Below are positions 1 through 64,000 of a DNA stretch of 64,000 bases, piece after piece. The stretch lies in contig NC_016027.1 in NCBI RefSeq assembly GCF_000182745.2, positions 437,001-501,000 on the forward strand. Direction: 5' to 3'. Under the pieces are notes generated by a model that was not told the DNA's origin, searched no databases, and was given only the letters and a program-made list of their open reading frames with translations. Source of the DNA: Komagataeibacter medellinensis NBRC 3288 (lineage in GTDB: Bacteria; Pseudomonadota; Alphaproteobacteria; Acetobacterales; Acetobacteraceae). Position numbers and translations under genes: made by a program. Numbering within the stretch: position 1 is the stretch's first letter; every line of letters starts with the position of its first letter.

Positions 1-1
1 A

Positions 2-682
2 AAAGGGCTGCGCGACAGGGTGGATGCCTTCATCATGCGCCAGTCCCTCCTGCCCGACCAGGCGGTGTTTGACCCTTCCATCATGCCATGGGTCAGCATG
101 CTGGAGCGGAACTGGGAAAACATCCGTGATGAAGCCCTGCGGGTGGGCGTGGGCAACATTCCTTCACTGGGGGATATCTCACCCGATCACGGGCGTATTG
201 CGGCGGACAGGCGCTGGCATTCCTTCTTTCTGGAAGGATACGGCTACAAGCGGCAGGAAAACCGTGCCCGCGTGCCGCTTACGGCAACCCTGATCGATCA
301 TATCCCGGATCTGTGCACCGCCAGTTTCTCGGTGCTGGAAGCAGGCTGCCACATCCCGCGCCATCGCGGCATGACCAAGGGCATGCTGACCTATCATCTG
401 GCCCTGCGTGTTCCCGCGGACCGCGAAAACTGCTGGATCCAGATCGAGGAAGGGGAAAAGCTTCATGTCTGCCCATGGACCGATGGTCATTCCCTCCTGT
501 TTGATGACACCTATAATCACGAAGTCTGGAACAACACGGATCAGGACCGCTATGTCCTGCTCATACAGGTCAGGCGGCCCTGCCGGTGGCCGGCACGGCT
601 GCTTATGAGCCTGTTTTTCGTGGGCGTGCGCTATTCACGCTTTGTGCAGGATATCCGCAAAAACCTTGATCGGCGGGGGTAG
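2..682 (+). CDS. Aspartyl/asparaginyl beta-hydroxylase family protein (LpxO-like), 5' end cut by window
   Basis: The frame is open to the left edge, so the N-terminus lies outside the window; the first in-window start would be GTG at 20. The family uses Fe(II) and 2-oxoglutarate to hydroxylate protein side chains or, in LpxO, a lipid A acyl chain. Visible family features are the NWENIRDEAL helix, the HIPRHRGMTKG segment carrying the first iron/2-oxoglutarate side chains, and the FDDTYNHEVWNNTDQDRYVL segment with the second histidine, followed by a hydrophobic tail. The order and spacing match LpxO better than the animal-type hydroxylases. The substrate (lipid A or peptide) is inference. It stands alone on the plus strand. 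Confidence 0.8.
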   Translation, partial: KGLRDRVDAFIMRQSLLPDQAVFDPSIMPWVSMLERNWENIRDEALRVGVGNIPSLGDISPDHGRIAADRRWHSFFLEGYGYKRQENRARVPLTATLIDHIPDLCTASFSVLEAGCHIPRHRGMTKGMLTYHLALRVPADRENCWIQIEEGEKLHVCPWTDGHSLLFDDTYNHEVWNNTDQDRYVLLIQVRRPCRWPARLLMSLFFVGVRYSRFVQDIRKNLDRRG

Positions 683-705
683 GGATATGCCGCGCGCATG
701 CCTGC

Positions 706-867
706 CTAATCCTGGCAGGCCAGGCGCAGGATGGTCTTTATGTTGAAGTCAAGCCGTTCCCGCAATGCTTCGGGTGCCGCACCGGTATAACAGTTGGTAA
801 AACAGTAATAGCAGGCCGATGCAATGGTGATATTGACCTGAATCGCATTCAGCGCGGAGCAACAGTG
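706..867 (-). pseudogene. Orphan C-terminal fragment resembling a TetR-family regulator
   Basis: Read on the minus strand, an open stretch of about 53 codons lies between a TAA at 868-870 and a TAG at 706-708. It contains NAIQVNITIASACYYCFTN followed by an APEALRERLDFNIKTILRLA segment. This pattern resembles the last two helices of TetR/AcrR ligand domains. There is no start codon with a ribosome site and no helix-turn-helix upstream, so it looks like the remaining 3' end of a deleted gene. A short inverted repeat (GCCTGCC at 700-706, GGCAGGC at 714-720) lies across its stop and could be the old terminator. The family call is tentative. Confidence 0.35.
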
Positions 868-1134
868 TTAAAGACAGCGTTTTTTACAGGTGTCCAGAAA
901 ACCAACCTTGAATAAAAACAATCAATCCTATTTTCTGGCATCCATGCCGAGAAGATGCGGAAGGGTTGTACTTCATAAATCTGCCCATCAATGTCTTTCC
1001 CGTTCCGCGTGAGCCGCGTGTCTTCAGTTTTATTCATTAATATAGTGTGGCGGGAGATCAGGGCGTTTTCTCATAATATGGCAATCTGTCCATGCATGCG
1101 GTAGCGCACCCTTGTGGGGGCGAGTGGGCAAGGA

Positions 1135-1149
1135 TGACATAATATGTCA
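1135..1149. promoter_or_regulatory. Perfect 15-bp palindrome upstream of the DUF2252 gene
   Basis: TGACATAATATGTCA has 7-bp arms around one base. It ends 19 bp before the chosen ATG at 1169, and the minus strand reads TTGACA across it. Operator role is inference. Confidence 0.35.
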
Positions 1150-1168
1150 AAAACGATATCCTCCCCGT

Positions 1169-2578
1169 ATGAAACCAGCACGCTCCCCCCTGTCCCGCCC
1201 GCAGCCCGATGCCTGTGACCTGAGCCGCCGGGCGCGTTATGAATACGGCGCCGCTCTGCGCAAGGGCACGGCGCGTGCGCGCCATGGCCTGTGGCACGCG
1301 CCCCACGGGCGACCGGACCCGGTTGGGGTACTCATTGCCCAAGGTACTTCGCGCATACAGGACCTGCTGCCGGTCCGGTATGCGCGCATGCTGGTATCGC
1401 CCTTTGCCTTCCTGCGCGGGGCGGCGACAATCATGGCCGGCGACCTTGCCCATACACCTGCGGCCGGTCCGATGGTGCAGGGTTGCGGTGACTGCCATCT
1501 GGCCAATTTTGGAAGCTATGCCTCGGCCGAGGGAACGCCGGTCTTCGATATCAACGACTTTGACGAAACGCTGCCCGCCCCGTTTGAATGGGACATCAAG
1601 CGCCTTGGCACATCGCTGGTGCTGGCGGGGCGGCAGGGTGGCCTGTCCGATGGCGCAAGCCGCCGGCTTGCGGTCACCATGGCGCAGGCCTACGCTACGG
1701 AAATGAAACGGCTTTCGCTGTTTTCGCCGCTGGAAGTATGGGCCAATCCGATTAACCTGTCCGCCGCCATTGCAGGCTTTGCCAGCAAACAGGCCCGTAC
1801 ACAGGCACAGGCCCTGCTGGCGCAACGCATGGAAAGTGCGCGCGGTCATTACGGCCTTGTCGATACCCGCCAGCCCATGCCCGCCCTGCGTGAGCGCCGG
1901 CCACTGGTCATGCGCCTGCCCGCGCATGATGATGTGATCCGGAAAGCCTTTGCCCGCTACGTGGCAACACAGCCTGCGGAACTTGGGGTGCTGCTGGCAC
2001 GCTACAGGTTGCATGATGTCATCTTCAAGGTCGTGGGGATCGGGAGCGTGGGCATGTTCTGCGCCATCGGGTTGTTTGCCACGGTCGATGGCGACATGCT
2101 CCTGTTGCAGATCAAGGAGGCACAGCAATCCGTTCTGGCGCCATTTGCCGGCCTGTCGTCTTTTTCCAACCAGGGGCAACGTGTGGTCACGGGTCAGCGT
2201 ATCATGCAGGCGCAGAGTGACCTCTTTCTTGGCTGGACCCATAGCGCGGGGCAGGACAGGGGTGCGACGGATGAGGCGGGGTTTCTGGGGGCTGGCAGGC
2301 AGTTCTATGTCCGCCGCCTCAAAGATGCCCGCCTGGCCGCAGTCGGTTCCGATGTTACACCTGAAGGGCTGCCTGATTACGCGCACCTGTATGGCCGCAC
2401 CCTTGCCCGTGCGCATGCCCGTTCTGGCGATACCGCGGTCATCAGCGGCTATTTGGGCAGGGGGCGCAGTTTTTCCGACGCTGTGGGCAGTTTTTCCATT
2501 CTGTATGCCGACCAGACCAGAGCTGACTGGGACGTCTTTTGCAAGGCTGTCAGGACAGGACGGATCGTGGTGGCATAG
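1169..2578 (+). CDS. DUF2252 family protein
   Basis: The 469-residue product has the DUF2252 hallmarks: an ARYEYGAALRKG region, GDCHLANFG, the acidic VFDINDFDET motif about 20 residues later, and FEWDIKRLGTSLVLAG. The family has a protein-kinase-like or phosphotransferase-like fold with these motifs resembling the catalytic and metal-binding loops, but its biochemical role is not established. ATG at 1169 is preferred over an in-frame TTG at 1112, because homology begins shortly after it and the TTG lies before the palindrome at 1135-1149. There is no strong Shine-Dalgarno sequence. The gene is monocistronic as far as visible; the next plus-strand gene starts 140 bp later. Confidence 0.85.
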   Translation: MKPARSPLSRPQPDACDLSRRARYEYGAALRKGTARARHGLWHAPHGRPDPVGVLIAQGTSRIQDLLPVRYARMLVSPFAFLRGAATIMAGDLAHTPAAGPMVQGCGDCHLANFGSYASAEGTPVFDINDFDETLPAPFEWDIKRLGTSLVLAGRQGGLSDGASRRLAVTMAQAYATEMKRLSLFSPLEVWANPINLSAAIAGFASKQARTQAQALLAQRMESARGHYGLVDTRQPMPALRERRPLVMRLPAHDDVIRKAFARYVATQPAELGVLLARYRLHDVIFKVVGIGSVGMFCAIGLFATVDGDMLLLQIKEAQQSVLAPFAGLSSFSNQGQRVVTGQRIMQAQSDLFLGWTHSAGQDRGATDEAGFLGAGRQFYVRRLKDARLAAVGSDVTPEGLPDYAHLYGRTLARAHARSGDTAVISGYLGRGRSFSDAVGSFSILYADQTRADWDVFCKAVRTGRIVVA

Positions 2579-2718
2579 GTGGGCCGCACGGCGTGCGTGG
2601 CCGGGGCGGAAACAGCCTCGTATCCGCCTCGTTACATCCAATCCGGCTGCTGGAAACGGATGGGCCGGGCATGACCCTTTCGGGCAGATGACACAACACA
2701 GCATTATGGAGCAGGCAT

Positions 2719-3414
2719 ATGAAAATCGGTATTATCGGCGCGGGACAGATTGGTGGCACACTGGCGTGCAAGCTCGTGGCGCTGGGGCACAGCGTCTCGA
2801 TCGCCAATTCACGCGGGCCGCAGACTCTGGCTGCCCTTGCCGCACAGAGCGGTGCACACGCCGCCACGGTGGCGGATGCGGTGAAGGGGGCGGACTTGAT
2901 TGTCGTCACCATTCCTGAAAAGAACATACCGGCGCTGGGTCATGCCCCGTTTGCGCATGTGTCGCCCGAAGTGGTGGTTGTGGATACCTGCAATTATTAC
3001 CCGCGCCAGCGCGATGGCCGGATTGCCGCCATAGAGGATGGCACGCCCGAGAGTGTATGGATGGCGCAGCATATTGGTCGGCCCGTAATAAAGGCATTCA
3101 ACAATATCTACGCAAGGCACCTGCTGGAAAATGGTCGGCCGGCCGGCACGCCGGGACGGATCGCGCTGCCCGTGGCTGGGGATGACGCGCGGGCGAAGAA
3201 AGTGGTGATGGAGATGGTGGACGCGCTGGGCTTTGATCCGGTTGATGCCGGCCCACTGGCCGGGTCGTGGCGGCAGCAGCCGGGCACGCCGGTCTATTGC
3301 GCCGACCTTGATGCAGATGGCGTGCGCCATGCGCTGGCGCAGGCACGCCCTGAACGCCTGCCGCAATGGAGTGCCACCGACAAAAGCCCTGGCAGCTTTG
3401 AACAGCCTGCCTGA
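2719..3414 (+). CDS. NADPH-dependent F420-reductase-like oxidoreductase
   Basis: The product has 231 residues. It opens with a Rossmann dinucleotide motif (GIIGAGQIGGTLA, residues about 4-16) and the SIANSRGP segment typical of NADP-binding F420:NADP oxidoreductase relatives, followed by TIPEKNIPAL and a VKAFNNIYARHLLENG motif in the second half. The family includes true F420 reductases, but in bacteria without F420 these proteins are generic NADP-dependent reductases, so the substrate is unknown. The start is the ATG at 2719; the gene is solitary, preceded by 140 bp and followed at once by a convergent pseudogene. Confidence 0.8.
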   Translation: MKIGIIGAGQIGGTLACKLVALGHSVSIANSRGPQTLAALAAQSGAHAATVADAVKGADLIVVTIPEKNIPALGHAPFAHVSPEVVVVDTCNYYPRQRDGRIAAIEDGTPESVWMAQHIGRPVIKAFNNIYARHLLENGRPAGTPGRIALPVAGDDARAKKVVMEMVDALGFDPVDAGPLAGSWRQQPGTPVYCADLDADGVRHALAQARPERLPQWSATDKSPGSFEQPA

Positions 3415-3419
3415 GTCGC

Positions 3420-3856
3420 TTACGGCACGAGATGGGCACGGCGCAGGGTTGGCGTATCTTCCGCATCATTGAAAAAGCAGGCAAGGGCGGTGCAAAACGC
3501 TGCCTCCCGCAGGGCGGCGCGGTGGAACAGGGTCTTGGATGAATGGAATTTCCTGTCATCCGGCATGCCAAAAATGGCATGGGCGCTGCGCCCTGTCAGC
3601 GCATTGACCATTGCCATGCATGCCACCAATTGCGGTCCCGATAGCAAGTGAGCCATGAAGGCCCCGGCTTCCGCCATCAAGCGTATGGCATAACGCTGCG
3701 CCATGGAGCTGTGGCCCAGCTCGGCAAATTGCGCGAAGACAAACAAATCACATCCAGTAAGTGCGTTTATACTTCGCAGCCAGTTTCATGGCGTAAGGTT
3801 TCCAAGACCGGTTCCTATGTGTGCACGAAGCGTTGCAGGTCAAAGGGATCGGGCAT
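3420..3856 (-). pseudogene. DUF1810 family gene inactivated by a nonsense change and two frameshifts
   Basis: The minus strand can be assembled into a complete DUF1810 protein across three frames. It begins at ATG 3856 (MPDPFDLQRFVHT), meets an in-frame TAG at 3815-3817 where the family has glutamine before EPV, changes frame by one extra A near 3784-3786, then changes frame again at a 4-base ATTT insertion near 3744-3750 inside the conserved YWMWFVF motif. The remaining 108 codons (3420-3746) read normally through the AQRYAI, GRSAHAIFG and KFHSSKTLF motifs. Removing the two insertions and restoring CAG gives one continuous family member. DUF1810 function is unknown. Confidence 0.8.
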
Positions 3857-4112
3857 GCGGGTCTACGCACAGGCTGAAAAGCGGGCCTCCATTTTCCTCA
3901 TCGCGTGCGGGTGGCTCGTCGCGCCCGTCATCATGATCACCATCCTCATCGTCGTCGGGAACGGGCCAGTCGGGCGGATCCAGCGGTTTCTCATCGTCGG
4001 GATCATGTCTATCAGGGTCATAAGGCGGGGGTAGCTGTACCGGTGTGCCAGATGCAGGCGGGTCGAAAGGCACGGAAATATCTGGCGTCTCTTTTACTTG
4101 CATCCTGAACAT
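3840..4112 (-). CDS. Small acidic proline/aspartate-rich hypothetical protein
   Basis: The 90-residue reading frame starts at ATG 4112, preceded by a GGGGAA ribosome-site-like run. The middle is extremely rich in Asp, Glu and Pro (DPDRHDPDDEKPLDPPDWP, then a DDDEDGDHDD run), which predicts a disordered polyanion. Its last 17 bases overlap the start of the decayed DUF1810 gene. I do not recognise a family. It could be a fortuitous open frame: the strongly biased composition is the main argument for it, and the lack of any known motif the main argument against. Confidence 0.4.
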   Translation of the reverse strand: MFRMQVKETPDISVPFDPPASGTPVQLPPPYDPDRHDPDDEKPLDPPDWPVPDDDEDGDHDDGRDEPPARDEENGGPLFSLCVDPHARSL

Positions 4113-4254
4113 GGTTTTTCCCCAATACTGGACAGCCATGCAACGGATGGCATGACCGGAGGTTGCACGCATACCGCACGCCATGACAGACCAAACCAGT
4201 GCCGTCCGGTGGCGTTGATCCAGCACAGACCCCTGCAAAAAGGAAGATGATGCC

Positions 4255-6396
4255 TTGGCCCGGATGCTCAAAGACCGCCTGCGTGAAGGACATCCCTACC
4301 CGCGCGGGGCAACATGGGATGGGGAAGGGGTCAATTTTGCCCTTTTTTCAGCCCATGCGCATAAGGTGGAAGTCTGCCTGTTCGACCATGATGGCATGAC
4401 CGAAATCGAACGTATCACCCTGCCCGAATATACCGACCAGATCTTTCATGGCTGGTTGCCCGATATAGGCCCCGGACAGTTCTATGGTTACCGGGTGCAC
4501 GGACCGTATGAGCCCGATGTCGGCCATCGTTTCAACCCTAACAAGCTACTGCTCGACCCCTATGCCCGCGCCCATATGGGGGACCTGAAGTGGGATCCCG
4601 CCCTGTTTGGCTACACGCTTGGCCACAAGGATGCGGATCTGAGCTTTGACACCCGCGACAGCGCGCGCTTCATGCCAAAATGCGTGGTGATCAACCCCGG
4701 TTTTGACTGGCATGGCCAGTCGGGCCGCAATCCGCTGCCATGGGACCAGACGGTGCTGTATGAAGCCCATGTCAAAGGCCTGACCCGCTTGCACCCCCGC
4801 GTGCCCGAAGGGCTGCGCGGCACCTATGCAGGGCTGGCCACGCGCGATGTGCTGGACTACATCCGCGCCCTGGGTGTTACCTCGCTCGAACTCCTGCCCG
4901 TACACAGCTTTGTCAATGACCAGCACCTGCTGGAAAAGGGGCTGAGCAATTACTGGGGCTACAACACGATCGGCTTCTTTGCGCCCGATCCGCACTATGC
5001 TGCCGACCGCGCGGAATCCCTGCGTGAGTTCAAGGAGATGGTCTCCGCCATACACGCAGCCGGGCTGGAGGTCATTCTGGATGTTGTCTACAACCACACG
5101 GCGGAAGGCAACGAGTGCGGGCCGACGCTTTCGTTCCGGGGCATCGATAACGTCTCCTACTACCGCCTGGTCAAGGACCAGCCGCGCTATTATGTGAATG
5201 ATACGGGCACGGGCAACACGGTCAACCTGTCGCACCGGCGCGTGATCCAGATGGTGACCGACAGCCTGCGCTACTGGGCGGACGAGATGCATGTGGATGG
5301 CTTCCGCTTCGACCTTGGCACCATCCTTGCGCGTGAGCCCAACGGGTTCGATAACCAGTCCGGTTTCCTCATGGCCTGTTCACAGGACCCCACGCTGGAA
5401 ACCGTGAAGCTGATTGCCGAACCATGGGACTGTGGCCCCGGCGGCTACCAGGTGGGCGGTTTCCCGCCCGGTTGGGCGGAGTGGAATGACCGTTTCCGTG
5501 ATGTGGTGCGCAATTTCTGGCGTGGGGGCGAAGGGGCGGGTGCCCTGGCCCCGCGCCTGCTGGCCAGCCCTGAGCAGTTCGACCACCAGGGGCGCAAACC
5601 GTGGGCATGCGTGAACTTCCTGACCGCGCATGACGGCTTTACCCTTAATGACTGCGTGACCTACGACACCAAGCACAACGAAGCCAATGGCGAGGACGGT
5701 CATGATGGCGCGGACCAGAACAACAGCAGCAATTACGGCGTGGAGGGGCCGAGCGATGATCCCGCCATACAGGAACTGCGCGGTCGACAGATCCGCAATA
5801 TGCTTGCCACCCTGCTTGTGGCGCAGGGTACGCCCATGCTGCTGGCGGGAGACGAGTTTGGCCGTACGCAGGGGGGGAACAACAACGCTTATTGCCAGGA
5901 CAACCCGATATCATGGATCAACTGGGATTTTGGCACACGCGGCAAGACGCTCATCCGCTTTGTCACATGGCTGACCGACCTGCGCAGGCGCTTGCCCATA
6001 TTACGGCGCGGGCGCTTCCTGACCGAGGCGTATAATGCGGAACTGGACATAAAGGAACTGACCTGGCTGCGCCCCGACGGGGTAGAAATGACCCCGCAGG
6101 ATTGGGACGGCGCACATTGCGTGGGGCTTATGCTTGATGGCCGCGCCCAGCCCACCGGTATCCGCCGCCGTGGCGCGGATGCGACCCTGCTCATGGTATT
6201 CAATGCCCGGAGCGAACCGGTTGAACTGACCCTGCCATCCGTATCCGACCAGCACTGGCGGCTTCTGGTCGATACCCGTATCGACGATGGGGGCGCCGGG
6301 CAGACGGACCGGCATTTCAGTCCCGGTAACCTCTATCCCATAGCGGACCGCGCCTTCGCGCTCTTTGAACTGCTACCCGATGCGGCACCTGCCTGA
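4255..6396 (+). CDS. glgX: Glycogen debranching enzyme GlgX (GH13 isoamylase type)
   Basis: This 713-residue enzyme hydrolyses alpha-1,6 branches of limit dextrins during glycogen breakdown in the cytoplasm. The N-terminal CBM48-like domain (PRGATWDGEGVNFALFSAHA) is followed by the GH13 barrel with the four expected regions: DVVYNHTAEGNE, VDGFRFDLGT (nucleophile Asp), IAEPWDCGPGGYQVGGFP (acid/base Glu) and NFLTAHDGF (third acid). Length is typical of GlgX. The chosen start is TTG at 4255, which has AGGAAG eight bases upstream; two nearer ATGs are out of frame. The neighbouring minus-strand gene at 6603-7220 is a ruined GH13 enzyme, so this was probably a larger alpha-glucan/trehalose locus. 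Confidence 0.95.
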   Translation: MARMLKDRLREGHPYPRGATWDGEGVNFALFSAHAHKVEVCLFDHDGMTEIERITLPEYTDQIFHGWLPDIGPGQFYGYRVHGPYEPDVGHRFNPNKLLLDPYARAHMGDLKWDPALFGYTLGHKDADLSFDTRDSARFMPKCVVINPGFDWHGQSGRNPLPWDQTVLYEAHVKGLTRLHPRVPEGLRGTYAGLATRDVLDYIRALGVTSLELLPVHSFVNDQHLLEKGLSNYWGYNTIGFFAPDPHYAADRAESLREFKEMVSAIHAAGLEVILDVVYNHTAEGNECGPTLSFRGIDNVSYYRLVKDQPRYYVNDTGTGNTVNLSHRRVIQMVTDSLRYWADEMHVDGFRFDLGTILAREPNGFDNQSGFLMACSQDPTLETVKLIAEPWDCGPGGYQVGGFPPGWAEWNDRFRDVVRNFWRGGEGAGALAPRLLASPEQFDHQGRKPWACVNFLTAHDGFTLNDCVTYDTKHNEANGEDGHDGADQNNSSNYGVEGPSDDPAIQELRGRQIRNMLATLLVAQGTPMLLAGDEFGRTQGGNNNAYCQDNPISWINWDFGTRGKTLIRFVTWLTDLRRRLPILRRGRFLTEAYNAELDIKELTWLRPDGVEMTPQDWDGAHCVGLMLDGRAQPTGIRRRGADATLLMVFNARSEPVELTLPSVSDQHWRLLVDTRIDDGGAGQTDRHFSPGNLYPIADRAFALFELLPDAAPA

Positions 6397-6602
6397 GCGG
6401 AGAGGAACCGCCTTTTACAGACTGATAATGAATGAACATTTGTGGGTGCCGCCCTTTTTTTTCAAGAGCAGCACCCAATGTCGCGTTCCAGCAGAATCCT
6501 GACCATGATCCGCATGGCCGCCGGGAGGATGCAGGCGACTATGGCTGGCCTTTCGTCCTGGCGGGCGTGATGGGTGGGCAGGTTCCATCCCGGCCAGCGC
6601 GG

Positions 6603-7220
6603 TCAGAAGGGCAAGCCATGTAGGGCGCGGTTGGCGGCATCATACCGGATTTCGTAAGCTGCCTTTTCCATCAGGAACACCTTGAGCAGGTTGGTCTACG
6701 TCTCCGCATTCCCTTTAACATCGGCAGCGTGGCCCACAAGCAGGGTAAACGATGCATCCGTATCGGAAAAATCCAGCGCGACCACGGCTGCTTTCCTGCC
6801 TGCGCGGCGGGTATAGGCATAAACCTGCGTGTCGGGGGGAGATATCCTCACACCACCCATCCGAGAGGCAGCGCCATCGCCAGCACAGGCGAATCATGGC
6901 GCGATAGAAGGACAGGACGGATGTGGGGTCGACACTTTCCGACCGCACATTGATCTGCCTGTAGTTCGGGTTAACCGCAAACCACGACCTGGCTGCGGTG
7001 GTAAAGCCCACATGCGCCGTGTCATCCCACTGCATGGGCGTACGCGCGTTATCACGGCTGACCTGTATCAGGTTGCGCAGGGAGTCCGCAGCCTTGACGC
7101 GGACCTTGAGGTTCTCTCAGTTCTTCAGGTCGGGTTGCTTGCTGACAAAGGTGTGCAGGCTTTCCTGCTGCCACGGACCTGTGCCGCAGTGGCCGGGACG
7201 AGGAAAAACGTGGTTCCGAG
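6603..7220 (-). pseudogene. Decayed GH13 alpha-glucosidase / trehalose-synthase-type gene
   Basis: Several frames on the minus strand still spell GH13 sequence in order: LHTFVSKQPDLKN with a TGA where the family has Trp (N-W-E-N), then SRDNARTPMQWDD, GFTTAARSWFAVNPNYRQIN, DPTSVLSFYRAMIRL, then after a frameshift QVYAYTRRAGRKAAVVALDF. The last part, LLKVFLMEKAAYEIRYDAAN, resembles the end of the maltokinase domain found fused to trehalose synthase, and is preceded by another stop (TAG). The QPDL motif joins the SRDNART motif after only about 20 codons, so roughly 200 codons of barrel are missing. No function is expected. Confidence 0.75.
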
Positions 7221-7281
7221 AAGGCGGGTCATATCCCGCGGGTAAGGTCCATGTCTGTCCGTTCCTTGTGCGGTCCGTGTA

Positions 7282-7890
7282 TCAGCCCAGCAGACGCTGG
7301 CGCAGATTGTCGATTGCCATGCCAAAGGCGGTCAGCAGGTCCGTATCCACACAGACTTCCCCGCCCGACAGGCGGATGAAGCCCTCGGTCATGGCGTTCT
7401 GGACCATGCCTTCAGAATGGACGATCAGGCCATCGGCATCTTCCGTCGTGCCACTGCCGCCATTGCCCGTCCTCTCCCGCAGAGAATCCCCCCATGCCTG
7501 TTTGCGGTATTGAGCCACCTTTTGCGGGTACGCGCGACCATCGACCGTATAACCAGCCAGTTTCTTGCCCTGGGCTGCCATGTAGCCGATCTCGACGGCG
7601 GTACCGGGGTCCATGTCGGCCGCGCGGCGGAAGGGGTCGAGACAGAACACGCCCGCGTCGCACCCGTCCATCAGGTCACGGTCCAGGCGGGCGATCAGCA
7701 GGCTGGTCTGCGCACCGGGTGCAAGGTCATCCACCTCGGCCTGCCCGTCAAAGGGGCAGACACCTTCCAGCCCGGCCTTGGTGCAGATGTCCTTCATAGC
7801 GCGGAACAGGTCTGCCGCGCCGGGCCGGAAGACCGTGTCGCCCGCAAGGTAGATGCGCGGTGCGCGGGGGGAGGGGCTTTGGGTGTTCAT
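7282..7890 (-). CDS. Nucleoside 2-deoxyribosyltransferase family protein
   Basis: The 202-residue protein matches nucleoside 2-deoxyribosyltransferases, which move 2-deoxyribose between bases or act as deoxynucleoside hydrolases. Visible motifs are IYLAGDTVFRPGA near the N-terminus, the LDPFRRAADMDPGTAVEIGYMAAQ region with the catalytic-type Asp/Glu (DPGTAVEIG), and a C-terminal MVQNAMTEGF segment resembling the subunit-swapping NxMxE tail. Start ATG 7890 is chosen over 7917 because homology begins at the IYLAGD strand and an AGGA sits upstream. It is divergent from the nucleoside hydrolase at 8041, and belongs by position to the nucleoside-catabolic island. Confidence 0.85.
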   Translation of the reverse strand: MNTQSPSPRAPRIYLAGDTVFRPGAADLFRAMKDICTKAGLEGVCPFDGQAEVDDLAPGAQTSLLIARLDRDLMDGCDAGVFCLDPFRRAADMDPGTAVEIGYMAAQGKKLAGYTVDGRAYPQKVAQYRKQAWGDSLRERTGNGGSGTTEDADGLIVHSEGMVQNAMTEGFIRLSGGEVCVDTDLLTAFGMAIDNLRQRLLG

Positions 7891-8040
7891 GATTGGGTTG
7901 TTCCTGTTATTTCTCATATCGAAACAATACTGGTCAATTCCGCCCGCACTGTATCGCTTTTTTGGCGTACGGATGGTCTAATCGGGTGCGACGCCAGTCG
8001 GCCGCAAGCGTGCGGGCGACTTTTCTCCAGTGGAGTATGC

Positions 8041-8970
8041 ATGAAGATCATTATCGATACCGATCCCGGGCAGGACGATGCCCTGACCATACTGCTGGCG
8101 CTGGCAAGCCCCGAGATCGAACTGCTGGGTGTGACCACGGTCGCGGGCAACGTATCGGTGGAACAGACCACCGAAAATGCACTCAAGACCCTTGACCTGG
8201 CGGGCCGGACAGACATACCCGTCCATGCTGGCGCCGACCGCCCGCTGCTGCGCCCTGCGGTCAATGCTACCCATGTGCATGGCCGCACGGGGTTTGAAGG
8301 GGTGGACCTGCCGCCCCCAAGCCGTGCCGCGAACCCGGGCCATGCGGTTGATTTCATCATTCGCACGGTCATGGAAAACCCACCCGGTTCGATCACGCTG
8401 TGTACCATCGGGCCGCTGACCAACATTGCGCTGGCACTTGCGCGCGAACCCGCGCTGCGTGAGCGTATTGGCCAGATCGTAATGATGGGCTGCGCGTTTT
8501 CCGAAGTAGGCAACATAACCCCCACGGGTGAGTTCAATGTTTATGTTGACCCCCATGCGGCCGAGATGGTGTTCGCATCCGGCATAAGGCTGGTTGTGTT
8601 CCCGCTTGATGTGACCCACCAGTTGCATACAAGTGCTGCCCGCCTTGCACGGATCGAGCAGATCCCCAACCGTATCGGCCCGGTGGTTGCGGCCTGGCTG
8701 CGCTTTGAAAAGCGCTTCGAGGCCACGAAATACGGCACCGATGGTGGTCCGCTGCATGACCCCAATACCGTGATCTGGCTGCTCAGGCCCGACCTGTATC
8801 ATGGCCGCGAGGTCAATGTGGAAATCGAGACCGGTAGCCCGCTGACCATGGGCATGAGCGTGGTTGACTGGTGGGGAATTAGCAGGAAGCCCAAGAACGC
8901 GCTCTTCATGCGCGATGTGGATGTAGAGGGTGTGTACGACCTGATTGTCGATCGCCTGTCCCGCCTGTAA
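8041..8970 (+). CDS. Ribonucleoside hydrolase (IunH/Rih family), copy 1
   Basis: The 309-residue enzyme begins with the diagnostic calcium- and ribose-binding motif IIIDTDPGQDDA at residues 3-14, followed by TVAGNVSVEQTTENA, a TIGPLTNIALAL segment, GEFNVYVDPHAA, and the C-terminal LHDPNTVIWLL motif. Family members split inosine, uridine or cytidine into base and ribose in the cytoplasm. ATG 8041 is correct: it has GGAG eight bases upstream and homology begins immediately; an open frame extends further upstream but carries no homology. The 150-bp divergent region shared with the deoxyribosyltransferase contains a TGGTCAA half site. Substrate preference cannot be read from sequence, but the context favours pyrimidine nucleosides. 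Confidence 0.92.
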   Translation: MKIIIDTDPGQDDALTILLALASPEIELLGVTTVAGNVSVEQTTENALKTLDLAGRTDIPVHAGADRPLLRPAVNATHVHGRTGFEGVDLPPPSRAANPGHAVDFIIRTVMENPPGSITLCTIGPLTNIALALAREPALRERIGQIVMMGCAFSEVGNITPTGEFNVYVDPHAAEMVFASGIRLVVFPLDVTHQLHTSAARLARIEQIPNRIGPVVAAWLRFEKRFEATKYGTDGGPLHDPNTVIWLLRPDLYHGREVNVEIETGSPLTMGMSVVDWWGISRKPKNALFMRDVDVEGVYDLIVDRLSRL

Positions 8971-9009
8971 TGCATGGGCCAGGGGCATGCGTGCCCCCGG
9001 CCTGCCACC

Positions 9010-10455
<1,446 letters not shown>

Positions 10456-10484
10456 TCATTCCATATCGGAACCGTATTGTTATT

Positions 10485-10500
10485 CTGACCTGACGGTCAA
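10485..10500. promoter_or_regulatory. RutR-like operator in the hydA/NCS1 divergent promoter
   Basis: CTGACCTGACGGTCAA keeps TGACC-N4-GGTCAA of the E. coli RutR consensus TTGACCANNTGGTCAA. It lies 41 bp before the NCS1 ATG and 77 bp before hydA. Confidence 0.55.
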
Positions 10501-10541
10501 GATTATATCTTCGCTGTAACGATCAATATAAGGGAAACGCC

Positions 10542-12044
10542 ATGCAAGGCCGTGCGGACCACATGGACAGCCACCTGGTGAACGAGGATCTGGCACCCGT
10601 ACGCACGCGGAGTTGGAAGTGGTTTGACTATGTCTCGCTATGGATGTCCAACGTGCACAGCATTGGTGGCTACATCACGGCGGGCAGCCTGTTTGCCATG
10701 GGCTTGCCGGCGGGCGACGTATTCATTGCGCTGGTGGCGGGCATTGTGATCATACAGGTGATCTGCAACCTGGTGGCACAGCCCAGCTTTGCTTCCGGTG
10801 CGCCCTATCCGGTCATGGCGCGCATGGCGTTTGGCGTGCGCGGCGCGATTATTCCGGGGCTGGTGCGCGGCATCATTGCAGTGGGCTGGTACGGTATCCA
10901 GACATGGCTTGCCTCCAACGCGGTGCTGGTGCTGCTTTTGCGGCAGTGGCCGGGTCTGGCGCCATGGGCGGATGTGCGCCTGCATGGCCTGCTGGGGTTA
11001 TCCGCGCTGGGGTGGGGGTGTTTTATGTTCCTGTGGGGGTTACAGGGGGCGGTGTTCTGGCGCGGGATGGAAACAATCCGGCGCTTCATCGACTGGGCCG
11101 GTCCCGTGATTTATGTGGTCATGATCGGGCTGGATGGCTGGCTCCTGTGGCGGGCAGGGGGGCATGTCTCGCTTGATGTGCTGGGTACCGTGCCGCAGGG
11201 CATGGGCGCGCGCATGCTGGGCATTCTCAATGCCACTGCGCTGATCGTGGCCTATTTCTCCCCCATTGCGCTTAATTTTGGTGATTTTTCGCGCTACGGC
11301 ATCAGTATGGGCGATATCAGGCGGGGCAATTTCTGGGGGCTGCCGGTCAACTTCATCGGTTTTTCAATTCTGACGCTGCTCACTATCGTGCTGACCCGCC
11401 CCGTCTTTGGTCGCCTGATGGTGGACCCGGTGGAAGTGGTGAGTCAGATCGACAATCCGACGGCGGTGGCCCTTGGCGTGCTGACATTCGTTACGGCTAC
11501 GGCGGGGGTCAATATCGTGGCCAATTTCGTCTCGGCCGCGTTTGATTTCTCCAACCTGGCACCGCATGCCATAAACTGGCGCAAAGGGGGGGCGATCGCG
11601 GCGGTGGGCGCGATCGTGGTCACGCCGTGGAACCTGTATGCCCGGCCCGACGTGATTCATCTGACACTGGATATACTGGGCACGTTCATCGGCCCGCTGA
11701 CCGGCGTGCTGCTGGCGGATTACTACATTACGCGCCGGGGAAAGATGGACACCAGCGCGCTGTACACAGCTAACCCGCAGGCACCTTATTGGTATCACGC
11801 CGGGATCAATCCCGTGGCCATGGCAGCCCTGCTGTTTTCAGTCCTGTGCGGTCTGGTGCTGGTATTCGGGCCAGTCTTTTCGCCTGTGCGCAACCTTTCA
11901 TGGTTTGTCGGTTTTTCATGTGCGATCGCAAGCCATGTCGTGCTGTCGCGCCTGTGGGGCCGGACCGGGCAGACGCCAGCGCTGGCCAGTCAGGGTAGGC
12001 CGGTCATTGTGCCTACGCCCTTCTCACCGCGCGGCGATGACTGA
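10542..12044 (+). CDS. NCS1-family nucleobase/hydantoin:cation symporter
   Basis: This 500-residue membrane protein has about twelve hydrophobic segments and the NCS1 signature WFDYVSLWMSNVHSIGGYI near residue 26, followed by GAPYPVMARMAFGVRGAI and NFGDFSRYG, typical of the HyuP/PucI/Mhp1 group. Members import uracil, allantoin or hydantoins with Na+ or H+ across the inner membrane. Its divergent partner is dihydropyrimidinase and a RutR-like site lies in the shared promoter, so uracil, thymine or dihydropyrimidines are the likely cargo (inference). ATG 10542 follows an AGGGAAA ribosome site; a second in-frame ATG lies seven codons downstream. Confidence 0.9.
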   Translation: MQGRADHMDSHLVNEDLAPVRTRSWKWFDYVSLWMSNVHSIGGYITAGSLFAMGLPAGDVFIALVAGIVIIQVICNLVAQPSFASGAPYPVMARMAFGVRGAIIPGLVRGIIAVGWYGIQTWLASNAVLVLLLRQWPGLAPWADVRLHGLLGLSALGWGCFMFLWGLQGAVFWRGMETIRRFIDWAGPVIYVVMIGLDGWLLWRAGGHVSLDVLGTVPQGMGARMLGILNATALIVAYFSPIALNFGDFSRYGISMGDIRRGNFWGLPVNFIGFSILTLLTIVLTRPVFGRLMVDPVEVVSQIDNPTAVALGVLTFVTATAGVNIVANFVSAAFDFSNLAPHAINWRKGGAIAAVGAIVVTPWNLYARPDVIHLTLDILGTFIGPLTGVLLADYYITRRGKMDTSALYTANPQAPYWYHAGINPVAMAALLFSVLCGLVLVFGPVFSPVRNLSWFVGFSCAIASHVVLSRLWGRTGQTPALASQGRPVIVPTPFSPRGDD

Positions 12045-12072
12045 AGCCGGGTAAAGGACTGCGGGCAGGCCA

Positions 12073-13335
12073 TCATGGTGTCTGCCGCCTGCCCCCTGCT
12101 TCGGTCAGACAGGCCAGGAATGCCAGGGCGGGGAGCGCCATGCCAACCATGCACGCCCGTTCCCACCCGCCGCTGGCATAGGCCCATCCTCCCAGTGCCG
12201 AGCCGGTGGCCCCGCCCAGGAAGAAGATCGCCATATACAGCGCATTAAGCCGTGCGCGGTAGGCGGCGGAAAGAGAAAAGATCACCCGCTGCCCCAGCAC
12301 GAGGTTGGTCGTTACGCCAAAATCGATCAGGATTCCTTCCAGCCCCAGCGCCGCGATAAAAAACCGGGGGGCAACAAACCATGTCAGCGTAAAGGCCAGT
12401 GCCGTCAGCGCCATGGCCGCCAGTGTCGCACTCCAGATCCAGCCCCGGTCTGCCACACGCCCGGCAATGGGGGCGGCGATCGCTCCTGCCACGCCAACCA
12501 GCGCGAACAGCGCAATACCGCCCTGTGACACGCCAAAACGCGGGCTGGACAGCAGCAGGGGCGTTACCGTCCAGAACAGGCTGAAGGTTGCGAACAGGCA
12601 GGCATGGTAGAAGGCGCGGCGCTGCAGGGGCCGCGTGGTAGCGAACAGGCGGGCCATGGAAACCAGGAGCGGGCCATAACCCTGCGTGCTGGCACTCTGG
12701 TGGCGGGGCAGGCTCCAGCGCAGTAAGAAGGACAGCCCGAGCATGACCGTGGCGGACAGTACGAAAATCGCGCGCCATGAGGCAAGCTGCGCCACAAGGC
12801 TGGCCAGCGGGCGGGCCAGCATGATCCCCAGCATTAGCCCGCTCATAACGCTGCCCACCACCCGGCCACGGATGGCCAGTGGCGTCAGGTGAGTCACAAA
12901 CGTGACCAATACCTGTACTGCTACGGATAACAGTCCCACCAGCCACATGCCGACCAGAAACAGGGCCGGACGGGTGGCGAAAGCCACAACCAGCAGGGCC
13001 ACGGCCACGGCCCGCGTCATCCAGACCACAAGGCCACGGTTTTCCAGCAGATCACCCAAGGGTACGATCAGTAGCAGGCCCAGGCAGTACCCCATCTGGG
13101 TCACGGTCACGATGATGCCCGCCCACCGTGGCGCAAGGCCAAGGGAGGCGGCAATCGGGCCCGTCAGGGGTTGGGCGTAGTAGATGTTCGCCACAATCAG
13201 ACCGCAGGCTGCGGCAAAGACCATGATCAGGGGCCGGGCAATACCTGTAGCGGTATGCGGGGGGGTGCCGGGGGTGGGGAAAGTCATGTGGTGCGTGCTG
13301 TCATGGCTATCAATCCTGACTGAGTCTGTATGCAT
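12073..13335 (-). CDS. MFS transporter, DHA1-like
   Basis: The 420-residue protein has twelve predicted membrane segments and the major-facilitator loop motifs (for example GDLLENRGLVVWMTR between helices 2 and 3, and LAIRGRVVGSVMSGLMLGIM in helix 5). It belongs to the group of small-molecule/drug/sugar exporters (AraJ-like). It ends 28 bp after the convergent NCS1 gene and starts 48 bp downstream of the second nucleoside hydrolase, on the same strand, so these two are probably one operon. Export of nucleosides or bases is inference from position. ATG 13287 is an alternative start. Confidence 0.85.
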   Translation of the reverse strand: MHTDSVRIDSHDSTHHMTFPTPGTPPHTATGIARPLIMVFAAACGLIVANIYYAQPLTGPIAASLGLAPRWAGIIVTVTQMGYCLGLLLIVPLGDLLENRGLVVWMTRAVAVALLVVAFATRPALFLVGMWLVGLLSVAVQVLVTFVTHLTPLAIRGRVVGSVMSGLMLGIMLARPLASLVAQLASWRAIFVLSATVMLGLSFLLRWSLPRHQSASTQGYGPLLVSMARLFATTRPLQRRAFYHACLFATFSLFWTVTPLLLSSPRFGVSQGGIALFALVGVAGAIAAPIAGRVADRGWIWSATLAAMALTALAFTLTWFVAPRFFIAALGLEGILIDFGVTTNLVLGQRVIFSLSAAYRARLNALYMAIFFLGGATGSALGGWAYASGGWERACMVGMALPALAFLACLTEAGGRRQTP

Positions 13336-13383
13336 GGCGCCGGGCCAGTCTGGCGGGCGGATATATGCCCGCCCGCCACCCGG

Positions 13384-14325
13384 TTAGGGCAACGTGGCCA
13401 GCCGGGAGACCAGCAGGCTATAGAAAGCATCGGAATCGACATCGCGCAGGAAAAGGGCGTTGGGTTCCCTGTCCGTCACCCGCCACCAGTCAACCACGGT
13501 CATGCCGACCGACAGTTTGCCTTCAGTCTCGATGCCTACATTGACATGCCGCCCGCCAAAGAGATCCGGCGCAACCAGCCATGCAATCGTGCACGGGTCA
13601 TGCAGCGGCGCGCCCTTCCAGCCATATTTTACCAGGTCGAACCGTTCTGAATATGAAAGCATGTCCGCTGCCGCAATGGAGCAGCGGTTTGCATTGGCCC
13701 GCAGCGCTGCCAGCCGATCGGGCAGCCCAAGACATTTATGGGTGACATCCAGCGGCAGGACCACAAGCGGGATACCGGCACTGAACACGATGTCGGCCGC
13801 TTGAGGGTCGGCATAGATGTTGAACTCCGCCGCAGGCGTGATGTTGCCCAGTTCCGACCACGCGCCGCCCATCAGCACCACCTCGCGCAGGCGCCCGGCA
13901 ATGTCGGGCGCAATTGTGAGCGCCATGGCAAGGTCCGTAAGCGGGCCAAGCATGACCAGTGTCAGTTCCTGCTCCTGCGCCGCGCGGATGGCATCGACCA
14001 GATAGGTCACGCCACTTTCAGGTTGGACGGGCATGGTGGGCGGCACAGAGAGGTCGATACCATCAAGCCCGGTTGGCCCGTGCACATGCTCGGCCGTGGT
14101 CTGGGTTGGACGCAGGGGGCGTGCGGCGCCAGCAAAGACGGGTATGTCGGTGCGCCCGGCCATTTCCAGAACGCGGCGCGCGTTTTCCACCGTGCGCGTG
14201 CGCGGTACATTGCCCGCAACCGCAATAACGGCCTGCACTGCAATCTCGGGCGAGGCAAGGGCAAGGAAGAGCGCAACGGCATCGTCCTGTCCGGGGTCGG
14301 TATCTATGATGATCTTGCGTTTCAA
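13384..14325 (-). CDS. Ribonucleoside hydrolase (IunH/Rih family), copy 2
   Basis: The 313-residue paralogue of the enzyme at 8041 carries IIIDTDPGQDDAVA at residues 4-17, VAGNVPRTRTVENA, TLVMLGPLTDLAMAL, AEFNIYADPQAA and LHDPCTIAWL. It therefore retains the calcium/ribose site. The two copies differ widely, suggesting different substrates rather than a recent duplication. Upstream at 14349-14367 there is a CCGGTC...GACCGG inverted repeat that could be an operator. It is followed 48 bp later by the MFS gene. Confidence 0.92.
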   Translation of the reverse strand: MKRKIIIDTDPGQDDAVALFLALASPEIAVQAVIAVAGNVPRTRTVENARRVLEMAGRTDIPVFAGAARPLRPTQTTAEHVHGPTGLDGIDLSVPPTMPVQPESGVTYLVDAIRAAQEQELTLVMLGPLTDLAMALTIAPDIAGRLREVVLMGGAWSELGNITPAAEFNIYADPQAADIVFSAGIPLVVLPLDVTHKCLGLPDRLAALRANANRCSIAAADMLSYSERFDLVKYGWKGAPLHDPCTIAWLVAPDLFGGRHVNVGIETEGKLSVGMTVVDWWRVTDREPNALFLRDVDSDAFYSLLVSRLATLP

Positions 14326-14889
14326 AAATCACGACTTTCCTGGTTGGGCCGGTCGGCCACTGACCGGCTGCCGACTGCTCGGCCGGGCCTACGTCAGATA
14401 TCGACCGTCATGGTTTGTAGGACATGCGGCACGAATGATGGCACGGGCCATGCTCGTACCGTATCCATGTCGCATGGCGGACATTGTGTTCGCACAGGCA
14501 ATATTATGGCAATGCCCTGTTTGGACGTAATGCAGGACAGGGGTAATTTTGCCACGTTTGGTAACATGCACGCCGTTGCAGGCCGGGTGAACCGGGCTGT
14601 GCGGGCATGTCGGCATGTGCAGCGGCGGAGAAAGATGTTCTGCCCATGAAATAATTTTGTAATATATTGATAATAATGGATAAAAGTTAAAACAATTTTT
14701 TGATGTCCATGCTGTCAATACAGTGTGCGCGGTTCGGATTTCGTTGGTTTTGTTATAATGTGTTATTTATGCAACATTTTCCAAAACCTGACTGGATGGT
14801 TAGAATTTTGTTGCGACTCAGGAAAGATTTATATTATCATAATCTTATCGAATACGTGGGAAACGGGGCGGAATGAAGTAAAAACAAAG
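14326..14889. other. Gene-free AT-rich spacer upstream of the TonB receptor
   Basis: About 560 bp between divergent genes. The right half is far more AT-rich than the flanks. It holds the inverted repeat at 14349-14367 and a degenerate RutR-like palindrome (TGACTGGATGGTTA, about 14790-14803). No convincing coding sequence was seen. Confidence 0.5.
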
Positions 14890-14934
14890 CATTAGTTCCT
14901 GATTGGTACAGGAATGTAATGTTTATTTTTATTT
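14890..14934 (+). promoter_or_regulatory. Terminator-like hairpin in the TonB-receptor leader
   Basis: CATTAGTTCCTG pairs with CAGGAATGTAATG (with small internal mismatches) around a 7-base loop, ending at 14921, followed by TTTATTTTTATTT up to 14934. It lies only 22 bases before the receptor ATG, so it is inside the leader rather than at a gene end. An attenuator or mRNA-stability role is inference. Confidence 0.4.
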
Positions 14935-14956
14935 CCGTGTCAGAAGGTGAAAATAA

Positions 14957-17314
14957 ATGACTCAGATCTATTTGCGATCTCTGGTCAGTGCCATCGCAAT
15001 ATCGACAGTTTTTTCAAGTTACGCTGCCAGTGCCCAGAGTGCTCACACCACTACGGCAGCACGCAAGACACCTGTCCGACACGCAGGTACGGCCCCTGCC
15101 GCGCATACCCATACGGCACCCCTGCACCAGATGGCGTCAAGCCAGCCTGAAACCCTTGCCGTCCATGTCTCGCGCCATGCGCGTGATGGTGGCGGCGGCA
15201 TGATGCGTGTTGAAACCGAACCCCATGCGGTGCAGAGCGTGGGCAAGCAGTATATCGAGATGCGCAGCCCCGCCTCTACCGGGCTGGACCTGATCCAGAA
15301 CCTGCCCAGCGTCAGCATCGCCATGCCGGACCCGGATGGCTTCAAGGGCGGGTCCATCTTTATCCGTGGCCTGACCGATGCCGATATGGGCCTGATGCTC
15401 GATGGCGCACCGGCCTCGCTTGCGTCCTACCTGCAGCAGAATGTTGATTCCGAGAATATCGAAAGCGTCAACGTCATGCCCGGCAGTTCGCAGGTTGACA
15501 TGCCAACGGCAAACGCCGCCGCAGGCACGCTGGATGAGCGCACGATCACACCCAGCGAAAAGCGCGGCGGCAGCGTCGATTTTTCGTATGGCACCAACAA
15601 TTTCTCGCGTGAGTTCATTCGCTTGCAGTCCGGCTATATCGGTCATTCGGGCGTGCGGACCTATGTATCGTTCTCCAACGCGCATGCGCGGCAGTGGATG
15701 GGCGGCGGCATCAACGAGCGCAAGCACGTTGATTTCGGCCTGCAAAAGGATTTCGACAACGGCTCTTTCATCAAGCTGTTCACGTCGTGGCACAACTCGA
15801 TGTTCACCATCGACAATTATGCGACAGCCTCGGAATTCTATGACTACAAGCACAATGGTGTCGGGTACAACCGCTCCAACAGTCAGGCTGCCGGTGGCAA
15901 TTACTGGAAGGGCAATCTTGATTCGTGGAACCAGTTTTTTGTCAGCGCGCCTGTGCATGTCGTAGTCAACAAGAAGCTTGATTTCGATATGACACCGTAC
16001 CTGAGCACCGGCTTTGGCTGGGATGGTTCTTCCGCTGGCACGGTGGGTGCCACATCGGCATGTAGTGGCGGATGTTACTACAATAACGGCACGCAGGCAG
16101 CCAGCAATCAACTGCTGAGCACCTATTACGCGCAGGGCTGGTCGCCCGATGTGGGCGTGGTGGCCAAGGTCAACTACAGGATCGACCGCCATAACCGCTT
16201 TACGTTTGGGTACTGGTATGAAAACAACTCGGTTTCCGAGTTCTCGCCCACCATGGCGACCATGGCTTCAGGCCGTAACCCCAAGACCGACAATTCGGCT
16301 GCCATGCTGTACAACATGGATGGGCAAAAACTGGTCAGCACGGTCCATTCCGGTTATGAGCTGAACTCCTTCTTCCTGCAGGACAGCGCCAAGTACCTGA
16401 ACGACAAGCTGACGGTCAATGCGGGCTTCAAGTTCGTCATGTCCAACTACTGGGACCGGGCAAGCGGACTGCTGGCAGGCTCCGGCTCGCGCCTGGGTGA
16501 GAACACGACCGCCCCCCTGCCGCACCTTGCCATTGCCTACCGCTTCAATGCACATCACCAGATCTATATGAATGCGGAAGGTGATTTCCGCCAGCCGTCT
16601 CCCTCAGCCCTGCCGGTTGGTGTGACCACGCTGCCCAAGAACCAGTATTCCATTACCGAACAGCTTGGTTACCGCTTCAATAACAAGTGGCTGATTGCCG
16701 ATATCTCGCTGTTCAATTCCAGCATCACCAACCGCCTGCTTTCAGTATACATGCCATCCACGCAGTATGAGACCGTCAATGCCGGTAACGAGACCATCCG
16801 TGGTTTCGATGCCATGATTGCGGGCCGATCCTTCCATCATTTCAGCCCCTATGCATCGGTTGAATACCTGTATGGCCGGATGGATTCCAACATCGCGTAT
16901 GGAGATTCCTACCTGCCGACCAAGGGCAAGCAGTCCATCAATACCCCGCGTGTTATGGCGAATTTTGGCCTGACCTATGCCAACCAGGGATTCTTCAGCA
17001 ATTTCAGCCTGCACTATACCGGCCCGCAGTCAGTTACCATGGTGGGTGACGAGCGCATGCCTGGTTACGTGACCGATACGCTGGCGGTTGGCTATCACTT
17101 CAAGCCGTTATCCTTTGCCAAGACGCCGACCATCCGCCTGAACTTCGCCAACCTGACCGGTTCCATCGTGCGTGTGGGCACGACTGGTGTCGCCACCAAT
17201 ATGAATCAAGTGATGCTGCTCAACGGTCACGATACCGCTGCGGCCGGTGCGGGTGCCTCTTTCTACGTCCTGCCCCGCTTCTCCATGACGGGCACGATTT
17301 CCACCGACTTCTAA
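14957..17314 (+). CDS. TonB-dependent outer-membrane receptor
   Basis: The 785-residue protein has a signal peptide with likely cleavage after ASA at residue 26, a low-complexity Ala/Thr/His linker, then a plug domain (residues about 85-210: IEMRSPASTGLDLIQNLPSV, GGSIFIRGLTDADMGLMLDG) and a C-terminal beta barrel with many aromatic strands ending in an aromatic residue (Phe), as barrel-assembly signals do. Such receptors import scarce or large solutes using TonB energy. No siderophore signature is evident. It sits alone between nucleoside hydrolase 2 and nupC, so a nucleoside, nucleobase or oligonucleotide cargo is proposed from context only. A strong terminator follows. Confidence 0.92.
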   Translation: MTQIYLRSLVSAIAISTVFSSYAASAQSAHTTTAARKTPVRHAGTAPAAHTHTAPLHQMASSQPETLAVHVSRHARDGGGGMMRVETEPHAVQSVGKQYIEMRSPASTGLDLIQNLPSVSIAMPDPDGFKGGSIFIRGLTDADMGLMLDGAPASLASYLQQNVDSENIESVNVMPGSSQVDMPTANAAAGTLDERTITPSEKRGGSVDFSYGTNNFSREFIRLQSGYIGHSGVRTYVSFSNAHARQWMGGGINERKHVDFGLQKDFDNGSFIKLFTSWHNSMFTIDNYATASEFYDYKHNGVGYNRSNSQAAGGNYWKGNLDSWNQFFVSAPVHVVVNKKLDFDMTPYLSTGFGWDGSSAGTVGATSACSGGCYYNNGTQAASNQLLSTYYAQGWSPDVGVVAKVNYRIDRHNRFTFGYWYENNSVSEFSPTMATMASGRNPKTDNSAAMLYNMDGQKLVSTVHSGYELNSFFLQDSAKYLNDKLTVNAGFKFVMSNYWDRASGLLAGSGSRLGENTTAPLPHLAIAYRFNAHHQIYMNAEGDFRQPSPSALPVGVTTLPKNQYSITEQLGYRFNNKWLIADISLFNSSITNRLLSVYMPSTQYETVNAGNETIRGFDAMIAGRSFHHFSPYASVEYLYGRMDSNIAYGDSYLPTKGKQSINTPRVMANFGLTYANQGFFSNFSLHYTGPQSVTMVGDERMPGYVTDTLAVGYHFKPLSFAKTPTIRLNFANLTGSIVRVGTTGVATNMNQVMLLNGHDTAAAGAGASFYVLPRFSMTGTISTDF

Positions 17315-17343
17315 GGCCGTCCTACACTTTCAGGATAGTCCTG

Positions 17344-17374
17344 ATGCTGCACGGTCCGCCGTGCGGCATTTTTT
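17344..17374 (+). terminator. Rho-independent terminator after the TonB receptor
   Basis: ATGCTGCACGG and CCGTGCGGCAT form an 11-bp stem (one T-G pair) with a TCCG loop, followed by TTTTTT. It lies 30 bp after the receptor stop. Confidence 0.85.
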
Positions 17375-17751
17375 GTCTGTACAGGCCATCATGTATAACG
17401 GCAGGCGGCAGCCTTACCCGTACCGGTTGTCTGTCATGCCCCGCGCCGGAAATGGCGCGGGCGGTAAGCCGGACCACCGCGCAGGGGGCATTTTGTCGCG
17501 TATCACGGGTGGTGTGGTGATGCTGCCCGTTCATTGGGCCGCCTTGGCAGGCCAATGAACGGATTTGGAATACATGAAGAAGTTTTGTGGTGACGCCTTT
17601 TTTAAAAAGCGTCAAAGCGCATGGTCCCATTAAAAAAAGCGGCACACCAAGACGCTACGCCGTACCTTCATTGACAGGTTATTTTGAAACCGACCTGAAA
17701 TGAACCATCCATCCCCTTAAAGCACGGCCAAGCGGCCCGCCAGCGCGGGTG
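17375..17751. other. Gene-free spacer with two inverted repeats
   Basis: No gene seen. At 17527-17562 CCGTTCATTGG pairs with CCAATGAACGG. At 17575-17614 lies a copy of the dispersed hairpin repeat found also near 29558 and 34913. Confidence 0.5.
17575..17614. repeat. Dispersed hairpin repeat, copy C (divergent)
   Basis: Contains AAGTTTTGTGGTGACGCC then TTTTTTAAAAAGCGTCA: the same order of AAGTTTT, GGTGA and a TTTTT/AAAAA-centred hairpin as in copies at 29558-29583 and 34913-34938, with changed arm sequence (TGACGC/GCGTCA). Confidence 0.5.
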
Positions 17752-18999
17752 TCAGGATATGAACATGCCCGCAATCGCGGCGCTGGTCAGGTTAGACAGG
17801 CTGCCTGCCAGCACTGCCCGCCCACCCAAGCTCGCCACATCCCTGCGTCGCTCGGGGCACTGGCTGCCAAATGCACCGATCAGCACCCCGATAGAAGACA
17901 GGTTGGCAAAGCCGCACAGGGCAAAGGAGGCTACAGCCAATGTCTGGCGGGGCAAGGTGGCGTGGGCCAGATAGGGGGTCAGGTTCCCGTAGGCGACAAA
18001 TTCGTTAACCGCGATCTTGGTGCCAATAATGCCTGCCACAACATGGCATTCCCTCCACGGCACCCCCAGCAGCCAGATGAATGGTCTGAGCAAGAAACCC
18101 AAAATGCCGCTGATGGACAGGCCGGGATAACCCAGGCCCGAACCCGCAAGCCCCAACAGTGCATTGAACAGGGCAATCGTGCTGATGAACGCGATCAGCA
18201 TGGTACAGACGGATACAGCAACCCGCATGCCGTTGGTCGCACCCACTGCCAGTGCATCAAACAGGTTGGCCGAGCGCGTCTCAGCAGTGCTGGCGGGTTG
18301 CGCGATGGCATGGACGGCGCCATCCGTGGCGGGGAACAGGATCTTGGCAAACAGCAACCCGCCGGGCATGGCCATGAAGGAGGCAGCCAGCAGATATTCC
18401 ATCGGCACGCCCAGCCCGGCATAGGCTGCCAGCATCGACATGGAAATGGAAGCGGTGCCACTGGACATGACCGACAGCAGTTCGCTCCGGCTCAACCGCG
18501 CAAGGTAGGGGTGGATCGCGATCGGGACCTCGGTCTGCCCAAGGAACATGGCGGTGGCGGCCGAGAAAGCCTCAATGGCGCTTACACCCGTAAGCCACGC
18601 CAGCGCCATGCCGAGACCACGGGCCAGGAACTGCATGATGTTGTAGTGGTAGAGTACGGCGATCAGCGCGCTCAGATAAATGATCTGCGGCAGGACATTA
18701 ATGGCGAAGATGAAGCCCCAACCCGGAATGCTGGTGGCTAGTGCCGGGTTGGCCAGCCCGCCAAAGACAAAGGCGATCCCGGCATGACCGAAGTCGATCA
18801 CCCACGAAATGCCGTGGGCCACTGCCCCCAGCACCCTGCGCCCCGCAGGCAGGCCCAGCATGACAAGCCCCGCCGCAATCTGGCACGCCAGTGCAGATAC
18901 AATGACGCGGGGGCGGATGGCGCGCCTGTCCGTCGAGCAGGCAAGTGCGACAAGTAGCAGGACCAGTATGCCCGCAAGGGGGCGTAAGTGAAATGTCAT
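17752..18999 (-). CDS. nupC: NupC-type concentrative nucleoside transporter, copy 1
   Basis: The 415-residue inner-membrane protein belongs to the CNT family, which couples nucleoside import to H+ or Na+. Signatures are the GQTEVPIAIHPYLA helix hairpin with the Q/E pair, the MSSGTASISMSMLAAYAGLGV region, LLAASFMAMPGGLLFAKIL, KIAVNEFVAYG and the C-terminal CGFANLSSIGVLIGAFGSQCP motif. It follows psuG by 33 bp on the same strand, giving a psuK-psuG-nupC operon, so pseudouridine is a likely cargo (inference). Confidence 0.93.
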   Translation of the reverse strand: MTFHLRPLAGILVLLLVALACSTDRRAIRPRVIVSALACQIAAGLVMLGLPAGRRVLGAVAHGISWVIDFGHAGIAFVFGGLANPALATSIPGWGFIFAINVLPQIIYLSALIAVLYHYNIMQFLARGLGMALAWLTGVSAIEAFSAATAMFLGQTEVPIAIHPYLARLSRSELLSVMSSGTASISMSMLAAYAGLGVPMEYLLAASFMAMPGGLLFAKILFPATDGAVHAIAQPASTAETRSANLFDALAVGATNGMRVAVSVCTMLIAFISTIALFNALLGLAGSGLGYPGLSISGILGFLLRPFIWLLGVPWRECHVVAGIIGTKIAVNEFVAYGNLTPYLAHATLPRQTLAVASFALCGFANLSSIGVLIGAFGSQCPERRRDVASLGGRAVLAGSLSNLTSAAIAGMFIS

Positions 19000-19032
19000 G
19001 CCGCTTCCTGCCCAACGGAAAAAATACCAGTC

Positions 19033-19971
19033 TTACGCCTTGCCACTCAGTGCCAGGGCAATATGCGTGGCAAGGCGGGCGTTGTTGAGCACGAGGGCGA
19101 TGTTGGTTTCCAGACTGCGGCCGGCGGTCAGTTCAAGCATGCGCGACAGCAGGTACGGCGTGACCGCCTTGCCGGTAATGCCGTCGCGGCGGGCTTCTTC
19201 CACCGCCTGCGTGATGAAGGTTTCCATCTCGGCACGCGGGATCTCGCTGACCTGTGGCACGGGGTTGGCCACCACTACGCCGCCTTCCAGAGCGAGGGTC
19301 GTGCGCATGGCAATCATGCTGGCGATATCTTTTGCACTGTCGGCGCGCAGCGGCACGGGCAAACCGCTGGAACGGCTCCAGAAGGCGGGAAAATCATTGG
19401 TCTCATAGCCCACTACCGGTACGCCCTGCGTCTCCAGAAACTCCAGCGTGCGCGGCAGGTCGAGCAGCGCCTTGGCGCCTGCGCACACCACGGCAACCGG
19501 GGTGCGGGCGAATTCGGTCAGGTCGGCGGAGATGTCCATCGTCTCTTCCACGCCACGATGCACGCCGCCAATACCACCGGTGGCAAAAACCCTGATCCCG
19601 GCCAGTTGCGCGCAGATCATGGTGGCGGCAACCGTGGTCGAGCCATGTCGGCCCGCCGAAAGGGCATAGGCCAGATCGGCGCGGCTGACCTTCATGACAT
19701 CCCTGGCAGTGCCCAGCCATTCCAGTGTGCTGTCATCCAGCCCCACATGGATCTTGCCTGCAATGATGGCGATAGTGGCAGGCACGCCGCCTTCGGCGCG
19801 CACAAGGTTTTCCACCTGTCGGGCGGTCTCGACATTCTGCGGCCAGGGCATGCCGTGGGTAATGATGGTGGATTCAAGGGCAACCACCGCACGGCCCTGC
19901 GCAAGGGCGTCACGCACTTCGGCGGACAAAACGAGGGGAGGAAGAGAGCGGGGAAGGGCGTTCGTGTTCAT
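19033..19971 (-). CDS. psuG: Pseudouridine-5'-phosphate glycosidase
   Basis: The 312-residue enzyme splits pseudouridine 5'-phosphate to uracil and ribose 5-phosphate. It has the family start (VVALESTIITHGMPWPQN), VPATIAIIAGKIHVGLDD with the Schiff-base-type lysine, HGSTTVAATMICAQLAGI, FATGGIGGVHRG, and GVPVVGYETNDFPAFWSR. Start ATG 19971 overlaps the psuK stop by four bases (ATGA), showing translational coupling. It connects RNA-derived pseudouridine to the uracil-degrading genes in this island. Confidence 0.96.
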   Translation of the reverse strand: MNTNALPRSLPPLVLSAEVRDALAQGRAVVALESTIITHGMPWPQNVETARQVENLVRAEGGVPATIAIIAGKIHVGLDDSTLEWLGTARDVMKVSRADLAYALSAGRHGSTTVAATMICAQLAGIRVFATGGIGGVHRGVEETMDISADLTEFARTPVAVVCAGAKALLDLPRTLEFLETQGVPVVGYETNDFPAFWSRSSGLPVPLRADSAKDIASMIAMRTTLALEGGVVVANPVPQVSEIPRAEMETFITQAVEEARRDGITGKAVTPYLLSRMLELTAGRSLETNIALVLNNARLATHIALALSGKA

Positions 19972-21110
19972 TGGACTGTTTCCTTGGCCTGATCTTGGGT
20001 ACAGGCATGGGTCGTCATAAAGGTATCCAGCGCATCGTGGCTGATGCCGGGGCATACGCTCTCCCGGCTGCCCACGGTCAGGGCGGCGGCGGCAAGCCCA
20101 TGGCGGCAGGCCGTCACGGTGTCCATGTTTTCGCTCAGGGCCGAGAGGGTCGCAGCAACCAGCGCATCGCCCGCGCCGGTTACATCCACCACATCGGTCC
20201 GATAGGCAGGCAGGGCATGCACGCCGCTGCTGTCGGCTACCGTCAGGCCCCGCGCGCCTTCGGTCATGATGACGGTGCCAACGCCCTGCATCACCAGGGC
20301 CGCTGCAATGGCGGCACTGGTATCGGCGGTCGTCGTACCATCAAGCAGGGTCAGGGCTTCATCACGGTTGGTGAACAGGACCTGCACACCATCAAGCTGG
20401 CCGCGCAACCGCTGCGCCTTGGGCACGGACACCGTATCGACCGCAAGGCTGAAGCTGCCTTCGCGCGCCTTGCGCGTCAGCCATGCGAGCACCTCGACCG
20501 AGACGTTGCAGTCAACAAACAACCACCCCGCCGCCGCAATCAGCGGCCAGCAGCGTCGGATGTAGTCTATATCGAGGCGCTCGAACACGACGGCATCAAA
20601 AACCGCGACACCCAGGTCGTGGCGGTCATCGAGTATGGCAATGTATTCCGCCGTGCTGGCATTGCCCGCAAACTGGATGCGCGACGTATCCACGCCACAG
20701 GATTTCATGTGGTCGGCCAGGGCATGGCCGGGCAGGTCATCGCCCACAATGCTGACCAGCGCCGTCGCCTGCCCCAGCCGGGCCAGGTTCTCGCACACAT
20801 TGCGTGCAACGCCACCAAAGCCGGTATAGCCGGTGGCGGGGTTGGACGTGCCAGGAACAAGGGGGGAGAAAAGACAGAACTTCCGGTCGATCGCAGCGCC
20901 CCCGATACAGACGATGGGCGCCCGCGTTGCGGCAACATAAGCACGCCCCAGCAGGTAGCCCTTACGTGTAAGCTGTCCGATATGGGTGGCAAGGGTGGGG
21001 CGGGTCATGCCGCATCGCTCGGCCAGGTCCTTCTGTGATGCGAACGGATTGTCCATGATAATGTCAAGGACAATCCGCTCCTGCTCTGTCAGGCTATGAC
21101 GCGGTGGCAT
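19968..21110 (-). CDS. psuK: Pseudouridine kinase with N-terminal helix-turn-helix
   Basis: The 380-residue protein fuses a winged-helix DNA-binding domain (SQKDLAERCGMTRPTLATHI, residues about 20-45) to a PfkB-family sugar kinase (CIGGAAIDRKF at about 68, GGVARNVCENLARLG, and DVTGAGDALVAA with the anion hole and catalytic Asp). PfkB kinases beside psuG phosphorylate pseudouridine. ATG 21110 has GGAG seven bases upstream; ATGs at 21122 and 21161 are possible but less well spaced. The HTH suggests the kinase also acts as a sensor-repressor, an inference from architecture. Confidence 0.88.
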   Translation of the reverse strand: MPPRHSLTEQERIVLDIIMDNPFASQKDLAERCGMTRPTLATHIGQLTRKGYLLGRAYVAATRAPIVCIGGAAIDRKFCLFSPLVPGTSNPATGYTGFGGVARNVCENLARLGQATALVSIVGDDLPGHALADHMKSCGVDTSRIQFAGNASTAEYIAILDDRHDLGVAVFDAVVFERLDIDYIRRCWPLIAAAGWLFVDCNVSVEVLAWLTRKAREGSFSLAVDTVSVPKAQRLRGQLDGVQVLFTNRDEALTLLDGTTTADTSAAIAAALVMQGVGTVIMTEGARGLTVADSSGVHALPAYRTDVVDVTGAGDALVAATLSALSENMDTVTACRHGLAAAALTVGSRESVCPGISHDALDTFMTTHACTQDQAKETVQ

Positions 21111-21223
21111 TGTGTGCTCCATGATTGGAGCGAAACCGTAACAAATGTTTGGACGGCCCACAATAGTTTATATATCGGTCAAGAAATGAATTTTGCTACC
21201 CCGCCGGGGTGGGTGCGGACAGG

Positions 21224-21922
21224 CTATTCCGCGGTTTCGGGCGGGGATGGGGGCAGCAGGGAAGAGACCATCTGCATGATGGTCTGGGTGCCCGTTGCAT
21301 AATCCCGGCCCGTCAGGTGTGGCTTGCCCAGTACGGCGGCCATCTGCACCTGCACATCGGCATAGGCCTGTGTCATGGCCCACAGGCAGAACAGGAAATG
21401 CACCGGATCGGTCTTCGCCATCAGCCCTGCTTCATGCCATGCCTTAAACACCCTGGTGCGCTGTTCAACATGCTTGCGTAGCGTATCGACCAGAAAGTCA
21501 TGCACGTAGCGCCCGCCCGAAAGCAGTTCGTGGGCGAACAGACGCGACGCTTCGGGGCGCTTGCGGGAGAATTCCATCTTGGCTTCTATGAAACCCCGCA
21601 ACCCTTCCTGCGGCGACCTGTCGGCACTAAGCCATTTGCTGGCATCGCCCAGCCAGTCATCGAGCAGTTGCTTGAGGGTTGCGCGGTACAGGTCTTCCTT
21701 GGTGCGGAAGTAGTAATGGATATTGGCCTTGGGCAGGTTGCTGGCTTCGGCAATGTCGTTCATGCGCGTGCCGGACAGGCCGTGGGCGGCAAAGACTTTC
21801 TCAGCCGCATTCAGGATCTGGCGTGTGTTGTTCTGTCTTGGGGCGCCGGTACGTTTCCTGCGGGTCGGGATTGTGGGCGGTACTGGGGGCATGAGCGGGA
21901 CAGGAATACCTTTCGGATTCAT
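21224..21922 (-). CDS. RutR-like TetR-family regulator of pyrimidine catabolism
   Basis: The 232-residue protein has the TetR helix-turn-helix (GTRMNDIAEASNLPKANIHY, residues about 51-70) and a ligand domain that follows E. coli RutR closely in layout: LYRATLKQLLDDWL, MEFSRKRPEASRLFAHELLS and DPVHFLFCLWAMTQAYAD. RutR responds to uracil and thymine and binds TTGACCANNTGGTCAA. Sites of this type occur before preT, the second nupC and hydA/NCS1 in this window. A proline-rich tail of about 25 residues precedes the DNA-binding domain. It ends 113 bp before psuK and follows the MocR gene on the same strand. Confidence 0.82.
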   Translation of the reverse strand: MNPKGIPVPLMPPVPPTIPTRRKRTGAPRQNNTRQILNAAEKVFAAHGLSGTRMNDIAEASNLPKANIHYYFRTKEDLYRATLKQLLDDWLGDASKWLSADRSPQEGLRGFIEAKMEFSRKRPEASRLFAHELLSGGRYVHDFLVDTLRKHVEQRTRVFKAWHEAGLMAKTDPVHFLFCLWAMTQAYADVQVQMAAVLGKPHLTGRDYATGTQTIMQMVSSLLPPSPPETAE

Positions 21923-21967
21923 AATGATACATTAACATCTCGACCTTCCCCCTTTGAACGCCGGAGG

Positions 21968-23374
21968 TCAATCTATTCCCTTACCGCACGCCACGCTTTT
22001 TATGAATGTGAACAGGCGCTCATCCTCGCAGTGCGCGACATTGAAGCGGAACCACTGCGAAGGCTGCCCGCCGGGGCGGAACAGGTGGCCGGGGGCGAGC
22101 ATGATGTCGTGCTGGCAGGCACGCTCGGCCAGGGCGCGCACATCCATGTCCTGCCCGAAGCGCGCCCAGGCGAACATGCCGCCCGGCGGCTGGAAATGCA
22201 CTGCCATCCCCGCCTGTCCCAGTCGTGTGCACACGCGCGCCTGCACGCGGGTCAGGTGTTCGCGCAGATGGGCCAGGTGGGGGCGGTACAGACCGCTGCT
22301 GACAATGGCGTGCACGATCTCCTCGTTCAGTGGCGCGGTGGTCAGGTTGCTTGCCATTTTCTGGCGCAAAATGCGCTGGGCGGTGTCGGACGCACAGGCC
22401 ACGTAACCCACGCGCAGGCCGGGCGCGATCGTCTTGGAAAAACTGCCGATATGGACAACCCGCTCCAGCCCGCCCAGTTGCGAGAGCGTCTGCTGCCCTT
22501 CGGGAGCCAGGTCGAGGAAGATGTCGTCCTCGATGACCGTCAGGTCATGGCGCGTGGCGATATCCAGTACGGCGTGCATGTTGCGCGTGGTGGCGCAACT
22601 GCCGGTGGGATTATGCAGGATGGACGTGGTGATGAACAGCCGCGGCTGGTGCTGCCTGACCATGCGGGCCAGCGCGTCGGGGCAGGGACCATCGGGCAGG
22701 CGGGGGATGGAGGCGGTGCGCAGCCCCAGTGACTGGAGGGCCGGGTAGAGGTTGCAGTAGCCCGGATCTTCCACCAGTACCGTATCACCCCGGGTGGACA
22801 GGCAGCGCACTGCAAGTTCCAGCGCCTGGCTTGCGCCATGGGTCATGATGATGTTGCCGTCCTCGCAGCACACATCGCGCCGCGCCAGCATCTGGCTTAT
22901 GTCGTGGCGCAGTCCGGCATGGCCATAGGGGTTGCCGTATTCCAGAACACTGGCCAGCCGCCCCGGTGTCATGCCCGCAAGGGCGCGGCGGGTCGCGGAT
23001 GTGAACAGCAGGTCCGAGGGCAGCCACCCGCAGCCCGCTTTGATGACCGGGGCTTCGTCCTCATAAGCGTATTGCAAAAGCCACGTTGAATCGATGGAGC
23101 GCTGGATCAGCGGTGCCGCGCGCGGTGGCGTGCAGACAAAATAGCCGCGCGTACCCCGGCTTTCCACCAGTCCCGCCGCTGCTAGGCGCAGGTAGGTATT
23201 GGCTATGGTCAGGGTGCTGACCCCACATTCACGCGCCATGCGGCGGATGGAGGGCAGGCGCGCGCCCCGGCGTAGCATGCCGCTGCGGATGCGGTGCGCC
23301 AGATCCTCTCCGATCTGACCAACCAGCGGGGTGGCGCTGTCGCGGTCCGGGCGGGGAGGGGCGTGGGCTGTCAT
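21968..23374 (-). CDS. MocR-type PLP-dependent regulator (GntR-aminotransferase fusion)
   Basis: The 468-residue protein has an N-terminal GntR winged helix (LPSIRRMARECGVSTLTIAN, residues about 40-59) and a class I aminotransferase-like domain with a GASQALELAVRCL segment, HNPTG, and the PLP lysine in GSFSKTIAPGLRVGY. MocR proteins such as GabR and PdxR use the PLP fold to sense amino-group metabolites. It is divergent from an omega-amino acid transaminase, with a TGTACATATACA palindrome in between, so beta-alanine is the likely signal (inference). Confidence 0.88.
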   Translation of the reverse strand: MTAHAPPRPDRDSATPLVGQIGEDLAHRIRSGMLRRGARLPSIRRMARECGVSTLTIANTYLRLAAAGLVESRGTRGYFVCTPPRAAPLIQRSIDSTWLLQYAYEDEAPVIKAGCGWLPSDLLFTSATRRALAGMTPGRLASVLEYGNPYGHAGLRHDISQMLARRDVCCEDGNIIMTHGASQALELAVRCLSTRGDTVLVEDPGYCNLYPALQSLGLRTASIPRLPDGPCPDALARMVRQHQPRLFITTSILHNPTGSCATTRNMHAVLDIATRHDLTVIEDDIFLDLAPEGQQTLSQLGGLERVVHIGSFSKTIAPGLRVGYVACASDTAQRILRQKMASNLTTAPLNEEIVHAIVSSGLYRPHLAHLREHLTRVQARVCTRLGQAGMAVHFQPPGGMFAWARFGQDMDVRALAERACQHDIMLAPGHLFRPGGQPSQWFRFNVAHCEDERLFTFIKSVACGKGID

Positions 23375-23420
23375 GGTGGCGGGGGTCCGATCAGTACAGT
23401 TTCAGGCAAAGTGGAAGGGT

Positions 23421-23432
23421 TGTACATATACA
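23421..23432. promoter_or_regulatory. Candidate MocR operator between mocR and transaminase
   Basis: TGTACATATACA is a near-palindrome in the 145-bp divergent region. A TACAG pentamer occurs just left (about 23395) and overlaps it on the right. Confidence 0.3.
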
Positions 23433-23519
23433 GGAAACCGGGTGCGAAATACGATGCACAAATGAATCGTCCCGGTCATGGGTGCCGGGGACGTATTTCA
23501 TCCAGCACAGGATTGCACG

Positions 23520-24869
23520 ATGGTTCAGGATTCAGAAAAGACCGCTCTCCTTCGTAACAAGCAAGATGGGGTGTACTGGCAGCCATACACCGCCAACCGC
23601 CTGCTGCGCGCCAATATGGAACCGCGCACCATGGTCAGTGCCAAAGGTGCCTATTACACCAATAGCGAAGGCACAAAGCTGTTCGATACGCTGTCGGGCC
23701 TGTGGTGTACGCCGCTGGGCCACGCACACCCGCGTATTGTCGAAGCGGTGCGCAAGCAGGCGGAAACACTGGACTTCGCGCCGTCTTTCCAGTTGACCCA
23801 CCCCGGCGCCATCTCGTTGGCCGAGCGGATTGCCGACCTGGCTCCCGATAATCTGAACCATGTGTTTTTCGCCAATTCCGGGTCGGAAGCGGCGGATACG
23901 GCAATCAAGGTGGCGCTGGGCTATCACCGCCTCAAGGGCGAGGCCAGCCGCTTCCGCATGATCGGGCGCGAGCGTGGCTACCACGGCGTGGGCCTGGGTG
24001 GCATGTCGGTTGGTGGCATCGTGCCCAACCGCAAGATGTTTGCTCCGATCATGATGAACGGCGTGGACCACCTGCGCCATACCTACGAGCCGAGCCACAT
24101 GGCCTTTACCCGCGGCCAGCCCACATGGGGCACCCACCGTGCGGAAGACCTGGTGCGGCTGGTAACCCTGCATGATGCCTCGACCATTGCTGCCGTGATC
24201 GTGGAGCCGGTGCAGGGCTCGACCGGCGTGGTCGTCCCGCCCGTGGGTTACCTGCAGCGCCTGCGCGAGATCTGTACCGCCAATGGCATCCTGCTGATCT
24301 TTGATGAAGTCATTACCGGCTTTGGCCGCATGGGCGAGAACTTTGGCGCGCAGCGCTTTGGCGTCACGCCCGACATCATCACATTTGCCAAAGCGGTGAC
24401 CAACGGCATCGTACCAATGGGCGGCGTGATCGTGACGGACGAGATCTACAACACCTTCATGACCGGGCCGGAAAGTGCGATCGAGTTCTGCCACGGCTAC
24501 ACCTATTCCGGCCACCCCATGGCGGCGGCGGTGGGCCATGTGGTGCTGGACGTCATGCGCGAGGAAGGTCTGGTCGAGCGCGTGCGCGTGCTTGAACCGG
24601 TGCTGGAAGAAGCGATGCACGGCCTGAAGGACCTGGACGTGATTGCCGATATCCGCAACATCGGGTTGACGGCCGCCTTCGACATGAAACCCGCTGAAGG
24701 CAAGCCCGGCGCGCGTGGCCTTGCCCTGTTCGAGGCAGGGCTGCGTAATGGCCTGCTGCTGCGCTGCACGGGCGATACGGTGTCCTTCGGGCCTCCGTTC
24801 ATCTCTACCGAACAGGAACTGCGCGACATGGCCGCCACGCTGCGCAGGCTGATCACCGAAGTATGCTGA
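23520..24869 (+). CDS. Omega-amino acid (beta-alanine):pyruvate aminotransferase
   Basis: The 449-residue class III aminotransferase has the family N-terminus (YWQPYTANRLLRAN), FANSGSEAADTAIKVALGYH for PLP phosphate binding, LIFDEVITGFGRMG with the PLP Asp, and the Schiff-base lysine at residue 291 in TFAKAVTNG. This subfamily transfers the amino group of beta-alanine to pyruvate giving malonate semialdehyde and alanine. ATG 23520 has AGGA upstream; an ATG 42 bases earlier lies outside the homology. It is followed 45 bp later by the decarboxylase-like tautomerase, as expected if its product is malonate semialdehyde. Confidence 0.88.
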   Translation: MVQDSEKTALLRNKQDGVYWQPYTANRLLRANMEPRTMVSAKGAYYTNSEGTKLFDTLSGLWCTPLGHAHPRIVEAVRKQAETLDFAPSFQLTHPGAISLAERIADLAPDNLNHVFFANSGSEAADTAIKVALGYHRLKGEASRFRMIGRERGYHGVGLGGMSVGGIVPNRKMFAPIMMNGVDHLRHTYEPSHMAFTRGQPTWGTHRAEDLVRLVTLHDASTIAAVIVEPVQGSTGVVVPPVGYLQRLREICTANGILLIFDEVITGFGRMGENFGAQRFGVTPDIITFAKAVTNGIVPMGGVIVTDEIYNTFMTGPESAIEFCHGYTYSGHPMAAAVGHVVLDVMREEGLVERVRVLEPVLEEAMHGLKDLDVIADIRNIGLTAAFDMKPAEGKPGARGLALFEAGLRNGLLLRCTGDTVSFGPPFISTEQELRDMAATLRRLITEVC

Positions 24870-24914
24870 ACCGGTAGCCCCGGCCAGCCAACATAACAGG
24901 ACAGGACTGACATC

Positions 24915-25328
24915 ATGCCGTTAATGCATTTTCACATGGTCAAGGGTGCGCGCACGCCGGACGAACTGCGCGGTTTCCTTGATGCCGCCCACGATGCGAT
25001 GGTCGCGGCCTTCAAGGTGCCCGGCCGTGACCGCTACCAGCTCGTATCCGAGCATGAGCCGACCCACATGATCGTGGAAGATACCGGGCTGGACATTCCC
25101 CGTACGCCCAAGGTCGTGCTGCTTCAGGTTTTCTCGCGCCCGCGTGGCAAGGAGCAGATTGCCGCATTCTACAAGCTGCTGGCCGAGACGCTGGAGGCCC
25201 GCACCGGCCTGGCACCTTCCGACCTGATGGTGTCCGTTGTTGAAAACAACGACGAGCACTGGAGCTTCGGCCACGGCCGCGCACAGTTCCTGACCGGTGA
25301 GCTGCCGCTGCCGGGTGCGAAGGCCTGA
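24915..25328 (+). CDS. Malonate-semialdehyde-decarboxylase-like tautomerase
   Basis: The 137-residue protein belongs to the tautomerase superfamily with N-terminal proline after Met removal. With Pro as residue 1, Asp38 (in VPGRDRYQ), Arg74 and Arg76 (in FSRPRG), Trp115 and Phe117 (in HWSFGHG) line up, one residue displaced, with Pro1, Asp37, Arg73, Arg75, Trp114 and Phe116 of Pseudomonas pavonaceae malonate semialdehyde decarboxylase. That enzyme makes acetaldehyde and CO2. The gene directly follows the beta-alanine transaminase whose product is malonate semialdehyde. Another tautomerase activity cannot be excluded without assay. Confidence 0.83.
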   Translation: MPLMHFHMVKGARTPDELRGFLDAAHDAMVAAFKVPGRDRYQLVSEHEPTHMIVEDTGLDIPRTPKVVLLQVFSRPRGKEQIAAFYKLLAETLEARTGLAPSDLMVSVVENNDEHWSFGHGRAQFLTGELPLPGAKA

Positions 25329-25339
25329 CCTGCCATTTT

Positions 25340-25364
25340 CCGGATTCCTGTAACGGGAATCCGG
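25340..25364 (+). terminator. Hairpin after the transaminase-tautomerase pair
   Basis: CCGGATTCC and GGAATCCGG form a perfect 9-bp stem with a 7-base loop, followed by a weak T-rich run (GATTTCATT). It separates this pair from preT. Confidence 0.6.
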
Positions 25365-25463
25365 GATTTCATTGCTGTGTGAATAAATAACGGCAGGTTT
25401 GTTGTTTCTTATAAGAAATGTTTTTATATGGCGCGGCGTAATGGTAATTCCGCCCTAAAAAAC

Positions 25464-25479
25464 CTGATCATATGGTCAG
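25464..25479. promoter_or_regulatory. RutR-like operator upstream of preT
   Basis: CTGATCATATGGTCAG differs from the TGACCANNTGGTCA core of the E. coli RutR site at one base. It lies about 66 bp before the preT ATG. Confidence 0.65.
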
Positions 25480-25545
25480 AAAAATATTGCGATCAGTTAC
25501 CGAAATCTCTTATGATCTCTCCATCAGAAAGTTGTTGGAGCTGTC

Positions 25546-26898
25546 ATGCCGCAGGGTCCCGATATAGCGCCCGGTCGTCTTAGCGATACCGAGCTTGCGC
25601 TTAATTTTTCCGATGCTCACCCGCCGCTTACACATGCCCAGGCCGTGGTTGAAGCAGATCGCTGTTTCTACTGTTATGATGCGCCCTGCATCGAAGCCTG
25701 CCCCACGGGCATCGACATCCCGCGCTTCATCCGTGCCATTGCCACGGATAACATGGCGGGATCGGCAAGGGTCATCCTGGAATCCAATATCCTTGGTGGC
25801 TCATGCGCCCGCGTCTGCCCCACTGAGATCCTGTGTGAGCAGAAATGCGTGCACAATACCCGTGAGGAAGGCCAGCCCATCCGCATCGGCATGCTCCAGC
25901 GCCATGCTACGGACTGGCAGATGGACCATGGAGGCCAGCCGTTTACGCGCGCGCCGTCAACAGGCAGGCGCATTGCCATTGTCGGTGCGGGGCCTGCCGG
26001 CCTTGCCTGTGCGCACCGCCTGGCCATGCACGGCCATGACGTGATGATCTTCGACCGCCATGCGCGTGCCGGCGGCCTGAACGAATATGGCGTGGCTGCC
26101 TATAAACTGGCTGATGACTTTGCCCAGCGCGAGGTTGACTTCCTGCTGGCCATCGGCGGCATTTCCTTTGCCGGTGGCGAGGCGCTGGGCCGTGACATGA
26201 CGGTTGCCAGCCTGCGGCGTGAATATGATGCCGTTTTCCTGGCCGTGGGCCTTGCGGGCGTGCGCTCGCTGGGGATCGAGGGCGAAGATCTTGATGGCGT
26301 GATGGATGCGGTCGATTTCATCGAAGGGCTGCGTTCGGTCAACAAGCAGACCGTACCGGTGGGTCGCCGCGTTGTGGTGATCGGCGGCGGCAATACGGCG
26401 GTCGATGCCGCGGTGCAGGCCCGCAGGCTGGGTGCGGACGAGGTGACCCTCGTCTACCGCCGTGGCTACGAGAACATGTCCGCCACCCCCGTGGAGCGCG
26501 AATGGGCGCAGACCAATGGCGTGACCGTAAAGCTGTGGGCATCGCCCGTGCGGCTTGTGGCGCGTGATGGCGCGCTTGCAGGCATCGAGTTCGCCCGTGG
26601 CGCCAGGGGGGCGGATGGCCGCGCCACGTATGACGCGCAGAACACCTTTGTGCAGGATGCGGACATGGTGCTCAAGGCGGTGGGCCAGACCTTCCTGCCT
26701 GATCCGCTCAATGGCGAGAGCATTGCCCTGGCGGGTGGCCGGATCGTGGTGGATGAAAACGGCCAGACCACCATGCCGGGTGTTTATGCCGGGGGTGACT
26801 GCACCCCGGGCGAAGATCTGACCGTAGCGGCCGTGCGTGACGGGCGTAATGCGGCGGAAGCAATCCATGCGGCCTTTACGGCTGCGGCGGCGAAGTAA
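25546..26898 (+). CDS. preT: NAD-dependent dihydropyrimidine dehydrogenase, PreT subunit
   Basis: The 450-residue subunit carries the electron-input half of dihydropyrimidine dehydrogenase. The N-terminal domain has cysteine clusters for Fe-S centres (CFYCYDAPCIEACPTGIDIP near residue 40, and GGSCARVCPTEILCEQKC near 85). It is followed by an FAD motif (RRIAIVGAGPAGLACAHRL), a second dinucleotide fold for NAD(P)H (RRVVVIGGGNTAVDAAVQAR), and the C-terminal FAD motif GVYAGGDCTPGEDLTVAAVRDG with its ATG-like turn. It starts 11 bp-coupled operon preT-preA. With PreA it interconverts uracil/thymine and dihydro forms using NADH. Confidence 0.95.
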   Translation: MPQGPDIAPGRLSDTELALNFSDAHPPLTHAQAVVEADRCFYCYDAPCIEACPTGIDIPRFIRAIATDNMAGSARVILESNILGGSCARVCPTEILCEQKCVHNTREEGQPIRIGMLQRHATDWQMDHGGQPFTRAPSTGRRIAIVGAGPAGLACAHRLAMHGHDVMIFDRHARAGGLNEYGVAAYKLADDFAQREVDFLLAIGGISFAGGEALGRDMTVASLRREYDAVFLAVGLAGVRSLGIEGEDLDGVMDAVDFIEGLRSVNKQTVPVGRRVVVIGGGNTAVDAAVQARRLGADEVTLVYRRGYENMSATPVEREWAQTNGVTVKLWASPVRLVARDGALAGIEFARGARGADGRATYDAQNTFVQDADMVLKAVGQTFLPDPLNGESIALAGGRIVVDENGQTTMPGVYAGGDCTPGEDLTVAAVRDGRNAAEAIHAAFTAAAAK

Positions 26899-26909
26899 GG
26901 AAACCGGAC

Positions 26910-28184
26910 ATGGCTGATCTACGCACGAATTTTGTTGGTATCCGCTCGCCCAATCCGTTCTGGCTTGCCTCGGCGCCGCCCACGGACAAGGAATACAATG
27001 TCCGCCGTGCGTTCGAGGCGGGCTGGGGTGGCGTAGTCTGGAAAACGCTGGGGGAAGACCCGCCGGTGGTCAATGTCAGCTCCCGTTACGGATCACTGAA
27101 CTATAATGGCACCCGTATGATCGGGCTCAACAACATCGAGCTGATTTCCGATCGTCCGCTGGCCACGAACATTGCCGAAATCAAGTCCGTCAAGCGCGAT
27201 TATCCTGACCGTGCGGTCGTGGTCAGCCTGATGGTACCCTGCGTGGAGGAGAGCTGGAAGGCTATCCTGCCCATCGTGGAGGAAACCGGTGCCGATGGCA
27301 TCGAGCTGAACTTCGGCTGCCCGCATGGCATGTCCGAGCGCAACATGGGTGCCGCCGTAGGCCAGGTGCCCGAATATGTGGAAATGGTCACGCGGTGGTG
27401 CAAGCAGAACACCCGCATGCCCGTTATCGTCAAGCTTACGCCCAACATCACCAACGTACTCATGCCCGCCCGTGCGGCGCGGCGGGGCGGGGCGGATGCG
27501 GTCTCGCTGATCAACACCATCCAGTCGGTCATCGGCGTGGATCTGGACACAATGGCGCCCATGCCGACGGTTGATGGCAAGGGCACCCATGGCGGCTACT
27601 GTGGCCCGGCGGTCAAGCCCATCGCGCTGCGCATGATTGGTGACATTGCCCGTGACCCTGAAATGGCGGGGCTGCCCATCTCCGGTATTGGCGGTATCGG
27701 CTCGTGGCGCGATGCCGCGGAATTCCTTGCCATGGGGGCCACCACGCTACAGGTCTGCACGGCGGCCATGCATTACGGCTTCCGCATTGTGGAAGACATG
27801 ACCGATGGCCTGTCCGCATGGATGGACCAGAAGGGCTATGCCACCATCAATGACGTAACCGGACGCGCGGTCGAACGCTTCGTGCCATGGAACCAGTTGA
27901 ACATGAAGTTCAACACCATCGCCAGGATTGACCAGGACGCCTGCATCAAGTGTGGCCTGTGTCACATCGCGTGCGAGGATACGTCTCACCAAGCGATTGC
28001 CAAGACCAAGGTGGAAGGCGAGCGCCATTACGAAGTGATTGATGAGGAATGCGTGGGCTGTAACCTGTGTGCGCATGTCTGCCCTGTTGATGACTGTATT
28101 ACCATGCAGCCCCAGCCGGTTGATGGTGTCCTGACATGGCCCGAACACCCCAACAACCCGCACCGCGTGGCAGTGGAATCATAA
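26910..28184 (+). CDS. preA: NAD-dependent dihydropyrimidine dehydrogenase, PreA subunit
   Basis: The 424-residue catalytic subunit has an FMN barrel related to dihydroorotate dehydrogenase (NPFWLASAPPTDKEYN, ELNFGCPHGMSERNMG, VIVKLTPNITNV, GIGGIGSWRDAAEFLAMGA) and a C-terminal ferredoxin-like tail with two CxxCxxxC clusters (CIKCGLCHIAC and CVGCNLCAHVC). Full length matches E. coli PreA. It follows preT by 11 bp and precedes the carbamoyl hydrolase by 40 bp, so all three are one operon under the RutR-like site. Confidence 0.96.
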   Translation: MADLRTNFVGIRSPNPFWLASAPPTDKEYNVRRAFEAGWGGVVWKTLGEDPPVVNVSSRYGSLNYNGTRMIGLNNIELISDRPLATNIAEIKSVKRDYPDRAVVVSLMVPCVEESWKAILPIVEETGADGIELNFGCPHGMSERNMGAAVGQVPEYVEMVTRWCKQNTRMPVIVKLTPNITNVLMPARAARRGGADAVSLINTIQSVIGVDLDTMAPMPTVDGKGTHGGYCGPAVKPIALRMIGDIARDPEMAGLPISGIGGIGSWRDAAEFLAMGATTLQVCTAAMHYGFRIVEDMTDGLSAWMDQKGYATINDVTGRAVERFVPWNQLNMKFNTIARIDQDACIKCGLCHIACEDTSHQAIAKTKVEGERHYEVIDEECVGCNLCAHVCPVDDCITMQPQPVDGVLTWPEHPNNPHRVAVES

Positions 28185-28224
28185 CGCCTGCGCAAGCATG
28201 GTGGCCCAGCATGGAAGGAAGCCT

Positions 28225-29496
28225 ATGACACAGCAAAACACCGCCCCCCATGGCAGCAATATCGGCATTGATGGGCAGGCCCTGTGGGCGGACCTGATGG
28301 AAACCGCCAAATTCGGTGGCACGCCCAAGGGTGGCGTCCGTCGTCTGACGCTGACGGCGGAAGACAAACAGGTGCGCGACTGGTTTGTGCGCACCTGCGA
28401 ATCACTTGGCTGCACGGTCACGTTTGATTCCATGGGCAACCAGTTTGCCCGCCGTGCGGGGCTTGATGACAGCCTGCCGCCTATCACCATCGGCAGCCAC
28501 CTCGATACGCAGCCCACGGGCGGCAAGTATGATGGCATCCTTGGCGTGCTGGGCGGGCTTTCGGTGCTGCGCGCACTACAGCGTTCGGGCTACGTGACCC
28601 GTCACCCGATCGAGGTGATCAACTGGACGAACGAGGAGGGCTCGCGCTTCACGCCACCCATGATGTGCTCGGGCGTGTTTACCGGCGTGTTTACCGAACA
28701 GGAAGTGCTGGACAAGCGCGACCGTGCGGGCAAGCGCTTCGGGGATGAGCTGGAGGCCATCGGCTACCGTGGCAGCGAGCCGTGCGGCAAGCACCCGGTT
28801 ACCGCCTATTTCGAGCTGCATATCGAACAGGGGCCGATCCTTGAGGCCGAGCACAAGACCATCGGCATCGTGACCGGCGTGCAGGGTGCGCGGTGGTATG
28901 AGGTGACGGTAAAGGGCAAGGACGCCCATGCCGGTTCCACCCCCATGCCCATGCGTCATGATGCGCTGCTGGCATCGGCGCGGATGATCGAGGCAGTCAG
29001 CCAGGTGGCCTGTGCGCACGCGCCCACCGCCGTTGGCACCGTGGGCCTGATCGAGAACCGCCCCAACAGCAACAACGTGGTGCCCGGCGAGGTGTTCTTC
29101 ACCATCGACATGCGCGATCCCGATGACGCGGTCGTAAGCCAGATGGAAGATGAACTGTACAGCCAACTGCCCGAGATCGCGCGCCGCAGCAATGTTGAGA
29201 TGGAGATCGTGCGGATCTGGGATGCTCCTGCCGTGCACTTCAATCCCGAATGTATTGGCATGGTCGAGGCAGCGGCGGCGGAAAGCGGCTACGCTGCCCG
29301 GCGCATCGTATCGGGGCCGGGACATGATGCTGCCTATATGGCGCATGTTGCGCCCACGACCATGATCTTCGTACCCTGCGAAGACGGCCTGAGCCATAAC
29401 GAGGCCGAAAGCATTACCGAACAGGATGCGGCAGCGGGCGCGGGCGTGCTGCTCAAGGCCATCATGAAGGCCGATGCGGCATTTAACGCGGGCTGA
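28225..29496 (+). CDS. Beta-ureidopropionase-type Zn-dependent amidase (HyuC/AmaB family)
   Basis: The 423-residue M20-like hydrolase removes the carbamoyl group from N-carbamoyl-beta-alanine or N-carbamoyl amino acids. The metal ligands are in place: His in IGSHLDTQPTGGKYDGILGV with the bridging Asp, the catalytic Glu pair in NWTNEEGSRF, His in FELHIEQGPILE, and the last His in GLSHNEAE. A dimerisation domain follows VTVKGKDAHAGSTPM. ATG 28225 has GGAAGG upstream and is favoured over an earlier start at 28198. As third gene of the preTA operon it supplies beta-alanine, CO2 and ammonia. Confidence 0.92.
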   Translation: MTQQNTAPHGSNIGIDGQALWADLMETAKFGGTPKGGVRRLTLTAEDKQVRDWFVRTCESLGCTVTFDSMGNQFARRAGLDDSLPPITIGSHLDTQPTGGKYDGILGVLGGLSVLRALQRSGYVTRHPIEVINWTNEEGSRFTPPMMCSGVFTGVFTEQEVLDKRDRAGKRFGDELEAIGYRGSEPCGKHPVTAYFELHIEQGPILEAEHKTIGIVTGVQGARWYEVTVKGKDAHAGSTPMPMRHDALLASARMIEAVSQVACAHAPTAVGTVGLIENRPNSNNVVPGEVFFTIDMRDPDDAVVSQMEDELYSQLPEIARRSNVEMEIVRIWDAPAVHFNPECIGMVEAAAAESGYAARRIVSGPGHDAAYMAHVAPTTMIFVPCEDGLSHNEAESITEQDAAAGAGVLLKAIMKADAAFNAG

Positions 29497-29531
29497 AAAG
29501 CTGTCTGGCATAACAGGCATTTTTGGGGGGC

Positions 29532-29583
29532 CACCTTTTTAAAAAGGTGACTTGTCCTGAAGCTTTTTGAAAAACGCTTCACC
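29532..29583. repeat. Dispersed hairpin repeat, copy B, with adjoining palindrome
   Basis: The 26 bases at 29558-29583 are the exact reverse complement of 34913-34938 and form a TGAAGC/GCTTCA hairpin with TTTTT/AAAAA inner arms. Just left, CACCTTTTTAAAAAGGTG (29532-29549) is a perfect palindrome. It lies 35 bp after the hydrolase stop and may terminate transcription. Confidence 0.7.
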
Positions 29584-29638
29584 AAAAGCTTGTGTATGAT
29601 TGCTCCATTTTACCGGGCAGGATTTTCAGGTAAAATGC

Positions 29639-29671
29639 ACGCCAGTCCAGCCATAGTGGCGGGGCTGGCGT
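29639..29671. terminator. Hairpin in the spacer after the preTA operon
   Basis: ACGCCAG (29639-29645) pairs with CTGGCGT (29665-29671). There is no clear T run, so a terminator role is uncertain. Confidence 0.3.
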
Positions 29672-29691
29672 GTTGCCTGTACGGCCCGTGT

Positions 29692-29880
29692 TTACACGGA
29701 AACGGTCATGCCACCATCAACCCGAAACATATGCCCGTTTATAAAATTTGCTGCGTCAAATGACAGGAACACAGCAGCCCCCGCAAGGTTCGCCACATTC
29801 CCCCAGCGCCCTGCAACAGCCGGTGAATGAACGCCGCATCAGCCACCAGCTTTTTATTTATTTCCGTTTTGAAAATTGCC
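29692..29880 (-). pseudogene. C-terminal remnant of a short-chain dehydrogenase (gluconate 5-dehydrogenase-like)
   Basis: The minus strand reads FKTEINKKLVADAAF, then in another frame WGNVANLAGAAVFLSFDAAN followed by a GHMFRVDGGMTVSV ending and a stop at 29692-29694. This is the classic end of an SDR enzyme of the gluconate 5-dehydrogenase / 3-oxoacyl-ACP reductase type. The Rossmann motif and the YxxxK active site are missing and one frameshift separates the two pieces, so only about 60 codons survive. Confidence 0.65.
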
Positions 29881-30023
29881 CGGCACAGGCCATGGTGGCG
29901 CTTGAACGGCGCGGGGCGGATGTCTGGACGATATACAACAATACGACCTTTGGTGCCGTAACATGCAACGCGCTGGAACTGGCAGGTGCTTCTGGCATGG
30001 ATGGTTGCACCACGGATCATTAA
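29874..30023 (+). pseudogene. C-terminal remnant resembling DUF72
   Basis: On the plus strand, CPAQAMVALERRGADVWTIY followed by a NNTTFGAVTCNALEL segment resembles the end of DUF72 (YecE-type) proteins, which finish with a D-V-W-x-I-F-D-N-T motif. Nothing of the TIM barrel is found upstream, and the fragment abuts the SDR remnant tail to tail. The call rests on one short motif. Confidence 0.35.
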
Positions 30024-30075
30024 TGCCAAAAGCCATCCTTTTTCAGAACGGGCCGGCCTGCCCCCTGCGCAGCCA

Positions 30076-31311
30076 TCAGGGCAGGATGATGCCTGCAATC
30101 GCCGCACTCATAAGATTAGACAGCATACCCCCCAGCACGGCGCGCGCACTTTTGCGGGCGACTTCCTCGCGGCGTTCGGGGCACTGGCTGCCAAAGGCGG
30201 CCACCAGCAGGCCGATCGAACTGAGATTGGCAAAACCGCATAGCGCCAGTGATGCAATGGCTCCCGCCCGGTGCGACAGCCGCCCCGCCTGGATATCCGG
30301 CCCCAGATGCAGGTAGGCGACAAACTCGTTCAGCACCACCTTCAACCCCAGCACCGAACCCACGGCACTGCATTCCGACGCTGGCACTCCCAGCAGCCAC
30401 GCCAGCGGGGCGAAGATGAACCCCATCAGGTATTCCAGCGACAGCCCCTGCATTCCAACCGCCCCGCCCGCCGCCTGTAACATACCATTGGCCAACGCGA
30501 TCAGCCCGATACAGGCCACCAGCATGGCAGCGACCGCCATGGCGGTGTGCGCCCCTTTCAGCGCGCCTTCCATCACCGCTTCAAAAAAGGCACGGTGATA
30601 GGCACCGCCTGCCGCACTGACCGGGCTGACCGGGCTGTCGGGCAGGCGTGGCTCCAGCATCTTGGCAAACAGCAGCCCGCCCGGAACCGCCATGAAGGAT
30701 GCCGCCACCAGATATTCCGCCGGCACACCCAGGCCGAAATAACCGATCAGCGTGGCGCCCGAGATCGATGCCGTGCCACTGCACAGGGTGCTGAACAGTT
30801 CCGTCGTGTTCATGGTGGCAAGGTAGGGACCAAGAGCGACCGGCAGTTCGCTCTGACCTACGAAAATGGTGATGATGGCGCCAAAGGATTCCACGGGCGA
30901 TGTGCCCAGCAGCCGCTGCAGCCCCAGCCCCAGCACCCGGGCAAAGGCCTGCATGATGCCGAAATGGTAGAGAATGGCGATCAGCGCGCTGACATAGACC
31001 AGCGAGGGCAGGACCTGAAAGGCGAAGATGTACGAACCATCAGGAAAGATCTCATGCATGCGCGGGCCCACCAGCGCGCCGAACAGAAAGCGCCCGCCCT
31101 CGCTACCATAGGAGAGCACGCCCGTTACCGCGCCCGCCATGGCGCGCAGCAGCGCCTGGCCCGCTGGCACGCGCAGCACCAGCACCCCGATGGCGCCCTG
31201 CAGCAGCAGGCATGACAGGATGATGCGCGCGTTGATGCGCCTGCGGTCGGTGGAGAAGAGAATACCGATACATATCAATAACATGATTCCAAAATAGCCA
31301 CGGATATGCAT
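30076..31311 (-). CDS. nupC: NupC-type concentrative nucleoside transporter, copy 2
   Basis: The 411-residue paralogue of the permease at 17752 has GQSELPVALGPYLATM, LCSGTASISGATLIGYFGLGV, LVAASFMAVPGGLLFAKML, KVVLNEFVAYLHLG and CGFANLSSIGLLVAAFGSQCP, so all CNT signatures are kept. The two copies diverge throughout, suggesting different nucleoside preferences. A RutR-like site lies about 33 bp upstream of its start, so it is probably co-regulated with preTA although it is transcribed separately. It marks the right edge of the catabolic island. Confidence 0.93.
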   Translation of the reverse strand: MHIRGYFGIMLLICIGILFSTDRRRINARIILSCLLLQGAIGVLVLRVPAGQALLRAMAGAVTGVLSYGSEGGRFLFGALVGPRMHEIFPDGSYIFAFQVLPSLVYVSALIAILYHFGIMQAFARVLGLGLQRLLGTSPVESFGAIITIFVGQSELPVALGPYLATMNTTELFSTLCSGTASISGATLIGYFGLGVPAEYLVAASFMAVPGGLLFAKMLEPRLPDSPVSPVSAAGGAYHRAFFEAVMEGALKGAHTAMAVAAMLVACIGLIALANGMLQAAGGAVGMQGLSLEYLMGFIFAPLAWLLGVPASECSAVGSVLGLKVVLNEFVAYLHLGPDIQAGRLSHRAGAIASLALCGFANLSSIGLLVAAFGSQCPERREEVARKSARAVLGGMLSNLMSAAIAGIILP

Positions 31312-31343
31312 AGGGAACCCTTCAGGATGCAGATTGGTATTTT

Positions 31344-31359
31344 CTGACCATATAGTTAT
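31344..31359. promoter_or_regulatory. RutR-like operator upstream of nupC copy 2
   Basis: CTGACCATATAGTTAT keeps TGACCA-N2-T-x-GT-x-A of the RutR core (two mismatches in 12 defined bases). It lies 33 bp upstream of the start at 31311. Confidence 0.5.
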
Positions 31360-31442
31360 GTTAACGTAACATCATCGACCGTACCGTCAAGCAGTGTCCG
31401 ACAGGGTGCGGCAGGTGTGCGATCCACCCCCCGGAGGCTTAC

Positions 31443-32063
31443 ATGGCAGACCCCATCCCGCCCCACTGGCCGGACCCACGCCAGATCATGACCTTTGCCC
31501 CCGGTGACCCGGACGAGAACCCGTGGGTCATGGGCCAGCCACCGCCAGAAAGTATTACGTTACAGCCCTGGTGCCCGGACTGGCAGGTACGCTTTGCCCA
31601 GCTTGAGCGCGAAATCCGCAAAGTGCTCGGGGGCGGGGCTCTTGCGGTCGAACATGTGGGGTCCACCGCCGTGACCGGACTTGCCGCCAAGCCGGTCATC
31701 GACATCGACTGCATCGTGCCCGACCCTGGGTGCGAGGAGACATATCGACCCCGGCTTGAAGCACTGGGCTACGTCATGACCGTGCGCGAACGGTCATGGT
31801 ACGGCCACCGCATGTTCCGCCACACGCACCCGCGCGCCAACCTGCACATATTCGGCCCCGCATGCCCTGAGCACGCCCGGCATATCCTCTTCCGCGACTG
31901 GCTGCGTACCCACCCCGATGAGCGGGAACGCTATGCGCGCGTCAAGACACAGGCCAGCATTGGCGTGGCCAACGTGCAGGAATACAACCGCAACAAGCAG
32001 GCCCTGATCCTGGCGATCTACCAGCGCATATTTGCCTACATGGGCTGGACCGATCCGGCCTGA
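31443..32063 (+). CDS. GrpB family protein (UPF0157)
   Basis: The 206-residue protein has the GrpB/UPF0157 nucleotidyltransferase-like signature: VEHVGSTAVTGLAAKPVIDI with the G-S and D-x-D of the fold, then a RMFRHTHPRANLHIF motif and LFRDWLRTHPDERERYARVK. Biochemical role is unknown; the fold suggests nucleotide transfer. A GGAGG ribosome site precedes the ATG. An extra N-terminal stretch of about 40 residues is proline-rich. It points away from the nucleoside island and towards the TetR gene. Confidence 0.85.
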   Translation: MADPIPPHWPDPRQIMTFAPGDPDENPWVMGQPPPESITLQPWCPDWQVRFAQLEREIRKVLGGGALAVEHVGSTAVTGLAAKPVIDIDCIVPDPGCEETYRPRLEALGYVMTVRERSWYGHRMFRHTHPRANLHIFGPACPEHARHILFRDWLRTHPDERERYARVKTQASIGVANVQEYNRNKQALILAIYQRIFAYMGWTDPA

Positions 32064-32121
32064 TCCCGACTACCCGCTGCATATGAAAATCCGGCTTGCG
32101 CGCCTTGGCGCGTGGTGTTTA

Positions 32122-32139
32122 ATTCCGTCCGGACGGAAT
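32122..32139. promoter_or_regulatory. Perfect 18-bp palindrome, candidate TetR operator
   Basis: ATTCCGTCCGGACGGAAT is fully self-complementary and ends 19 bp before the TetR start at 32159. The position suits autorepression. Confidence 0.6.
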
Positions 32140-32158
32140 GAAACGGCAGAGGTATGCC

Positions 32159-32695
32159 ATGGCGCGCCCCAGAACCATAGACCGCGACAGTGTGCTGGAC
32201 AGTGCCGAGCGGCTTGTACAGCGCCGGGGGGCATCAGCCCTGACACTGGATGCAGTCGCGCGTGAAGCCGGCATTACCAAGGGTGGCCTGCAATACTGCT
32301 TTGGCAGCAAGGATGACCTGATCACCGCGTTGATTGACCGCTGGATTGCACAATTCGATGCCCAGATCGCCCGCCACCTTGGCCCCGACCCCACGCCGCG
32401 CGCGCGTGTGGCCGCCTATGTGGCCGCCTGTGGTCAGACCGATGCGCCCACCCATGCGCGCCTGGTCGGCATGCTGGTCACGCTGCTGCACTCGCCGCGC
32501 CACCTGCAGCGGGTGCGGGACTGGTATGCAGGCTGGTTTCATAAGCATATGCCCGGTTCGGATGCAGGGGAGCGGGCGCGGACCGCGTTCTTTGCGGCGG
32601 AAGGGGCCTTTTTCCTGCGGAGCCTCGGCTTTGTTGAAATGGATGAGGCGCAATGGCAAAACATCTTCGCCAGTTTCCAAAGGCTGGCCATGTAG
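32159..32695 (+). CDS. TetR/AcrR-family transcriptional regulator
   Basis: The 178-residue repressor has a helix-turn-helix at residues about 26-48 (LDAVAREAGITKGGLQYCF) and an otherwise unassigned ligand domain. ATG 32159 starts MARPRTIDRDSVLDSAE and lies just after the perfect palindrome at 32122-32139; an ATG at 32138 lies inside the palindrome. Downstream on the same strand come squalene-hopene cyclase and a tripartite efflux system, the type of target such regulators usually have. Which of them it controls is inference. Confidence 0.88.
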   Translation: MARPRTIDRDSVLDSAERLVQRRGASALTLDAVAREAGITKGGLQYCFGSKDDLITALIDRWIAQFDAQIARHLGPDPTPRARVAAYVAACGQTDAPTHARLVGMLVTLLHSPRHLQRVRDWYAGWFHKHMPGSDAGERARTAFFAAEGAFFLRSLGFVEMDEAQWQNIFASFQRLAM

Positions 32696-32743
32696 GCCGC
32701 CACAGGTCCGGGCCATAACGGACATTTTTCTTTCAGACCCATC

Positions 32744-34873
32744 ATGACATTTCTCACAGGTACGGAAAAAATGAACAAGGAAAGTCGTCCTTTCCCCCCC
32801 ACGGCTTCTGGCACGGCAGGCCCCGCCGCCAGCACCACGCAGCAAGCGCCGACCGGGTCCCCGCGCGCGCTTGACAACAGCCTGAGCCACACCATTTCCG
32901 CCGCCTGTGACTGGCTGATCGGCCAGCAGAAACCCGATGGCCACTGGGTGGGACCGGTTGCATCCAATGCCTCGATGGAGGCCGAATGGTGCCTGGCCCT
33001 GTGGTTCCTTGGCCTTGAAGACCATCCGCTGCGCCCGCGCCTGGGCCACGCGCTGCTGGAAATGCAGCGCGAGGACGGGTCGTGGGGCATTTATTACGGT
33101 GCAGGCAATGGCGACATCAACGCCACGGTGGAATCCTATGCCGCCCTGCGTTCGCTGGGATACGGGGCGGACGAGCCGACGCTGGCCCGGGCGGCCGAAT
33201 GGATTGCCAGCAAGGGGGGGCTGCGCAATATCCGCGTGTTCACCCGCTACTGGCTGGCCCTGATTGGGGAATGGCCGTGGGAAAAGACACCCAACCTGCC
33301 GCCCGAAGTCATCTGGTTTCCCAACAGCTTCGTCTTTTCCATCTACAACTTTGCGCAGTGGGCGCGGGCAACGCTGGTACCGCTGGCCATCCTGTCCGCC
33401 CGCAGACCCGCACGCCCCCTGCGCCCGCAGGACCGGCTGGATGCGCTGTTTCCCGGCGGGCGCGCGAATTTTGACTACGAACTGCCGCGCAAGGAAGGGC
33501 GGGACCTGTGGGCCAGCTTCTTCCGTACAACCGACCGTGGGCTGCACTGGCTCCAATCGCGCGTGCTGAAGAAAAACAGCGTGCGTGAAGCCGCGATCCG
33601 GCACATGCTGGAATGGATCATCCGCCACCAGGATGCCGATGGCGGCTGGGGCGGCATCCAGCCGCCATGGGTCTATGGCCTGATGGCGCTGCATGGCGAG
33701 GATTACCAGTTCCACCACCCTGTCATGGCCAAGGCGCTTTCGGCACTGAACGATCCGGGCTGGCGGCATGATCGCGGCGATGCAAGCTGGATTCAGGCCA
33801 CCAATAGCCCGGTATGGGATACCATGCTGGCCCTGATGGCGCTGCACGATGCTGATGGCGAAACCCGCTTCACCCCGCAGATGGACAAGGCGATGGGCTG
33901 GCTGCTGGACCGGCAGGTACGGGTCAAGGGCGACTGGTCCATCAAGCTGCCGGATGTAGAGCCGGGCGGCTGGGCGTTTGAATACGCCAATGACCGCTAC
34001 CCCGATACGGATGATACGGCGGTGGCGCTGATCGCCCTTTCATCGTGCCGTAACCGCCCCGAATGGCAGGCGCGCGGGGTGGAGGCCGCCATCAAGCGTG
34101 GCGTGAACTGGCTTGTGGCCATGCAGAGCGAAAGCGGCGGCTGGGGCGCGTTTGACAAGGACAACAACCGCTCCCTTCTGGCCAAGATACCGTTCTGTGA
34201 TTTTGGCGAGGCGCTTGACCCCCCATCGGTCGATGTAACAGCGCATGTGCTGGAAGCCTTCGGCCTGCTGGGCCTGCCGCGCGACATGCCCGCCATCCGG
34301 CGCGGGCTGGCCTATATCCGTGCCGAACAGGCGGCGGAAGGACCATGGTTCGGGCGCTGGGGTGTCAACTACCTGTACGGCACGGGTGCGGTGTTGCCCG
34401 CCCTTGCCGCGATAGGCGAGGACATGACCCAGCCCTACATCGCCAAAGCCTGTGACTGGCTGGTGGGCTGCCAGCAGGAGAATGGCGGCTGGGGCGAGAG
34501 CTGTGCATCGTATATGGAAATTTCCTCCATCGGCCGTGGCCCCACCACCCCATCGCAGACTGCGTGGGCGCTGATGGGACTGGTGGCGGCCAACCGCAGG
34601 CAGGACCATGACGCCATCGTGCGCGGCTGCCGCTACCTGATCGACCTGCAACAGCCCGACGGGCGGTGGGATGAGAAGGAGTTCACCGGCACCGGCTTCC
34701 CCGGCTATGGGGTGGGCCAGACCATCCGGCTCGATGACCCGGCCCTGTCCAAACGGTTGCAGCAGGGGGCGGAACTGTCGCGTGCGTTCATGCTGCGCTA
34801 TGACCTGTACCGCCAGTTATTTCCCATCATGGCGCTCAGCCGGGCGGCGCGTGTGCTCAAGGCGGCGGGCTGA
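32744..34873 (+). CDS. shc: Squalene-hopene cyclase
   Basis: The enzyme (709 residues from ATG 32744; 700 from ATG 32771) cyclises squalene to hopene and diplopterol at the membrane. The catalytic DxDD acid motif is DTDD at residues 421-424, and repeated QW motifs are visible (DGHWVGP, DGSWGIYYG, DGGWGGI, SGGWGAFD, NGGWGESCASYM, DGRWDEKEFTGTGFPG). A flexible Ser/Thr/Pro-rich N-terminus of about 45 residues precedes the first barrel. The second ATG has AGG and GGAAAA upstream and may be the true start. Hopanoids stabilise membranes of acetic acid bacteria against ethanol and acid; the efflux genes follow 196 bp later. Confidence 0.96.
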   Translation: MTFLTGTEKMNKESRPFPPTASGTAGPAASTTQQAPTGSPRALDNSLSHTISAACDWLIGQQKPDGHWVGPVASNASMEAEWCLALWFLGLEDHPLRPRLGHALLEMQREDGSWGIYYGAGNGDINATVESYAALRSLGYGADEPTLARAAEWIASKGGLRNIRVFTRYWLALIGEWPWEKTPNLPPEVIWFPNSFVFSIYNFAQWARATLVPLAILSARRPARPLRPQDRLDALFPGGRANFDYELPRKEGRDLWASFFRTTDRGLHWLQSRVLKKNSVREAAIRHMLEWIIRHQDADGGWGGIQPPWVYGLMALHGEDYQFHHPVMAKALSALNDPGWRHDRGDASWIQATNSPVWDTMLALMALHDADGETRFTPQMDKAMGWLLDRQVRVKGDWSIKLPDVEPGGWAFEYANDRYPDTDDTAVALIALSSCRNRPEWQARGVEAAIKRGVNWLVAMQSESGGWGAFDKDNNRSLLAKIPFCDFGEALDPPSVDVTAHVLEAFGLLGLPRDMPAIRRGLAYIRAEQAAEGPWFGRWGVNYLYGTGAVLPALAAIGEDMTQPYIAKACDWLVGCQQENGGWGESCASYMEISSIGRGPTTPSQTAWALMGLVAANRRQDHDAIVRGCRYLIDLQQPDGRWDEKEFTGTGFPGYGVGQTIRLDDPALSKRLQQGAELSRAFMLRYDLYRQLFPIMALSRAARVLKAAG

Positions 34874-34903
34874 TCCCCGCAGCCTGATGGCGTAAAGCGT
34901 TGA

Positions 34904-34939
34904 AAAGTTTTTGGTGAAGCGTTTTTCAAAAAGCTTCAC
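34904..34939. repeat. Dispersed hairpin repeat, copy A
   Basis: AAGTTTTTGGTGAAGC leads into GTTTTTCAAAAAGCTTCAC, a GTGAAGC/GCTTCAC hairpin with TTTTT/AAAAA inner arms. Bases 34913-34938 are identical (26 of 26) to the reverse complement of 29558-29583. Confidence 0.7.
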
Positions 34940-34940
34940 A

Positions 34941-34973
34941 GGGCGCTGTCTGCGGGGAAAAAAGGCAGCGCCC
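34941..34973 (+). terminator. Hairpin terminator candidate after shc
   Basis: GGGCGCTG pairs perfectly with CAGCGCCC around a 17-base loop, 68 bp after the shc stop, followed by a short ACTTTTG run. Confidence 0.55.
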
Positions 34974-35069
34974 AAACACTTTTGTTATCTTTCCATTCCG
35001 AAAATCGAAATCGTCGCCTGTCACAAATGGGGGTAGTCGGGACGGCCCGCATCGGGATCAAGTGCGGGC

Positions 35070-36701
35070 ATGAATACCTCTGCCCCAACTGCCGACGGGC
35101 CGGTCATCCATGCCGCGCCGCCACGGCCATCCTACATCCCGCCTTTTGGCGTGCGGACGGTCATTGGCTGCCTTGGCATGCTGCTGGCGGTCCATGTGGC
35201 GGGCTTTAACGAGCATGTGACCGAAATCGGCCTGTCCGATATCCGGGGCGCCATGCATATCGGCCACGATGAAGGTACGTGGGTCATCGCGATATACGAG
35301 GCGTTCAACATTGCCGCCATGGCGTTCACGCCGTGGTTCTACATGACATTCTCGATTTACCGCTTCTCCATTTTCATGACGGCGATGCTGGCACTGCTGT
35401 CCATCCCCGCACCCTTCATGCCCGATGTCACATCGCTGTGCATCCTGCGTGCCTTCCAGGGGCTGGCGGGCGGCTGCCTGCCGCCGGTGCTCATGACCGT
35501 CATGCTCAAATACCTGCCGCCGCCCATCCGGGTATTTGGCATTGGCGGTTATGCCATGAGTGCCACCTTCGGCCCCAACCTTGGCCTGCCGCTGGAAGCC
35601 TTCTGGTTTGAACATGTAGGCTGGCACTGGCTGTACTGGGAAATCATACCCACGGCAGCCCTCGCCATCGCCATGATGGCCTACGGCCTGCCGCGCGACC
35701 CGATGCATTTTGAACGCTTCGAGAAGTTCAACTGGCTGGGTGTCCTTGTGGGCCTGCCCGCCATCTGCTCGCTCGTGATCGTACTGTATCAGGGCGACCG
35801 GCTGGACTGGTTCCGCTCCCCGGTCATTACCAACCTTGCCTTCTGGGGTGGGGCGGCGTTCATCGTATTCGTCATCAACGAGGCGTATCATCCCAGCCCG
35901 TATTTCCGCATCCAGTACTGGCGCTCACGCAATATCCAGGCGTCACTCCTGTCACTGGTGGGCATATTGGCCATCTGCGCCATGATGGGGAACATCCCGG
36001 CCGTGTATCTGGAGGGCGTGCGCGGCTACCGGCCCATACAGGCGGCCCCGGTCTCGCTGGTGGTGGCGCTGCCGCAGCTTATCATGCTGCCGCTCATCGC
36101 CGCCATCTGCAACAGCCGCCGGGTGGACTGCCGGTTCGTGCTGGCAGGTGGCATGCTGTGCCTTGCGGCATCGGCGTGGCTGGGTACGTGGCTTACAGTG
36201 GACTGGGTGCGCGACAATTTCTACCTGCTTCAGGTGCTGCAGGTCTTTGGCCAGCCCATGACCGTCATCCCGACACTCATGCTGGCCACCATGGCCATGG
36301 GACCAGCCGACGGGCCATTCATCTCGGGTATGGTGAACATACTCAAGGGCCTGGCCAATGCGGTGGCGTTCGCCATATTTGGCGCGCTGACGCGGCGGCG
36401 CGAGCAGTACCATTCCACCATGCTGCTCGACCACCACGGCACCCACCGGCTTGCGCTGCAGGGCATGGGCGACCCGATCAGTCAGCAGCTTGCCCCCACA
36501 TCACCCGACAGCGCGCATGTAGCGCGCAACGCGCTGCAGGTGTTCCACACCTACGTACATGAGCAGGCGCTCGTACTGGCGCTGAACGATATTTATTACA
36601 TCCTGATCTGGGTATGCCTTTTCTATGCCGTCATGAACCTTGTCCTGCCGCACCGTGTCTATCCGCCACGCGCACCTTCACCCTCCGCTCCAGCCCGCTA
36701 A
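35070..36701 (+). CDS. DHA2-family MFS efflux transporter (EmrB-like)
   Basis: The 543-residue inner-membrane protein has about fourteen hydrophobic segments, as in the DHA2 drug:H+ antiporters. Helix 5 carries the antiporter pattern (GGYAMSATFGPNLGLPLEAF), and an LRAFQGLAGGCLPPVLMT segment precedes it. It is the first gene of an operon with a HlyD adaptor (16 bp downstream) and a NodT-type outer-membrane factor, so it forms a tripartite EmrAB-TolC-like pump spanning both membranes. Substrates are unknown. Confidence 0.92.
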   Translation: MNTSAPTADGPVIHAAPPRPSYIPPFGVRTVIGCLGMLLAVHVAGFNEHVTEIGLSDIRGAMHIGHDEGTWVIAIYEAFNIAAMAFTPWFYMTFSIYRFSIFMTAMLALLSIPAPFMPDVTSLCILRAFQGLAGGCLPPVLMTVMLKYLPPPIRVFGIGGYAMSATFGPNLGLPLEAFWFEHVGWHWLYWEIIPTAALAIAMMAYGLPRDPMHFERFEKFNWLGVLVGLPAICSLVIVLYQGDRLDWFRSPVITNLAFWGGAAFIVFVINEAYHPSPYFRIQYWRSRNIQASLLSLVGILAICAMMGNIPAVYLEGVRGYRPIQAAPVSLVVALPQLIMLPLIAAICNSRRVDCRFVLAGGMLCLAASAWLGTWLTVDWVRDNFYLLQVLQVFGQPMTVIPTLMLATMAMGPADGPFISGMVNILKGLANAVAFAIFGALTRRREQYHSTMLLDHHGTHRLALQGMGDPISQQLAPTSPDSAHVARNALQVFHTYVHEQALVLALNDIYYILIWVCLFYAVMNLVLPHRVYPPRAPSPSAPAR

Positions 36702-36717
36702 CCCGGAATTACCGATC

Positions 36718-37794
36718 ATGATCTACAGGAAACCGCTGCTTTACGCAGGCTGCACCGCTGTCGTGCTAGCCCTTGTCGCCTGGGGGGGCGCGCGGCTGGT
36801 CAATGGTGATGGCATAAACCAGTACACCAACGATGCCTACGTCACGGCCGATTTCCCCACCGTCGCCCCCAAGGTTTCGGGCCGCATAGACCGCGTGATC
36901 GCACAGGATAACGAGCAGGTTCATGCTGGCGAAGAACTGGCCCATATCGAGGATGACGACTATCGCGCCGCCCTTGATGTGGCACGCGGCAACCGGCAGG
37001 CGGCACAGGGCGATGTCAGCAACCTCGAGGCCGAACTGACCCGGCAGGATGCGGTGATTGCGGGCGCGCGCGCCGCTGTTCAGTCAGATGAAGCCGATCT
37101 GGCGTTTGCCCGCCTCAATGCCGCGCGGTACCGCAACCTGTCATCAGGCGGGGCGGGCACGATCGAGCAGAAGCAGCATTCCGAAGCGCAGGAAAAGGAA
37201 GCCCAGGCCGCCATAGCACGCGAGAGCGCTGGCGTGGATGCCGCCATAAGACAGGTGGATGTGCTGAAGGGCCAGCTTGAACGCGCCCGTGGCATGCTGC
37301 TGCGCGCGCAGGGAGATGAAAGGCAGGCCGAACTGAACCTGTCCTACTGCACCATTCCCGCGCCCATGGATGGCGTAGTGGGCGCGCGCGGCGTGCGCGT
37401 GGGTAACTACGTGCATGCGGGCACCGGCATCCTGGCCGTGGTGCCCACGCATGAAGCCTACGTTCTGGCCAACTTTCAGGAAACGCAACTGACAAAGGTG
37501 CAGACCGGGCAGGCCGCGACCATATGGGTCGATACCTTTCCCGGTCATCCGCTCAAGGCGCATGTGGACTCGCTCGCACCTGCCACCGGCGTGGCCTTTG
37601 CCCCCATCCAGCCAGATAATGCCACCGGCAATTTTACCAAGGTGGTGCAGCGCATACCGGTCAAACTGACCTTTGATCCCGGCCAGCCACTGGCCGCCCG
37701 TGTGCGTGTCGGCATGTCGGTTGAGGTCAATATCGATACATCTTCAAAACCCGAAGGCCCGCATGCCAGTGATGCCCATTATGTGTGGCAGTAA
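36718..37794 (+). CDS. HlyD-family membrane fusion protein (EmrA-like)
   Basis: The 358-residue adaptor has one N-terminal membrane anchor (LLYAGCTAVVLALVAWGG), the lipoyl half-motif YVTADFPTVAPKVSGRIDRV, a long Ala/Gln/Glu-rich coiled coil (residues about 85-200), the second half-lipoyl region (YCTIPAPMDGVVGARGVRVG) and a beta-barrel domain. ATG 36718 is chosen because the hydrophobic anchor follows directly. It links the MFS pump to the outer-membrane factor whose start is 5 bp downstream of its stop. Confidence 0.93.
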   Translation: MIYRKPLLYAGCTAVVLALVAWGGARLVNGDGINQYTNDAYVTADFPTVAPKVSGRIDRVIAQDNEQVHAGEELAHIEDDDYRAALDVARGNRQAAQGDVSNLEAELTRQDAVIAGARAAVQSDEADLAFARLNAARYRNLSSGGAGTIEQKQHSEAQEKEAQAAIARESAGVDAAIRQVDVLKGQLERARGMLLRAQGDERQAELNLSYCTIPAPMDGVVGARGVRVGNYVHAGTGILAVVPTHEAYVLANFQETQLTKVQTGQAATIWVDTFPGHPLKAHVDSLAPATGVAFAPIQPDNATGNFTKVVQRIPVKLTFDPGQPLAARVRVGMSVEVNIDTSSKPEGPHASDAHYVWQ

Positions 37795-37798
37795 GGCG

Positions 37799-39319
37799 AT
37801 GAAGCGTTTCGCGCTTGTGGGGCTGTCGGCACTTGCGCTGGCGGCCTGCACGGTTGGCCCCACTTATCACAAGCCACATGTCAAGGCACCAGCTACATGG
37901 CGTGAAACCCAGCCCCCGGCCGAAAGCACGGTCAGCACCGCCTCCACCGACCCGCAATGGTGGACGCTGTTCAACGACCCGCTGCTGACCCGGCTGGAAG
38001 GAGAGGTGGCGGCAAGCAACCTTGACCTGAAAGCAGCCAGCCTGCGCCTGATGCAGAGCCAGGCGGAACGGCGTATTGCCAGCGCCGCCCAGTTCCCGCA
38101 TGCCGAAGCCAATGCATCCTATGGGCGCGAGCGTGCCAGCACCAACGGCGTGCTGGGGCTGCTGGGCACGATGGAGCGTGAGGGCACGGGTTCCATCGCA
38201 TCGGGCACACAGGGCTTTGGCCCCACCGCCCTGCCAGGCAGTGTGGGCAACCCGTCGTTCAACCTTCCGCAATATGGCATGAATGCATCATGGGAAGTGG
38301 ACCTGTGGGGCCATGTGCGCCGGCAGGTGGAAGCCGCCACCGCCGCCATGCACGCTACCGAAGAAATGCGGCGTGACATCCTTGTCTCGCTCATGGCGGA
38401 AACCGCACAGGACTATATCGACCTGCGCGCAACGCAAACCCAGATCGGTATCCTTGAACATAACATTGCCATCGCCACCAACAGCGTGCGCCTGACCACC
38501 ATGCGCCTGCAGCAGGGCGCGGCCACACGGCTGGACGTAGCGGAGGCAACGGGACAACTCCATACCTTCACCGCCCGCCTTGCACCGCTGAAGGCGCAGG
38601 CCACGCACCTGCTTAATGCGCTGAGCTTCCTTGTAGCGCGCGAACCCGGCGCGCTCGATGCCGAGTTGGGAGCATCAGCCCCCATTCCGGTGGTACCTGC
38701 CACCATTCCGGTCGGCCTGCCGTCCGAACTGGCCGAACGCCGCCCCGATATCCGCATGGCAGCCGACCGGCTACATGCTGCAACGGCCAGCATTGGCGTG
38801 GCGATTGCCGATTTCTTCCCCCGCATCACGCTTTCGGGCAGCCTTGACGTGCAGGCCCTACAGTTTAGCGGACTGGGATCGTGGGCATCGCGCCAGTACG
38901 GCTTTGGCCCCACGGCAACGCTGCCCATATTTGAAGGTGGCCGCCTGACTGGGCAGCTGCACCTGCGCCGCGCCCAGCAGAAGGAGGCAGCCACGATGTT
39001 CCAGCGCACCGTACTCAAGGCATGGCAGGAAATAGATGACGCGATGGCCGACTTTACCGCAGCCCAGAAACGGCGTGACGAACTAACCCAGGCCGTGCAC
39101 GAGAACGAGATTGCGGTGGAAACGGCCAAGCTGCAATACGTGCAGGGATCATCGGACTTCCTGAACGTGCTGACATTGCAGAACGCATTGCTGGCCGCCC
39201 AGAGTGCGCAGGCCGATGCCCGCGCGCATGTGGCAGATTCCGTCACGCGCCTGTACCGTGCGGTCGGCGGCGGGTGGCAGGACCTCTACCCCGAAAAGAA
39301 GGCGAAAAAACATGGTTGA
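37799..39319 (+). CDS. NodT-family outer-membrane efflux lipoprotein
   Basis: The 506-residue protein has a lipoprotein signal peptide with lipobox LAAC (Cys17), then VGPTYHKPHVKAPATWR typical of the OprM/NodT family, two outer-membrane-efflux repeats with long helices, and the conserved LPSELAERRPDIRMAADRL and LNVLTLQNALL motifs. ATG 37799 follows an AGGCG ribosome site; upstream in-frame sequence lacks a signal peptide. It completes the pump with the MFS and HlyD genes. Confidence 0.94.
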   Translation: MKRFALVGLSALALAACTVGPTYHKPHVKAPATWRETQPPAESTVSTASTDPQWWTLFNDPLLTRLEGEVAASNLDLKAASLRLMQSQAERRIASAAQFPHAEANASYGRERASTNGVLGLLGTMEREGTGSIASGTQGFGPTALPGSVGNPSFNLPQYGMNASWEVDLWGHVRRQVEAATAAMHATEEMRRDILVSLMAETAQDYIDLRATQTQIGILEHNIAIATNSVRLTTMRLQQGAATRLDVAEATGQLHTFTARLAPLKAQATHLLNALSFLVAREPGALDAELGASAPIPVVPATIPVGLPSELAERRPDIRMAADRLHAATASIGVAIADFFPRITLSGSLDVQALQFSGLGSWASRQYGFGPTATLPIFEGGRLTGQLHLRRAQQKEAATMFQRTVLKAWQEIDDAMADFTAAQKRRDELTQAVHENEIAVETAKLQYVQGSSDFLNVLTLQNALLAAQSAQADARAHVADSVTRLYRAVGGGWQDLYPEKKAKKHG

Positions 39320-39328
39320 GACCCGCAC

Positions 39329-40072
39329 ATGATGGACATAAGGCGGGCTGCAACGCTTGGCACCGCGCACTCGGACGGCCTTGAACTGCGCTGCCACTTC
39401 GCCTTTGCCGACTATACCGACCCGGCCCATGTGCATGAGGGCCGCCTGCGTGCCGTAAACCTGGGTATACTGGGGGCAGGGGAGACATACCGGCTGGGAC
39501 AGGAAGCCAGTGTCGATATCGTGACATGGGTGCAGGCAGGCAGCCTGAGCGCGCAGATGGATGGGTGTGAACCCGAGCAACTGGGGGCAGGCGGCGTGCA
39601 TCTGGCCAGTACGGGAAACGGGTGCGCGGCAGTGCAATGGTGCGCCGGGCCACAGGGGGCCAGTATCATCCAGTTCTGGCTACTGGCTGATATTGAGGGC
39701 ACGACACCCGCGCAGGAAACCCGTGCTGGCCTGCCCGGCGGCGATGGCGGCTTTGTTCTGCTGGCCTCCGGCTTTCCCGAGGATGATCCCGAGGAAAGTG
39801 GTGCCGTGGCCGATGGCGCGCCTGTGGCACTGAGTGCGCGCGCGCGCCTGGCCCAAGCCGCGATTCCGGCAGGGGAAGGGGCGGCTTATAGTACCTGCAA
39901 TGGGCGTGATCTCTATCTTGTGGTGGTGTCAGGCAGCATCGGCATTGGCGCGGCGGTCCTGGAGCATGGCGATGCCGCAGCACTGGCAGAGGTAACTGAT
40001 CTGACCATAATCGCGCGGGCCGATGCGGTGGTGCTGCTGGTTGATGTGGGGGCTGATACTTCTGTATTTTAA
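39329..40072 (+). CDS. Pirin-like bicupin protein lacking usual metal ligands
   Basis: The 247-residue protein has the pirin/YhhW layout: FAFADYTDP near residue 25, VNLGILGAGETYRLG, VDIVTWVQAGSLSAQMDG, GGVHLASTGNG, IIQFWLLADIEGTTPAQET and a second cupin half. In canonical pirins the metal is held by a HxH pair before the M-E-I-x-T-Y strand and a His after G-T-G. Here these positions read LGQEASVDIVTW and GNGCAAVQW, with no histidine, so metal binding and quercetinase activity are unlikely. It begins 10 bp after the efflux operon and is probably cotranscribed. Confidence 0.7.
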   Translation: MMDIRRAATLGTAHSDGLELRCHFAFADYTDPAHVHEGRLRAVNLGILGAGETYRLGQEASVDIVTWVQAGSLSAQMDGCEPEQLGAGGVHLASTGNGCAAVQWCAGPQGASIIQFWLLADIEGTTPAQETRAGLPGGDGGFVLLASGFPEDDPEESGAVADGAPVALSARARLAQAAIPAGEGAAYSTCNGRDLYLVVVSGSIGIGAAVLEHGDAAALAEVTDLTIIARADAVVLLVDVGADTSVF

Positions 40073-40163
40073 CAGGATTATATTCAATATAAGAATTTAA
40101 TATCAATAATATGAATGTTATTTGGAATATTTAACTTTATTTTATAATTTTCACCCAGATCGG

Positions 40164-40182
40164 CTGAACAATAATCATTATC
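40164..40182. promoter_or_regulatory. Fur-box-like sequence upstream of the glycosyltransferase
   Basis: CTGAACAATAATCATTATC matches the classical Fur box GATAATGATAATCATTATC at 14 of 19 positions, including the whole right half. It ends 68 bp before the ATG at 40251. Confidence 0.45.
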
Positions 40183-40250
40183 AATGCGCGTTATCTGGAA
40201 ATTAATATATTTAAATAACATTATATGAGAATCATAAATGGGCGCCATGA

Positions 40251-41303
40251 ATGTTTCTTATGTCTAGTCATTTCGGAACTGTTGTTTCAGTATCTGGCGA
40301 TAACAATTTTTATCATGCCTATCCTGAAGAAGTGTATCCTGATTTATGCTTTGATATTGATGGTCATATTATACGTGCGCCTGAAGGTTTCAGTAAACTG
40401 CATGATATTGAAACCCGGCGTGAAGGCGATTCCTGGGTAATCGTCTCCAATGGTCAGTTCATGTGTGCGGATATTGGCGGTGCAATCAGTTGGCGAACAG
40501 ATTGCCTTGCCATGGAAAAATTCACACTTATGCCCATTGAAAACTACGTCTCCATTCAGGAAGGCCGCATCAGGATACCCCGCAAGAGACAGACAAATCA
40601 TATCAGCAGGACCGTGCACCAGATTTTTCTCAATGGTCAGTTACCATCCGCGTTTGAAACCGCTTCGGAACAGCTTCGTAAAATGAATCCCGATTGGGAA
40701 TATGTCCGATATGATGCAAAGGATATTCTTGATTTCATATATGATTTTTATGGATGGGAAATCCTTAAACTATACCTACAGATTAACCCACGTTATGGGG
40801 CGGCGCGCGCTGATCTGTTCCGGTATCTGTGCATCTATCAAAAAGGGGGGGTATACCTTGATATAAAGGCTACGACCCGTAATCCGCTTGATTCATTTAT
40901 CAGACCAGACGACCAATACCTGCTGTCTCGCTGGAAGAACGGACACGGGGAACCGCATGAAGGGTGCGGCCTTGGCCCGGAAATGAAAAGCTTTGATGGC
41001 GGAGAATATCAACAATGGCATATAATAGCTGCAAAAGGGCATCCATTCCTTGAATCTGTCATTAATGACACCATAACAAGGATTCATAAATATAGGGAAG
41101 ACTATGTCGGGTGTGGTAAACTTGGCGTATTAAGATTAACCGGACCTTACGTGTACACAACATCAATTAATAAAAACATCACAAAATACAGACATAGATT
41201 TTTTGATTATCATGAATCTGGTCTTATATATAATTTTATTAATGGATACGATAAGTTATTTAAAACTCATTATTCAAAAGAAAATACACCTATTGTTCTT
41301 TGA
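40251..41303 (+). CDS. GT32-type glycosyltransferase with extra N-terminal domain
   Basis: The 350-residue protein has a GT32 (Och1/DXD sugar-binding) core in its second half: TVHQIFLNGQLPSAFETASE, ARADLFRYLCIYQKGGVYLD followed by I-K, where most members have D-x-D, then GPEMKSF and TGPYVYT. Residues 1-115 form a separate domain that looks like a small beta-rich carbohydrate-binding module (RIRIPRKRQ marks its end); this is a guess from composition. The gene is far more AT-rich than its neighbours and flanked by AT-rich spacers, indicating horizontal transfer. A Fur-box-like site lies upstream. Confidence 0.75.
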   Translation: MFLMSSHFGTVVSVSGDNNFYHAYPEEVYPDLCFDIDGHIIRAPEGFSKLHDIETRREGDSWVIVSNGQFMCADIGGAISWRTDCLAMEKFTLMPIENYVSIQEGRIRIPRKRQTNHISRTVHQIFLNGQLPSAFETASEQLRKMNPDWEYVRYDAKDILDFIYDFYGWEILKLYLQINPRYGAARADLFRYLCIYQKGGVYLDIKATTRNPLDSFIRPDDQYLLSRWKNGHGEPHEGCGLGPEMKSFDGGEYQQWHIIAAKGHPFLESVINDTITRIHKYREDYVGCGKLGVLRLTGPYVYTTSINKNITKYRHRFFDYHESGLIYNFINGYDKLFKTHYSKENTPIVL

Positions 41304-41644
41304 ATTGAAATCGCCAGTCATTATAGGTTGTATAAATTTTTGAAATGAAACCACATCTGGAAAAGGGAATTCAGTCCATCTTTTTACGGCTTAATCCTGT
41401 CATGTTTCCCGTCCCATATGGGCGGTGACACAGCGTTGGGAACTTTCTTACAAAGCCCACGGCCTGGTATCATATCACAATACATTATGCTTGTTGCGCC
41501 CCTGCAGCCCTTTGCTTCGCTGCAACCGGCATAGTCCGGTTATCGTAAAGCGCTCGGGCGCCAAGACCATATGACAGGCCGGTTTACCGGATGGAAAAGG
41601 AACTTCCCGACAATACCTTTGTGCGCGAAGGGGGGAGTGCGCGC
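41304..41644. other. Gene-free spacer between the glycosyltransferase and the disrupted MFS gene
   Basis: No convincing coding sequence. It contains a TGCAGCCCTTTGCTTCGCTGCA-type hairpin near 41502 (arms TGCAGC/GCTGCA) and a short CCGGT/ACCGG repeat near 41579. Base composition shifts here from AT-rich back to GC-rich. Confidence 0.4.
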
Positions 41645-41905
41645 CTATTCTTCATGCGCGGGCAGGCTGTGGGGGAAGGCGGCGGGATTGCACAATGCTA
41701 CGGCCAGCGCGCACACCACAATGGCGATGGCAAGCGGGGTCAGCACGCCAAAGCCGTACACCGTAAGCACCTGCCCCCCTATGGCCGATCCCAGCAGGAT
41801 GCCCACATTGCTGGCGGAGTTGATCGCAGCCCCCGCCACATCGGGGCGGGTTGCGCGCGCACGGATCGCACCGGACATGACAAAGGGGATCAGCGCCGAA
41901 TAGCC
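41645..41905 (-). pseudogene. MFS transporter, 3' part separated by IS66
   Basis: Eighty-odd codons on the minus strand (GYSALIPFVMSGAIRARATR, then NSASNVGILLGSAIGGQVLT) encode the last two membrane helices of a DHA1-type MFS protein. The 5' part lies at 44420-45357. Joining the parts after removal of the element and one 8-bp duplication gives 1191 bp, an intact 396-codon frame. Confidence 0.85.
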
Positions 41906-41932
41906 GTAACCGGCCGCTCTGGGCCGCCTTGA

Positions 41933-43543
41933 TTATGCGGCCTGTCTGTGCAGTGTATTCACGGGTTTCCAGTTCCATGGCAACAGTTCGTGGAGCCGGT
42001 TGATCTTGTGCTCGTTGATACGGGCCAGGACGTCGGCGAGGTAATCGTGCGGATTAAGCCGGGAGAGTTTTGCGCTTTCGATAAGCGTCATGGCATCAGC
42101 GATGTTGTCGCCCCCGGTGTCGGATCCGGCAAAGAGATAATTTTTTCGCCCCACGCATACGGGCCGTATGGCGCGTTCGGCAGGATTGTTGTCGATGGCG
42201 ACACGACCATCTTCGAGGAACAGGGTAAAGGCCTTCCACCGGTTGAGCGCATAACGGATCGCTTTTGCCAGTTCCCCCTTTCCAGGGATACGGGCAAGCT
42301 GTGTTTCGCACCATGCGTGGAATGCTGTGACACGGGGGCGGCTTTGTTCCTGTCGGACAGCCAGACGATACGGGGCCGGGTGTCCGGTGATCTGGCGCTC
42401 GATATCGTAGAGCTCTCCGATCTGTTCAAGTGCTTCCCTTGCGATTGTCGAATCACTGCCCTTCCAGACATCATGGAAGGCCCGGCGGAGATGAGCCCAG
42501 CAGGCCGCTTCGCGCACGTGCACGGTTCCTGTTGCGTCTGGTTTATACAGATCCCTGAACCCGGCGTAGGCGTCAGCCTGCAGAATGCCCCGGAACTGTG
42601 CCAGATGGGTCTGGGGATTGATCCCCTTGCGATCGGGAGAGAACCAGTAGGCCACGGCGGGCGGATCACTCCCTCCCCATGGGCGGGGATCGCGCAGATA
42701 GCTCCAGATCCGCCCTTCCTTCACGCCCCGGGGTTTGCCAGCCTGACGCAGACGGGGGTCAAGAACCTGGATGGGTGTATCATCAGCATGTAGCAGGTCT
42801 GCCTTTACGACATCCTGACGGATCAGATCTGTCAGAGGACGCAGAACGGCAACGGCCTGACCACACCAGTCGATCAGGGTTGAACGGGGAATGTCCACAC
42901 CCTGACGGGCAAAGATCTCATTCTGACGATAAAGCGGAATGTGGTCATCGAATTTCGAGACCAGGATATGGGCTAAAAGCCCGGTGCCAGCCATCCCCCG
43001 TGGGACAGGGCGCGACGGTGCTTCAGGCTGCACCAGTGTTTCGCAGTGACGGCAGGATTTCTTCAGCCGTGCCGTTTCGACAACTTTCAGTTTTGCCGCA
43101 ATAAAGTCCAGTATTTCGGTGACATCTTCGCCTACAAGACGCAGGGGACCGCCACAGGCAGGACAGGCCTCACCTGGGTCGAGAACAATACGCTCCCGTG
43201 GTGTCGTGTCAGAAACCTTTGGTTTGCCACGCTGCCGTGGGGGAGAGAGTGCATCATCGCTGACATCATGCTCCCTGATATCAGGAGAAGGATCGGCTGC
43301 CGCGATGGCGATTTTTACATCTTCAAGGAGCAGTTCGAGTTGTTCAATCTCACGGTCTATCTTTTCTGAACTGGCCCCGAATTTCTGTTTCTGAAGACGT
43401 GCGATCCGGATTTTGAGAGACTGGACAAGAGCTTCATACGCACGGGCTGACGCAGAAAGCCGAGCCACTTCGGTCTGCAGGGAAACAATCATTTCCCTCA
43501 GGGTATCCGGATCATCAGGCAGGACCGCAGGTGCAGACGTCAT
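41933..43543 (-). CDS. tnpC: IS66 transposase TnpC
   Basis: The 536-residue DDE transposase has the N-terminal leucine-rich coiled coil (residues about 15-70), the zinc-finger-like CPACGGPLRLVGEDVTEILD and CRHCETLVQP region, a GTGLLAHILVSKFDDHIPLY motif, the DDTPIQVL segment with the first catalytic Asp, QADAYAGFRDLY with the second, and DGRVAIDNNPAERAIRP with the Glu. Length is normal for IS66. It is the last gene of the element's operon. Confidence 0.95.
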   Translation of the reverse strand: MTSAPAVLPDDPDTLREMIVSLQTEVARLSASARAYEALVQSLKIRIARLQKQKFGASSEKIDREIEQLELLLEDVKIAIAAADPSPDIREHDVSDDALSPPRQRGKPKVSDTTPRERIVLDPGEACPACGGPLRLVGEDVTEILDFIAAKLKVVETARLKKSCRHCETLVQPEAPSRPVPRGMAGTGLLAHILVSKFDDHIPLYRQNEIFARQGVDIPRSTLIDWCGQAVAVLRPLTDLIRQDVVKADLLHADDTPIQVLDPRLRQAGKPRGVKEGRIWSYLRDPRPWGGSDPPAVAYWFSPDRKGINPQTHLAQFRGILQADAYAGFRDLYKPDATGTVHVREAACWAHLRRAFHDVWKGSDSTIAREALEQIGELYDIERQITGHPAPYRLAVRQEQSRPRVTAFHAWCETQLARIPGKGELAKAIRYALNRWKAFTLFLEDGRVAIDNNPAERAIRPVCVGRKNYLFAGSDTGGDNIADAMTLIESAKLSRLNPHDYLADVLARINEHKINRLHELLPWNWKPVNTLHRQAA

Positions 43544-43606
43544 TATGAAAAAATAGCAGAAAACCTAAGAAAATTCAAAATGTTCTGCACTCTCACGCCA
43601 TAAAAA

Positions 43607-43954
43607 TCAGGCCACGCGAGACGGTGGTGCAGACCAGGAAGGGCGTCTCCACTCCATGCCTTCCCACAGCATGGCCATCTGTGCTGTCGTCAGGCGTGCA
43701 ACGCCCTCTGCCGGAGACGGCCATGGAAAACGTCCCTTCTCAAGCACCTTGTAATAAAGACAGAACCCCTGACCGTCCCACATCAGAAGCTTGATCCTGT
43801 CCCCACGGCGACCACGAAAGGCAAAGAGCGCCCCTGATGTCGGGTTCTGACGCAGCACGTCCTGTGCCAGTGCTGCCAGACCCGATATGCCCTTGCGCAT
43901 ATCGGTCACCCCGCAGGCCAGATAGACACGCACGCCGTTGCCCACGCCAATCAT
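43607..43954 (-). CDS. tnpB: IS66 accessory protein TnpB
   Basis: The 115-residue protein is the IS66 Orf2: VYLACGVTDMRKGISGLAAL, FAFRGRRGDRIKLLMWDGQG and FCLYYKVLEKGRFPWP are the family signature. It overlaps tnpA by four bases (ATGA type), so translation is coupled. It is required for IS66 transposition in studied relatives, by an unknown mechanism. Confidence 0.95.
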   Translation of the reverse strand: MIGVGNGVRVYLACGVTDMRKGISGLAALAQDVLRQNPTSGALFAFRGRRGDRIKLLMWDGQGFCLYYKVLEKGRFPWPSPAEGVARLTTAQMAMLWEGMEWRRPSWSAPPSRVA

Positions 43955-44310
43955 GCCGTCTCCGCAATCCGGATGACCCGGGCCAGAAGATCTTCGGCAG
44001 GATGTCCCGTCACCCTGATACTACGGCCATTGCGCAGCACTATGGCCAGTTCGTCAGGATCACCGCCAGATGCCACAGCAGGTGTCGTCACTGAAGCAAC
44101 AGGAACAAACGCCACAGACTGATCTGGGGAAGATAGTCTTTGACGGAATGACGTCCGCCATTGGTAAAGATGTTGGCGGGTCAGGTCATGTCGACGTGCC
44201 ACATCCGATACACTTGCTCCATCCACACCAACTTCAGCCAGTATCGCCAGCTTCCGTTCATCCGACCAGCGGCGGCGGCGTTCAACGCCAATCAGGATTT
44301 CCTGGGTCAT
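43951..44310 (-). CDS. tnpA: IS66 accessory protein TnpA
   Basis: The 119-residue protein is the IS66 Orf1 with a helix-turn-helix (RRWSDERKLAILAEVG, SVSDVARRHDLTRQHLYQWR) and a C-terminal LRNGRSIRV segment. It is the first gene of the element and starts about 110 bp inside the right end. Tandem palindromes lie between its start and that end. Confidence 0.94.
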   Translation of the reverse strand: MTQEILIGVERRRRWSDERKLAILAEVGVDGASVSDVARRHDLTRQHLYQWRTSFRQRLSSPDQSVAFVPVASVTTPAVASGGDPDELAIVLRNGRSIRVTGHPAEDLLARVIRIAETA

Positions 44311-44334
44311 TCTTACCTCTCAAATGACGTCAAT

Positions 44335-44364
44335 AACGACGTCGTTAACGACGTCGTTAACGAC
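44335..44364. repeat. Tandem palindromic repeats in the IS66 promoter end
   Basis: The 12-bp self-complementary unit AACGACGTCGTT is present twice in tandem followed by a half unit AACGAC, about 55 bp from the right terminus of the element and 25 bp upstream of tnpA. Confidence 0.7.
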
Positions 44365-44419
44365 GGTAAGTTACCAGTCACAATCCTCAATCATAAGGCG
44401 GCCTCAAACGGCCGGTTAC

Positions 44420-45357
44420 GAATAGCCGATGCACCACAGCCCCACGGCTCCCACCGCCACCCAGCCCGATATGATGTGCCCGTACATCAGCCCCATGCCC
44501 GCCAGCATGGCAAGGCCGCCTGCCAGCACGCCCGCCGCCGGGTTGCGGTCCACCAGTTGCCCCGCACCCCACAGGCCAAGGATGCTGGTGCCACCGATCA
44601 GCAGCAGCGCGGCACTCAGCGCCCCACCGGGCAGGCCATGGTCAAGCAGCAGCGGAGTGACGTAGGTGTAGAGCAGGTTGTGGGCAATGAAGAATACCCC
44701 GTTCACAACGACCACAACCATGAAGATGCGCATGGTCCGGTGCGAACGCATGGCTGGCAGGGTTTCGCGCACCTGCACGGGGGAGGAAACTGGCGGCAGG
44801 AAAAACGCGATGCACAGAGTAAGGACCATCGAAAGCCCCGCCAGCGTGAACATGGCCGCCCGCCAGCCCACCAGTTGCCCCGCCGCCGCCATGCCCGGAA
44901 CCCCCAGCACAGCACCCAGCGAAGTGCCACCATACACGAACGAAATGGCCCGTCCTGTCATGGCCTGCGGCACAAGGCGCGCGGCATAGGCCGAGACGAT
45001 GGACATGAGCAGCGCATGCGCCACCCCGCCAATCATCCGCCCCGCGCAGACAAGCACGAAGGTGGGTGCCATGGCCATGACAAGGTTGGACAGTACGTAA
45101 CCCGCAAGCGAGACCACCATAAGCCGCTTGCGATCAATATGCGCGGTCAGGATGGTCAGCGGCACCGCACCCACTGCCACCATGAGCGCAAAGGCGCTAA
45201 CGGCAAGCCCCGCCTTGCCTTCCGCAATATGGAAGGCGCGCGCCATGTCGATCAGGATGCCCACGGGGGCGACCTCGCTGGTTAGTGCGGTAAAGGTGCA
45301 GGCAAACAGAGCCCACAGCCCGATTACGGCTGGGGCGGGCAGGGACTTGAAAAGCAT
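44420..45357 (-). pseudogene. MFS transporter, 5' part separated by IS66
   Basis: Starting at ATG 45357 (MLFKSLPAPAVIGLWAL), about 312 codons encode the first ten membrane helices of a DHA1-type MFS exporter, with HIDRKRLMVVSLAGYVLSN between helices 2 and 3 and GTSLGAVLGVPGMA in helix 5. The frame is cut by the IS66 end after GLWCIGYS. It was an arabinose/drug-type exporter; substrate unknown. Confidence 0.88.
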
Positions 45358-45900
45358 GGGCGACCTGTTCTGGCTACGGTATGGCAAGACGTGCCGGTGT
45401 CCATCTCCCTTCTGGCACTCCCGCCGCGGCAATGAAACAGGCCATAACCGCGCGCAACACAAAGTTGTCCGTCTGGGGCACGCATGACAGGCGCGTGCGG
45501 GATGCGTAGCTGGCCGCCCTATCAGATCCGCTTCATGCCGGGATGCGATGAACTTGACGGTGGAAATTCGTCAGGTTAGGACTTGACAGTTCGGCCCCCG
45601 AACAATCGGCCTCGACCTGCATGCAGCCCGGTCTGCGCGGCTTTGCCGCTCCTCGCATTGCCTACCCCTGTAATATTACAATCCGTTACGGACCCCGATC
45701 CTGCTCACGATGTGCAAGCCCTGCACTGCGAGGCAGGGCGGCAATGGCCCCGGACCTTCTGCCCCCGATACGAAAGGCTTGCCAGCCATGTTACCCTTCA
45801 CGTTGCACCGTGACCTGCCGGGGAGCGTACACGCCCCCTGCGGGCGGGACGGCATGCAGTCCGCCCGCGCCCATGCATGGCACTTCGCGGCCCGCGCATT
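45358..45900. other. Gene-free spacer between the MFS gene and the radical SAM gene
   Basis: About 540 bp. It contains TTGACA near 45583 followed by a GTTCG/CGAAC hairpin. Short open frames exist but have no start signal or homology I recognise. Confidence 0.4.
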
Positions 45901-47499
45901 ATGACGGATGGTTGCAGGGTCCTGATGGTCTTCCCGCTTTTCAATGCGGGATCGTTCTGGAATTACACGGAAGCCTGTGACCTGTCGGGCGCACGCTATC
46001 CGGCGGCGCCGCTAGGGCTGGTCACGGTGGCCGCCCTTCTGCCCCAACACTGGGAAATCAGGCTGGTCAACCGCAATACCGAACCGCTTGATGATGCGGC
46101 CTTCGCGTGGGCCGACCTGGTCATGACCGGTGGCATGCTGCCCCAGCGCAACGATGCGCTGGATCTGATCGAACGCTGCATAAAAGCGGGCAAGCCGGTA
46201 ATGGTGGGCGGGCCGGATGTCACCTCCAGCCCCGCGCTTTACGCAGCCGCGAATTTTCAGGTTCTGGGCGAAGCCGAGGAGATCATGGCCGATTTCATCG
46301 CCGCATGGCGCAGGGGGGAGCGCCACGGCGTGTTCGAGGCGCCCATGGGCAAGACCGACGTTACAAAAAGCCCGCTGCCGCGTTTCGACCTGCTCAAGCT
46401 GGACCAGTACCTGCATGTGGGCGTGCAGTTTTCGCGCGGGTGCCCGTTCAGTTGCGAATTCTGCGATATCATCGAACTCTACGGTCGCGTACCCCGTACC
46501 AAGACAACGACGCAGGTGCTGGCGGAACTCGATGCCCTGTACGCGCTGGGCTACCGGGGGCATGTGGATTTTGTGGATGACAACCTGATCGGCAACAAGA
46601 AAGCGCTCAGACAGTTCCTGCCCGCCCTGCAGCACTGGCAGGAAGGGAAGAAATATCCATTCGCCTTTTCCACCGAAGCCTCGATCAACCTGGCGGATGA
46701 TGCCGACCTGCTGCGCAGCCTGTCCGCCAGCAATTTCTTTGCCGTGTTCATCGGTATCGAAAGCCCGGACACCGACACGCTGGTCATGACGCAGAAAAAG
46801 CAGAACACAAGGCGCAGCCTGCAGCAGAGCATCGCTACGATCCATGGTGCCGGCATTTTCGTTAATGCAGGCTTCATTGTAGGGTTCGACAGCGAAAAGG
46901 GCAGCATTGCCAGGGGCATGATCGACTGTATCGAGGATACAGCCATCCCTGTCTGCATGGTGGGGCTGCTTTATGCCCTGCCTACCACCCAGTTGACCCG
47001 CCGCCTGCGCGCCGAAGGGCGGCTTTTTGCCGATGACGGGCAGACGCACTCAGGCGACCAGTGCACCGCGGGCCTGAACTTCGAGACTACGCGCCCCCGG
47101 CGCGACGTGCTGGATGATTACCGCACGGTCCTGGCCGCGATCTATGACCCGGTGGCCTATTTCGGCCGCGTACGGCGCCTGGGCCGGATGCTGCGCCGCG
47201 TGCGGCCCCACCGTATGGAGCGGGGGGACCTGCGCAGCTTCATGCGCCTGCTCCTGCGCATTCACCGCGCCGGACCGGGAACGGCGGGGCCATTCTGGCG
47301 CATGCTGCTTGACTGCGTGTGGCATAATCCCCGCGCAGTGCCTTATGTGGTCATGACCAGCGCGCTCTACCTGCACCTTGGCCCGTTTTCACGGCAGGTA
47401 AGGGGTGAAATCGACCGCGAGATCGCGGATGTGGATGCAGGGCGCGGGCCCGTGTACGAGCGCGTCCGGCCCGCCGACGCAGTGCTTGAACCGGCCTGA
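45901..47499 (+). CDS. B12-binding radical SAM protein (DUF4070, HpnP-related)
   Basis: The 532-residue protein has an N-terminal cobalamin-binding-like domain (FWNYTEACDLSGARYPAAPL, LVMTGGMLPQRND, VMVGGPDVTSSP), the radical SAM CxxxCxxC motif in SRGCPFSCEFCDIIELYGR, VDFVDDNLIGNKKALR, FSTEASINLADD, FVNAGFIVGFDSEK and a DUF4070-type C-terminal part. The family includes the hopanoid C-2 methylase HpnP, whose motif order it shares, but residues differ enough that the substrate is uncertain. ATG 45901 is preferred over 45877 because homology begins with VLMVFPLF. A strong hairpin follows its stop. Confidence 0.85.
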   Translation: MTDGCRVLMVFPLFNAGSFWNYTEACDLSGARYPAAPLGLVTVAALLPQHWEIRLVNRNTEPLDDAAFAWADLVMTGGMLPQRNDALDLIERCIKAGKPVMVGGPDVTSSPALYAAANFQVLGEAEEIMADFIAAWRRGERHGVFEAPMGKTDVTKSPLPRFDLLKLDQYLHVGVQFSRGCPFSCEFCDIIELYGRVPRTKTTTQVLAELDALYALGYRGHVDFVDDNLIGNKKALRQFLPALQHWQEGKKYPFAFSTEASINLADDADLLRSLSASNFFAVFIGIESPDTDTLVMTQKKQNTRRSLQQSIATIHGAGIFVNAGFIVGFDSEKGSIARGMIDCIEDTAIPVCMVGLLYALPTTQLTRRLRAEGRLFADDGQTHSGDQCTAGLNFETTRPRRDVLDDYRTVLAAIYDPVAYFGRVRRLGRMLRRVRPHRMERGDLRSFMRLLLRIHRAGPGTAGPFWRMLLDCVWHNPRAVPYVVMTSALYLHLGPFSRQVRGEIDREIADVDAGRGPVYERVRPADAVLEPA

Positions 47500-47647
47500 A
47501 GCGCTGGAATCCCGCCTGCTGGTCGCCTGTTCCGGCCCCTATCATCCTTTACCAATCGTGACAGCATGGGCAGGCGGTCAGGGGTAGGCTGCTTGACCGC
47601 GTGGCAATCGTGTCGGCGGTCTGTTAACCCGGTACCTGGCATGCAAG

Positions 47648-47693
47648 ACTGGAGCATTTTCACCGAAAACCGGTTCGGTGAAAATGCTCCAGT
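47648..47693. terminator. Very strong hairpin after the radical SAM gene (20-bp perfect stem)
   Basis: ACTGGAGCATTTTCACCGAA pairs perfectly with TTCGGTGAAAATGCTCCAGT around AACCGG, followed by TTGATTGTTTTTAC. It resembles the GGAGCATTTTC-type palindromes dispersed in alphaproteobacteria. Confidence 0.75.
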
Positions 47694-47705
47694 TGATTGT
47701 TTTTA

Positions 47706-47755
47706 CGAGTATCTTCACCGATTTGAATGCACGCATTCAAACCGGATTTGCTCTG
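47706..47755. repeat. Second, rearranged copy of the GGAGCATTTTC-type palindrome
   Basis: GAGTATCTTCACCGA echoes GAGCATTTTCACCGA of the first hairpin, then TTTGAATGC-AC-GCATTCAAA (47722-47741) forms a new perfect 9-bp hairpin, then ACCGGATTTGCTCTGG. Confidence 0.5.
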
Positions 47756-47778
47756 GATACGGTCCATAGGGCTTGAGA

Positions 47779-48552
47779 TCATGAACACCGTCCTGCCTGC
47801 TGGTTTCCCGTGCGCTCCATTGCGGTGACGGCGGGCGGAGCCGCCCCCGTAGGGGCCACCGCACCGGGTAGGGACAGGCAGGCCAGGCCCGCTGCCAGCA
47901 GCAGCAGGAACAGGGCCGACCACCAGCCATAAAGAAACACCCCGGTAATACCGCCGGTGGTGAAGGAGACGACAATCGCGGCATGCAGTCCAAGCCGTTC
48001 ACGGGTCCGGGCTAGCTGTGCGGGTTCGACGGGGTGGAAGAAGGAGTCCATCCAGTCAGCCAGTTCAAGGCCGACATCGGTCAGCATGCCGGTCATGTGG
48101 GTAGTACGCACCCGCGCGCCAGAGATGCGGGTGACGGTCGCATTTTGCAACCCCATCAGGAAACTCAGTCCGTAGGCCAGCATGGGGCCGCGTGGCTGTG
48201 CGGAAAGCAGCATGTCTGTCAGTCCCAGCACGCCAAGAAGACTGGCTTCAAGCAGGATGCTGCGCGCATAGATGGAAGGCAGGCGACGGCGGCGACCGGC
48301 ATTGACCATCAATGCTGAAAGAACCCCGCCAGCCACAAAGGCCAGAACCAGCCCGCAGCAGGAGAGAACGGCCCCGATATGGCCTGCATGCAGGCCGGTG
48401 GCGAGTGAGGAGACGTTTCCGGTCATGTTGGCGGAGTAATAGCCGACCGCCAGAAAGCCCGCGGCATTGACCGCGCCCGCAATGGCGGCAAGCGAGCAGC
48501 CAAGACGCCGGTCGATTATGGCGTTGCGCTCAGCACCTTCGTGAACAAGCAC
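47779..48552 (-). CDS. YoaK/DUF1275 family membrane protein
   Basis: The 257-residue protein has about six hydrophobic segments and the DUF1275 signature: AAIAGAVNAAGFLAVGYYSA followed by N-M-T-G-N, LSFLMGLQNATVTRISGARV and RTTHMTGMLTDVGLELADW. Function of the family is unknown. Its C-terminus is extended by a Pro/Ala-rich tail. It is convergent with the radical SAM gene and the hairpins between them would stop both transcripts. Confidence 0.88.
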   Translation of the reverse strand: MLVHEGAERNAIIDRRLGCSLAAIAGAVNAAGFLAVGYYSANMTGNVSSLATGLHAGHIGAVLSCCGLVLAFVAGGVLSALMVNAGRRRRLPSIYARSILLEASLLGVLGLTDMLLSAQPRGPMLAYGLSFLMGLQNATVTRISGARVRTTHMTGMLTDVGLELADWMDSFFHPVEPAQLARTRERLGLHAAIVVSFTTGGITGVFLYGWWSALFLLLLAAGLACLSLPGAVAPTGAAPPAVTAMERTGNQQAGRCS

Positions 48553-48839
48553 CGGGTTCTCCTGTTCTTCCCCCGACCCTGACTGCGCGTGATGACTGGA
48601 AGTCAGGCGGCATGATGCAATGTAGCCTGTCTACGCGTCAGGTTCGATGCACAATTACACCCTACGTCTACGTCGGATACGGCTGACTGGAATTGGGGGA
48701 GAGGGCAGGAAGCAGCCTGCAAGCAGATTGCTAGGTAACGGCACGGACGGCACTCATGCCTAAGCGGTCCGATCCATATTGGAGCGTACCGTAGTCACTG
48801 CATTAGAACGGCTATTTTTATGGATTGTAGCGAAGCAGA
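48553..48839. other. Gene-free spacer between DUF1275 and tRNA-Val
   Basis: About 290 bp without a recognisable gene or clear promoter. The last 9 bases form part of the inverted repeat enclosing the tRNA. Confidence 0.4.
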
Positions 48840-48914
48840 TGGTGGGCGCAACAGGGATTGAACCTGTGACCCCTACCATGTCAAGGTAGTGCTCTACCGC
48901 TGAGCTATGCGCCC
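48840..48914 (-). tRNA. tRNA-Val (anticodon GAC)
   Basis: The 75-nt cloverleaf on the minus strand has acceptor arms GGGCGCA/TGCGCCC, D arm GCTCAGCGGTAGAGC, anticodon arm CTACCTTGACATGGTAG giving anticodon GAC, T arm CAGGTTCAATCCCTG, discriminator A and an encoded CCA. The acceptor stem is prolonged by 13 further complementary bases in the flanks, making a 20-bp inverted repeat (48831-48850 with 48908-48927). Confidence 0.97.
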
Positions 48915-49136
48915 ACCATCTGCTTCGGTGAACAGGCTTTTACTCATCCTTCCGGGGGTGTGCAACCCCCATTTTTCAAAAAATCGCATTGACCCGAAAC
49001 GTGCCTGCTGTCCCTATGGCAGACATGTGCCATGTCGCTTTTTTACCGTGGGCCTGCCGCGCCGTTCAGGGCCTTGACCCCGACCATGCCAAGGGAATGC
49101 CCTACCGCGCGGACCCGCCAGCCAGGTCCGGGCCAC

Positions 49137-50000
49137 ATGGCTGAACCGGACATCCCGCCCTACCACATTATCGATGCTATCGGGCCGCAGGTACCGCTGG
49201 TCGTGGCCTCCGCCCATTCGGGGCGGAACTATACCGATGCGTTCCTGCGCATGTCCCGCCTTGGCGCGCACGCCCTGCGCCGCAGCGAGGACTGTTATGT
49301 GGAACAGTTGTTTGAAGGTGCGCCGGGGCAGGGGGCGGCCCTGCTGCACGCCACGTTCCCTCGCGCCTATTGCGATGCCAACCGCGAGGCGTGGGAACTG
49401 GACCCCACGATGTTCCGCGACCCGTTGCCACCGTGGTGCAACACCACCAGCCGCAAGGTGCGCGCAGGCTTTGGCACGATTGCGCGTATCGTCTCGCGTG
49501 ATGGGCCGATCTACCCCCGACCGCTCCCCTTCAGCGAGGCGGAAGCGCGCATCCGCACCTGTTGGCAGCCCTACCACGATGCGCTGGCCCGCCTTGTGCA
49601 GGACAGGCTGGATCATCATGGTTGCTGCATGGTGCTGGATGCCCATTCCATGCCCGTGGTGGCAGGCCAGCGCGACCAGCCGGATTTCGTGCTGGGCAAT
49701 GCATGGGGCACGGCCTGCACGCCGCAACTTACGGCGGTTGTGGATCAGGCGCTGCGCCGCCATGGCTACAGCGTAGCGCGCAACGTGCCGTTTTCGGGCG
49801 GGTATGTCACCCGCCATTATGGACAGCCACGGCGCGGCGTGCAGGTGATCCAGCTTGAGATCAGCCGCGCGCTTTACATGGATCAGGCCACCTTGCAACG
49901 CCATACGGGCTTTGCCCGTGTCCAGGCAGCCGTGATGGATGTGGTGGCTAGCATGGCCCACCATGGCGGCATTCTGGTCACGGGTCAGGCGGCAGAATAA
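49137..50000 (+). CDS. N-formylglutamate amidohydrolase family protein
   Basis: The 287-residue protein (from ATG 49137) carries the FGase/HutG-like signature: PLVVASAHSGRNYTDAFL near the start, a RRSEDCYVEQLFEGAP motif, ATFPRAYCDANREAWELDP, a MVLDAHSMP motif, and VQVIQLEISRALYMD. The His and Asp/Glu residues would bind the catalytic metal. The family hydrolyses N-formylglutamate in histidine degradation, but no other hut genes are present, so the substrate is uncertain. ATGs at 49032 and 49086 are alternatives giving an unstructured leader. Confidence 0.85.
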   Translation: MAEPDIPPYHIIDAIGPQVPLVVASAHSGRNYTDAFLRMSRLGAHALRRSEDCYVEQLFEGAPGQGAALLHATFPRAYCDANREAWELDPTMFRDPLPPWCNTTSRKVRAGFGTIARIVSRDGPIYPRPLPFSEAEARIRTCWQPYHDALARLVQDRLDHHGCCMVLDAHSMPVVAGQRDQPDFVLGNAWGTACTPQLTAVVDQALRRHGYSVARNVPFSGGYVTRHYGQPRRGVQVIQLEISRALYMDQATLQRHTGFARVQAAVMDVVASMAHHGGILVTGQAAE

Positions 50001-50053
50001 GGGGGCGCGGGGGCGCGGGGGCGTGCCGGGCGGCAGGCCCACTCGCCATGGGT

Positions 50054-50413
50054 TCAGGCCGTTTTGGGGGCCTCACCCGTCGGGGTCTGGGTATTGACGG
50101 CTTCGGGCAGCAGGTGAGCCAGAACCGGCAGGATGGTGGCGGCGGGCAGGCCAGTCTTGTCCACCATGGCCTGGACCTGCTGGTTGCTTAGCAGGCTGCG
50201 CAGTTCATCGGTCGAGATAGGTAAGTTATGGCCATCACCGATCCAGGAACGCACTTTATCCCCCAGTCCGGCCTGATCAGCCTGGGCCATCAGGGAAGAG
50301 ATGGCTGTCGGTGTCAGCAACTGTGACAGATAGGAATGGACCTGCTGCGACAGGCCGGTGGAACCCGCCAGGTCGCTCAGCTTGCCCATGACGTCATTGA
50401 ATATACCGCTCAT
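50054..50413 (-). CDS. YidB/DUF937 family protein
   Basis: The 119-residue protein begins at ATG 50413 with a MSGIFNDVMGKLSDLAG motif. It has the DUF937/YidB helical repeats (LLTPTAISSLMAQADQAGLG, KVRSWIGDGHNLPIS, LRSLLSNQQVQAMVDKTGLP) and a Pro/Thr tail. Structures of relatives are all-helical; the function is unknown. The open frame extends 35 codons upstream but without homology. A terminator of the upstream Nudix gene precedes it. Confidence 0.85.
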   Translation of the reverse strand: MSGIFNDVMGKLSDLAGSTGLSQQVHSYLSQLLTPTAISSLMAQADQAGLGDKVRSWIGDGHNLPISTDELRSLLSNQQVQAMVDKTGLPAATILPVLAHLLPEAVNTQTPTGEAPKTA

Positions 50414-50498
50414 CGTGTTCGTATTCCCGTCTCTCGTTCCAATTGGGAATACCATACTACATGACGTACAGTTATATGAAAATTTGATAAAAACAGGA

Positions 50499-50526
50499 CA
50501 AAAAAAAGCGGTGCACAAGCACCGCT
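50499..50526 (-). terminator. Rho-independent terminator of the Nudix gene (minus strand)
   Basis: AGCGGTGC and GCACCGCT form an 8-bp stem with a 4-base loop, followed on the minus strand by TTTTTTTT. It lies 107 bp after the Nudix stop. Confidence 0.88.
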
Positions 50527-50632
50527 GAGTTTAGGGAGGAAACGTCCAAGAAGCAGTTGCACACGGCATTCTGCTTCCAGGGATTATGCAGTTTATCACG
50601 CAGTTGTGTCAACAAGAAAAAGCGATAGCACG

Positions 50633-51316
50633 TCAGCGCGCATGGTACATGTGCCATGACAGCAGGGTCTTGGCATCGGTCATGCCGATATGGGGCAACT
50701 GGTCCATGTCGATGACATGCAGCCTGATATGCTCGTTTTCGGCGGCAAGGCCGGTCTGACGGTTGGATAGGCGCCGGGCCAGACCCTCATCCACGACCAC
50801 TTCGGCGTAATACAGACCGATCGCCTCGTCGCACCCGCCGGGTGAAAGCCAGACCGTCGTCAGTTCCACAAGGTCATGCGCCTGCACCCGCAGGTCGGTC
50901 CCGACTTCTTCCGACAGTTCACGCAGGGCCGTGCTTTCAAACGCGCCGCCATCCAGCATGCCCGCAGGCAGGGCCAGCATATCCGGCTGGGCTATGGGTA
51001 CGCGGGCTTCGCGAGTCAGGACGGTACGGTCCGGGTAGCCGGGGCATTTCAGCACCAGCAGGACAGAGACACTGTCACCGCGCAGCATGGCCAGACCGGG
51101 TATGGCCTTGCCCTGATGCTGTGCATCGGCCTCGACCATGATGAAACCCATGCGCCTGGGGCCAAAGGCCACCGCATCACGCACCAGCACGTGGCGCAGC
51201 GTGAAACGCCTACGCATGCCGTCATACCAGCGGCGGAAATGCGGGGCTTGCAGGACACGCTCATGCAGGGCCGGGTCGATGCCGGGGGCAAACGAAATGT
51301 CGCCTGGATTATCCAC
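50633..51316 (-). CDS. Nudix hydrolase
   Basis: The 227-residue protein has a complete Nudix box (G-x5-E-x7-REL-x-EE-x-G) spanning GMLDGGAFESTALREL and SEEVGTD around residues 112-134. The upstream domain (RKGVAF-like region and LALPAGMLDGG) and the following SPGGCDEAIGLYYAEV resemble ADP-ribose pyrophosphatase-type Nudix enzymes, in which the E-x-I/A-G-L-Y stretch contacts the nucleotide sugar. Substrate not determinable. It lies 25 bp upstream of nothing shared: the large glycosyltransferase ends 25 bp before its start on the same strand. Confidence 0.88.
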   Translation of the reverse strand: MDNPGDISFAPGIDPALHERVLQAPHFRRWYDGMRRRFTLRHVLVRDAVAFGPRRMGFIMVEADAQHQGKAIPGLAMLRGDSVSVLLVLKCPGYPDRTVLTREARVPIAQPDMLALPAGMLDGGAFESTALRELSEEVGTDLRVQAHDLVELTTVWLSPGGCDEAIGLYYAEVVVDEGLARRLSNRQTGLAAENEHIRLHVIDMDQLPHIGMTDAKTLLSWHMYHAR

Positions 51317-51341
51317 GGGAGTGCCTGCCTGTCCTGCGTCA

Positions 51342-54302
51342 TCAGATCTGTTGCGTGAATACCCCCGCCATGATGGCGCTCACCTGTGCGCGATAGTCCT
51401 GCGGGGTATGTTCGCTTTCCACGCGCCTGAGTGCGTTCTGGCGCACCCTATCCCATAACGCCTGATCCTGATAGAGACGCACGACCTGGGCGGCAAAAGC
51501 CGCGGGGTCAGTCACGTCGGCGCATAACATGTCATCGCCATCGCACCAGCCCGCCTGGCGGCACAGCAGGGGGGAGCCGACCACGGGCAGGCCATTGGCC
51601 GCCGCCTCGTGCAGCTTGTAGGCAATGCCAGCGGCAAAACGGGTGGGGGCCACGAACACGCGGTGATGGTCATAGACCGGGGCGGTATCGTCTACCTGCC
51701 CCAGCAGGGTGACATTGGGGTGCCGGCGCAGCGGGCCAAGGTCCACACGCGGGTTGACATGGCCGCATACGCCAAAGCGGATATCCGGCCCCAACCGTTC
51801 CACCAGCAGGGGCAGTACCGCACCACTGAACCATGCCAGTGAATCGAGGTTGGGCGCCGCCATGTCATGCACCGCGCCAAGGAACAGGATATCGCGCCGT
51901 CCTGCCCACCCCGGCCCGGTGGGGCGGGACACCTGCATGTGGCCCAGTACTGATACATTATCAAACCCCGCACCGCGCAGCAGGTCGGCTTCGGCCGCGT
52001 TCACGGCCACCACCCGGTCGGCCAGGAACAGCGGCGCGAGTTCGGCCTCCAGGCGCGCGGCAAAGGGCTGTGCCGGGGGCTGACCATGCAGGCGGGCATG
52101 TTCCTCATCGCGGCAGGCGGCGATGGCTTCGGTATCGACAATGATGCGCCCGGCGGGAATGGCGGCGGCGGCATTGTTGAGGATACTGGCCAGGCGCGCG
52201 GCATTGTGGGTGCGCGCGACCCAGATCGCATCCAGGCTGCCCGCGCGCCCTTCAAGAAAGGCGGGAAGGTCGGCCAGTTCACGGTCATGGATCACCTCCA
52301 CACCGGGGGGGAAGGCCGTGGCCAGTGTCGCCGCATCCTCGGTCGGGCGGTAAACCGGATAGACCGTTACATGGTAGCCCAGACCGGCCAGTGTTGCGAT
52401 GATGTCGTTCGAACGGGTAAAGCCCGAGCCGAGATGGCGTAGCGGCAGCCTGTCCTCGATGAACAGGATGTGCCGCCCCCCGCCATCGGCATGGCGCGCA
52501 CGGGCCAGCAGGGCAGGGTGGCGTAGCAGCTTGCGCCGCAGGGGGCGGGCATGGCTGCGGGTGAACAGCGTGCTGTTGCGCGCGATTAATCGTGATGCGC
52601 TGGTGGAATCCGACGTACCGCACTCATAATGCACAAGACACACGGTCGGATCGTACATGATGGTGTAGCCCAGCGCGCGGATGCGCATGCACAGGTCCGT
52701 CTCCTCGAAATAGGCGGGGGCGTAACCTTCATCAAAGCCCTCGAGTACCTGCAGCACATCGGTGCGGACCATCAGGAACACGCCGGAGCAGAAGTCCACC
52801 GCGCGCACGAACCCTGCCTCGGGCACGCTGGGGTGGGCATCGCGCATGTAGCCCTGCACCGAGCCGTCGCGCCAGATGATGCTGCCGGCCTCCTGCAGCA
52901 TACCATGGGTACGGACCACGCGCGCGCCCACAGCCCCGGTCGTATCCTGCGCGCCCAGGCGGGCCAGCGCGTTGGCAATGGCGCCGAACTGCAGGTCCAC
53001 ATCATTGTTAAGGTACAGCGTGGCTGGCGCGCGCACCCGTGCAAGGGCCGCGTTGCATCCGCGCAGGAAGCCGATATTGCCCGCAAAGCGCAGCACCTCG
53101 ATGCCCTTCACATGCCGTTCTATGCTGGCCACCCCGTCGCGCGATCCGGAATCGACCACCAGCACCTGCATGGACCCATGATAATTTGCCCGCAGCGAGG
53201 CCAGCGTAGACATGGTCATGGCAAACTGGTTGTGGGCGATGATGATCACGCTCAGTTCCGGCGGCGTGTCACTGGTAAAGTCGATCCGCCCACCCAGCAG
53301 CAGCGGCAGGCGCACCGTGCACATGTGGCGGAACAGGGCGCGGGTCTGTTCCTCCATCACCGGCGGAGCGGGGGGCGGCCGCAGGTCGGGGCGGGCGGTC
53401 AGGTAGTGGCCCAGTCCGTCGCGTGCGCGGCCCGCTGCAAGGTCCGCCTGCACGGACGGGTCGCGCATGTAGGTGGCAAGGTCGAGCATGGAGCACGGCT
53501 TGCGCTGCTCGAACACGCCATCATTCAGGTAATGGGCATAGCCGTTGCGCAGCAGGCCCGCTTCCACCGCATCCGCCACATCGGGATTGACCGAGGCATA
53601 GAAGGATTCCGAAAAGAACGGCCCCGGATCGAAAGCGCACGGCGTGGGGTTGCACAGGTAATGGTGCAGGGCGCACAGCCACTCCCCCCGGTCGATGGCG
53701 GCACGCACCTCGGGATAGGTCTGGACATACCACCCGGCATCGAAATAGACCGACACGGCTGCATCCGGGCCGGCTTCCATGCCGCGCAACAGGTAGTCCA
53801 CAAATGGGTGGGCAGCCGCCTCCCGCCCGGTGCCGGGCACATGGGCAAGCGCCATGGCGGGGTCGAAAAAGCACGAACCCGCGCGCATCTCCCCATCGCC
53901 CACGCGCAGGTAGTGGTCGTAGCCATTGCGGTAGCCCGCACTGTCCATCATGGCCAGCGTGACATCGGGGGCGGCCGCGCGGTAGGCGTGTTCATCAAAC
54001 AGCCAGTGGGGGCTGTGGGTATGCAGCCCGGCGTGCAGGTAGTGCGCGAACCCGCTGGCCCATGTGCCGTGCTCTATGCCCCGGGTCACTTCGGGGTAGG
54101 TCTGACGGTACCATGTCTCATCAAAAAACGCATTGGGAGAATGGCCAAGGGCCGCGCCGTGGGTAGTGTAGAACCCTTCGGTTTCGTCCGCTCCCACGCC
54201 CAGCATGTCCAGCAGTGCGGCGTGGCGCGCACGGTACCATGCGGGATCGAACGTGGCCCATCCGGCTGCCGTTTCCGCATGGGTGGAGGAAACAGCCATC
54301 AT
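51342..54302 (-). CDS. Two-domain glycosyltransferase (GT2 plus GT4-like) with N-terminal FDxxWY repeats
   Basis: The 986-residue protein has three parts. Residues 1-310 contain about six imperfect repeats of a FD-x2-WY-x3-YPEV...GxxxHYL type (for example FDETWYRQTYPEV, FDAGWYVQTYPEV, FSESFYASVNPDV). Residues about 345-600 are a GT2 domain (ELSVIIIAHNQFAMT, YLNNDVDLQFGA with D-x-D, YFEETDLCMRIRALGY). Residues about 640-986 are GT4-like (ILFIEDRLPLRHLGSGFTRS, DILFLGAVHDMAAPNLDSLAW, GIAYKLHEAAANGLPVVGSP). It probably builds a surface polysaccharide. No membrane segment is evident. It is transcribed towards the Nudix gene's 5' side. Confidence 0.88.
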   Translation of the reverse strand: MMAVSSTHAETAAGWATFDPAWYRARHAALLDMLGVGADETEGFYTTHGAALGHSPNAFFDETWYRQTYPEVTRGIEHGTWASGFAHYLHAGLHTHSPHWLFDEHAYRAAAPDVTLAMMDSAGYRNGYDHYLRVGDGEMRAGSCFFDPAMALAHVPGTGREAAAHPFVDYLLRGMEAGPDAAVSVYFDAGWYVQTYPEVRAAIDRGEWLCALHHYLCNPTPCAFDPGPFFSESFYASVNPDVADAVEAGLLRNGYAHYLNDGVFEQRKPCSMLDLATYMRDPSVQADLAAGRARDGLGHYLTARPDLRPPPAPPVMEEQTRALFRHMCTVRLPLLLGGRIDFTSDTPPELSVIIIAHNQFAMTMSTLASLRANYHGSMQVLVVDSGSRDGVASIERHVKGIEVLRFAGNIGFLRGCNAALARVRAPATLYLNNDVDLQFGAIANALARLGAQDTTGAVGARVVRTHGMLQEAGSIIWRDGSVQGYMRDAHPSVPEAGFVRAVDFCSGVFLMVRTDVLQVLEGFDEGYAPAYFEETDLCMRIRALGYTIMYDPTVCLVHYECGTSDSTSASRLIARNSTLFTRSHARPLRRKLLRHPALLARARHADGGGRHILFIEDRLPLRHLGSGFTRSNDIIATLAGLGYHVTVYPVYRPTEDAATLATAFPPGVEVIHDRELADLPAFLEGRAGSLDAIWVARTHNAARLASILNNAAAAIPAGRIIVDTEAIAACRDEEHARLHGQPPAQPFAARLEAELAPLFLADRVVAVNAAEADLLRGAGFDNVSVLGHMQVSRPTGPGWAGRRDILFLGAVHDMAAPNLDSLAWFSGAVLPLLVERLGPDIRFGVCGHVNPRVDLGPLRRHPNVTLLGQVDDTAPVYDHHRVFVAPTRFAAGIAYKLHEAAANGLPVVGSPLLCRQAGWCDGDDMLCADVTDPAAFAAQVVRLYQDQALWDRVRQNALRRVESEHTPQDYRAQVSAIMAGVFTQQI

Positions 54303-54348
54303 GCATCCCTGTCCTTGATCATGGTCAGGGGGTTATGCGGCACAAAGG

Positions 54349-55254
54349 TTAATTTTTAATGGGTGCTCCCACCCTGCGCGCAGGGTGGCCCCATGTGTTT
54401 ATGACCAGCACGCCCGCCATCACGATCAGGCCACCAACCAGCGTGCGCAGGCCAGGCACCTCGCCCGTTAGCATGAAGGCCAGAACCATGGTGACAGGCG
54501 GCAGCGTGTACAGCAGCGCCGAACCGCGTGCCGCCCCCATCTCCCTGATCACGAACGTCCATGCCCCGTAGCCGATGGCGGCGGGAAAAACGCCAAGTTC
54601 CGCCACCGCCCCCACGCACGACCACGGCGCATGGCGCAGGACCGCGCAGGCCTGCCGCAGCCAGGGCAGCAGCAGGACTGCCCCGATAATAAGGATATAG
54701 GCCATGCAGGTCAGCCCGTCATAACGACGCAGGAGCTGGCGCAGGAGGATAATGTAAATAGCCGAGCACAGCGCCGCCCCCAACACCAGCATCGCCCCCG
54801 CGCCAAAGGCCATGCCCCCGGCCTGGCCGCCCACGATCAGGCCCACACCGGCAAAGCTGAACAGCGAGCCAAGCCACCCCCAGCCCGTCAACCGTTCCCC
54901 CAGCACCGGCATGGCGATTAGTGCCGTCATGAGCGGTGCAGAAGCAATGAGCAGGCTGGCCGCCCCGGCCGGGACCGTGACCTCCCCCATGTTGAACAGG
55001 ATATTATAGAGTGAAATGCCAATACCCGCACAGGCCACCAGCAGCGGCACATCGCGCAGGGCAGGTGGCGGCGTGCGCCTTGCGACCAGCCACGCCAGCG
55101 CAACCAGCGCCGCCAGCGCGTAGCGCACGGCGGCAAGTGGTACCGGCGGCATGTCGCGCAAGGCAATCCGCACGACCGGGTAGGCACTTGCCCAGGACAG
55201 GATGGCCACCGCCACGGCAAGAGCAAGGAGGCGGGTCGACAGGGGTGTGTTCAT
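54349..55254 (-). CDS. EamA/DMT-family transporter
   Basis: The 301-residue membrane protein has ten hydrophobic helices in two EamA repeats (ILSWASAYPVVRIALRDMPP in the first, GGMAFGAGAMLVLGAALCSA followed by IYIILLRQLL in the second) and the EMGAARGSALLYTLPPVTMV helix near the end. Members export amino acids or other metabolites. ATG 55254 is chosen over 55311 since the helix starts soon after. It ends 46 bp downstream of the large glycosyltransferase start, same strand. Confidence 0.9.
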   Translation of the reverse strand: MNTPLSTRLLALAVAVAILSWASAYPVVRIALRDMPPVPLAAVRYALAALVALAWLVARRTPPPALRDVPLLVACAGIGISLYNILFNMGEVTVPAGAASLLIASAPLMTALIAMPVLGERLTGWGWLGSLFSFAGVGLIVGGQAGGMAFGAGAMLVLGAALCSAIYIILLRQLLRRYDGLTCMAYILIIGAVLLLPWLRQACAVLRHAPWSCVGAVAELGVFPAAIGYGAWTFVIREMGAARGSALLYTLPPVTMVLAFMLTGEVPGLRTLVGGLIVMAGVLVINTWGHPARRVGAPIKN

Positions 55255-55329
55255 ACCACCGCCATAGCAGGAAACCGGACCAGGTGATACCGGCTGACCC
55301 ATTACGCCCACAGCCCCGTGGCGCGCGGG

Positions 55330-55833
55330 TTATGGCGCGACCGGGGCAGGGAGAGGCGGGGCTGAAATATCGGCTATTTTCGCGCCAACCACCGCCTGTG
55401 CATCGGTCGGGGCAATACCAACCACCAGCCCCTGCCGGCCTGCATTTATATAGACATGAGGCTGCGCCATCGCCACGTCCGACAACACCACGGGCAGTTG
55501 CGTTGCCTGCCCGAAGGGGCTGGTGCCGCCGGAGTGGAAACCGGTCAGTTCCGCCGCACGTTCGGGTGCCATCATACGCGCGTTGCGGCCACCGAACAGC
55601 CCGGCCACCTTCTTGAAGTCTACCTTATGGTCCGCCGGGACCACAAGGCAGACAGGCGTGGTGCGGTCCACCATCACCACCAGTGTCTTGAGCACACAGG
55701 CCGGGTCCGCCCCGATGGCGGCTGCCGCCTGCATGCCGATCAGCCCGCCACCGGGCGCATAATCGTATTCATGCACTGAAAACGGCACGCCATGCCGGGC
55801 GAGGAAGCGGGTTGCACTGGTCTGTCCGGTCAC
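55330..55833 (-). CDS. YbaK/EbsC-type aminoacyl-tRNA editing protein
   Basis: The 167-residue protein (from GTG 55833) matches YbaK/Cys-tRNA(Pro) deacylases: ATRFLARHGVPFSVHEYDYA, KTLVVMVDRTTPVCLVVPAD with the catalytic-site lysine following in HKVDFKKVAGLFGG, and GYxxGGxSPFG-like FHSGGTSPFGQ. These enzymes hydrolyse mischarged tRNA in trans. The frame is open to 55929 but the additional residues lack homology. It stands alone between the exporter and a long AT-rich spacer. Confidence 0.88.
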   Translation of the reverse strand: MTGQTSATRFLARHGVPFSVHEYDYAPGGGLIGMQAAAAIGADPACVLKTLVVMVDRTTPVCLVVPADHKVDFKKVAGLFGGRNARMMAPERAAELTGFHSGGTSPFGQATQLPVVLSDVAMAQPHVYINAGRQGLVVGIAPTDAQAVVGAKIADISAPPLPAPVAP

Positions 55834-56687
55834 GACGGGGGTCCTGATTACGGGTTGCGGGCCTGCCCGCGGAAAAATATGCCACCAAGGGTAAAATAGC
55901 ACCTCGTGCCATGCAACCGCTCCCATCACATGCCTGGTGGGCGCATGGACGGGGAAGGAAATAGGCTATTTTTATCACAAAACTGCGATTAATCCGGGAT
56001 TGGAACGGCGCATCCGCAACCACAAGTAGTCAAAATACCAGGATAGATGAATATTTATTATCAATATATCGGTTGTAATGACAACCGCCATATCCGTCTG
56101 CGTCGCAACGGAGCAAGGAATGCCGCCACCGGATACGGTTCCGGTCCCAATCCGGACATGATCGTATAATGCCGGGCCAGACATGATATAATGTCGATAA
56201 AGAAACATATATCAGTTTGCCCGGTTGCCCAGTTTCAAATGTGAATTGATATGGTTACAGAAAACCTTTATTTCGGGATACCCATACCGGGTTTAGGTGA
56301 GCGTGCAATTAAATCATATAATTCAAAGACTTAACAATTATAAAAAGGAAAATATTCCTATCTTTTCTTCTATTGCTCTGGCAGAATTTCCAGAAAATAC
56401 TGAACAAAACTATATACTGTGAAGTATAAATTAACCAATCCCTGCTTTGATTACGCCTGTTGAGGGCCTGCGCTGCGCCATATGAGCCGGTATTTTGTCT
56501 TATTATTTTTAAAAAATTCATAATATGGGCAACGCAGGCCCGCTTTCAAAACTATCGTTTCTTTAATTTTCTACAATCCGGGGTTGTCTTGTTTGGTATT
56601 CAAAAAATATTCCTGTCTATACATATGGACATGCTTGCATGATACGTGGCATGTTCCGAAAAAATACATAAATGAAGTACTTAATTG
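55834..56687. other. AT-rich gene-free spacer
   Basis: About 850 bp, much more AT-rich than surroundings from about 56020. It holds a CGGTTGT/ACAACCG hairpin at 56070-56087 and a GACAT/ATGTC repeat near 56183. Short open frames have no recognisable homology. It could be a scar of foreign DNA. Confidence 0.5.
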
Positions 56688-58037
56688 ATGTTCGATATCC
56701 TGATTTGTGATGCCCATCTGTACCTTGACCGTGACTGGGAAATTGCCGGCGGCTGGATCGCGATTGAAAAAAACCGCATCCATTCCGCAGGTGGTCCGGG
56801 GCAGCCCCGCCCGGAAGCCCGCCGGGTCATCAACGCACAGGGGCGGCTGGTCACGCCAGGGCTGGTCAATGCCCATCACCACATGTTCCAGAACCTTACG
56901 CGCGCCTATGCCCCCATTGCGCGGAGCGGCCTGTTCCAGTGGTTGCAGCAACTCTACCCCCTGTGGAGCGGTCTGGATGAGGAGGCAACCTACGTATCCA
57001 GCTACATTTCCATGGTGGAACTGCTGCTGGGCGGGTGCACGACCTCGACAGACCATATGTACGTACACCCGCGCCCCGGCCTGATGGATGCGGGCTTTGC
57101 CGCGGCATACGATGTCGGGCTACGTTTCATGTCCACGCGCGGCTGCATGACCCGCGCGCAGGAAAATGGTGGCCTGCCTCCTGCCGCTGTGGTGCAGGAT
57201 GAAGACACGATTATGGCCGATTGTGAGCGCGTGGTCGCTCAATTCCATGATCGCGCACCTGGCGCCATGACACGGGTAGCGCTGGGGCCGGTCTCGCTTT
57301 TCTCCGCATCCGAGCAGATCATGCGTGATTGTCTTACCATGGCCGAGCGCCATGACCTGCGCCTGCACACCCACCTGGCTGAGGACGAGGAGGAGGACGA
57401 TTACAGCCTGAGCGTGTACGGCTGCACCCCCACTGAACATTTTGAACGGATGGGCTGGGCTACGCCGCGCGCATGGGTCGCGCATTACATCTACCCTTCC
57501 TCCTCCGAGGCGGCGCGCCTCATCCGCGCGGGCGTGAGCATGGTGCAGTGCCCGAGTTCCAACATGATGATCGGTAATGGCAGCGCCGATGTGATGGACC
57601 TGCGCGAGCGGGGTATGAATGTGGGGCTGGGCACCAACGGCTCGGCCACGACGGACATGGCCTCAATGTGGATGGAAGCGCGCAATGCCATGCTGCTGGG
57701 CCGCATGCGCAATGGCCCGGCTTCCATGGTGGCGCGTGATGCGCTGGACATGGCAACCCGTGGTGGGGCTGCCTGCCTGGGGTGGGGGGACGAGATCGGT
57801 CACCTGCGCCCCGGTGCCTGCGCCGACCTGGTGATATGGCAGGACAGTCCCATTGCCATGGCTGGCGCCCTGACCGACCCGGTCGAGGCCTGGCTGCGCT
57901 GCGGGCCGATGATGGCGGGCACCACTATTGTCAATGGCAAGGTGCTGGTGGAAGATACCCATCCCCTACAGCCCGACCTTGCCGATGCCCTGCGCCGCCA
58001 TGCCATACAGGCAAGACGCATCCAGAAACTGGACTGA
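56688..58037 (+). CDS. 8-oxoguanine-deaminase-like amidohydrolase with an altered metal ligand
   Basis: The 449-residue enzyme resembles 8-oxoguanine deaminases of the ATZ/TRZ amidohydrolases: first metal motif VNAHHHMFQNLTRAYAP, a GCTTSTDHMYVHP motif, LHTHLAEDEEEDDYSLS, HFERMGWATPRAWVAHYIYP and MVQCPSSNMMIGNG. The fourth metal ligand, Asp in G-x-D-G-S, is Asn317 (LGTNGSATTDM). Either the enzyme uses the neighbouring Asp322, or activity is changed or lost. ATG 56688 is chosen over a TTG one codon earlier. Its role would be to remove oxidised guanine as uric acid. It lies alone after an AT-rich spacer. Confidence 0.82.
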   Translation: MFDILICDAHLYLDRDWEIAGGWIAIEKNRIHSAGGPGQPRPEARRVINAQGRLVTPGLVNAHHHMFQNLTRAYAPIARSGLFQWLQQLYPLWSGLDEEATYVSSYISMVELLLGGCTTSTDHMYVHPRPGLMDAGFAAAYDVGLRFMSTRGCMTRAQENGGLPPAAVVQDEDTIMADCERVVAQFHDRAPGAMTRVALGPVSLFSASEQIMRDCLTMAERHDLRLHTHLAEDEEEDDYSLSVYGCTPTEHFERMGWATPRAWVAHYIYPSSSEAARLIRAGVSMVQCPSSNMMIGNGSADVMDLRERGMNVGLGTNGSATTDMASMWMEARNAMLLGRMRNGPASMVARDALDMATRGGAACLGWGDEIGHLRPGACADLVIWQDSPIAMAGALTDPVEAWLRCGPMMAGTTIVNGKVLVEDTHPLQPDLADALRRHAIQARRIQKLD

Positions 58038-58152
58038 GCGGTCATCCGCCCCGGCGTCGGGGCAGAGCACGGATGGCGGCAGTCTGCGGGGCAAACTGCA
58101 CGCCCTGCATATAGTCTGTTGTAAACACTGGTAAAATAGCAATATCCCGCTT

Positions 58153-58199
58153 TTGTCCACAGGGTTATCTTTCTGACTATCCCCTGAATCTGTGGATAA
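58153..58199. promoter_or_regulatory. Pair of inverted DnaA-box-like sites
   Basis: TTGTCCACA (58153-58161, one mismatch to TTATCCACA) faces TGTGGATAA (58191-58199, exact on the minus strand) in a spacer between convergent genes. Two boxes alone do not make an origin. Confidence 0.4.
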
Positions 58200-58232
58200 G
58201 CCCCAGCGCGGGCAACTGACCGCCCTCGTGGC

Positions 58233-58811
58233 CTAATGGTAGCGACAAGGCTGGTTGATGACCGGTGCATTGGCGGACTGGATCACCATAAGCGTGACCG
58301 GCCCGTCACCGATATTGCCTGCGTCATGGCCCTTTTTCCCGCGATAGGGACCGTTGGCCATAGGGCGCACGTTCTGGTCTTCGCCAAACAGGATATCGCC
58401 CGGACCCATTTCCACACGGGTACCATCCATGGCGCGCACATACCACCGCCCCTGTAGCGGGATGATCCACTGGGGCTTCGGGTCGGGGTGCCATGTGCCG
58501 TCCCAGTGGGCGGGCTGGACCGTCATCATCACGGTGGCCACCTGCGGCACCATCGGGTCCTGCCATTGCGGGCCAGCGGGGGGCGACATGCTTTTGAGGA
58601 AGAAATCATGCACCGGGCAGGTGGCAATGTGGCTGATGCCACGGTCATCGGTCCATAAATGCCGGTACAGTCGCTGGGGTGGGGGCGGCTGGGTAGTATC
58701 GGGCAGGTGTGCGGGTGCGGGGAATGCGGGTGGCCCGGCGGCCTGCGCGGGCAGAGCGGACAGGACTGCCATGGTACAGGCCATGGGCAGGATGGTCATG
58801 CGCGGATGCAT
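58233..58811 (-). CDS. Secreted cupin-domain protein
   Basis: The 192-residue protein has a signal peptide (ending LPAQAAG near residue 25), a Pro-rich linker, and a single cupin: WIIPLQGRWYVRAMDGTRVE, then GPGDILFGEDQN and a C-terminal half with GHDAGNIGDGPVTLMVIQ. It probably acts in the periplasm. Substrate unknown. The gene is convergent with the 8-oxoguanine-deaminase-like gene and lies 138 bp downstream of the sorbosone-dehydrogenase gene on the same strand. Confidence 0.8.
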   Translation of the reverse strand: MHPRMTILPMACTMAVLSALPAQAAGPPAFPAPAHLPDTTQPPPPQRLYRHLWTDDRGISHIATCPVHDFFLKSMSPPAGPQWQDPMVPQVATVMMTVQPAHWDGTWHPDPKPQWIIPLQGRWYVRAMDGTRVEMGPGDILFGEDQNVRPMANGPYRGKKGHDAGNIGDGPVTLMVIQSANAPVINQPCRYH

Positions 58812-58949
58812 GGCAATTCTCCTTGGGCGTGGAAAGGCGGGATGTTGCCTGGTAAACGGGCAAAACAGTTTCTGGGTATCGCCTTAATTTTTATACAGGC
58901 GGCATTCTTCCCGGCTTTTGCAAAAAGCCCAGCCAAGAAGGCCAGCTTG

Positions 58950-60077
58950 CTATCGGGTCGCCCCGTAACCCTGGCGTCCGTAACTCAGGCGATAGACCGC
59001 GCCCGCCATGTCATCGCTGATCAGCATGGAGCCATCGGGTAGGGGCAGCACATCGGCCGGGCGCCCCCATGCGGTCTGTCCCTGTCGGAAACCACTGACC
59101 AGCACGGTGGGCGGCTGGGGCGTGCTGTCCGGGCCAAAATGCACGCTGACCACCTGATAGCCCGAAAGCTGGCTGCGGTTCCATGACCCGTGTTCGGCAA
59201 TCATCAGGTTGCCATGATAGGCGGCGGGAAAGGCGCTACCTTCGTAAAAGCGCAGACCCAGTGCCGCCACATGCGCGCCCAGCAGCAGGGCAGGGGGCGT
59301 GAACGCGCTGCATGCGTGCTGGCTGCCGAACTGCGGATCGGGGATATTGCCCTGATGGCAGTAGGGGTAGCCAAAGGACTGGCCGGGCGTGTCCAGCCGG
59401 TCCAGTTCGTCCGATGGCACGTCATCACCCATCATGTCCCGCCCGTTATCGGTAAACCACAGCGTGTCCGTGCCCGGCTGCCAGGTAAAGCCGACCGTAT
59501 TGCGGATGCCGTAGGCCACATCACGCCGGTCCGTGCCATCGGGCGCCATGCTGATCAGGCGGCCATATTCATGCCCCACATCGCATATGTTGCACGGCGC
59601 GCCAATGGGCACGTACAGCCGGTTGTCCGGGCCAAAGGCGATGAATTTCCATGAATGGTCGCCATCGCGGTAGGGCAGGCCATCGGCCACCACCTGCGGG
59701 CGGGGCGGGGTGTCCAGATGGTCCTCAATCGCGTGCAACACCACGATGCGCTTCGTGTCGGACACATACAGGTCGCCATTGTGGTAGGCCACGCCCACCG
59801 GCATATCCAGCCCGCGGGCAAGGACGTGCACCTTGACCGGGCCGCCGTCATCCACGCCTGTCAGCGCATAGACCGTACCCGCCGCCCGGCTGCCCACGAA
59901 AATCGTGCCCCGTGCGCCGCGCGCCATGGCCCGCGCGTTGGGCACATGGCCGGACACCAGGCTTATCGAGAACCCCTGTGGCACCCGCAGCAGGTCCATG
60001 CGCGGGTCGGCATGAGCGGCCAGCGGCGCGCACAGCCCCAGCAGGGCGCAGATTGTGCGGAAGGTGGCAGGTATCAT
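58950..60077 (-). CDS. Sorbosone dehydrogenase / PQQ-type glucose-sorbosone dehydrogenase family protein
   Basis: The 375-residue protein has a signal peptide (ALLGLCAPLAAHA, cleavage near residue 22) and a six-bladed propeller of the glucose/sorbosone dehydrogenase family: FVGSRAAGTVYALTGVDDGG, DHSWKFIAFGPDNRLYVPIG, YGRLISMAPDG, YGIRNTVGFTWQPG, WFTDNGRDMMGDD, and GFRQGQTAWGRPADVLPLPDG. Such periplasmic enzymes oxidise aldoses or sorbosone with PQQ. ATG 60077 has GGAG upstream. It follows the phytochrome gene by 73 bp on the same strand. Sugar specificity is not determinable. Confidence 0.88.
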   Translation of the reverse strand: MIPATFRTICALLGLCAPLAAHADPRMDLLRVPQGFSISLVSGHVPNARAMARGARGTIFVGSRAAGTVYALTGVDDGGPVKVHVLARGLDMPVGVAYHNGDLYVSDTKRIVVLHAIEDHLDTPPRPQVVADGLPYRDGDHSWKFIAFGPDNRLYVPIGAPCNICDVGHEYGRLISMAPDGTDRRDVAYGIRNTVGFTWQPGTDTLWFTDNGRDMMGDDVPSDELDRLDTPGQSFGYPYCHQGNIPDPQFGSQHACSAFTPPALLLGAHVAALGLRFYEGSAFPAAYHGNLMIAEHGSWNRSQLSGYQVVSVHFGPDSTPQPPTVLVSGFRQGQTAWGRPADVLPLPDGSMLISDDMAGAVYRLSYGRQGYGATR

Positions 60078-60150
60078 GGGGCGATCTCCGTTTACGGCGG
60101 GCGGGCGCCGATAGGGCAGTCTCCAGTGGCTTCGTGTGCGCCTGGGGCGC

Positions 60151-62646
60151 TCAGGACACGATTTCGCGGATACGTTCGGCAAGGGCCGTGGCGGAGTATG
60201 GCTTGCGCTCGATCGGCACGTCGTGCAGTTCGGGCGGGATCATGGTGCGGTCGGCATAGCCGGTGGCGAAGATGAAGGGCACGCCACGCGCGCGCAGCGC
60301 GTGCGCGACCTCGACCGAACTTTCGCCGCCCAGGTTCACATCAAGGATCGCCACATCGGGCAGGCGCGTGCGGATTGCGCTCAGCGCTTCATAGACCGAA
60401 GCCACGGTGCGGACCTGACCGATATGCATTTCCTCTATCGCCCCCTCGGCTTCCATCGCGATCAGGAACTGGTCTTCCACCAGCAGAATGTCGGCATCGA
60501 GCACTGTGGTCTCCTTCCTGGCCGCCATGGTGGCGGGGTTATGAACATTGGCCGCCGGTGTGGGGGGCGGGGCAGACTTGACATGCCGGGCAGGCAGGCT
60601 GAGCGTGACCGATACCCCATGGGGGCCGTAATCGACCTCCGTCGTGCCGCCCAGTTCGTGGGGGAAGCCACGCTCGATCAGCACGGAACCAAACCCGCGC
60701 CGCAGGCGGGACACGACGGCCGGTCCCCCGGTCTCGCGCCAGTGTATGCGCCAGACATCCTGCGTCGCATCGAACGACCATACGATGTCCAGCCGCCCGC
60801 GCGCGTGGCTGAGCGCGCCGTATTTGACGGCATTCGTCGCCATTTCATGCACCACCAGCGCCAAAACCGATAGTGCCTGCCCGGTCAGCCATATGCGCGG
60901 GCCCGTGCACGTAACGAAACAACGCGCGCGGTAGGGCGCAAGTTCCGCATCAAGCAGGGCATTGAGCAGGCCGCCGCCCTCGCTACGGACGGCCTGATCA
61001 TGGGCAAGCCCCAGCGCGCTGATACGCCCGCGCAGGCGGGCCACGTGTTCGGCGGGGGTGCAGTCCGGCTCGACAGGCTGGCTGACCAGTGACTGCACGA
61101 TGGAGAGGATGTTCTTGACGCGGTGGTTCAACTCCTCGTTAAGCATGCGCTGGCGCAGATCGGCTGTGGCGCGCTCGCGCAACTGCAACTGGTGGTAGGC
61201 CCCCATCACCTCAATCAGGGCGGAGCGTACAAGGGTGGCCGCCTCCAGGTCATCCCCCGACCATGGCAGTCCTTCGCGCGTGACCCGGTGGGTCCATAGC
61301 GCAAACCCGCTGCGCGGGCCGAAATAGACGTTCTCGGGGTTGCCGTTGCGGTCGGGGATGGTGGTATCGGCGCCCCATTTGAGCGTGCGCACCACTTCCT
61401 TGCGGAACACCATCAGGTAATCACCCGGCTGGGACGAGATGGGTACGACCATCACGCCTGCGGCCCGGTCGGCGAAGGCCGCGGCTTCAGGCCGGAAAGT
61501 GCATAGCCGCGCGGTATGCCAGATCTGGCTGCCCGCATGGGCACGCGCCAGTTCCAGCATGGCGGGCATGGCGTCAGTCGGGGGGTGCGCGCCATGATAG
61601 GTCCACTGCCCATCCACCCACAGGGCCGCGCCATCGCATTGTACGAAGGTCAGCATATCAGGCAGGTGCGCCATCAGGTAGGCGGGCATGTCCGCCACGG
61701 GGGCGGCGCCCTTGAGGAAGGTCTCGATCAGCGCATGGGTCTGGCGCGTCATGCCCAGCCGCCGGGTGCGCAGCAGGTTGGTTATCTGGAGCGAGAGGAA
61801 TTCGCCAAACATGCGCGCGATAATGCGCTCGCTCATGTTCAGTACGCGCGCGGTGTGGTGGTGGGCTGCGATCATGCCCCACAACTGCCCGTCCACCATG
61901 ATGGAAACAGACATGCACGCCGCCACCCCCATGCCGCGCAGGTAGGCGCAGTGCCCCGGCGTGCCCGTGCGCAGATGGGTGTGAGACAGGTCGGCCTGGC
62001 CCATGCCGGGCGGGGAGACGAGGGGGATGGGCACGGCTTCCACATCACCGATCACACGGATGAGGTTGGTGCTGTATAGCCTGCGCAGCGGGTCGGGCAT
62101 GTCACTGAGTGAAAAGTGCTGCCCCAGAAAACTTTCCAGCGTGGGGGTGTGGTACTCGGCCTCCACCCGGCCGGTCCCGTCCTCGGAAAAACGGTAGAGC
62201 ATGACACGGTCATAGCGCAGCACACCCGCCACCAACCGCACCACGGTGCGGAACAGGCGCTCGGAATCCGTGATTTCACGGATGCGGTCGATCATGGTGC
62301 GCAGGTGGGTCAGATAGGTGCCATCGCGGTCGGTGTCGATGGCGGGTTCCCATTCCAGCATGATCTCCCCGCCGGCGGTGTGGATCGCCACGTCAAAGCA
62401 GTCACCACCCGGCACGGTCTGGCCAAACACCAGGGCGGGGCGGCGATGGGCCTCGCCATGGGTGGCCAGCGCGTTGCGGATGTTGTGGGTCGCCTCCTGC
62501 CCGACCAGATCGGACAGATACATACCCGCCTCCAGCGCCCCCTGCCCAAGGTGGGCGGGCGCATTGGCCGACCAGCGCATGACATGGCTCAGGTGGGCAT
62601 CACATACCAGCAGCCACCCATGGGGCTGTATCGCGCTGTTAGGCAC
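60151..62646 (-). CDS. Phytochrome-like sensor HWE kinase with C-terminal receiver, N-terminal cysteine absent
   Basis: The 831-residue protein has a PAS-GAF-PHY sensor followed by an HWE histidine kinase and a receiver. It starts at GTG 62646 only two residues before AIQPHGWLL, so the usual N-terminal biliverdin Cys segment is missing; an in-frame TGA at 62665-62667 excludes a longer start. The GAF has D182 (SDMP for the usual SDIP), H232 and an unusual C233 directly after it. PHY has a PRSGF tongue. The kinase has H508 (LNHRVKN), N605, WxE at 636-638 and GFGS at 651-654. The receiver has D769 and K815. It lies 437 bp from the divergent PAS-GAF gene. Confidence 0.92.
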   Translation of the reverse strand: MPNSAIQPHGWLLVCDAHLSHVMRWSANAPAHLGQGALEAGMYLSDLVGQEATHNIRNALATHGEAHRRPALVFGQTVPGGDCFDVAIHTAGGEIMLEWEPAIDTDRDGTYLTHLRTMIDRIREITDSERLFRTVVRLVAGVLRYDRVMLYRFSEDGTGRVEAEYHTPTLESFLGQHFSLSDMPDPLRRLYSTNLIRVIGDVEAVPIPLVSPPGMGQADLSHTHLRTGTPGHCAYLRGMGVAACMSVSIMVDGQLWGMIAAHHHTARVLNMSERIIARMFGEFLSLQITNLLRTRRLGMTRQTHALIETFLKGAAPVADMPAYLMAHLPDMLTFVQCDGAALWVDGQWTYHGAHPPTDAMPAMLELARAHAGSQIWHTARLCTFRPEAAAFADRAAGVMVVPISSQPGDYLMVFRKEVVRTLKWGADTTIPDRNGNPENVYFGPRSGFALWTHRVTREGLPWSGDDLEAATLVRSALIEVMGAYHQLQLRERATADLRQRMLNEELNHRVKNILSIVQSLVSQPVEPDCTPAEHVARLRGRISALGLAHDQAVRSEGGGLLNALLDAELAPYRARCFVTCTGPRIWLTGQALSVLALVVHEMATNAVKYGALSHARGRLDIVWSFDATQDVWRIHWRETGGPAVVSRLRRGFGSVLIERGFPHELGGTTEVDYGPHGVSVTLSLPARHVKSAPPPTPAANVHNPATMAARKETTVLDADILLVEDQFLIAMEAEGAIEEMHIGQVRTVASVYEALSAIRTRLPDVAILDVNLGGESSVEVAHALRARGVPFIFATGYADRTMIPPELHDVPIERKPYSATALAERIREIVS

Positions 62647-63083
62647 GGGACGTGCCGCCTGCCATCATGCGCGCAAACCGCAGGCCTGCCGCGCAATATG
62701 CTCCGTTGCCTGCCATCATGGCCCCCACCCAGCAGTGGCGCGGCCGCTCCCGCCACCCGTATCGTCCCGCCACGTGGCGGGCATGCCCACCATACGCCCC
62801 CGCGCACGGCAAGCCCAGATCCCTTTTACCGGGATCACTTTTATGTGGCCAACCCAACCGGCAGGGGTGACAGCAGACGCTGGCGTGCAGGGCGCGCGAC
62901 ATTACGGTGCATGAGATGCATCATTTCAGGACAGCGCATGTTCACGCTTTGTTAATATGGCGGGGTGCATGAAACATCATGCTGGCTGCCACCCATTACA
63001 GTGGCCCGGAATACCCGTAGTCGGGTGTCACATTTCAGCTTCATCCCCGTTCGCTTTTCAGCCAGCAGGAGACCAACAGTCAA
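62647..63083. other. Divergent regulatory spacer between the two sensor genes
   Basis: 437 bp with no gene. A ribosome site AGGAGA lies 12 bases before the ATG at 63084. Repeats of ATGCAT/TGCATGA occur near 62911-62930. An N-terminal phytochrome Cys motif was searched for in all minus-strand frames and not found. Confidence 0.5.
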
Positions 63084-64000
63084 ATGCCCCGCGACATGAT
63101 AGACGACATGCAGGTTACGGTCCTGCCCGCGCTGGAACAGACCATTCTTGGCGTTGTCCTGATTGATGAAAACAATACCGTCACCTTCTTCAACAAGGCG
63201 GCGGAGGGCCTGTGGCACTGTGTGCGCCAGGACGTGATCGGCCGCAACGTCAACATCCTCGTGCCCCGCAACATCCGCTCCACGCATGATGACCTGATCC
63301 GCCACAACCGCGAGACCGGGATCAACAAGATCGTGGGCACCAGCCGCGAGGTTCTGGTTGAACGGTTTGATGGCACCACGTTCTGGGCCAACCTTTCGCT
63401 CTCGCGCATCGCGGTAGATGGCAAGATCGGCTACATGGCGCTGATCCGCGACATTTCGCAGGAAGTGGATGACCGCGAGAAGATCCGCCTGCTTTCGCTG
63501 GTGGTGCGTGAGACCGATCGTGGCGTTGCCATCCTTGATCCCGAATTCCGCATCATATACGTCAACCGCGCGTTCAGCGATATGTTCGGCTTCGGCCCAG
63601 AGCGCGTGACCGGACACGGGCTTTCGGTCATTCTGGCGGGGGATACGACAGATATCGGCATCCTCAACCAACTGCACGAAGGGGCGCGCAACGCACGTGG
63701 CTTCACGCTGGACATCCGCGCCCGCCACGCCAGCGGGCGTGACATCTGGGTCTCGGCCGCGATGAACCCGGTGTTCAACAACGAAGGCGACATCGAGAAC
63801 ATCGTCGTCGTGCTGACCGACATTACTGAACAGCACTTCCTTGACAGCCTGCAGCGCGACACGCTGGAGGCGATATCAAGCGACCTTGGCCTGCATGAGG
63901 TGATGGACTTCATCTGCCGCCGCATCGAGCACTATATCCCCGACGTAATGCCCGCCATCTACCTGGTGGAAAAGGACGAGCGGCTGAAATGCAAGGGCCG
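63084..64000 (+). CDS. PAS-PAS-GAF cyclic-di-GMP-type sensor, haem-PAS-like, cut by window end
   Basis: The first 305 residues are visible and the frame is open at the edge. Residues about 12-120 form a PAS domain very like the haem PAS of E. coli DosP: VLPALEQTILGVVLIDENN, NVNILVPRNIRSTHDDLIRH and IVGTSREV. His68 aligns with the DosP haem ligand His77 and Arg88 with Arg97, while the DosP distal Met95 is Thr86, as in oxygen-binding five-coordinate relatives. A second PAS (about 135-250) and a GAF start (DTLEAISSDLGLHEVMDFIC) follow, the DosP order. A GGDEF-EAL tail is expected outside the window. ATG 63084 has AGGAG twelve bases upstream. Confidence 0.85.
   Translation, partial: MPRDMIDDMQVTVLPALEQTILGVVLIDENNTVTFFNKAAEGLWHCVRQDVIGRNVNILVPRNIRSTHDDLIRHNRETGINKIVGTSREVLVERFDGTTFWANLSLSRIAVDGKIGYMALIRDISQEVDDREKIRLLSLVVRETDRGVAILDPEFRIIYVNRAFSDMFGFGPERVTGHGLSVILAGDTTDIGILNQLHEGARNARGFTLDIRARHASGRDIWVSAAMNPVFNNEGDIENIVVVLTDITEQHFLDSLQRDTLEAISSDLGLHEVMDFICRRIEHYIPDVMPAIYLVEKDERLKCKG

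Follow-up and report, generated by a model that had tools for sequence, protein, structure and literature searches.

The reductive degradation of uracil is known with more than one ending. A pathway containing PydD and PydE was reportedly described by Yin et al. in 2019, with 3-hydroxypropionate as the end product, and Zhu et al. are said to have described in 2020 the conversion of uracil to acetyl-CoA in Bacillus megaterium. In the PydD/PydE pathway, as proposed for the locus analysed here, uracil is converted to beta-alanine via dihydropyrimidine dehydrogenase, dihydropyrimidinase and ureidopropionase, and beta-alanine aminotransferase follows; a reductase then acts on malonic semialdehyde there, whereas a decarboxylase is encoded in the present cluster. 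The B. megaterium route shares the steps down to malonic semialdehyde and is closed by malonic semialdehyde dehydrogenase (MSDH), whereas the genome of our host contains no MSDH above the family cut-off. The myo-inositol (Iol) pathway also yields malonate semialdehyde, and its standard route proceeds through IolA to acetyl-CoA. Its upstream steps and its standard end differ from those of our cluster, while a close malonate semialdehyde decarboxylase (MSAD) adjoins Iol genes in relatives. According to a part of PMC10606566, MSAD belongs to the 1,3-dichloropropene pathway. The original prediction for this locus, made from the DNA letters, had stated that known reductive pathways end at acetyl-CoA; this is incomplete, since a passage of PMC7332683 names both MSDH and a malonic semialdehyde reductase (PydE) for Pyd clusters.

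Gene content of the pyrimidine cluster

The window is a stretch of 64,000 nucleotides (64 kb) from Komagataeibacter medellinensis NBRC 3288, and all coordinates refer to it. Genes of the cluster were called with NCBIfam and Pfam profile models. Every gene named in the original prediction was confirmed at 7282-31359, several of them at family level only; PsuK, RihA, RutR, NCS1 and both NupC are family-level names, with scores below the curated NCBIfam cut-offs. An MFS transporter and regulators of the RutR and MocR types had been missed.

The cluster would feed nucleosides and pseudouridine to uracil. It encodes a TonB-dependent receptor (14957-17314, +; PF07715 plug domain), an NCS1 nucleobase transporter (10542-12044, +; PF02133, 287 bits; TIGR00800, 279 bits, below its cut-off of 353) and two NupC nucleoside transporters, NupC1 (17752-18999, -) and NupC2 (30076-31311, -), each with three Pfam domains above cut-off and with 423 and 404 bits, respectively, for TIGR00804 (cut-off 442). 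The MFS transporter (12073-13335, -) was considered as a third NupC and rejected as such, being an MFS protein by PF07690. Nucleoside hydrolase 1 (8041-8970, +; PF01156, 343 bits) starts at an internal ATG of the longer ORF 7417-8970, picked from the translation. The ORF at 7978-8988 (-), which is antisense to it, has no family match and was discarded as a gene. Nucleoside hydrolase 2 is RihA-like (13384-14325, -; PF01156, 326 bits; RihA model, 320 bits, below the 433 cut-off). Also encoded are a nucleoside 2-deoxyribosyltransferase family protein (7282-7917, -; PF05014, 104.9 bits, cut-off 28.8), a PsuG-like pseudouridine-5-phosphate glycosidase (19033-20055, -; PF04227, 435 bits) and a PsuK-like PfkB kinase with an N-terminal winged helix (HTH) (19968-21161, -; PF00294 and PF13412; PsuK model, 128 bits, below the 540 cut-off).

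By family models, the genes of the reductive pyrimidine pathway are all present: PreT, the FAD/Fe-S subunit of dihydropyrimidine dehydrogenase (25546-26898, +; PF14691 and PF07992), PreA, its catalytic subunit (26910-28184, +; NF006183, 724 bits, cut-off 335), dihydropyrimidinase (9010-10407, -; TIGR02033, 597 bits, cut-off 393) and a carbamoylase (28198-29496, +; TIGR01879, 445 bits, cut-off 204). The active-site cysteine of PreA is kept, as the segment ELNFGCPHGM aligns with ELNLSCPHGM of the solved animal enzyme 1gt8. The carbamoylase is a candidate N-carbamoyl-beta-alanine amidohydrolase, and its relatives in the PDB include an enzyme of this activity (8c46, E 7.5e-123). Together these proteins would convert uracil to beta-alanine by the reductive route. 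The class III aminotransferase AptA (beta-alanine:pyruvate; 23478-24869, +; NF052567, 631 bits, cut-off 500), whose best PDB match is the beta-alanine--pyruvate transaminase 4b98 (E 6.4e-137), would then pass the amino group of beta-alanine to pyruvate, leaving malonate semialdehyde.

The tautomerase and its neighbourhoods in relatives

The gene downstream of aptA (24915-25328, +) encodes an MSAD-like tautomerase that is 55% identical over 129 columns to the crystallised MSAD 2aag, an enzyme that presumably comes from Pseudomonas pavonaceae and has been assayed. In the alignment, Pro1, Asp37, Arg73 and Arg75 of 2aag, which we take to be the catalytic residues of MSAD, are all kept; they correspond to Pro2 (after the Met), D39, R75 and R77, which are invariant in 18 aligned sequences. 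Pro1 of MSAD is the general acid and the two arginines hold the substrate carboxylate, and side activities occur in proteins of the MSAD family. The window tautomerase is most likely an MSAD, which would decarboxylate malonate semialdehyde to acetaldehyde and CO2 in a step independent of both CoA and NAD. The proposed reaction is that of the 1,3-dichloropropene enzyme; malonate semialdehyde is derived from a soil fumigant there, whereas it would come from beta-alanine in this cluster.

The cluster thus quite probably encodes a third end of the reductive pyrimidine pathway, in which flux would pass from beta-alanine through malonate semialdehyde to acetaldehyde and CO2. This conversion had been put forward in the original prediction, and it appears well supported by the comparison of genomes, which is the main support, by the catalytic residues and by the absence of the MMSDH family.

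MSAD was called at 100 bits or more in 58 of 397 family genomes, PreA was found in 78 and both were found in 32 (Fisher 3.4e-11, with genomes treated as independent of kinship). Among genomes without MMSDH, MSAD is present in 13 of 24 with PreA versus 18 of 221 without PreA. MSAD is no strict partner of PreA, since the 78 PreA genomes include 11 with neither MSAD nor MMSDH, 19 with both and 35 with MMSDH only. The aptA-MSAD pair is the more widespread unit, because PreA is absent from 26 of the 58 MSAD genomes and because, in 26 of the 32 genomes that have both, the MSAD and PreA genes do not lie within 10 kb of each other.

Long flanks around MSAD were compared for 38 of the 58 MSAD genomes (40 stretches) and, for the host genome, in the window; the comparison also took in 20 stretches around PreA and one around MMSDH. 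All counts of named loci refer to the best 80 of 172 matched MSAD loci, and the neighbour thresholds were set by us (PreA, 60% identity; AptA, 45% within 700 bases; IolD, 45%, or IolCJ, 60%). The gene set of the window was sought in relatives, as the original prediction had suggested, and preA was found within 10 kb of MSAD at 10 of the best 80 of the 172 loci, in several gene orders. MSAD stands beside AptA without preA at 34 of these 80 and with myo-inositol genes at 13, four of which (L169 and L175-L177) have IolD at 48-50% and no IolCJ within the stretch. The remaining 23 have none of the sought neighbours, a count that is an upper bound because several stretches end near MSAD (L165, L186, L193, L202, L204, L211 and others). 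In Acetobacter orientalis, the closely spaced genes preT-preA-hydC-aptA-MSAD share one strand and follow a RutR-type box; A. oeni, A. fallax, A. musti and the relative G022 have a one-strand string preT-preA-hydC-MSAD. The PreA-linked label (11 rows including the window) requires six changes on the tree, of which starred branches force at least four. The loci of K. rhaeticus, K. melaceti, A. pasteurianus and G. wancherniae are not independent of those of G354, G324, G242 and G378.

As a control, 17 stretches around more distant tautomerases were inspected, and none contained PreA, nor did any have AptA or Iol genes close by; the control is imperfect, as PreA is present in 6 of the 17 control genomes and the tautomerase of L230 was not re-found in its stretch. 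Weak matches in control stretches were AptA at 30% (L221), MMSDH at 30% (L223), MocR at 35% (L229) and IolD at 23% (L231).

Within the genus, the locus is an island, as it had been called, in the sense of patchy presence and in no other. PreA exceeds its cut-off in 3 of 14 same-genus genomes, the host genome counted, and the relative G281 keeps both flanks with only fragments of MSAD and PreT and no PreA or AptA match between them. A general empty site was not seen, the left flank protein being conserved (89%) in just 2 of 18 other genus genomes.

Predicted regulatory sites and transcription units

A TetR regulator of the RutR type (21224-21922, -; PF08362 and PF00440; RutR model, 158 bits, below the 368 cut-off) lies next to a MocR-type regulator (21968-23374, -; PF00392 and PF00155), which is divergent from the aminotransferase gene and adjoins aptA-MSAD in many relatives. 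Palindromes were searched with what we take to be the RutR consensus. They lie between the dihydropyrimidinase and NCS1 genes (10485-10500, CTGACCTGACGGTCAA), upstream of the TonB receptor gene (14788-14803, CTGACTGGATGGTTAG, 2/12 mismatches; also a repeat pair) and upstream of preT (25464-25479, CTGATCATATGGTCAG). A possible palindrome with three mismatches upstream of nupC2 (31344-31359) is weak alone, because 333 of 3000 random windows reach this level (3/12 mismatches or fewer). A third match of the 16-base pattern to the window, at 10555, falls within the NCS1 gene, at its beginning.

With up to 3/12 mismatches, a box was found upstream of preT at 29 of 31 loci, compared with the 333 of 3000 random windows, at -77 to -93 in 27 of the 31, and upstream of NCS1 at 9 of 10. 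Upstream of dihydropyrimidinase it was present at 11 of 26 loci, the L144 row being left out as an indexing artefact, and the corresponding counts elsewhere were 2/30 for HydC, 2/7 for MocR, 1/2 for TonB, 1/4 for NupC1 and 3/4 for NupC2. The palindromes are predicted operator-like sites at pyrimidine promoters, and the cluster may be induced by uracil and by beta-alanine.

A terminator-like hairpin with a 13-pair stem lies 3' of MSAD (25338-25366, +); it is weak alone, because 7 such sites were found versus 6.6 expected in shuffles. In this genome, AptA-MSAD and preT-preA-hydC appear to form two adjacent transcription units, since the hairpin and the RutR-type box separate them and many relatives carry AptA-MSAD with no pyrimidine genes. 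This seeming division is a correction to the original prediction.

Possible fates of malonate semialdehyde and acetaldehyde

The host genome (completeness 99.98%) encodes eight aldehyde dehydrogenases, none of them inside the cluster. Across the whole genome, none of the eight exceeds the TIGR01722 cut-off for the MMSDH family (best 292 vs 448.5 bits), so that the lack of a malonate semialdehyde dehydrogenase noted in the original prediction holds genome-wide for this family; in the 14 same-genus genomes, no MMSDH was found at E <= 1e-100. One of the eight exceeds the SSADH model cut-off and one that of NF007497, as scored on their matched parts with one redone as a whole frame. Such an enzyme might form acetyl-CoA or malonate by oxidising malonate semialdehyde, leaving MSAD to another substrate. 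Given the scores for MMSDH and the position of these genes outside the cluster, and since the MSAD of relatives accompanies two different pathways that produce malonate semialdehyde, we regard this as very unlikely.

Reduction deserves somewhat more weight, although it too is unlikely: a RutE- or PydE-type enzyme would turn most of the malonate semialdehyde into 3-hydroxypropionate, and MSAD would clear what is left of a toxic aldehyde. A RutE-family reductase over the curated cut-off is present in the host genome, which makes a 3-hydroxypropionate branch possible, and the malonic semialdehyde reductase of Pyd clusters is in print, in the passage of PMC7332683 cited above. However, the RutE-family gene is flanked by NifU- and TsaD-like genes, about 1.7 Mb along the contig, and it does not track pyrimidine use, because 373 of the 397 family genomes have one; it is MSAD itself that sits in the pyrimidine gene string in several relatives. 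That the tautomerase has some other activity known or unknown within its superfamily, and is linked to AptA and Pyd genes by accident, would fit the statement in a part of PMC5818174 that the majority of members in every tautomerase subgroup are uncharacterised, and the 23 of the best 80 of 172 loci without sought neighbours. Its probability is nevertheless slighter still, as AptA, Pyd or Iol neighbours occur at 57 of the best 80 of the 172 MSAD loci versus 0 of 17 control stretches, and as the identity to 2aag extends to all four catalytic residues.

In the preferred reading, decarboxylation by MSAD, the acetaldehyde would be converted to acetate via general aldehyde dehydrogenases. A soluble ExaC-like dehydrogenase, scoring slightly below its cut-off, is a candidate enzyme for this oxidation. 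The original prediction had assigned it to the membrane, which was not confirmed in the host genome: the stronger molybdenum hydroxylase match, considered as a membrane aldehyde dehydrogenase, is the xanthine dehydrogenase XdhAB. A second, weaker molybdenum hydroxylase match has 793 aa. No AcsA acetyl-CoA synthetase above the cut-off was found in the host genome (best 431 vs 725 bits).

If correct, the proposed route would give a textbook nucleobase pathway a third chemical outcome, and it would provide the MSAD family, characterised mainly via the breakdown of a man-made soil fumigant, with a natural role in central catabolism. It seems rather more plausible than otherwise that acetic acid bacteria natively use MSAD as the last enzyme for malonate semialdehyde, both from pyrimidines or beta-alanine and from myo-inositol, where it would replace the CoA-dependent dehydrogenase and pass acetaldehyde to specialists in oxidation to acetate. 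The finding is relevant to the recovery of nitrogen from nucleic acids by cellulose- and vinegar-making bacteria.

Active-site residues and regulation of the candidate decarboxylase

The tautomerase encoded at 24915-25328 on the plus strand is the candidate malonate semialdehyde decarboxylase (MSAD) that would convert malonate semialdehyde, formed from uracil via beta-alanine, to acetaldehyde and CO2. Its identity to the crystallised MSAD 2aag is 55% over 129 columns, and the FG41 enzyme is a further match (E 4.8e-27). The MSAD catalytic residues Pro1, Asp37, Arg73 and Arg75 (2aag numbering) are retained and are invariant across all 18 aligned sequences. No other protein of the genome (3.5 Mb; completeness 99.98%) matches the Tautomerase_2 model, and the nearest named MSAD among the best 80 of 172 matching loci is that of Komagataeibacter rhaeticus (93%).

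Family scans recovered every gene named for the cluster in the original prediction, plus an MFS transporter, a RutR-type TetR regulator and a MocR-type regulator. PreA, dihydropyrimidinase, carbamoylase and the beta-alanine:pyruvate aminotransferase AptA exceeded their curated cut-offs. RihA, PsuK, RutR, NCS1 and both NupC proteins scored under theirs, so these names hold at the family level only. The PsuK-like kinase (19968-21161) carries an N-terminal winged helix-turn-helix and may therefore act in regulation besides phosphorylation. Low G+C relative to most of the window was observed at 40001-42000 (45.5%) and 56001-58000 (55.1%).

A palindrome of the type CTGACC-N4-GGTCAG, which resembles the E. 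coli RutR site, lies upstream of preT (25464), between the dihydropyrimidinase and NCS1 genes (10485) and, weakly, upstream of nupC2 (31344). The TonB receptor gene is preceded by the same type of palindrome (14788-14803), and the receptor may therefore belong to pyrimidine uptake. Allowing up to three mismatches in 12 positions, 29 of 31 preT upstream regions (27 with the site at -77 to -93) and 9 of 10 NCS1 upstream regions contain the palindrome, against a background of 333 in 3000 random 200-base windows. It is nearly absent upstream of aptA (1/12) and MSAD (0/12). Within the window, AptA-MSAD therefore probably forms its own unit, controlled by the MocR-type protein and ending in a hairpin (25338-25366) that is weak evidence by itself. 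The predicted chain forms a single pathway with at least two regulatory units.

Possible fates of malonate semialdehyde and acetaldehyde

A malonate semialdehyde dehydrogenase elsewhere in the genome, which the original prediction named as evidence against the decarboxylase route, is absent at the level of the (methyl)malonate semialdehyde dehydrogenase (MMSDH) family, because none of the eight aldehyde dehydrogenases found with that model passes its cut-off (best 292 against 448.5 bits). At E <= 1e-100, no match occurs in any of the 14 same-genus genomes. Other aldehyde dehydrogenases could act on this substrate, although no such enzyme of the genome fits the MMSDH family. Malonate semialdehyde could also be reduced by a RutE-family protein, and one over its cut-off is present; however, such proteins occur in 373 of 397 family genomes, and the gene here sits between NifU- and TsaD-like genes.

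If acetaldehyde is the product, its oxidation at the membrane is plausible for Komagataeibacter. One genome protein scores 890.6 with the ExaC acetaldehyde dehydrogenase model (cut-off 900), and none exceeds the cut-off for AcsA. The stronger molybdenum hydroxylase match was ruled out as a membrane aldehyde dehydrogenase, being xanthine dehydrogenase. The second, a 793-aa molybdopterin-binding protein encoded near an enolase gene (G000 C3:680000-693000; L213 5723-8104), matched no NCBIfam model at E <= 1e-80.

Among the 397 family genomes, MSAD reaches 100 bits, a threshold of our choice, in 58 (85 match at E <= 0.001), PreA passes its cut-off in 78, and 32 have both. MMSDH, counted at E <= 1e-100, is present in 152 genomes, 149 of them over the cut-off. 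The 78 PreA genomes accordingly divide into 13 with MSAD only, 35 with MMSDH only, 19 with both and 11 with neither; the last group indicates that other pathway ends, or a stop at beta-alanine, also occur. In genomes lacking MMSDH, MSAD was found in 13 of 24 with PreA versus 18 of 221 without it, counts that ignore kinship.

Genomic context of MSAD in relatives

PreA and MSAD lie at most 10 kb apart in six of the 32 genomes with both (G000, the window's own, and G324, G354, G242, G378 and G022) and not in the other 26. A search for the same gene set in relatives, as originally proposed, placed PreA within 10 kb of MSAD at 10 of 80 named loci (the best 80 of 172, as for all locus counts below): K. 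rhaeticus, K. melaceti, Acetobacter oeni, A. fallax, A. orientalis, A. musti, A. pasteurianus LMG 1262, Gluconobacter cadivus, G. roseus and G. wancherniae. Gene order varies. In A. orientalis, preT-preA-hydC-aptA-MSAD share one strand, the aligned parts being separated by about 30 to 115 bases, and preT-preA-hydC-MSAD followed by a RutR-type gene is found in A. oeni, A. fallax, A. musti and G022. On a tree of 81 MSADs, which rests on few columns, leaves many forks open and includes some 'unlinked' rows close to contig ends, the PreA-linked label (11 rows) requires six changes, at least four of these forced by starred branches. The linkage has therefore probably arisen or been lost on several occasions, as expected if a shared pathway is under selection.

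G281, a genome of the same genus, has both cluster flanks (C1:575000-603000; L214, L215) around a decayed cluster. Nucleoside hydrolase 1, NCS1, carbamoylase and NupC2 are kept at 83-89%, MSAD is cut to residues 74-129 and PreT to residues 1-34, and no match for PreA, AptA or dihydropyrimidinase was found between the flanks. Another MSAD, 53% identical, lies elsewhere in that genome.

AptA adjoins MSAD without PreA at 34 of the 80 loci, often with a divergent MocR gene, in Komagataeibacter, Acetobacter, Asaia, Gluconobacter, Gluconacetobacter and Methylobacterium. The MocR-aptA-MSAD arrangement is also conserved beyond acetic acid bacteria (Methylobacterium L189, L190, L194, L195, L198). Aldol cleavage in the myo-inositol pathway also yields malonate semialdehyde, and 13 loci (L163, L167, L169, L170, L175-L177, L180, L181, L184, L185, L187, L188) from Asaia, Swaminathania, Brytella, Gluconacetobacter and Komagataeibacter carry myo-inositol genes. 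Their close MSAD lies among or near these genes (IolD, mostly also IolCJ, a sugar porter and Gfo/Idh/MocA). In Gluconacetobacter tumulicola, MSAD adjoins IolCJ (NF047869, 731 bits, cut-off 600) and IolD (TIGR04377, 906 bits, cut-off 715). Thus 57 of the 80 loci lie with a pathway making the proposed substrate, and 23 are without any. Seventeen control stretches, chosen around tautomerases of greater distance (29-36% identity; re-found in 16), contained no PreA, no AptA above 30% and no IolD above 23%; PreA occurs in only 6 of the 17 control genomes, so this control is fair for specificity and not a matched one.

Relation to known pyrimidine pathways

For Pyd clusters, a reductase (PydE) and a dehydrogenase (MSDH) that act on malonic semialdehyde are published (PMC7332683), whereas the window has a candidate MSAD. 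Among the papers listed by searches of open-access literature, none was on an MSAD or acetaldehyde end of the reductive pyrimidine pathway. The pathway itself is known; its MSAD/acetaldehyde end would be the new part. The novel case, if true, is the wider claim on the natural role of MSAD, as a native last enzyme for malonate semialdehyde from more than one pathway in acetic acid bacteria.
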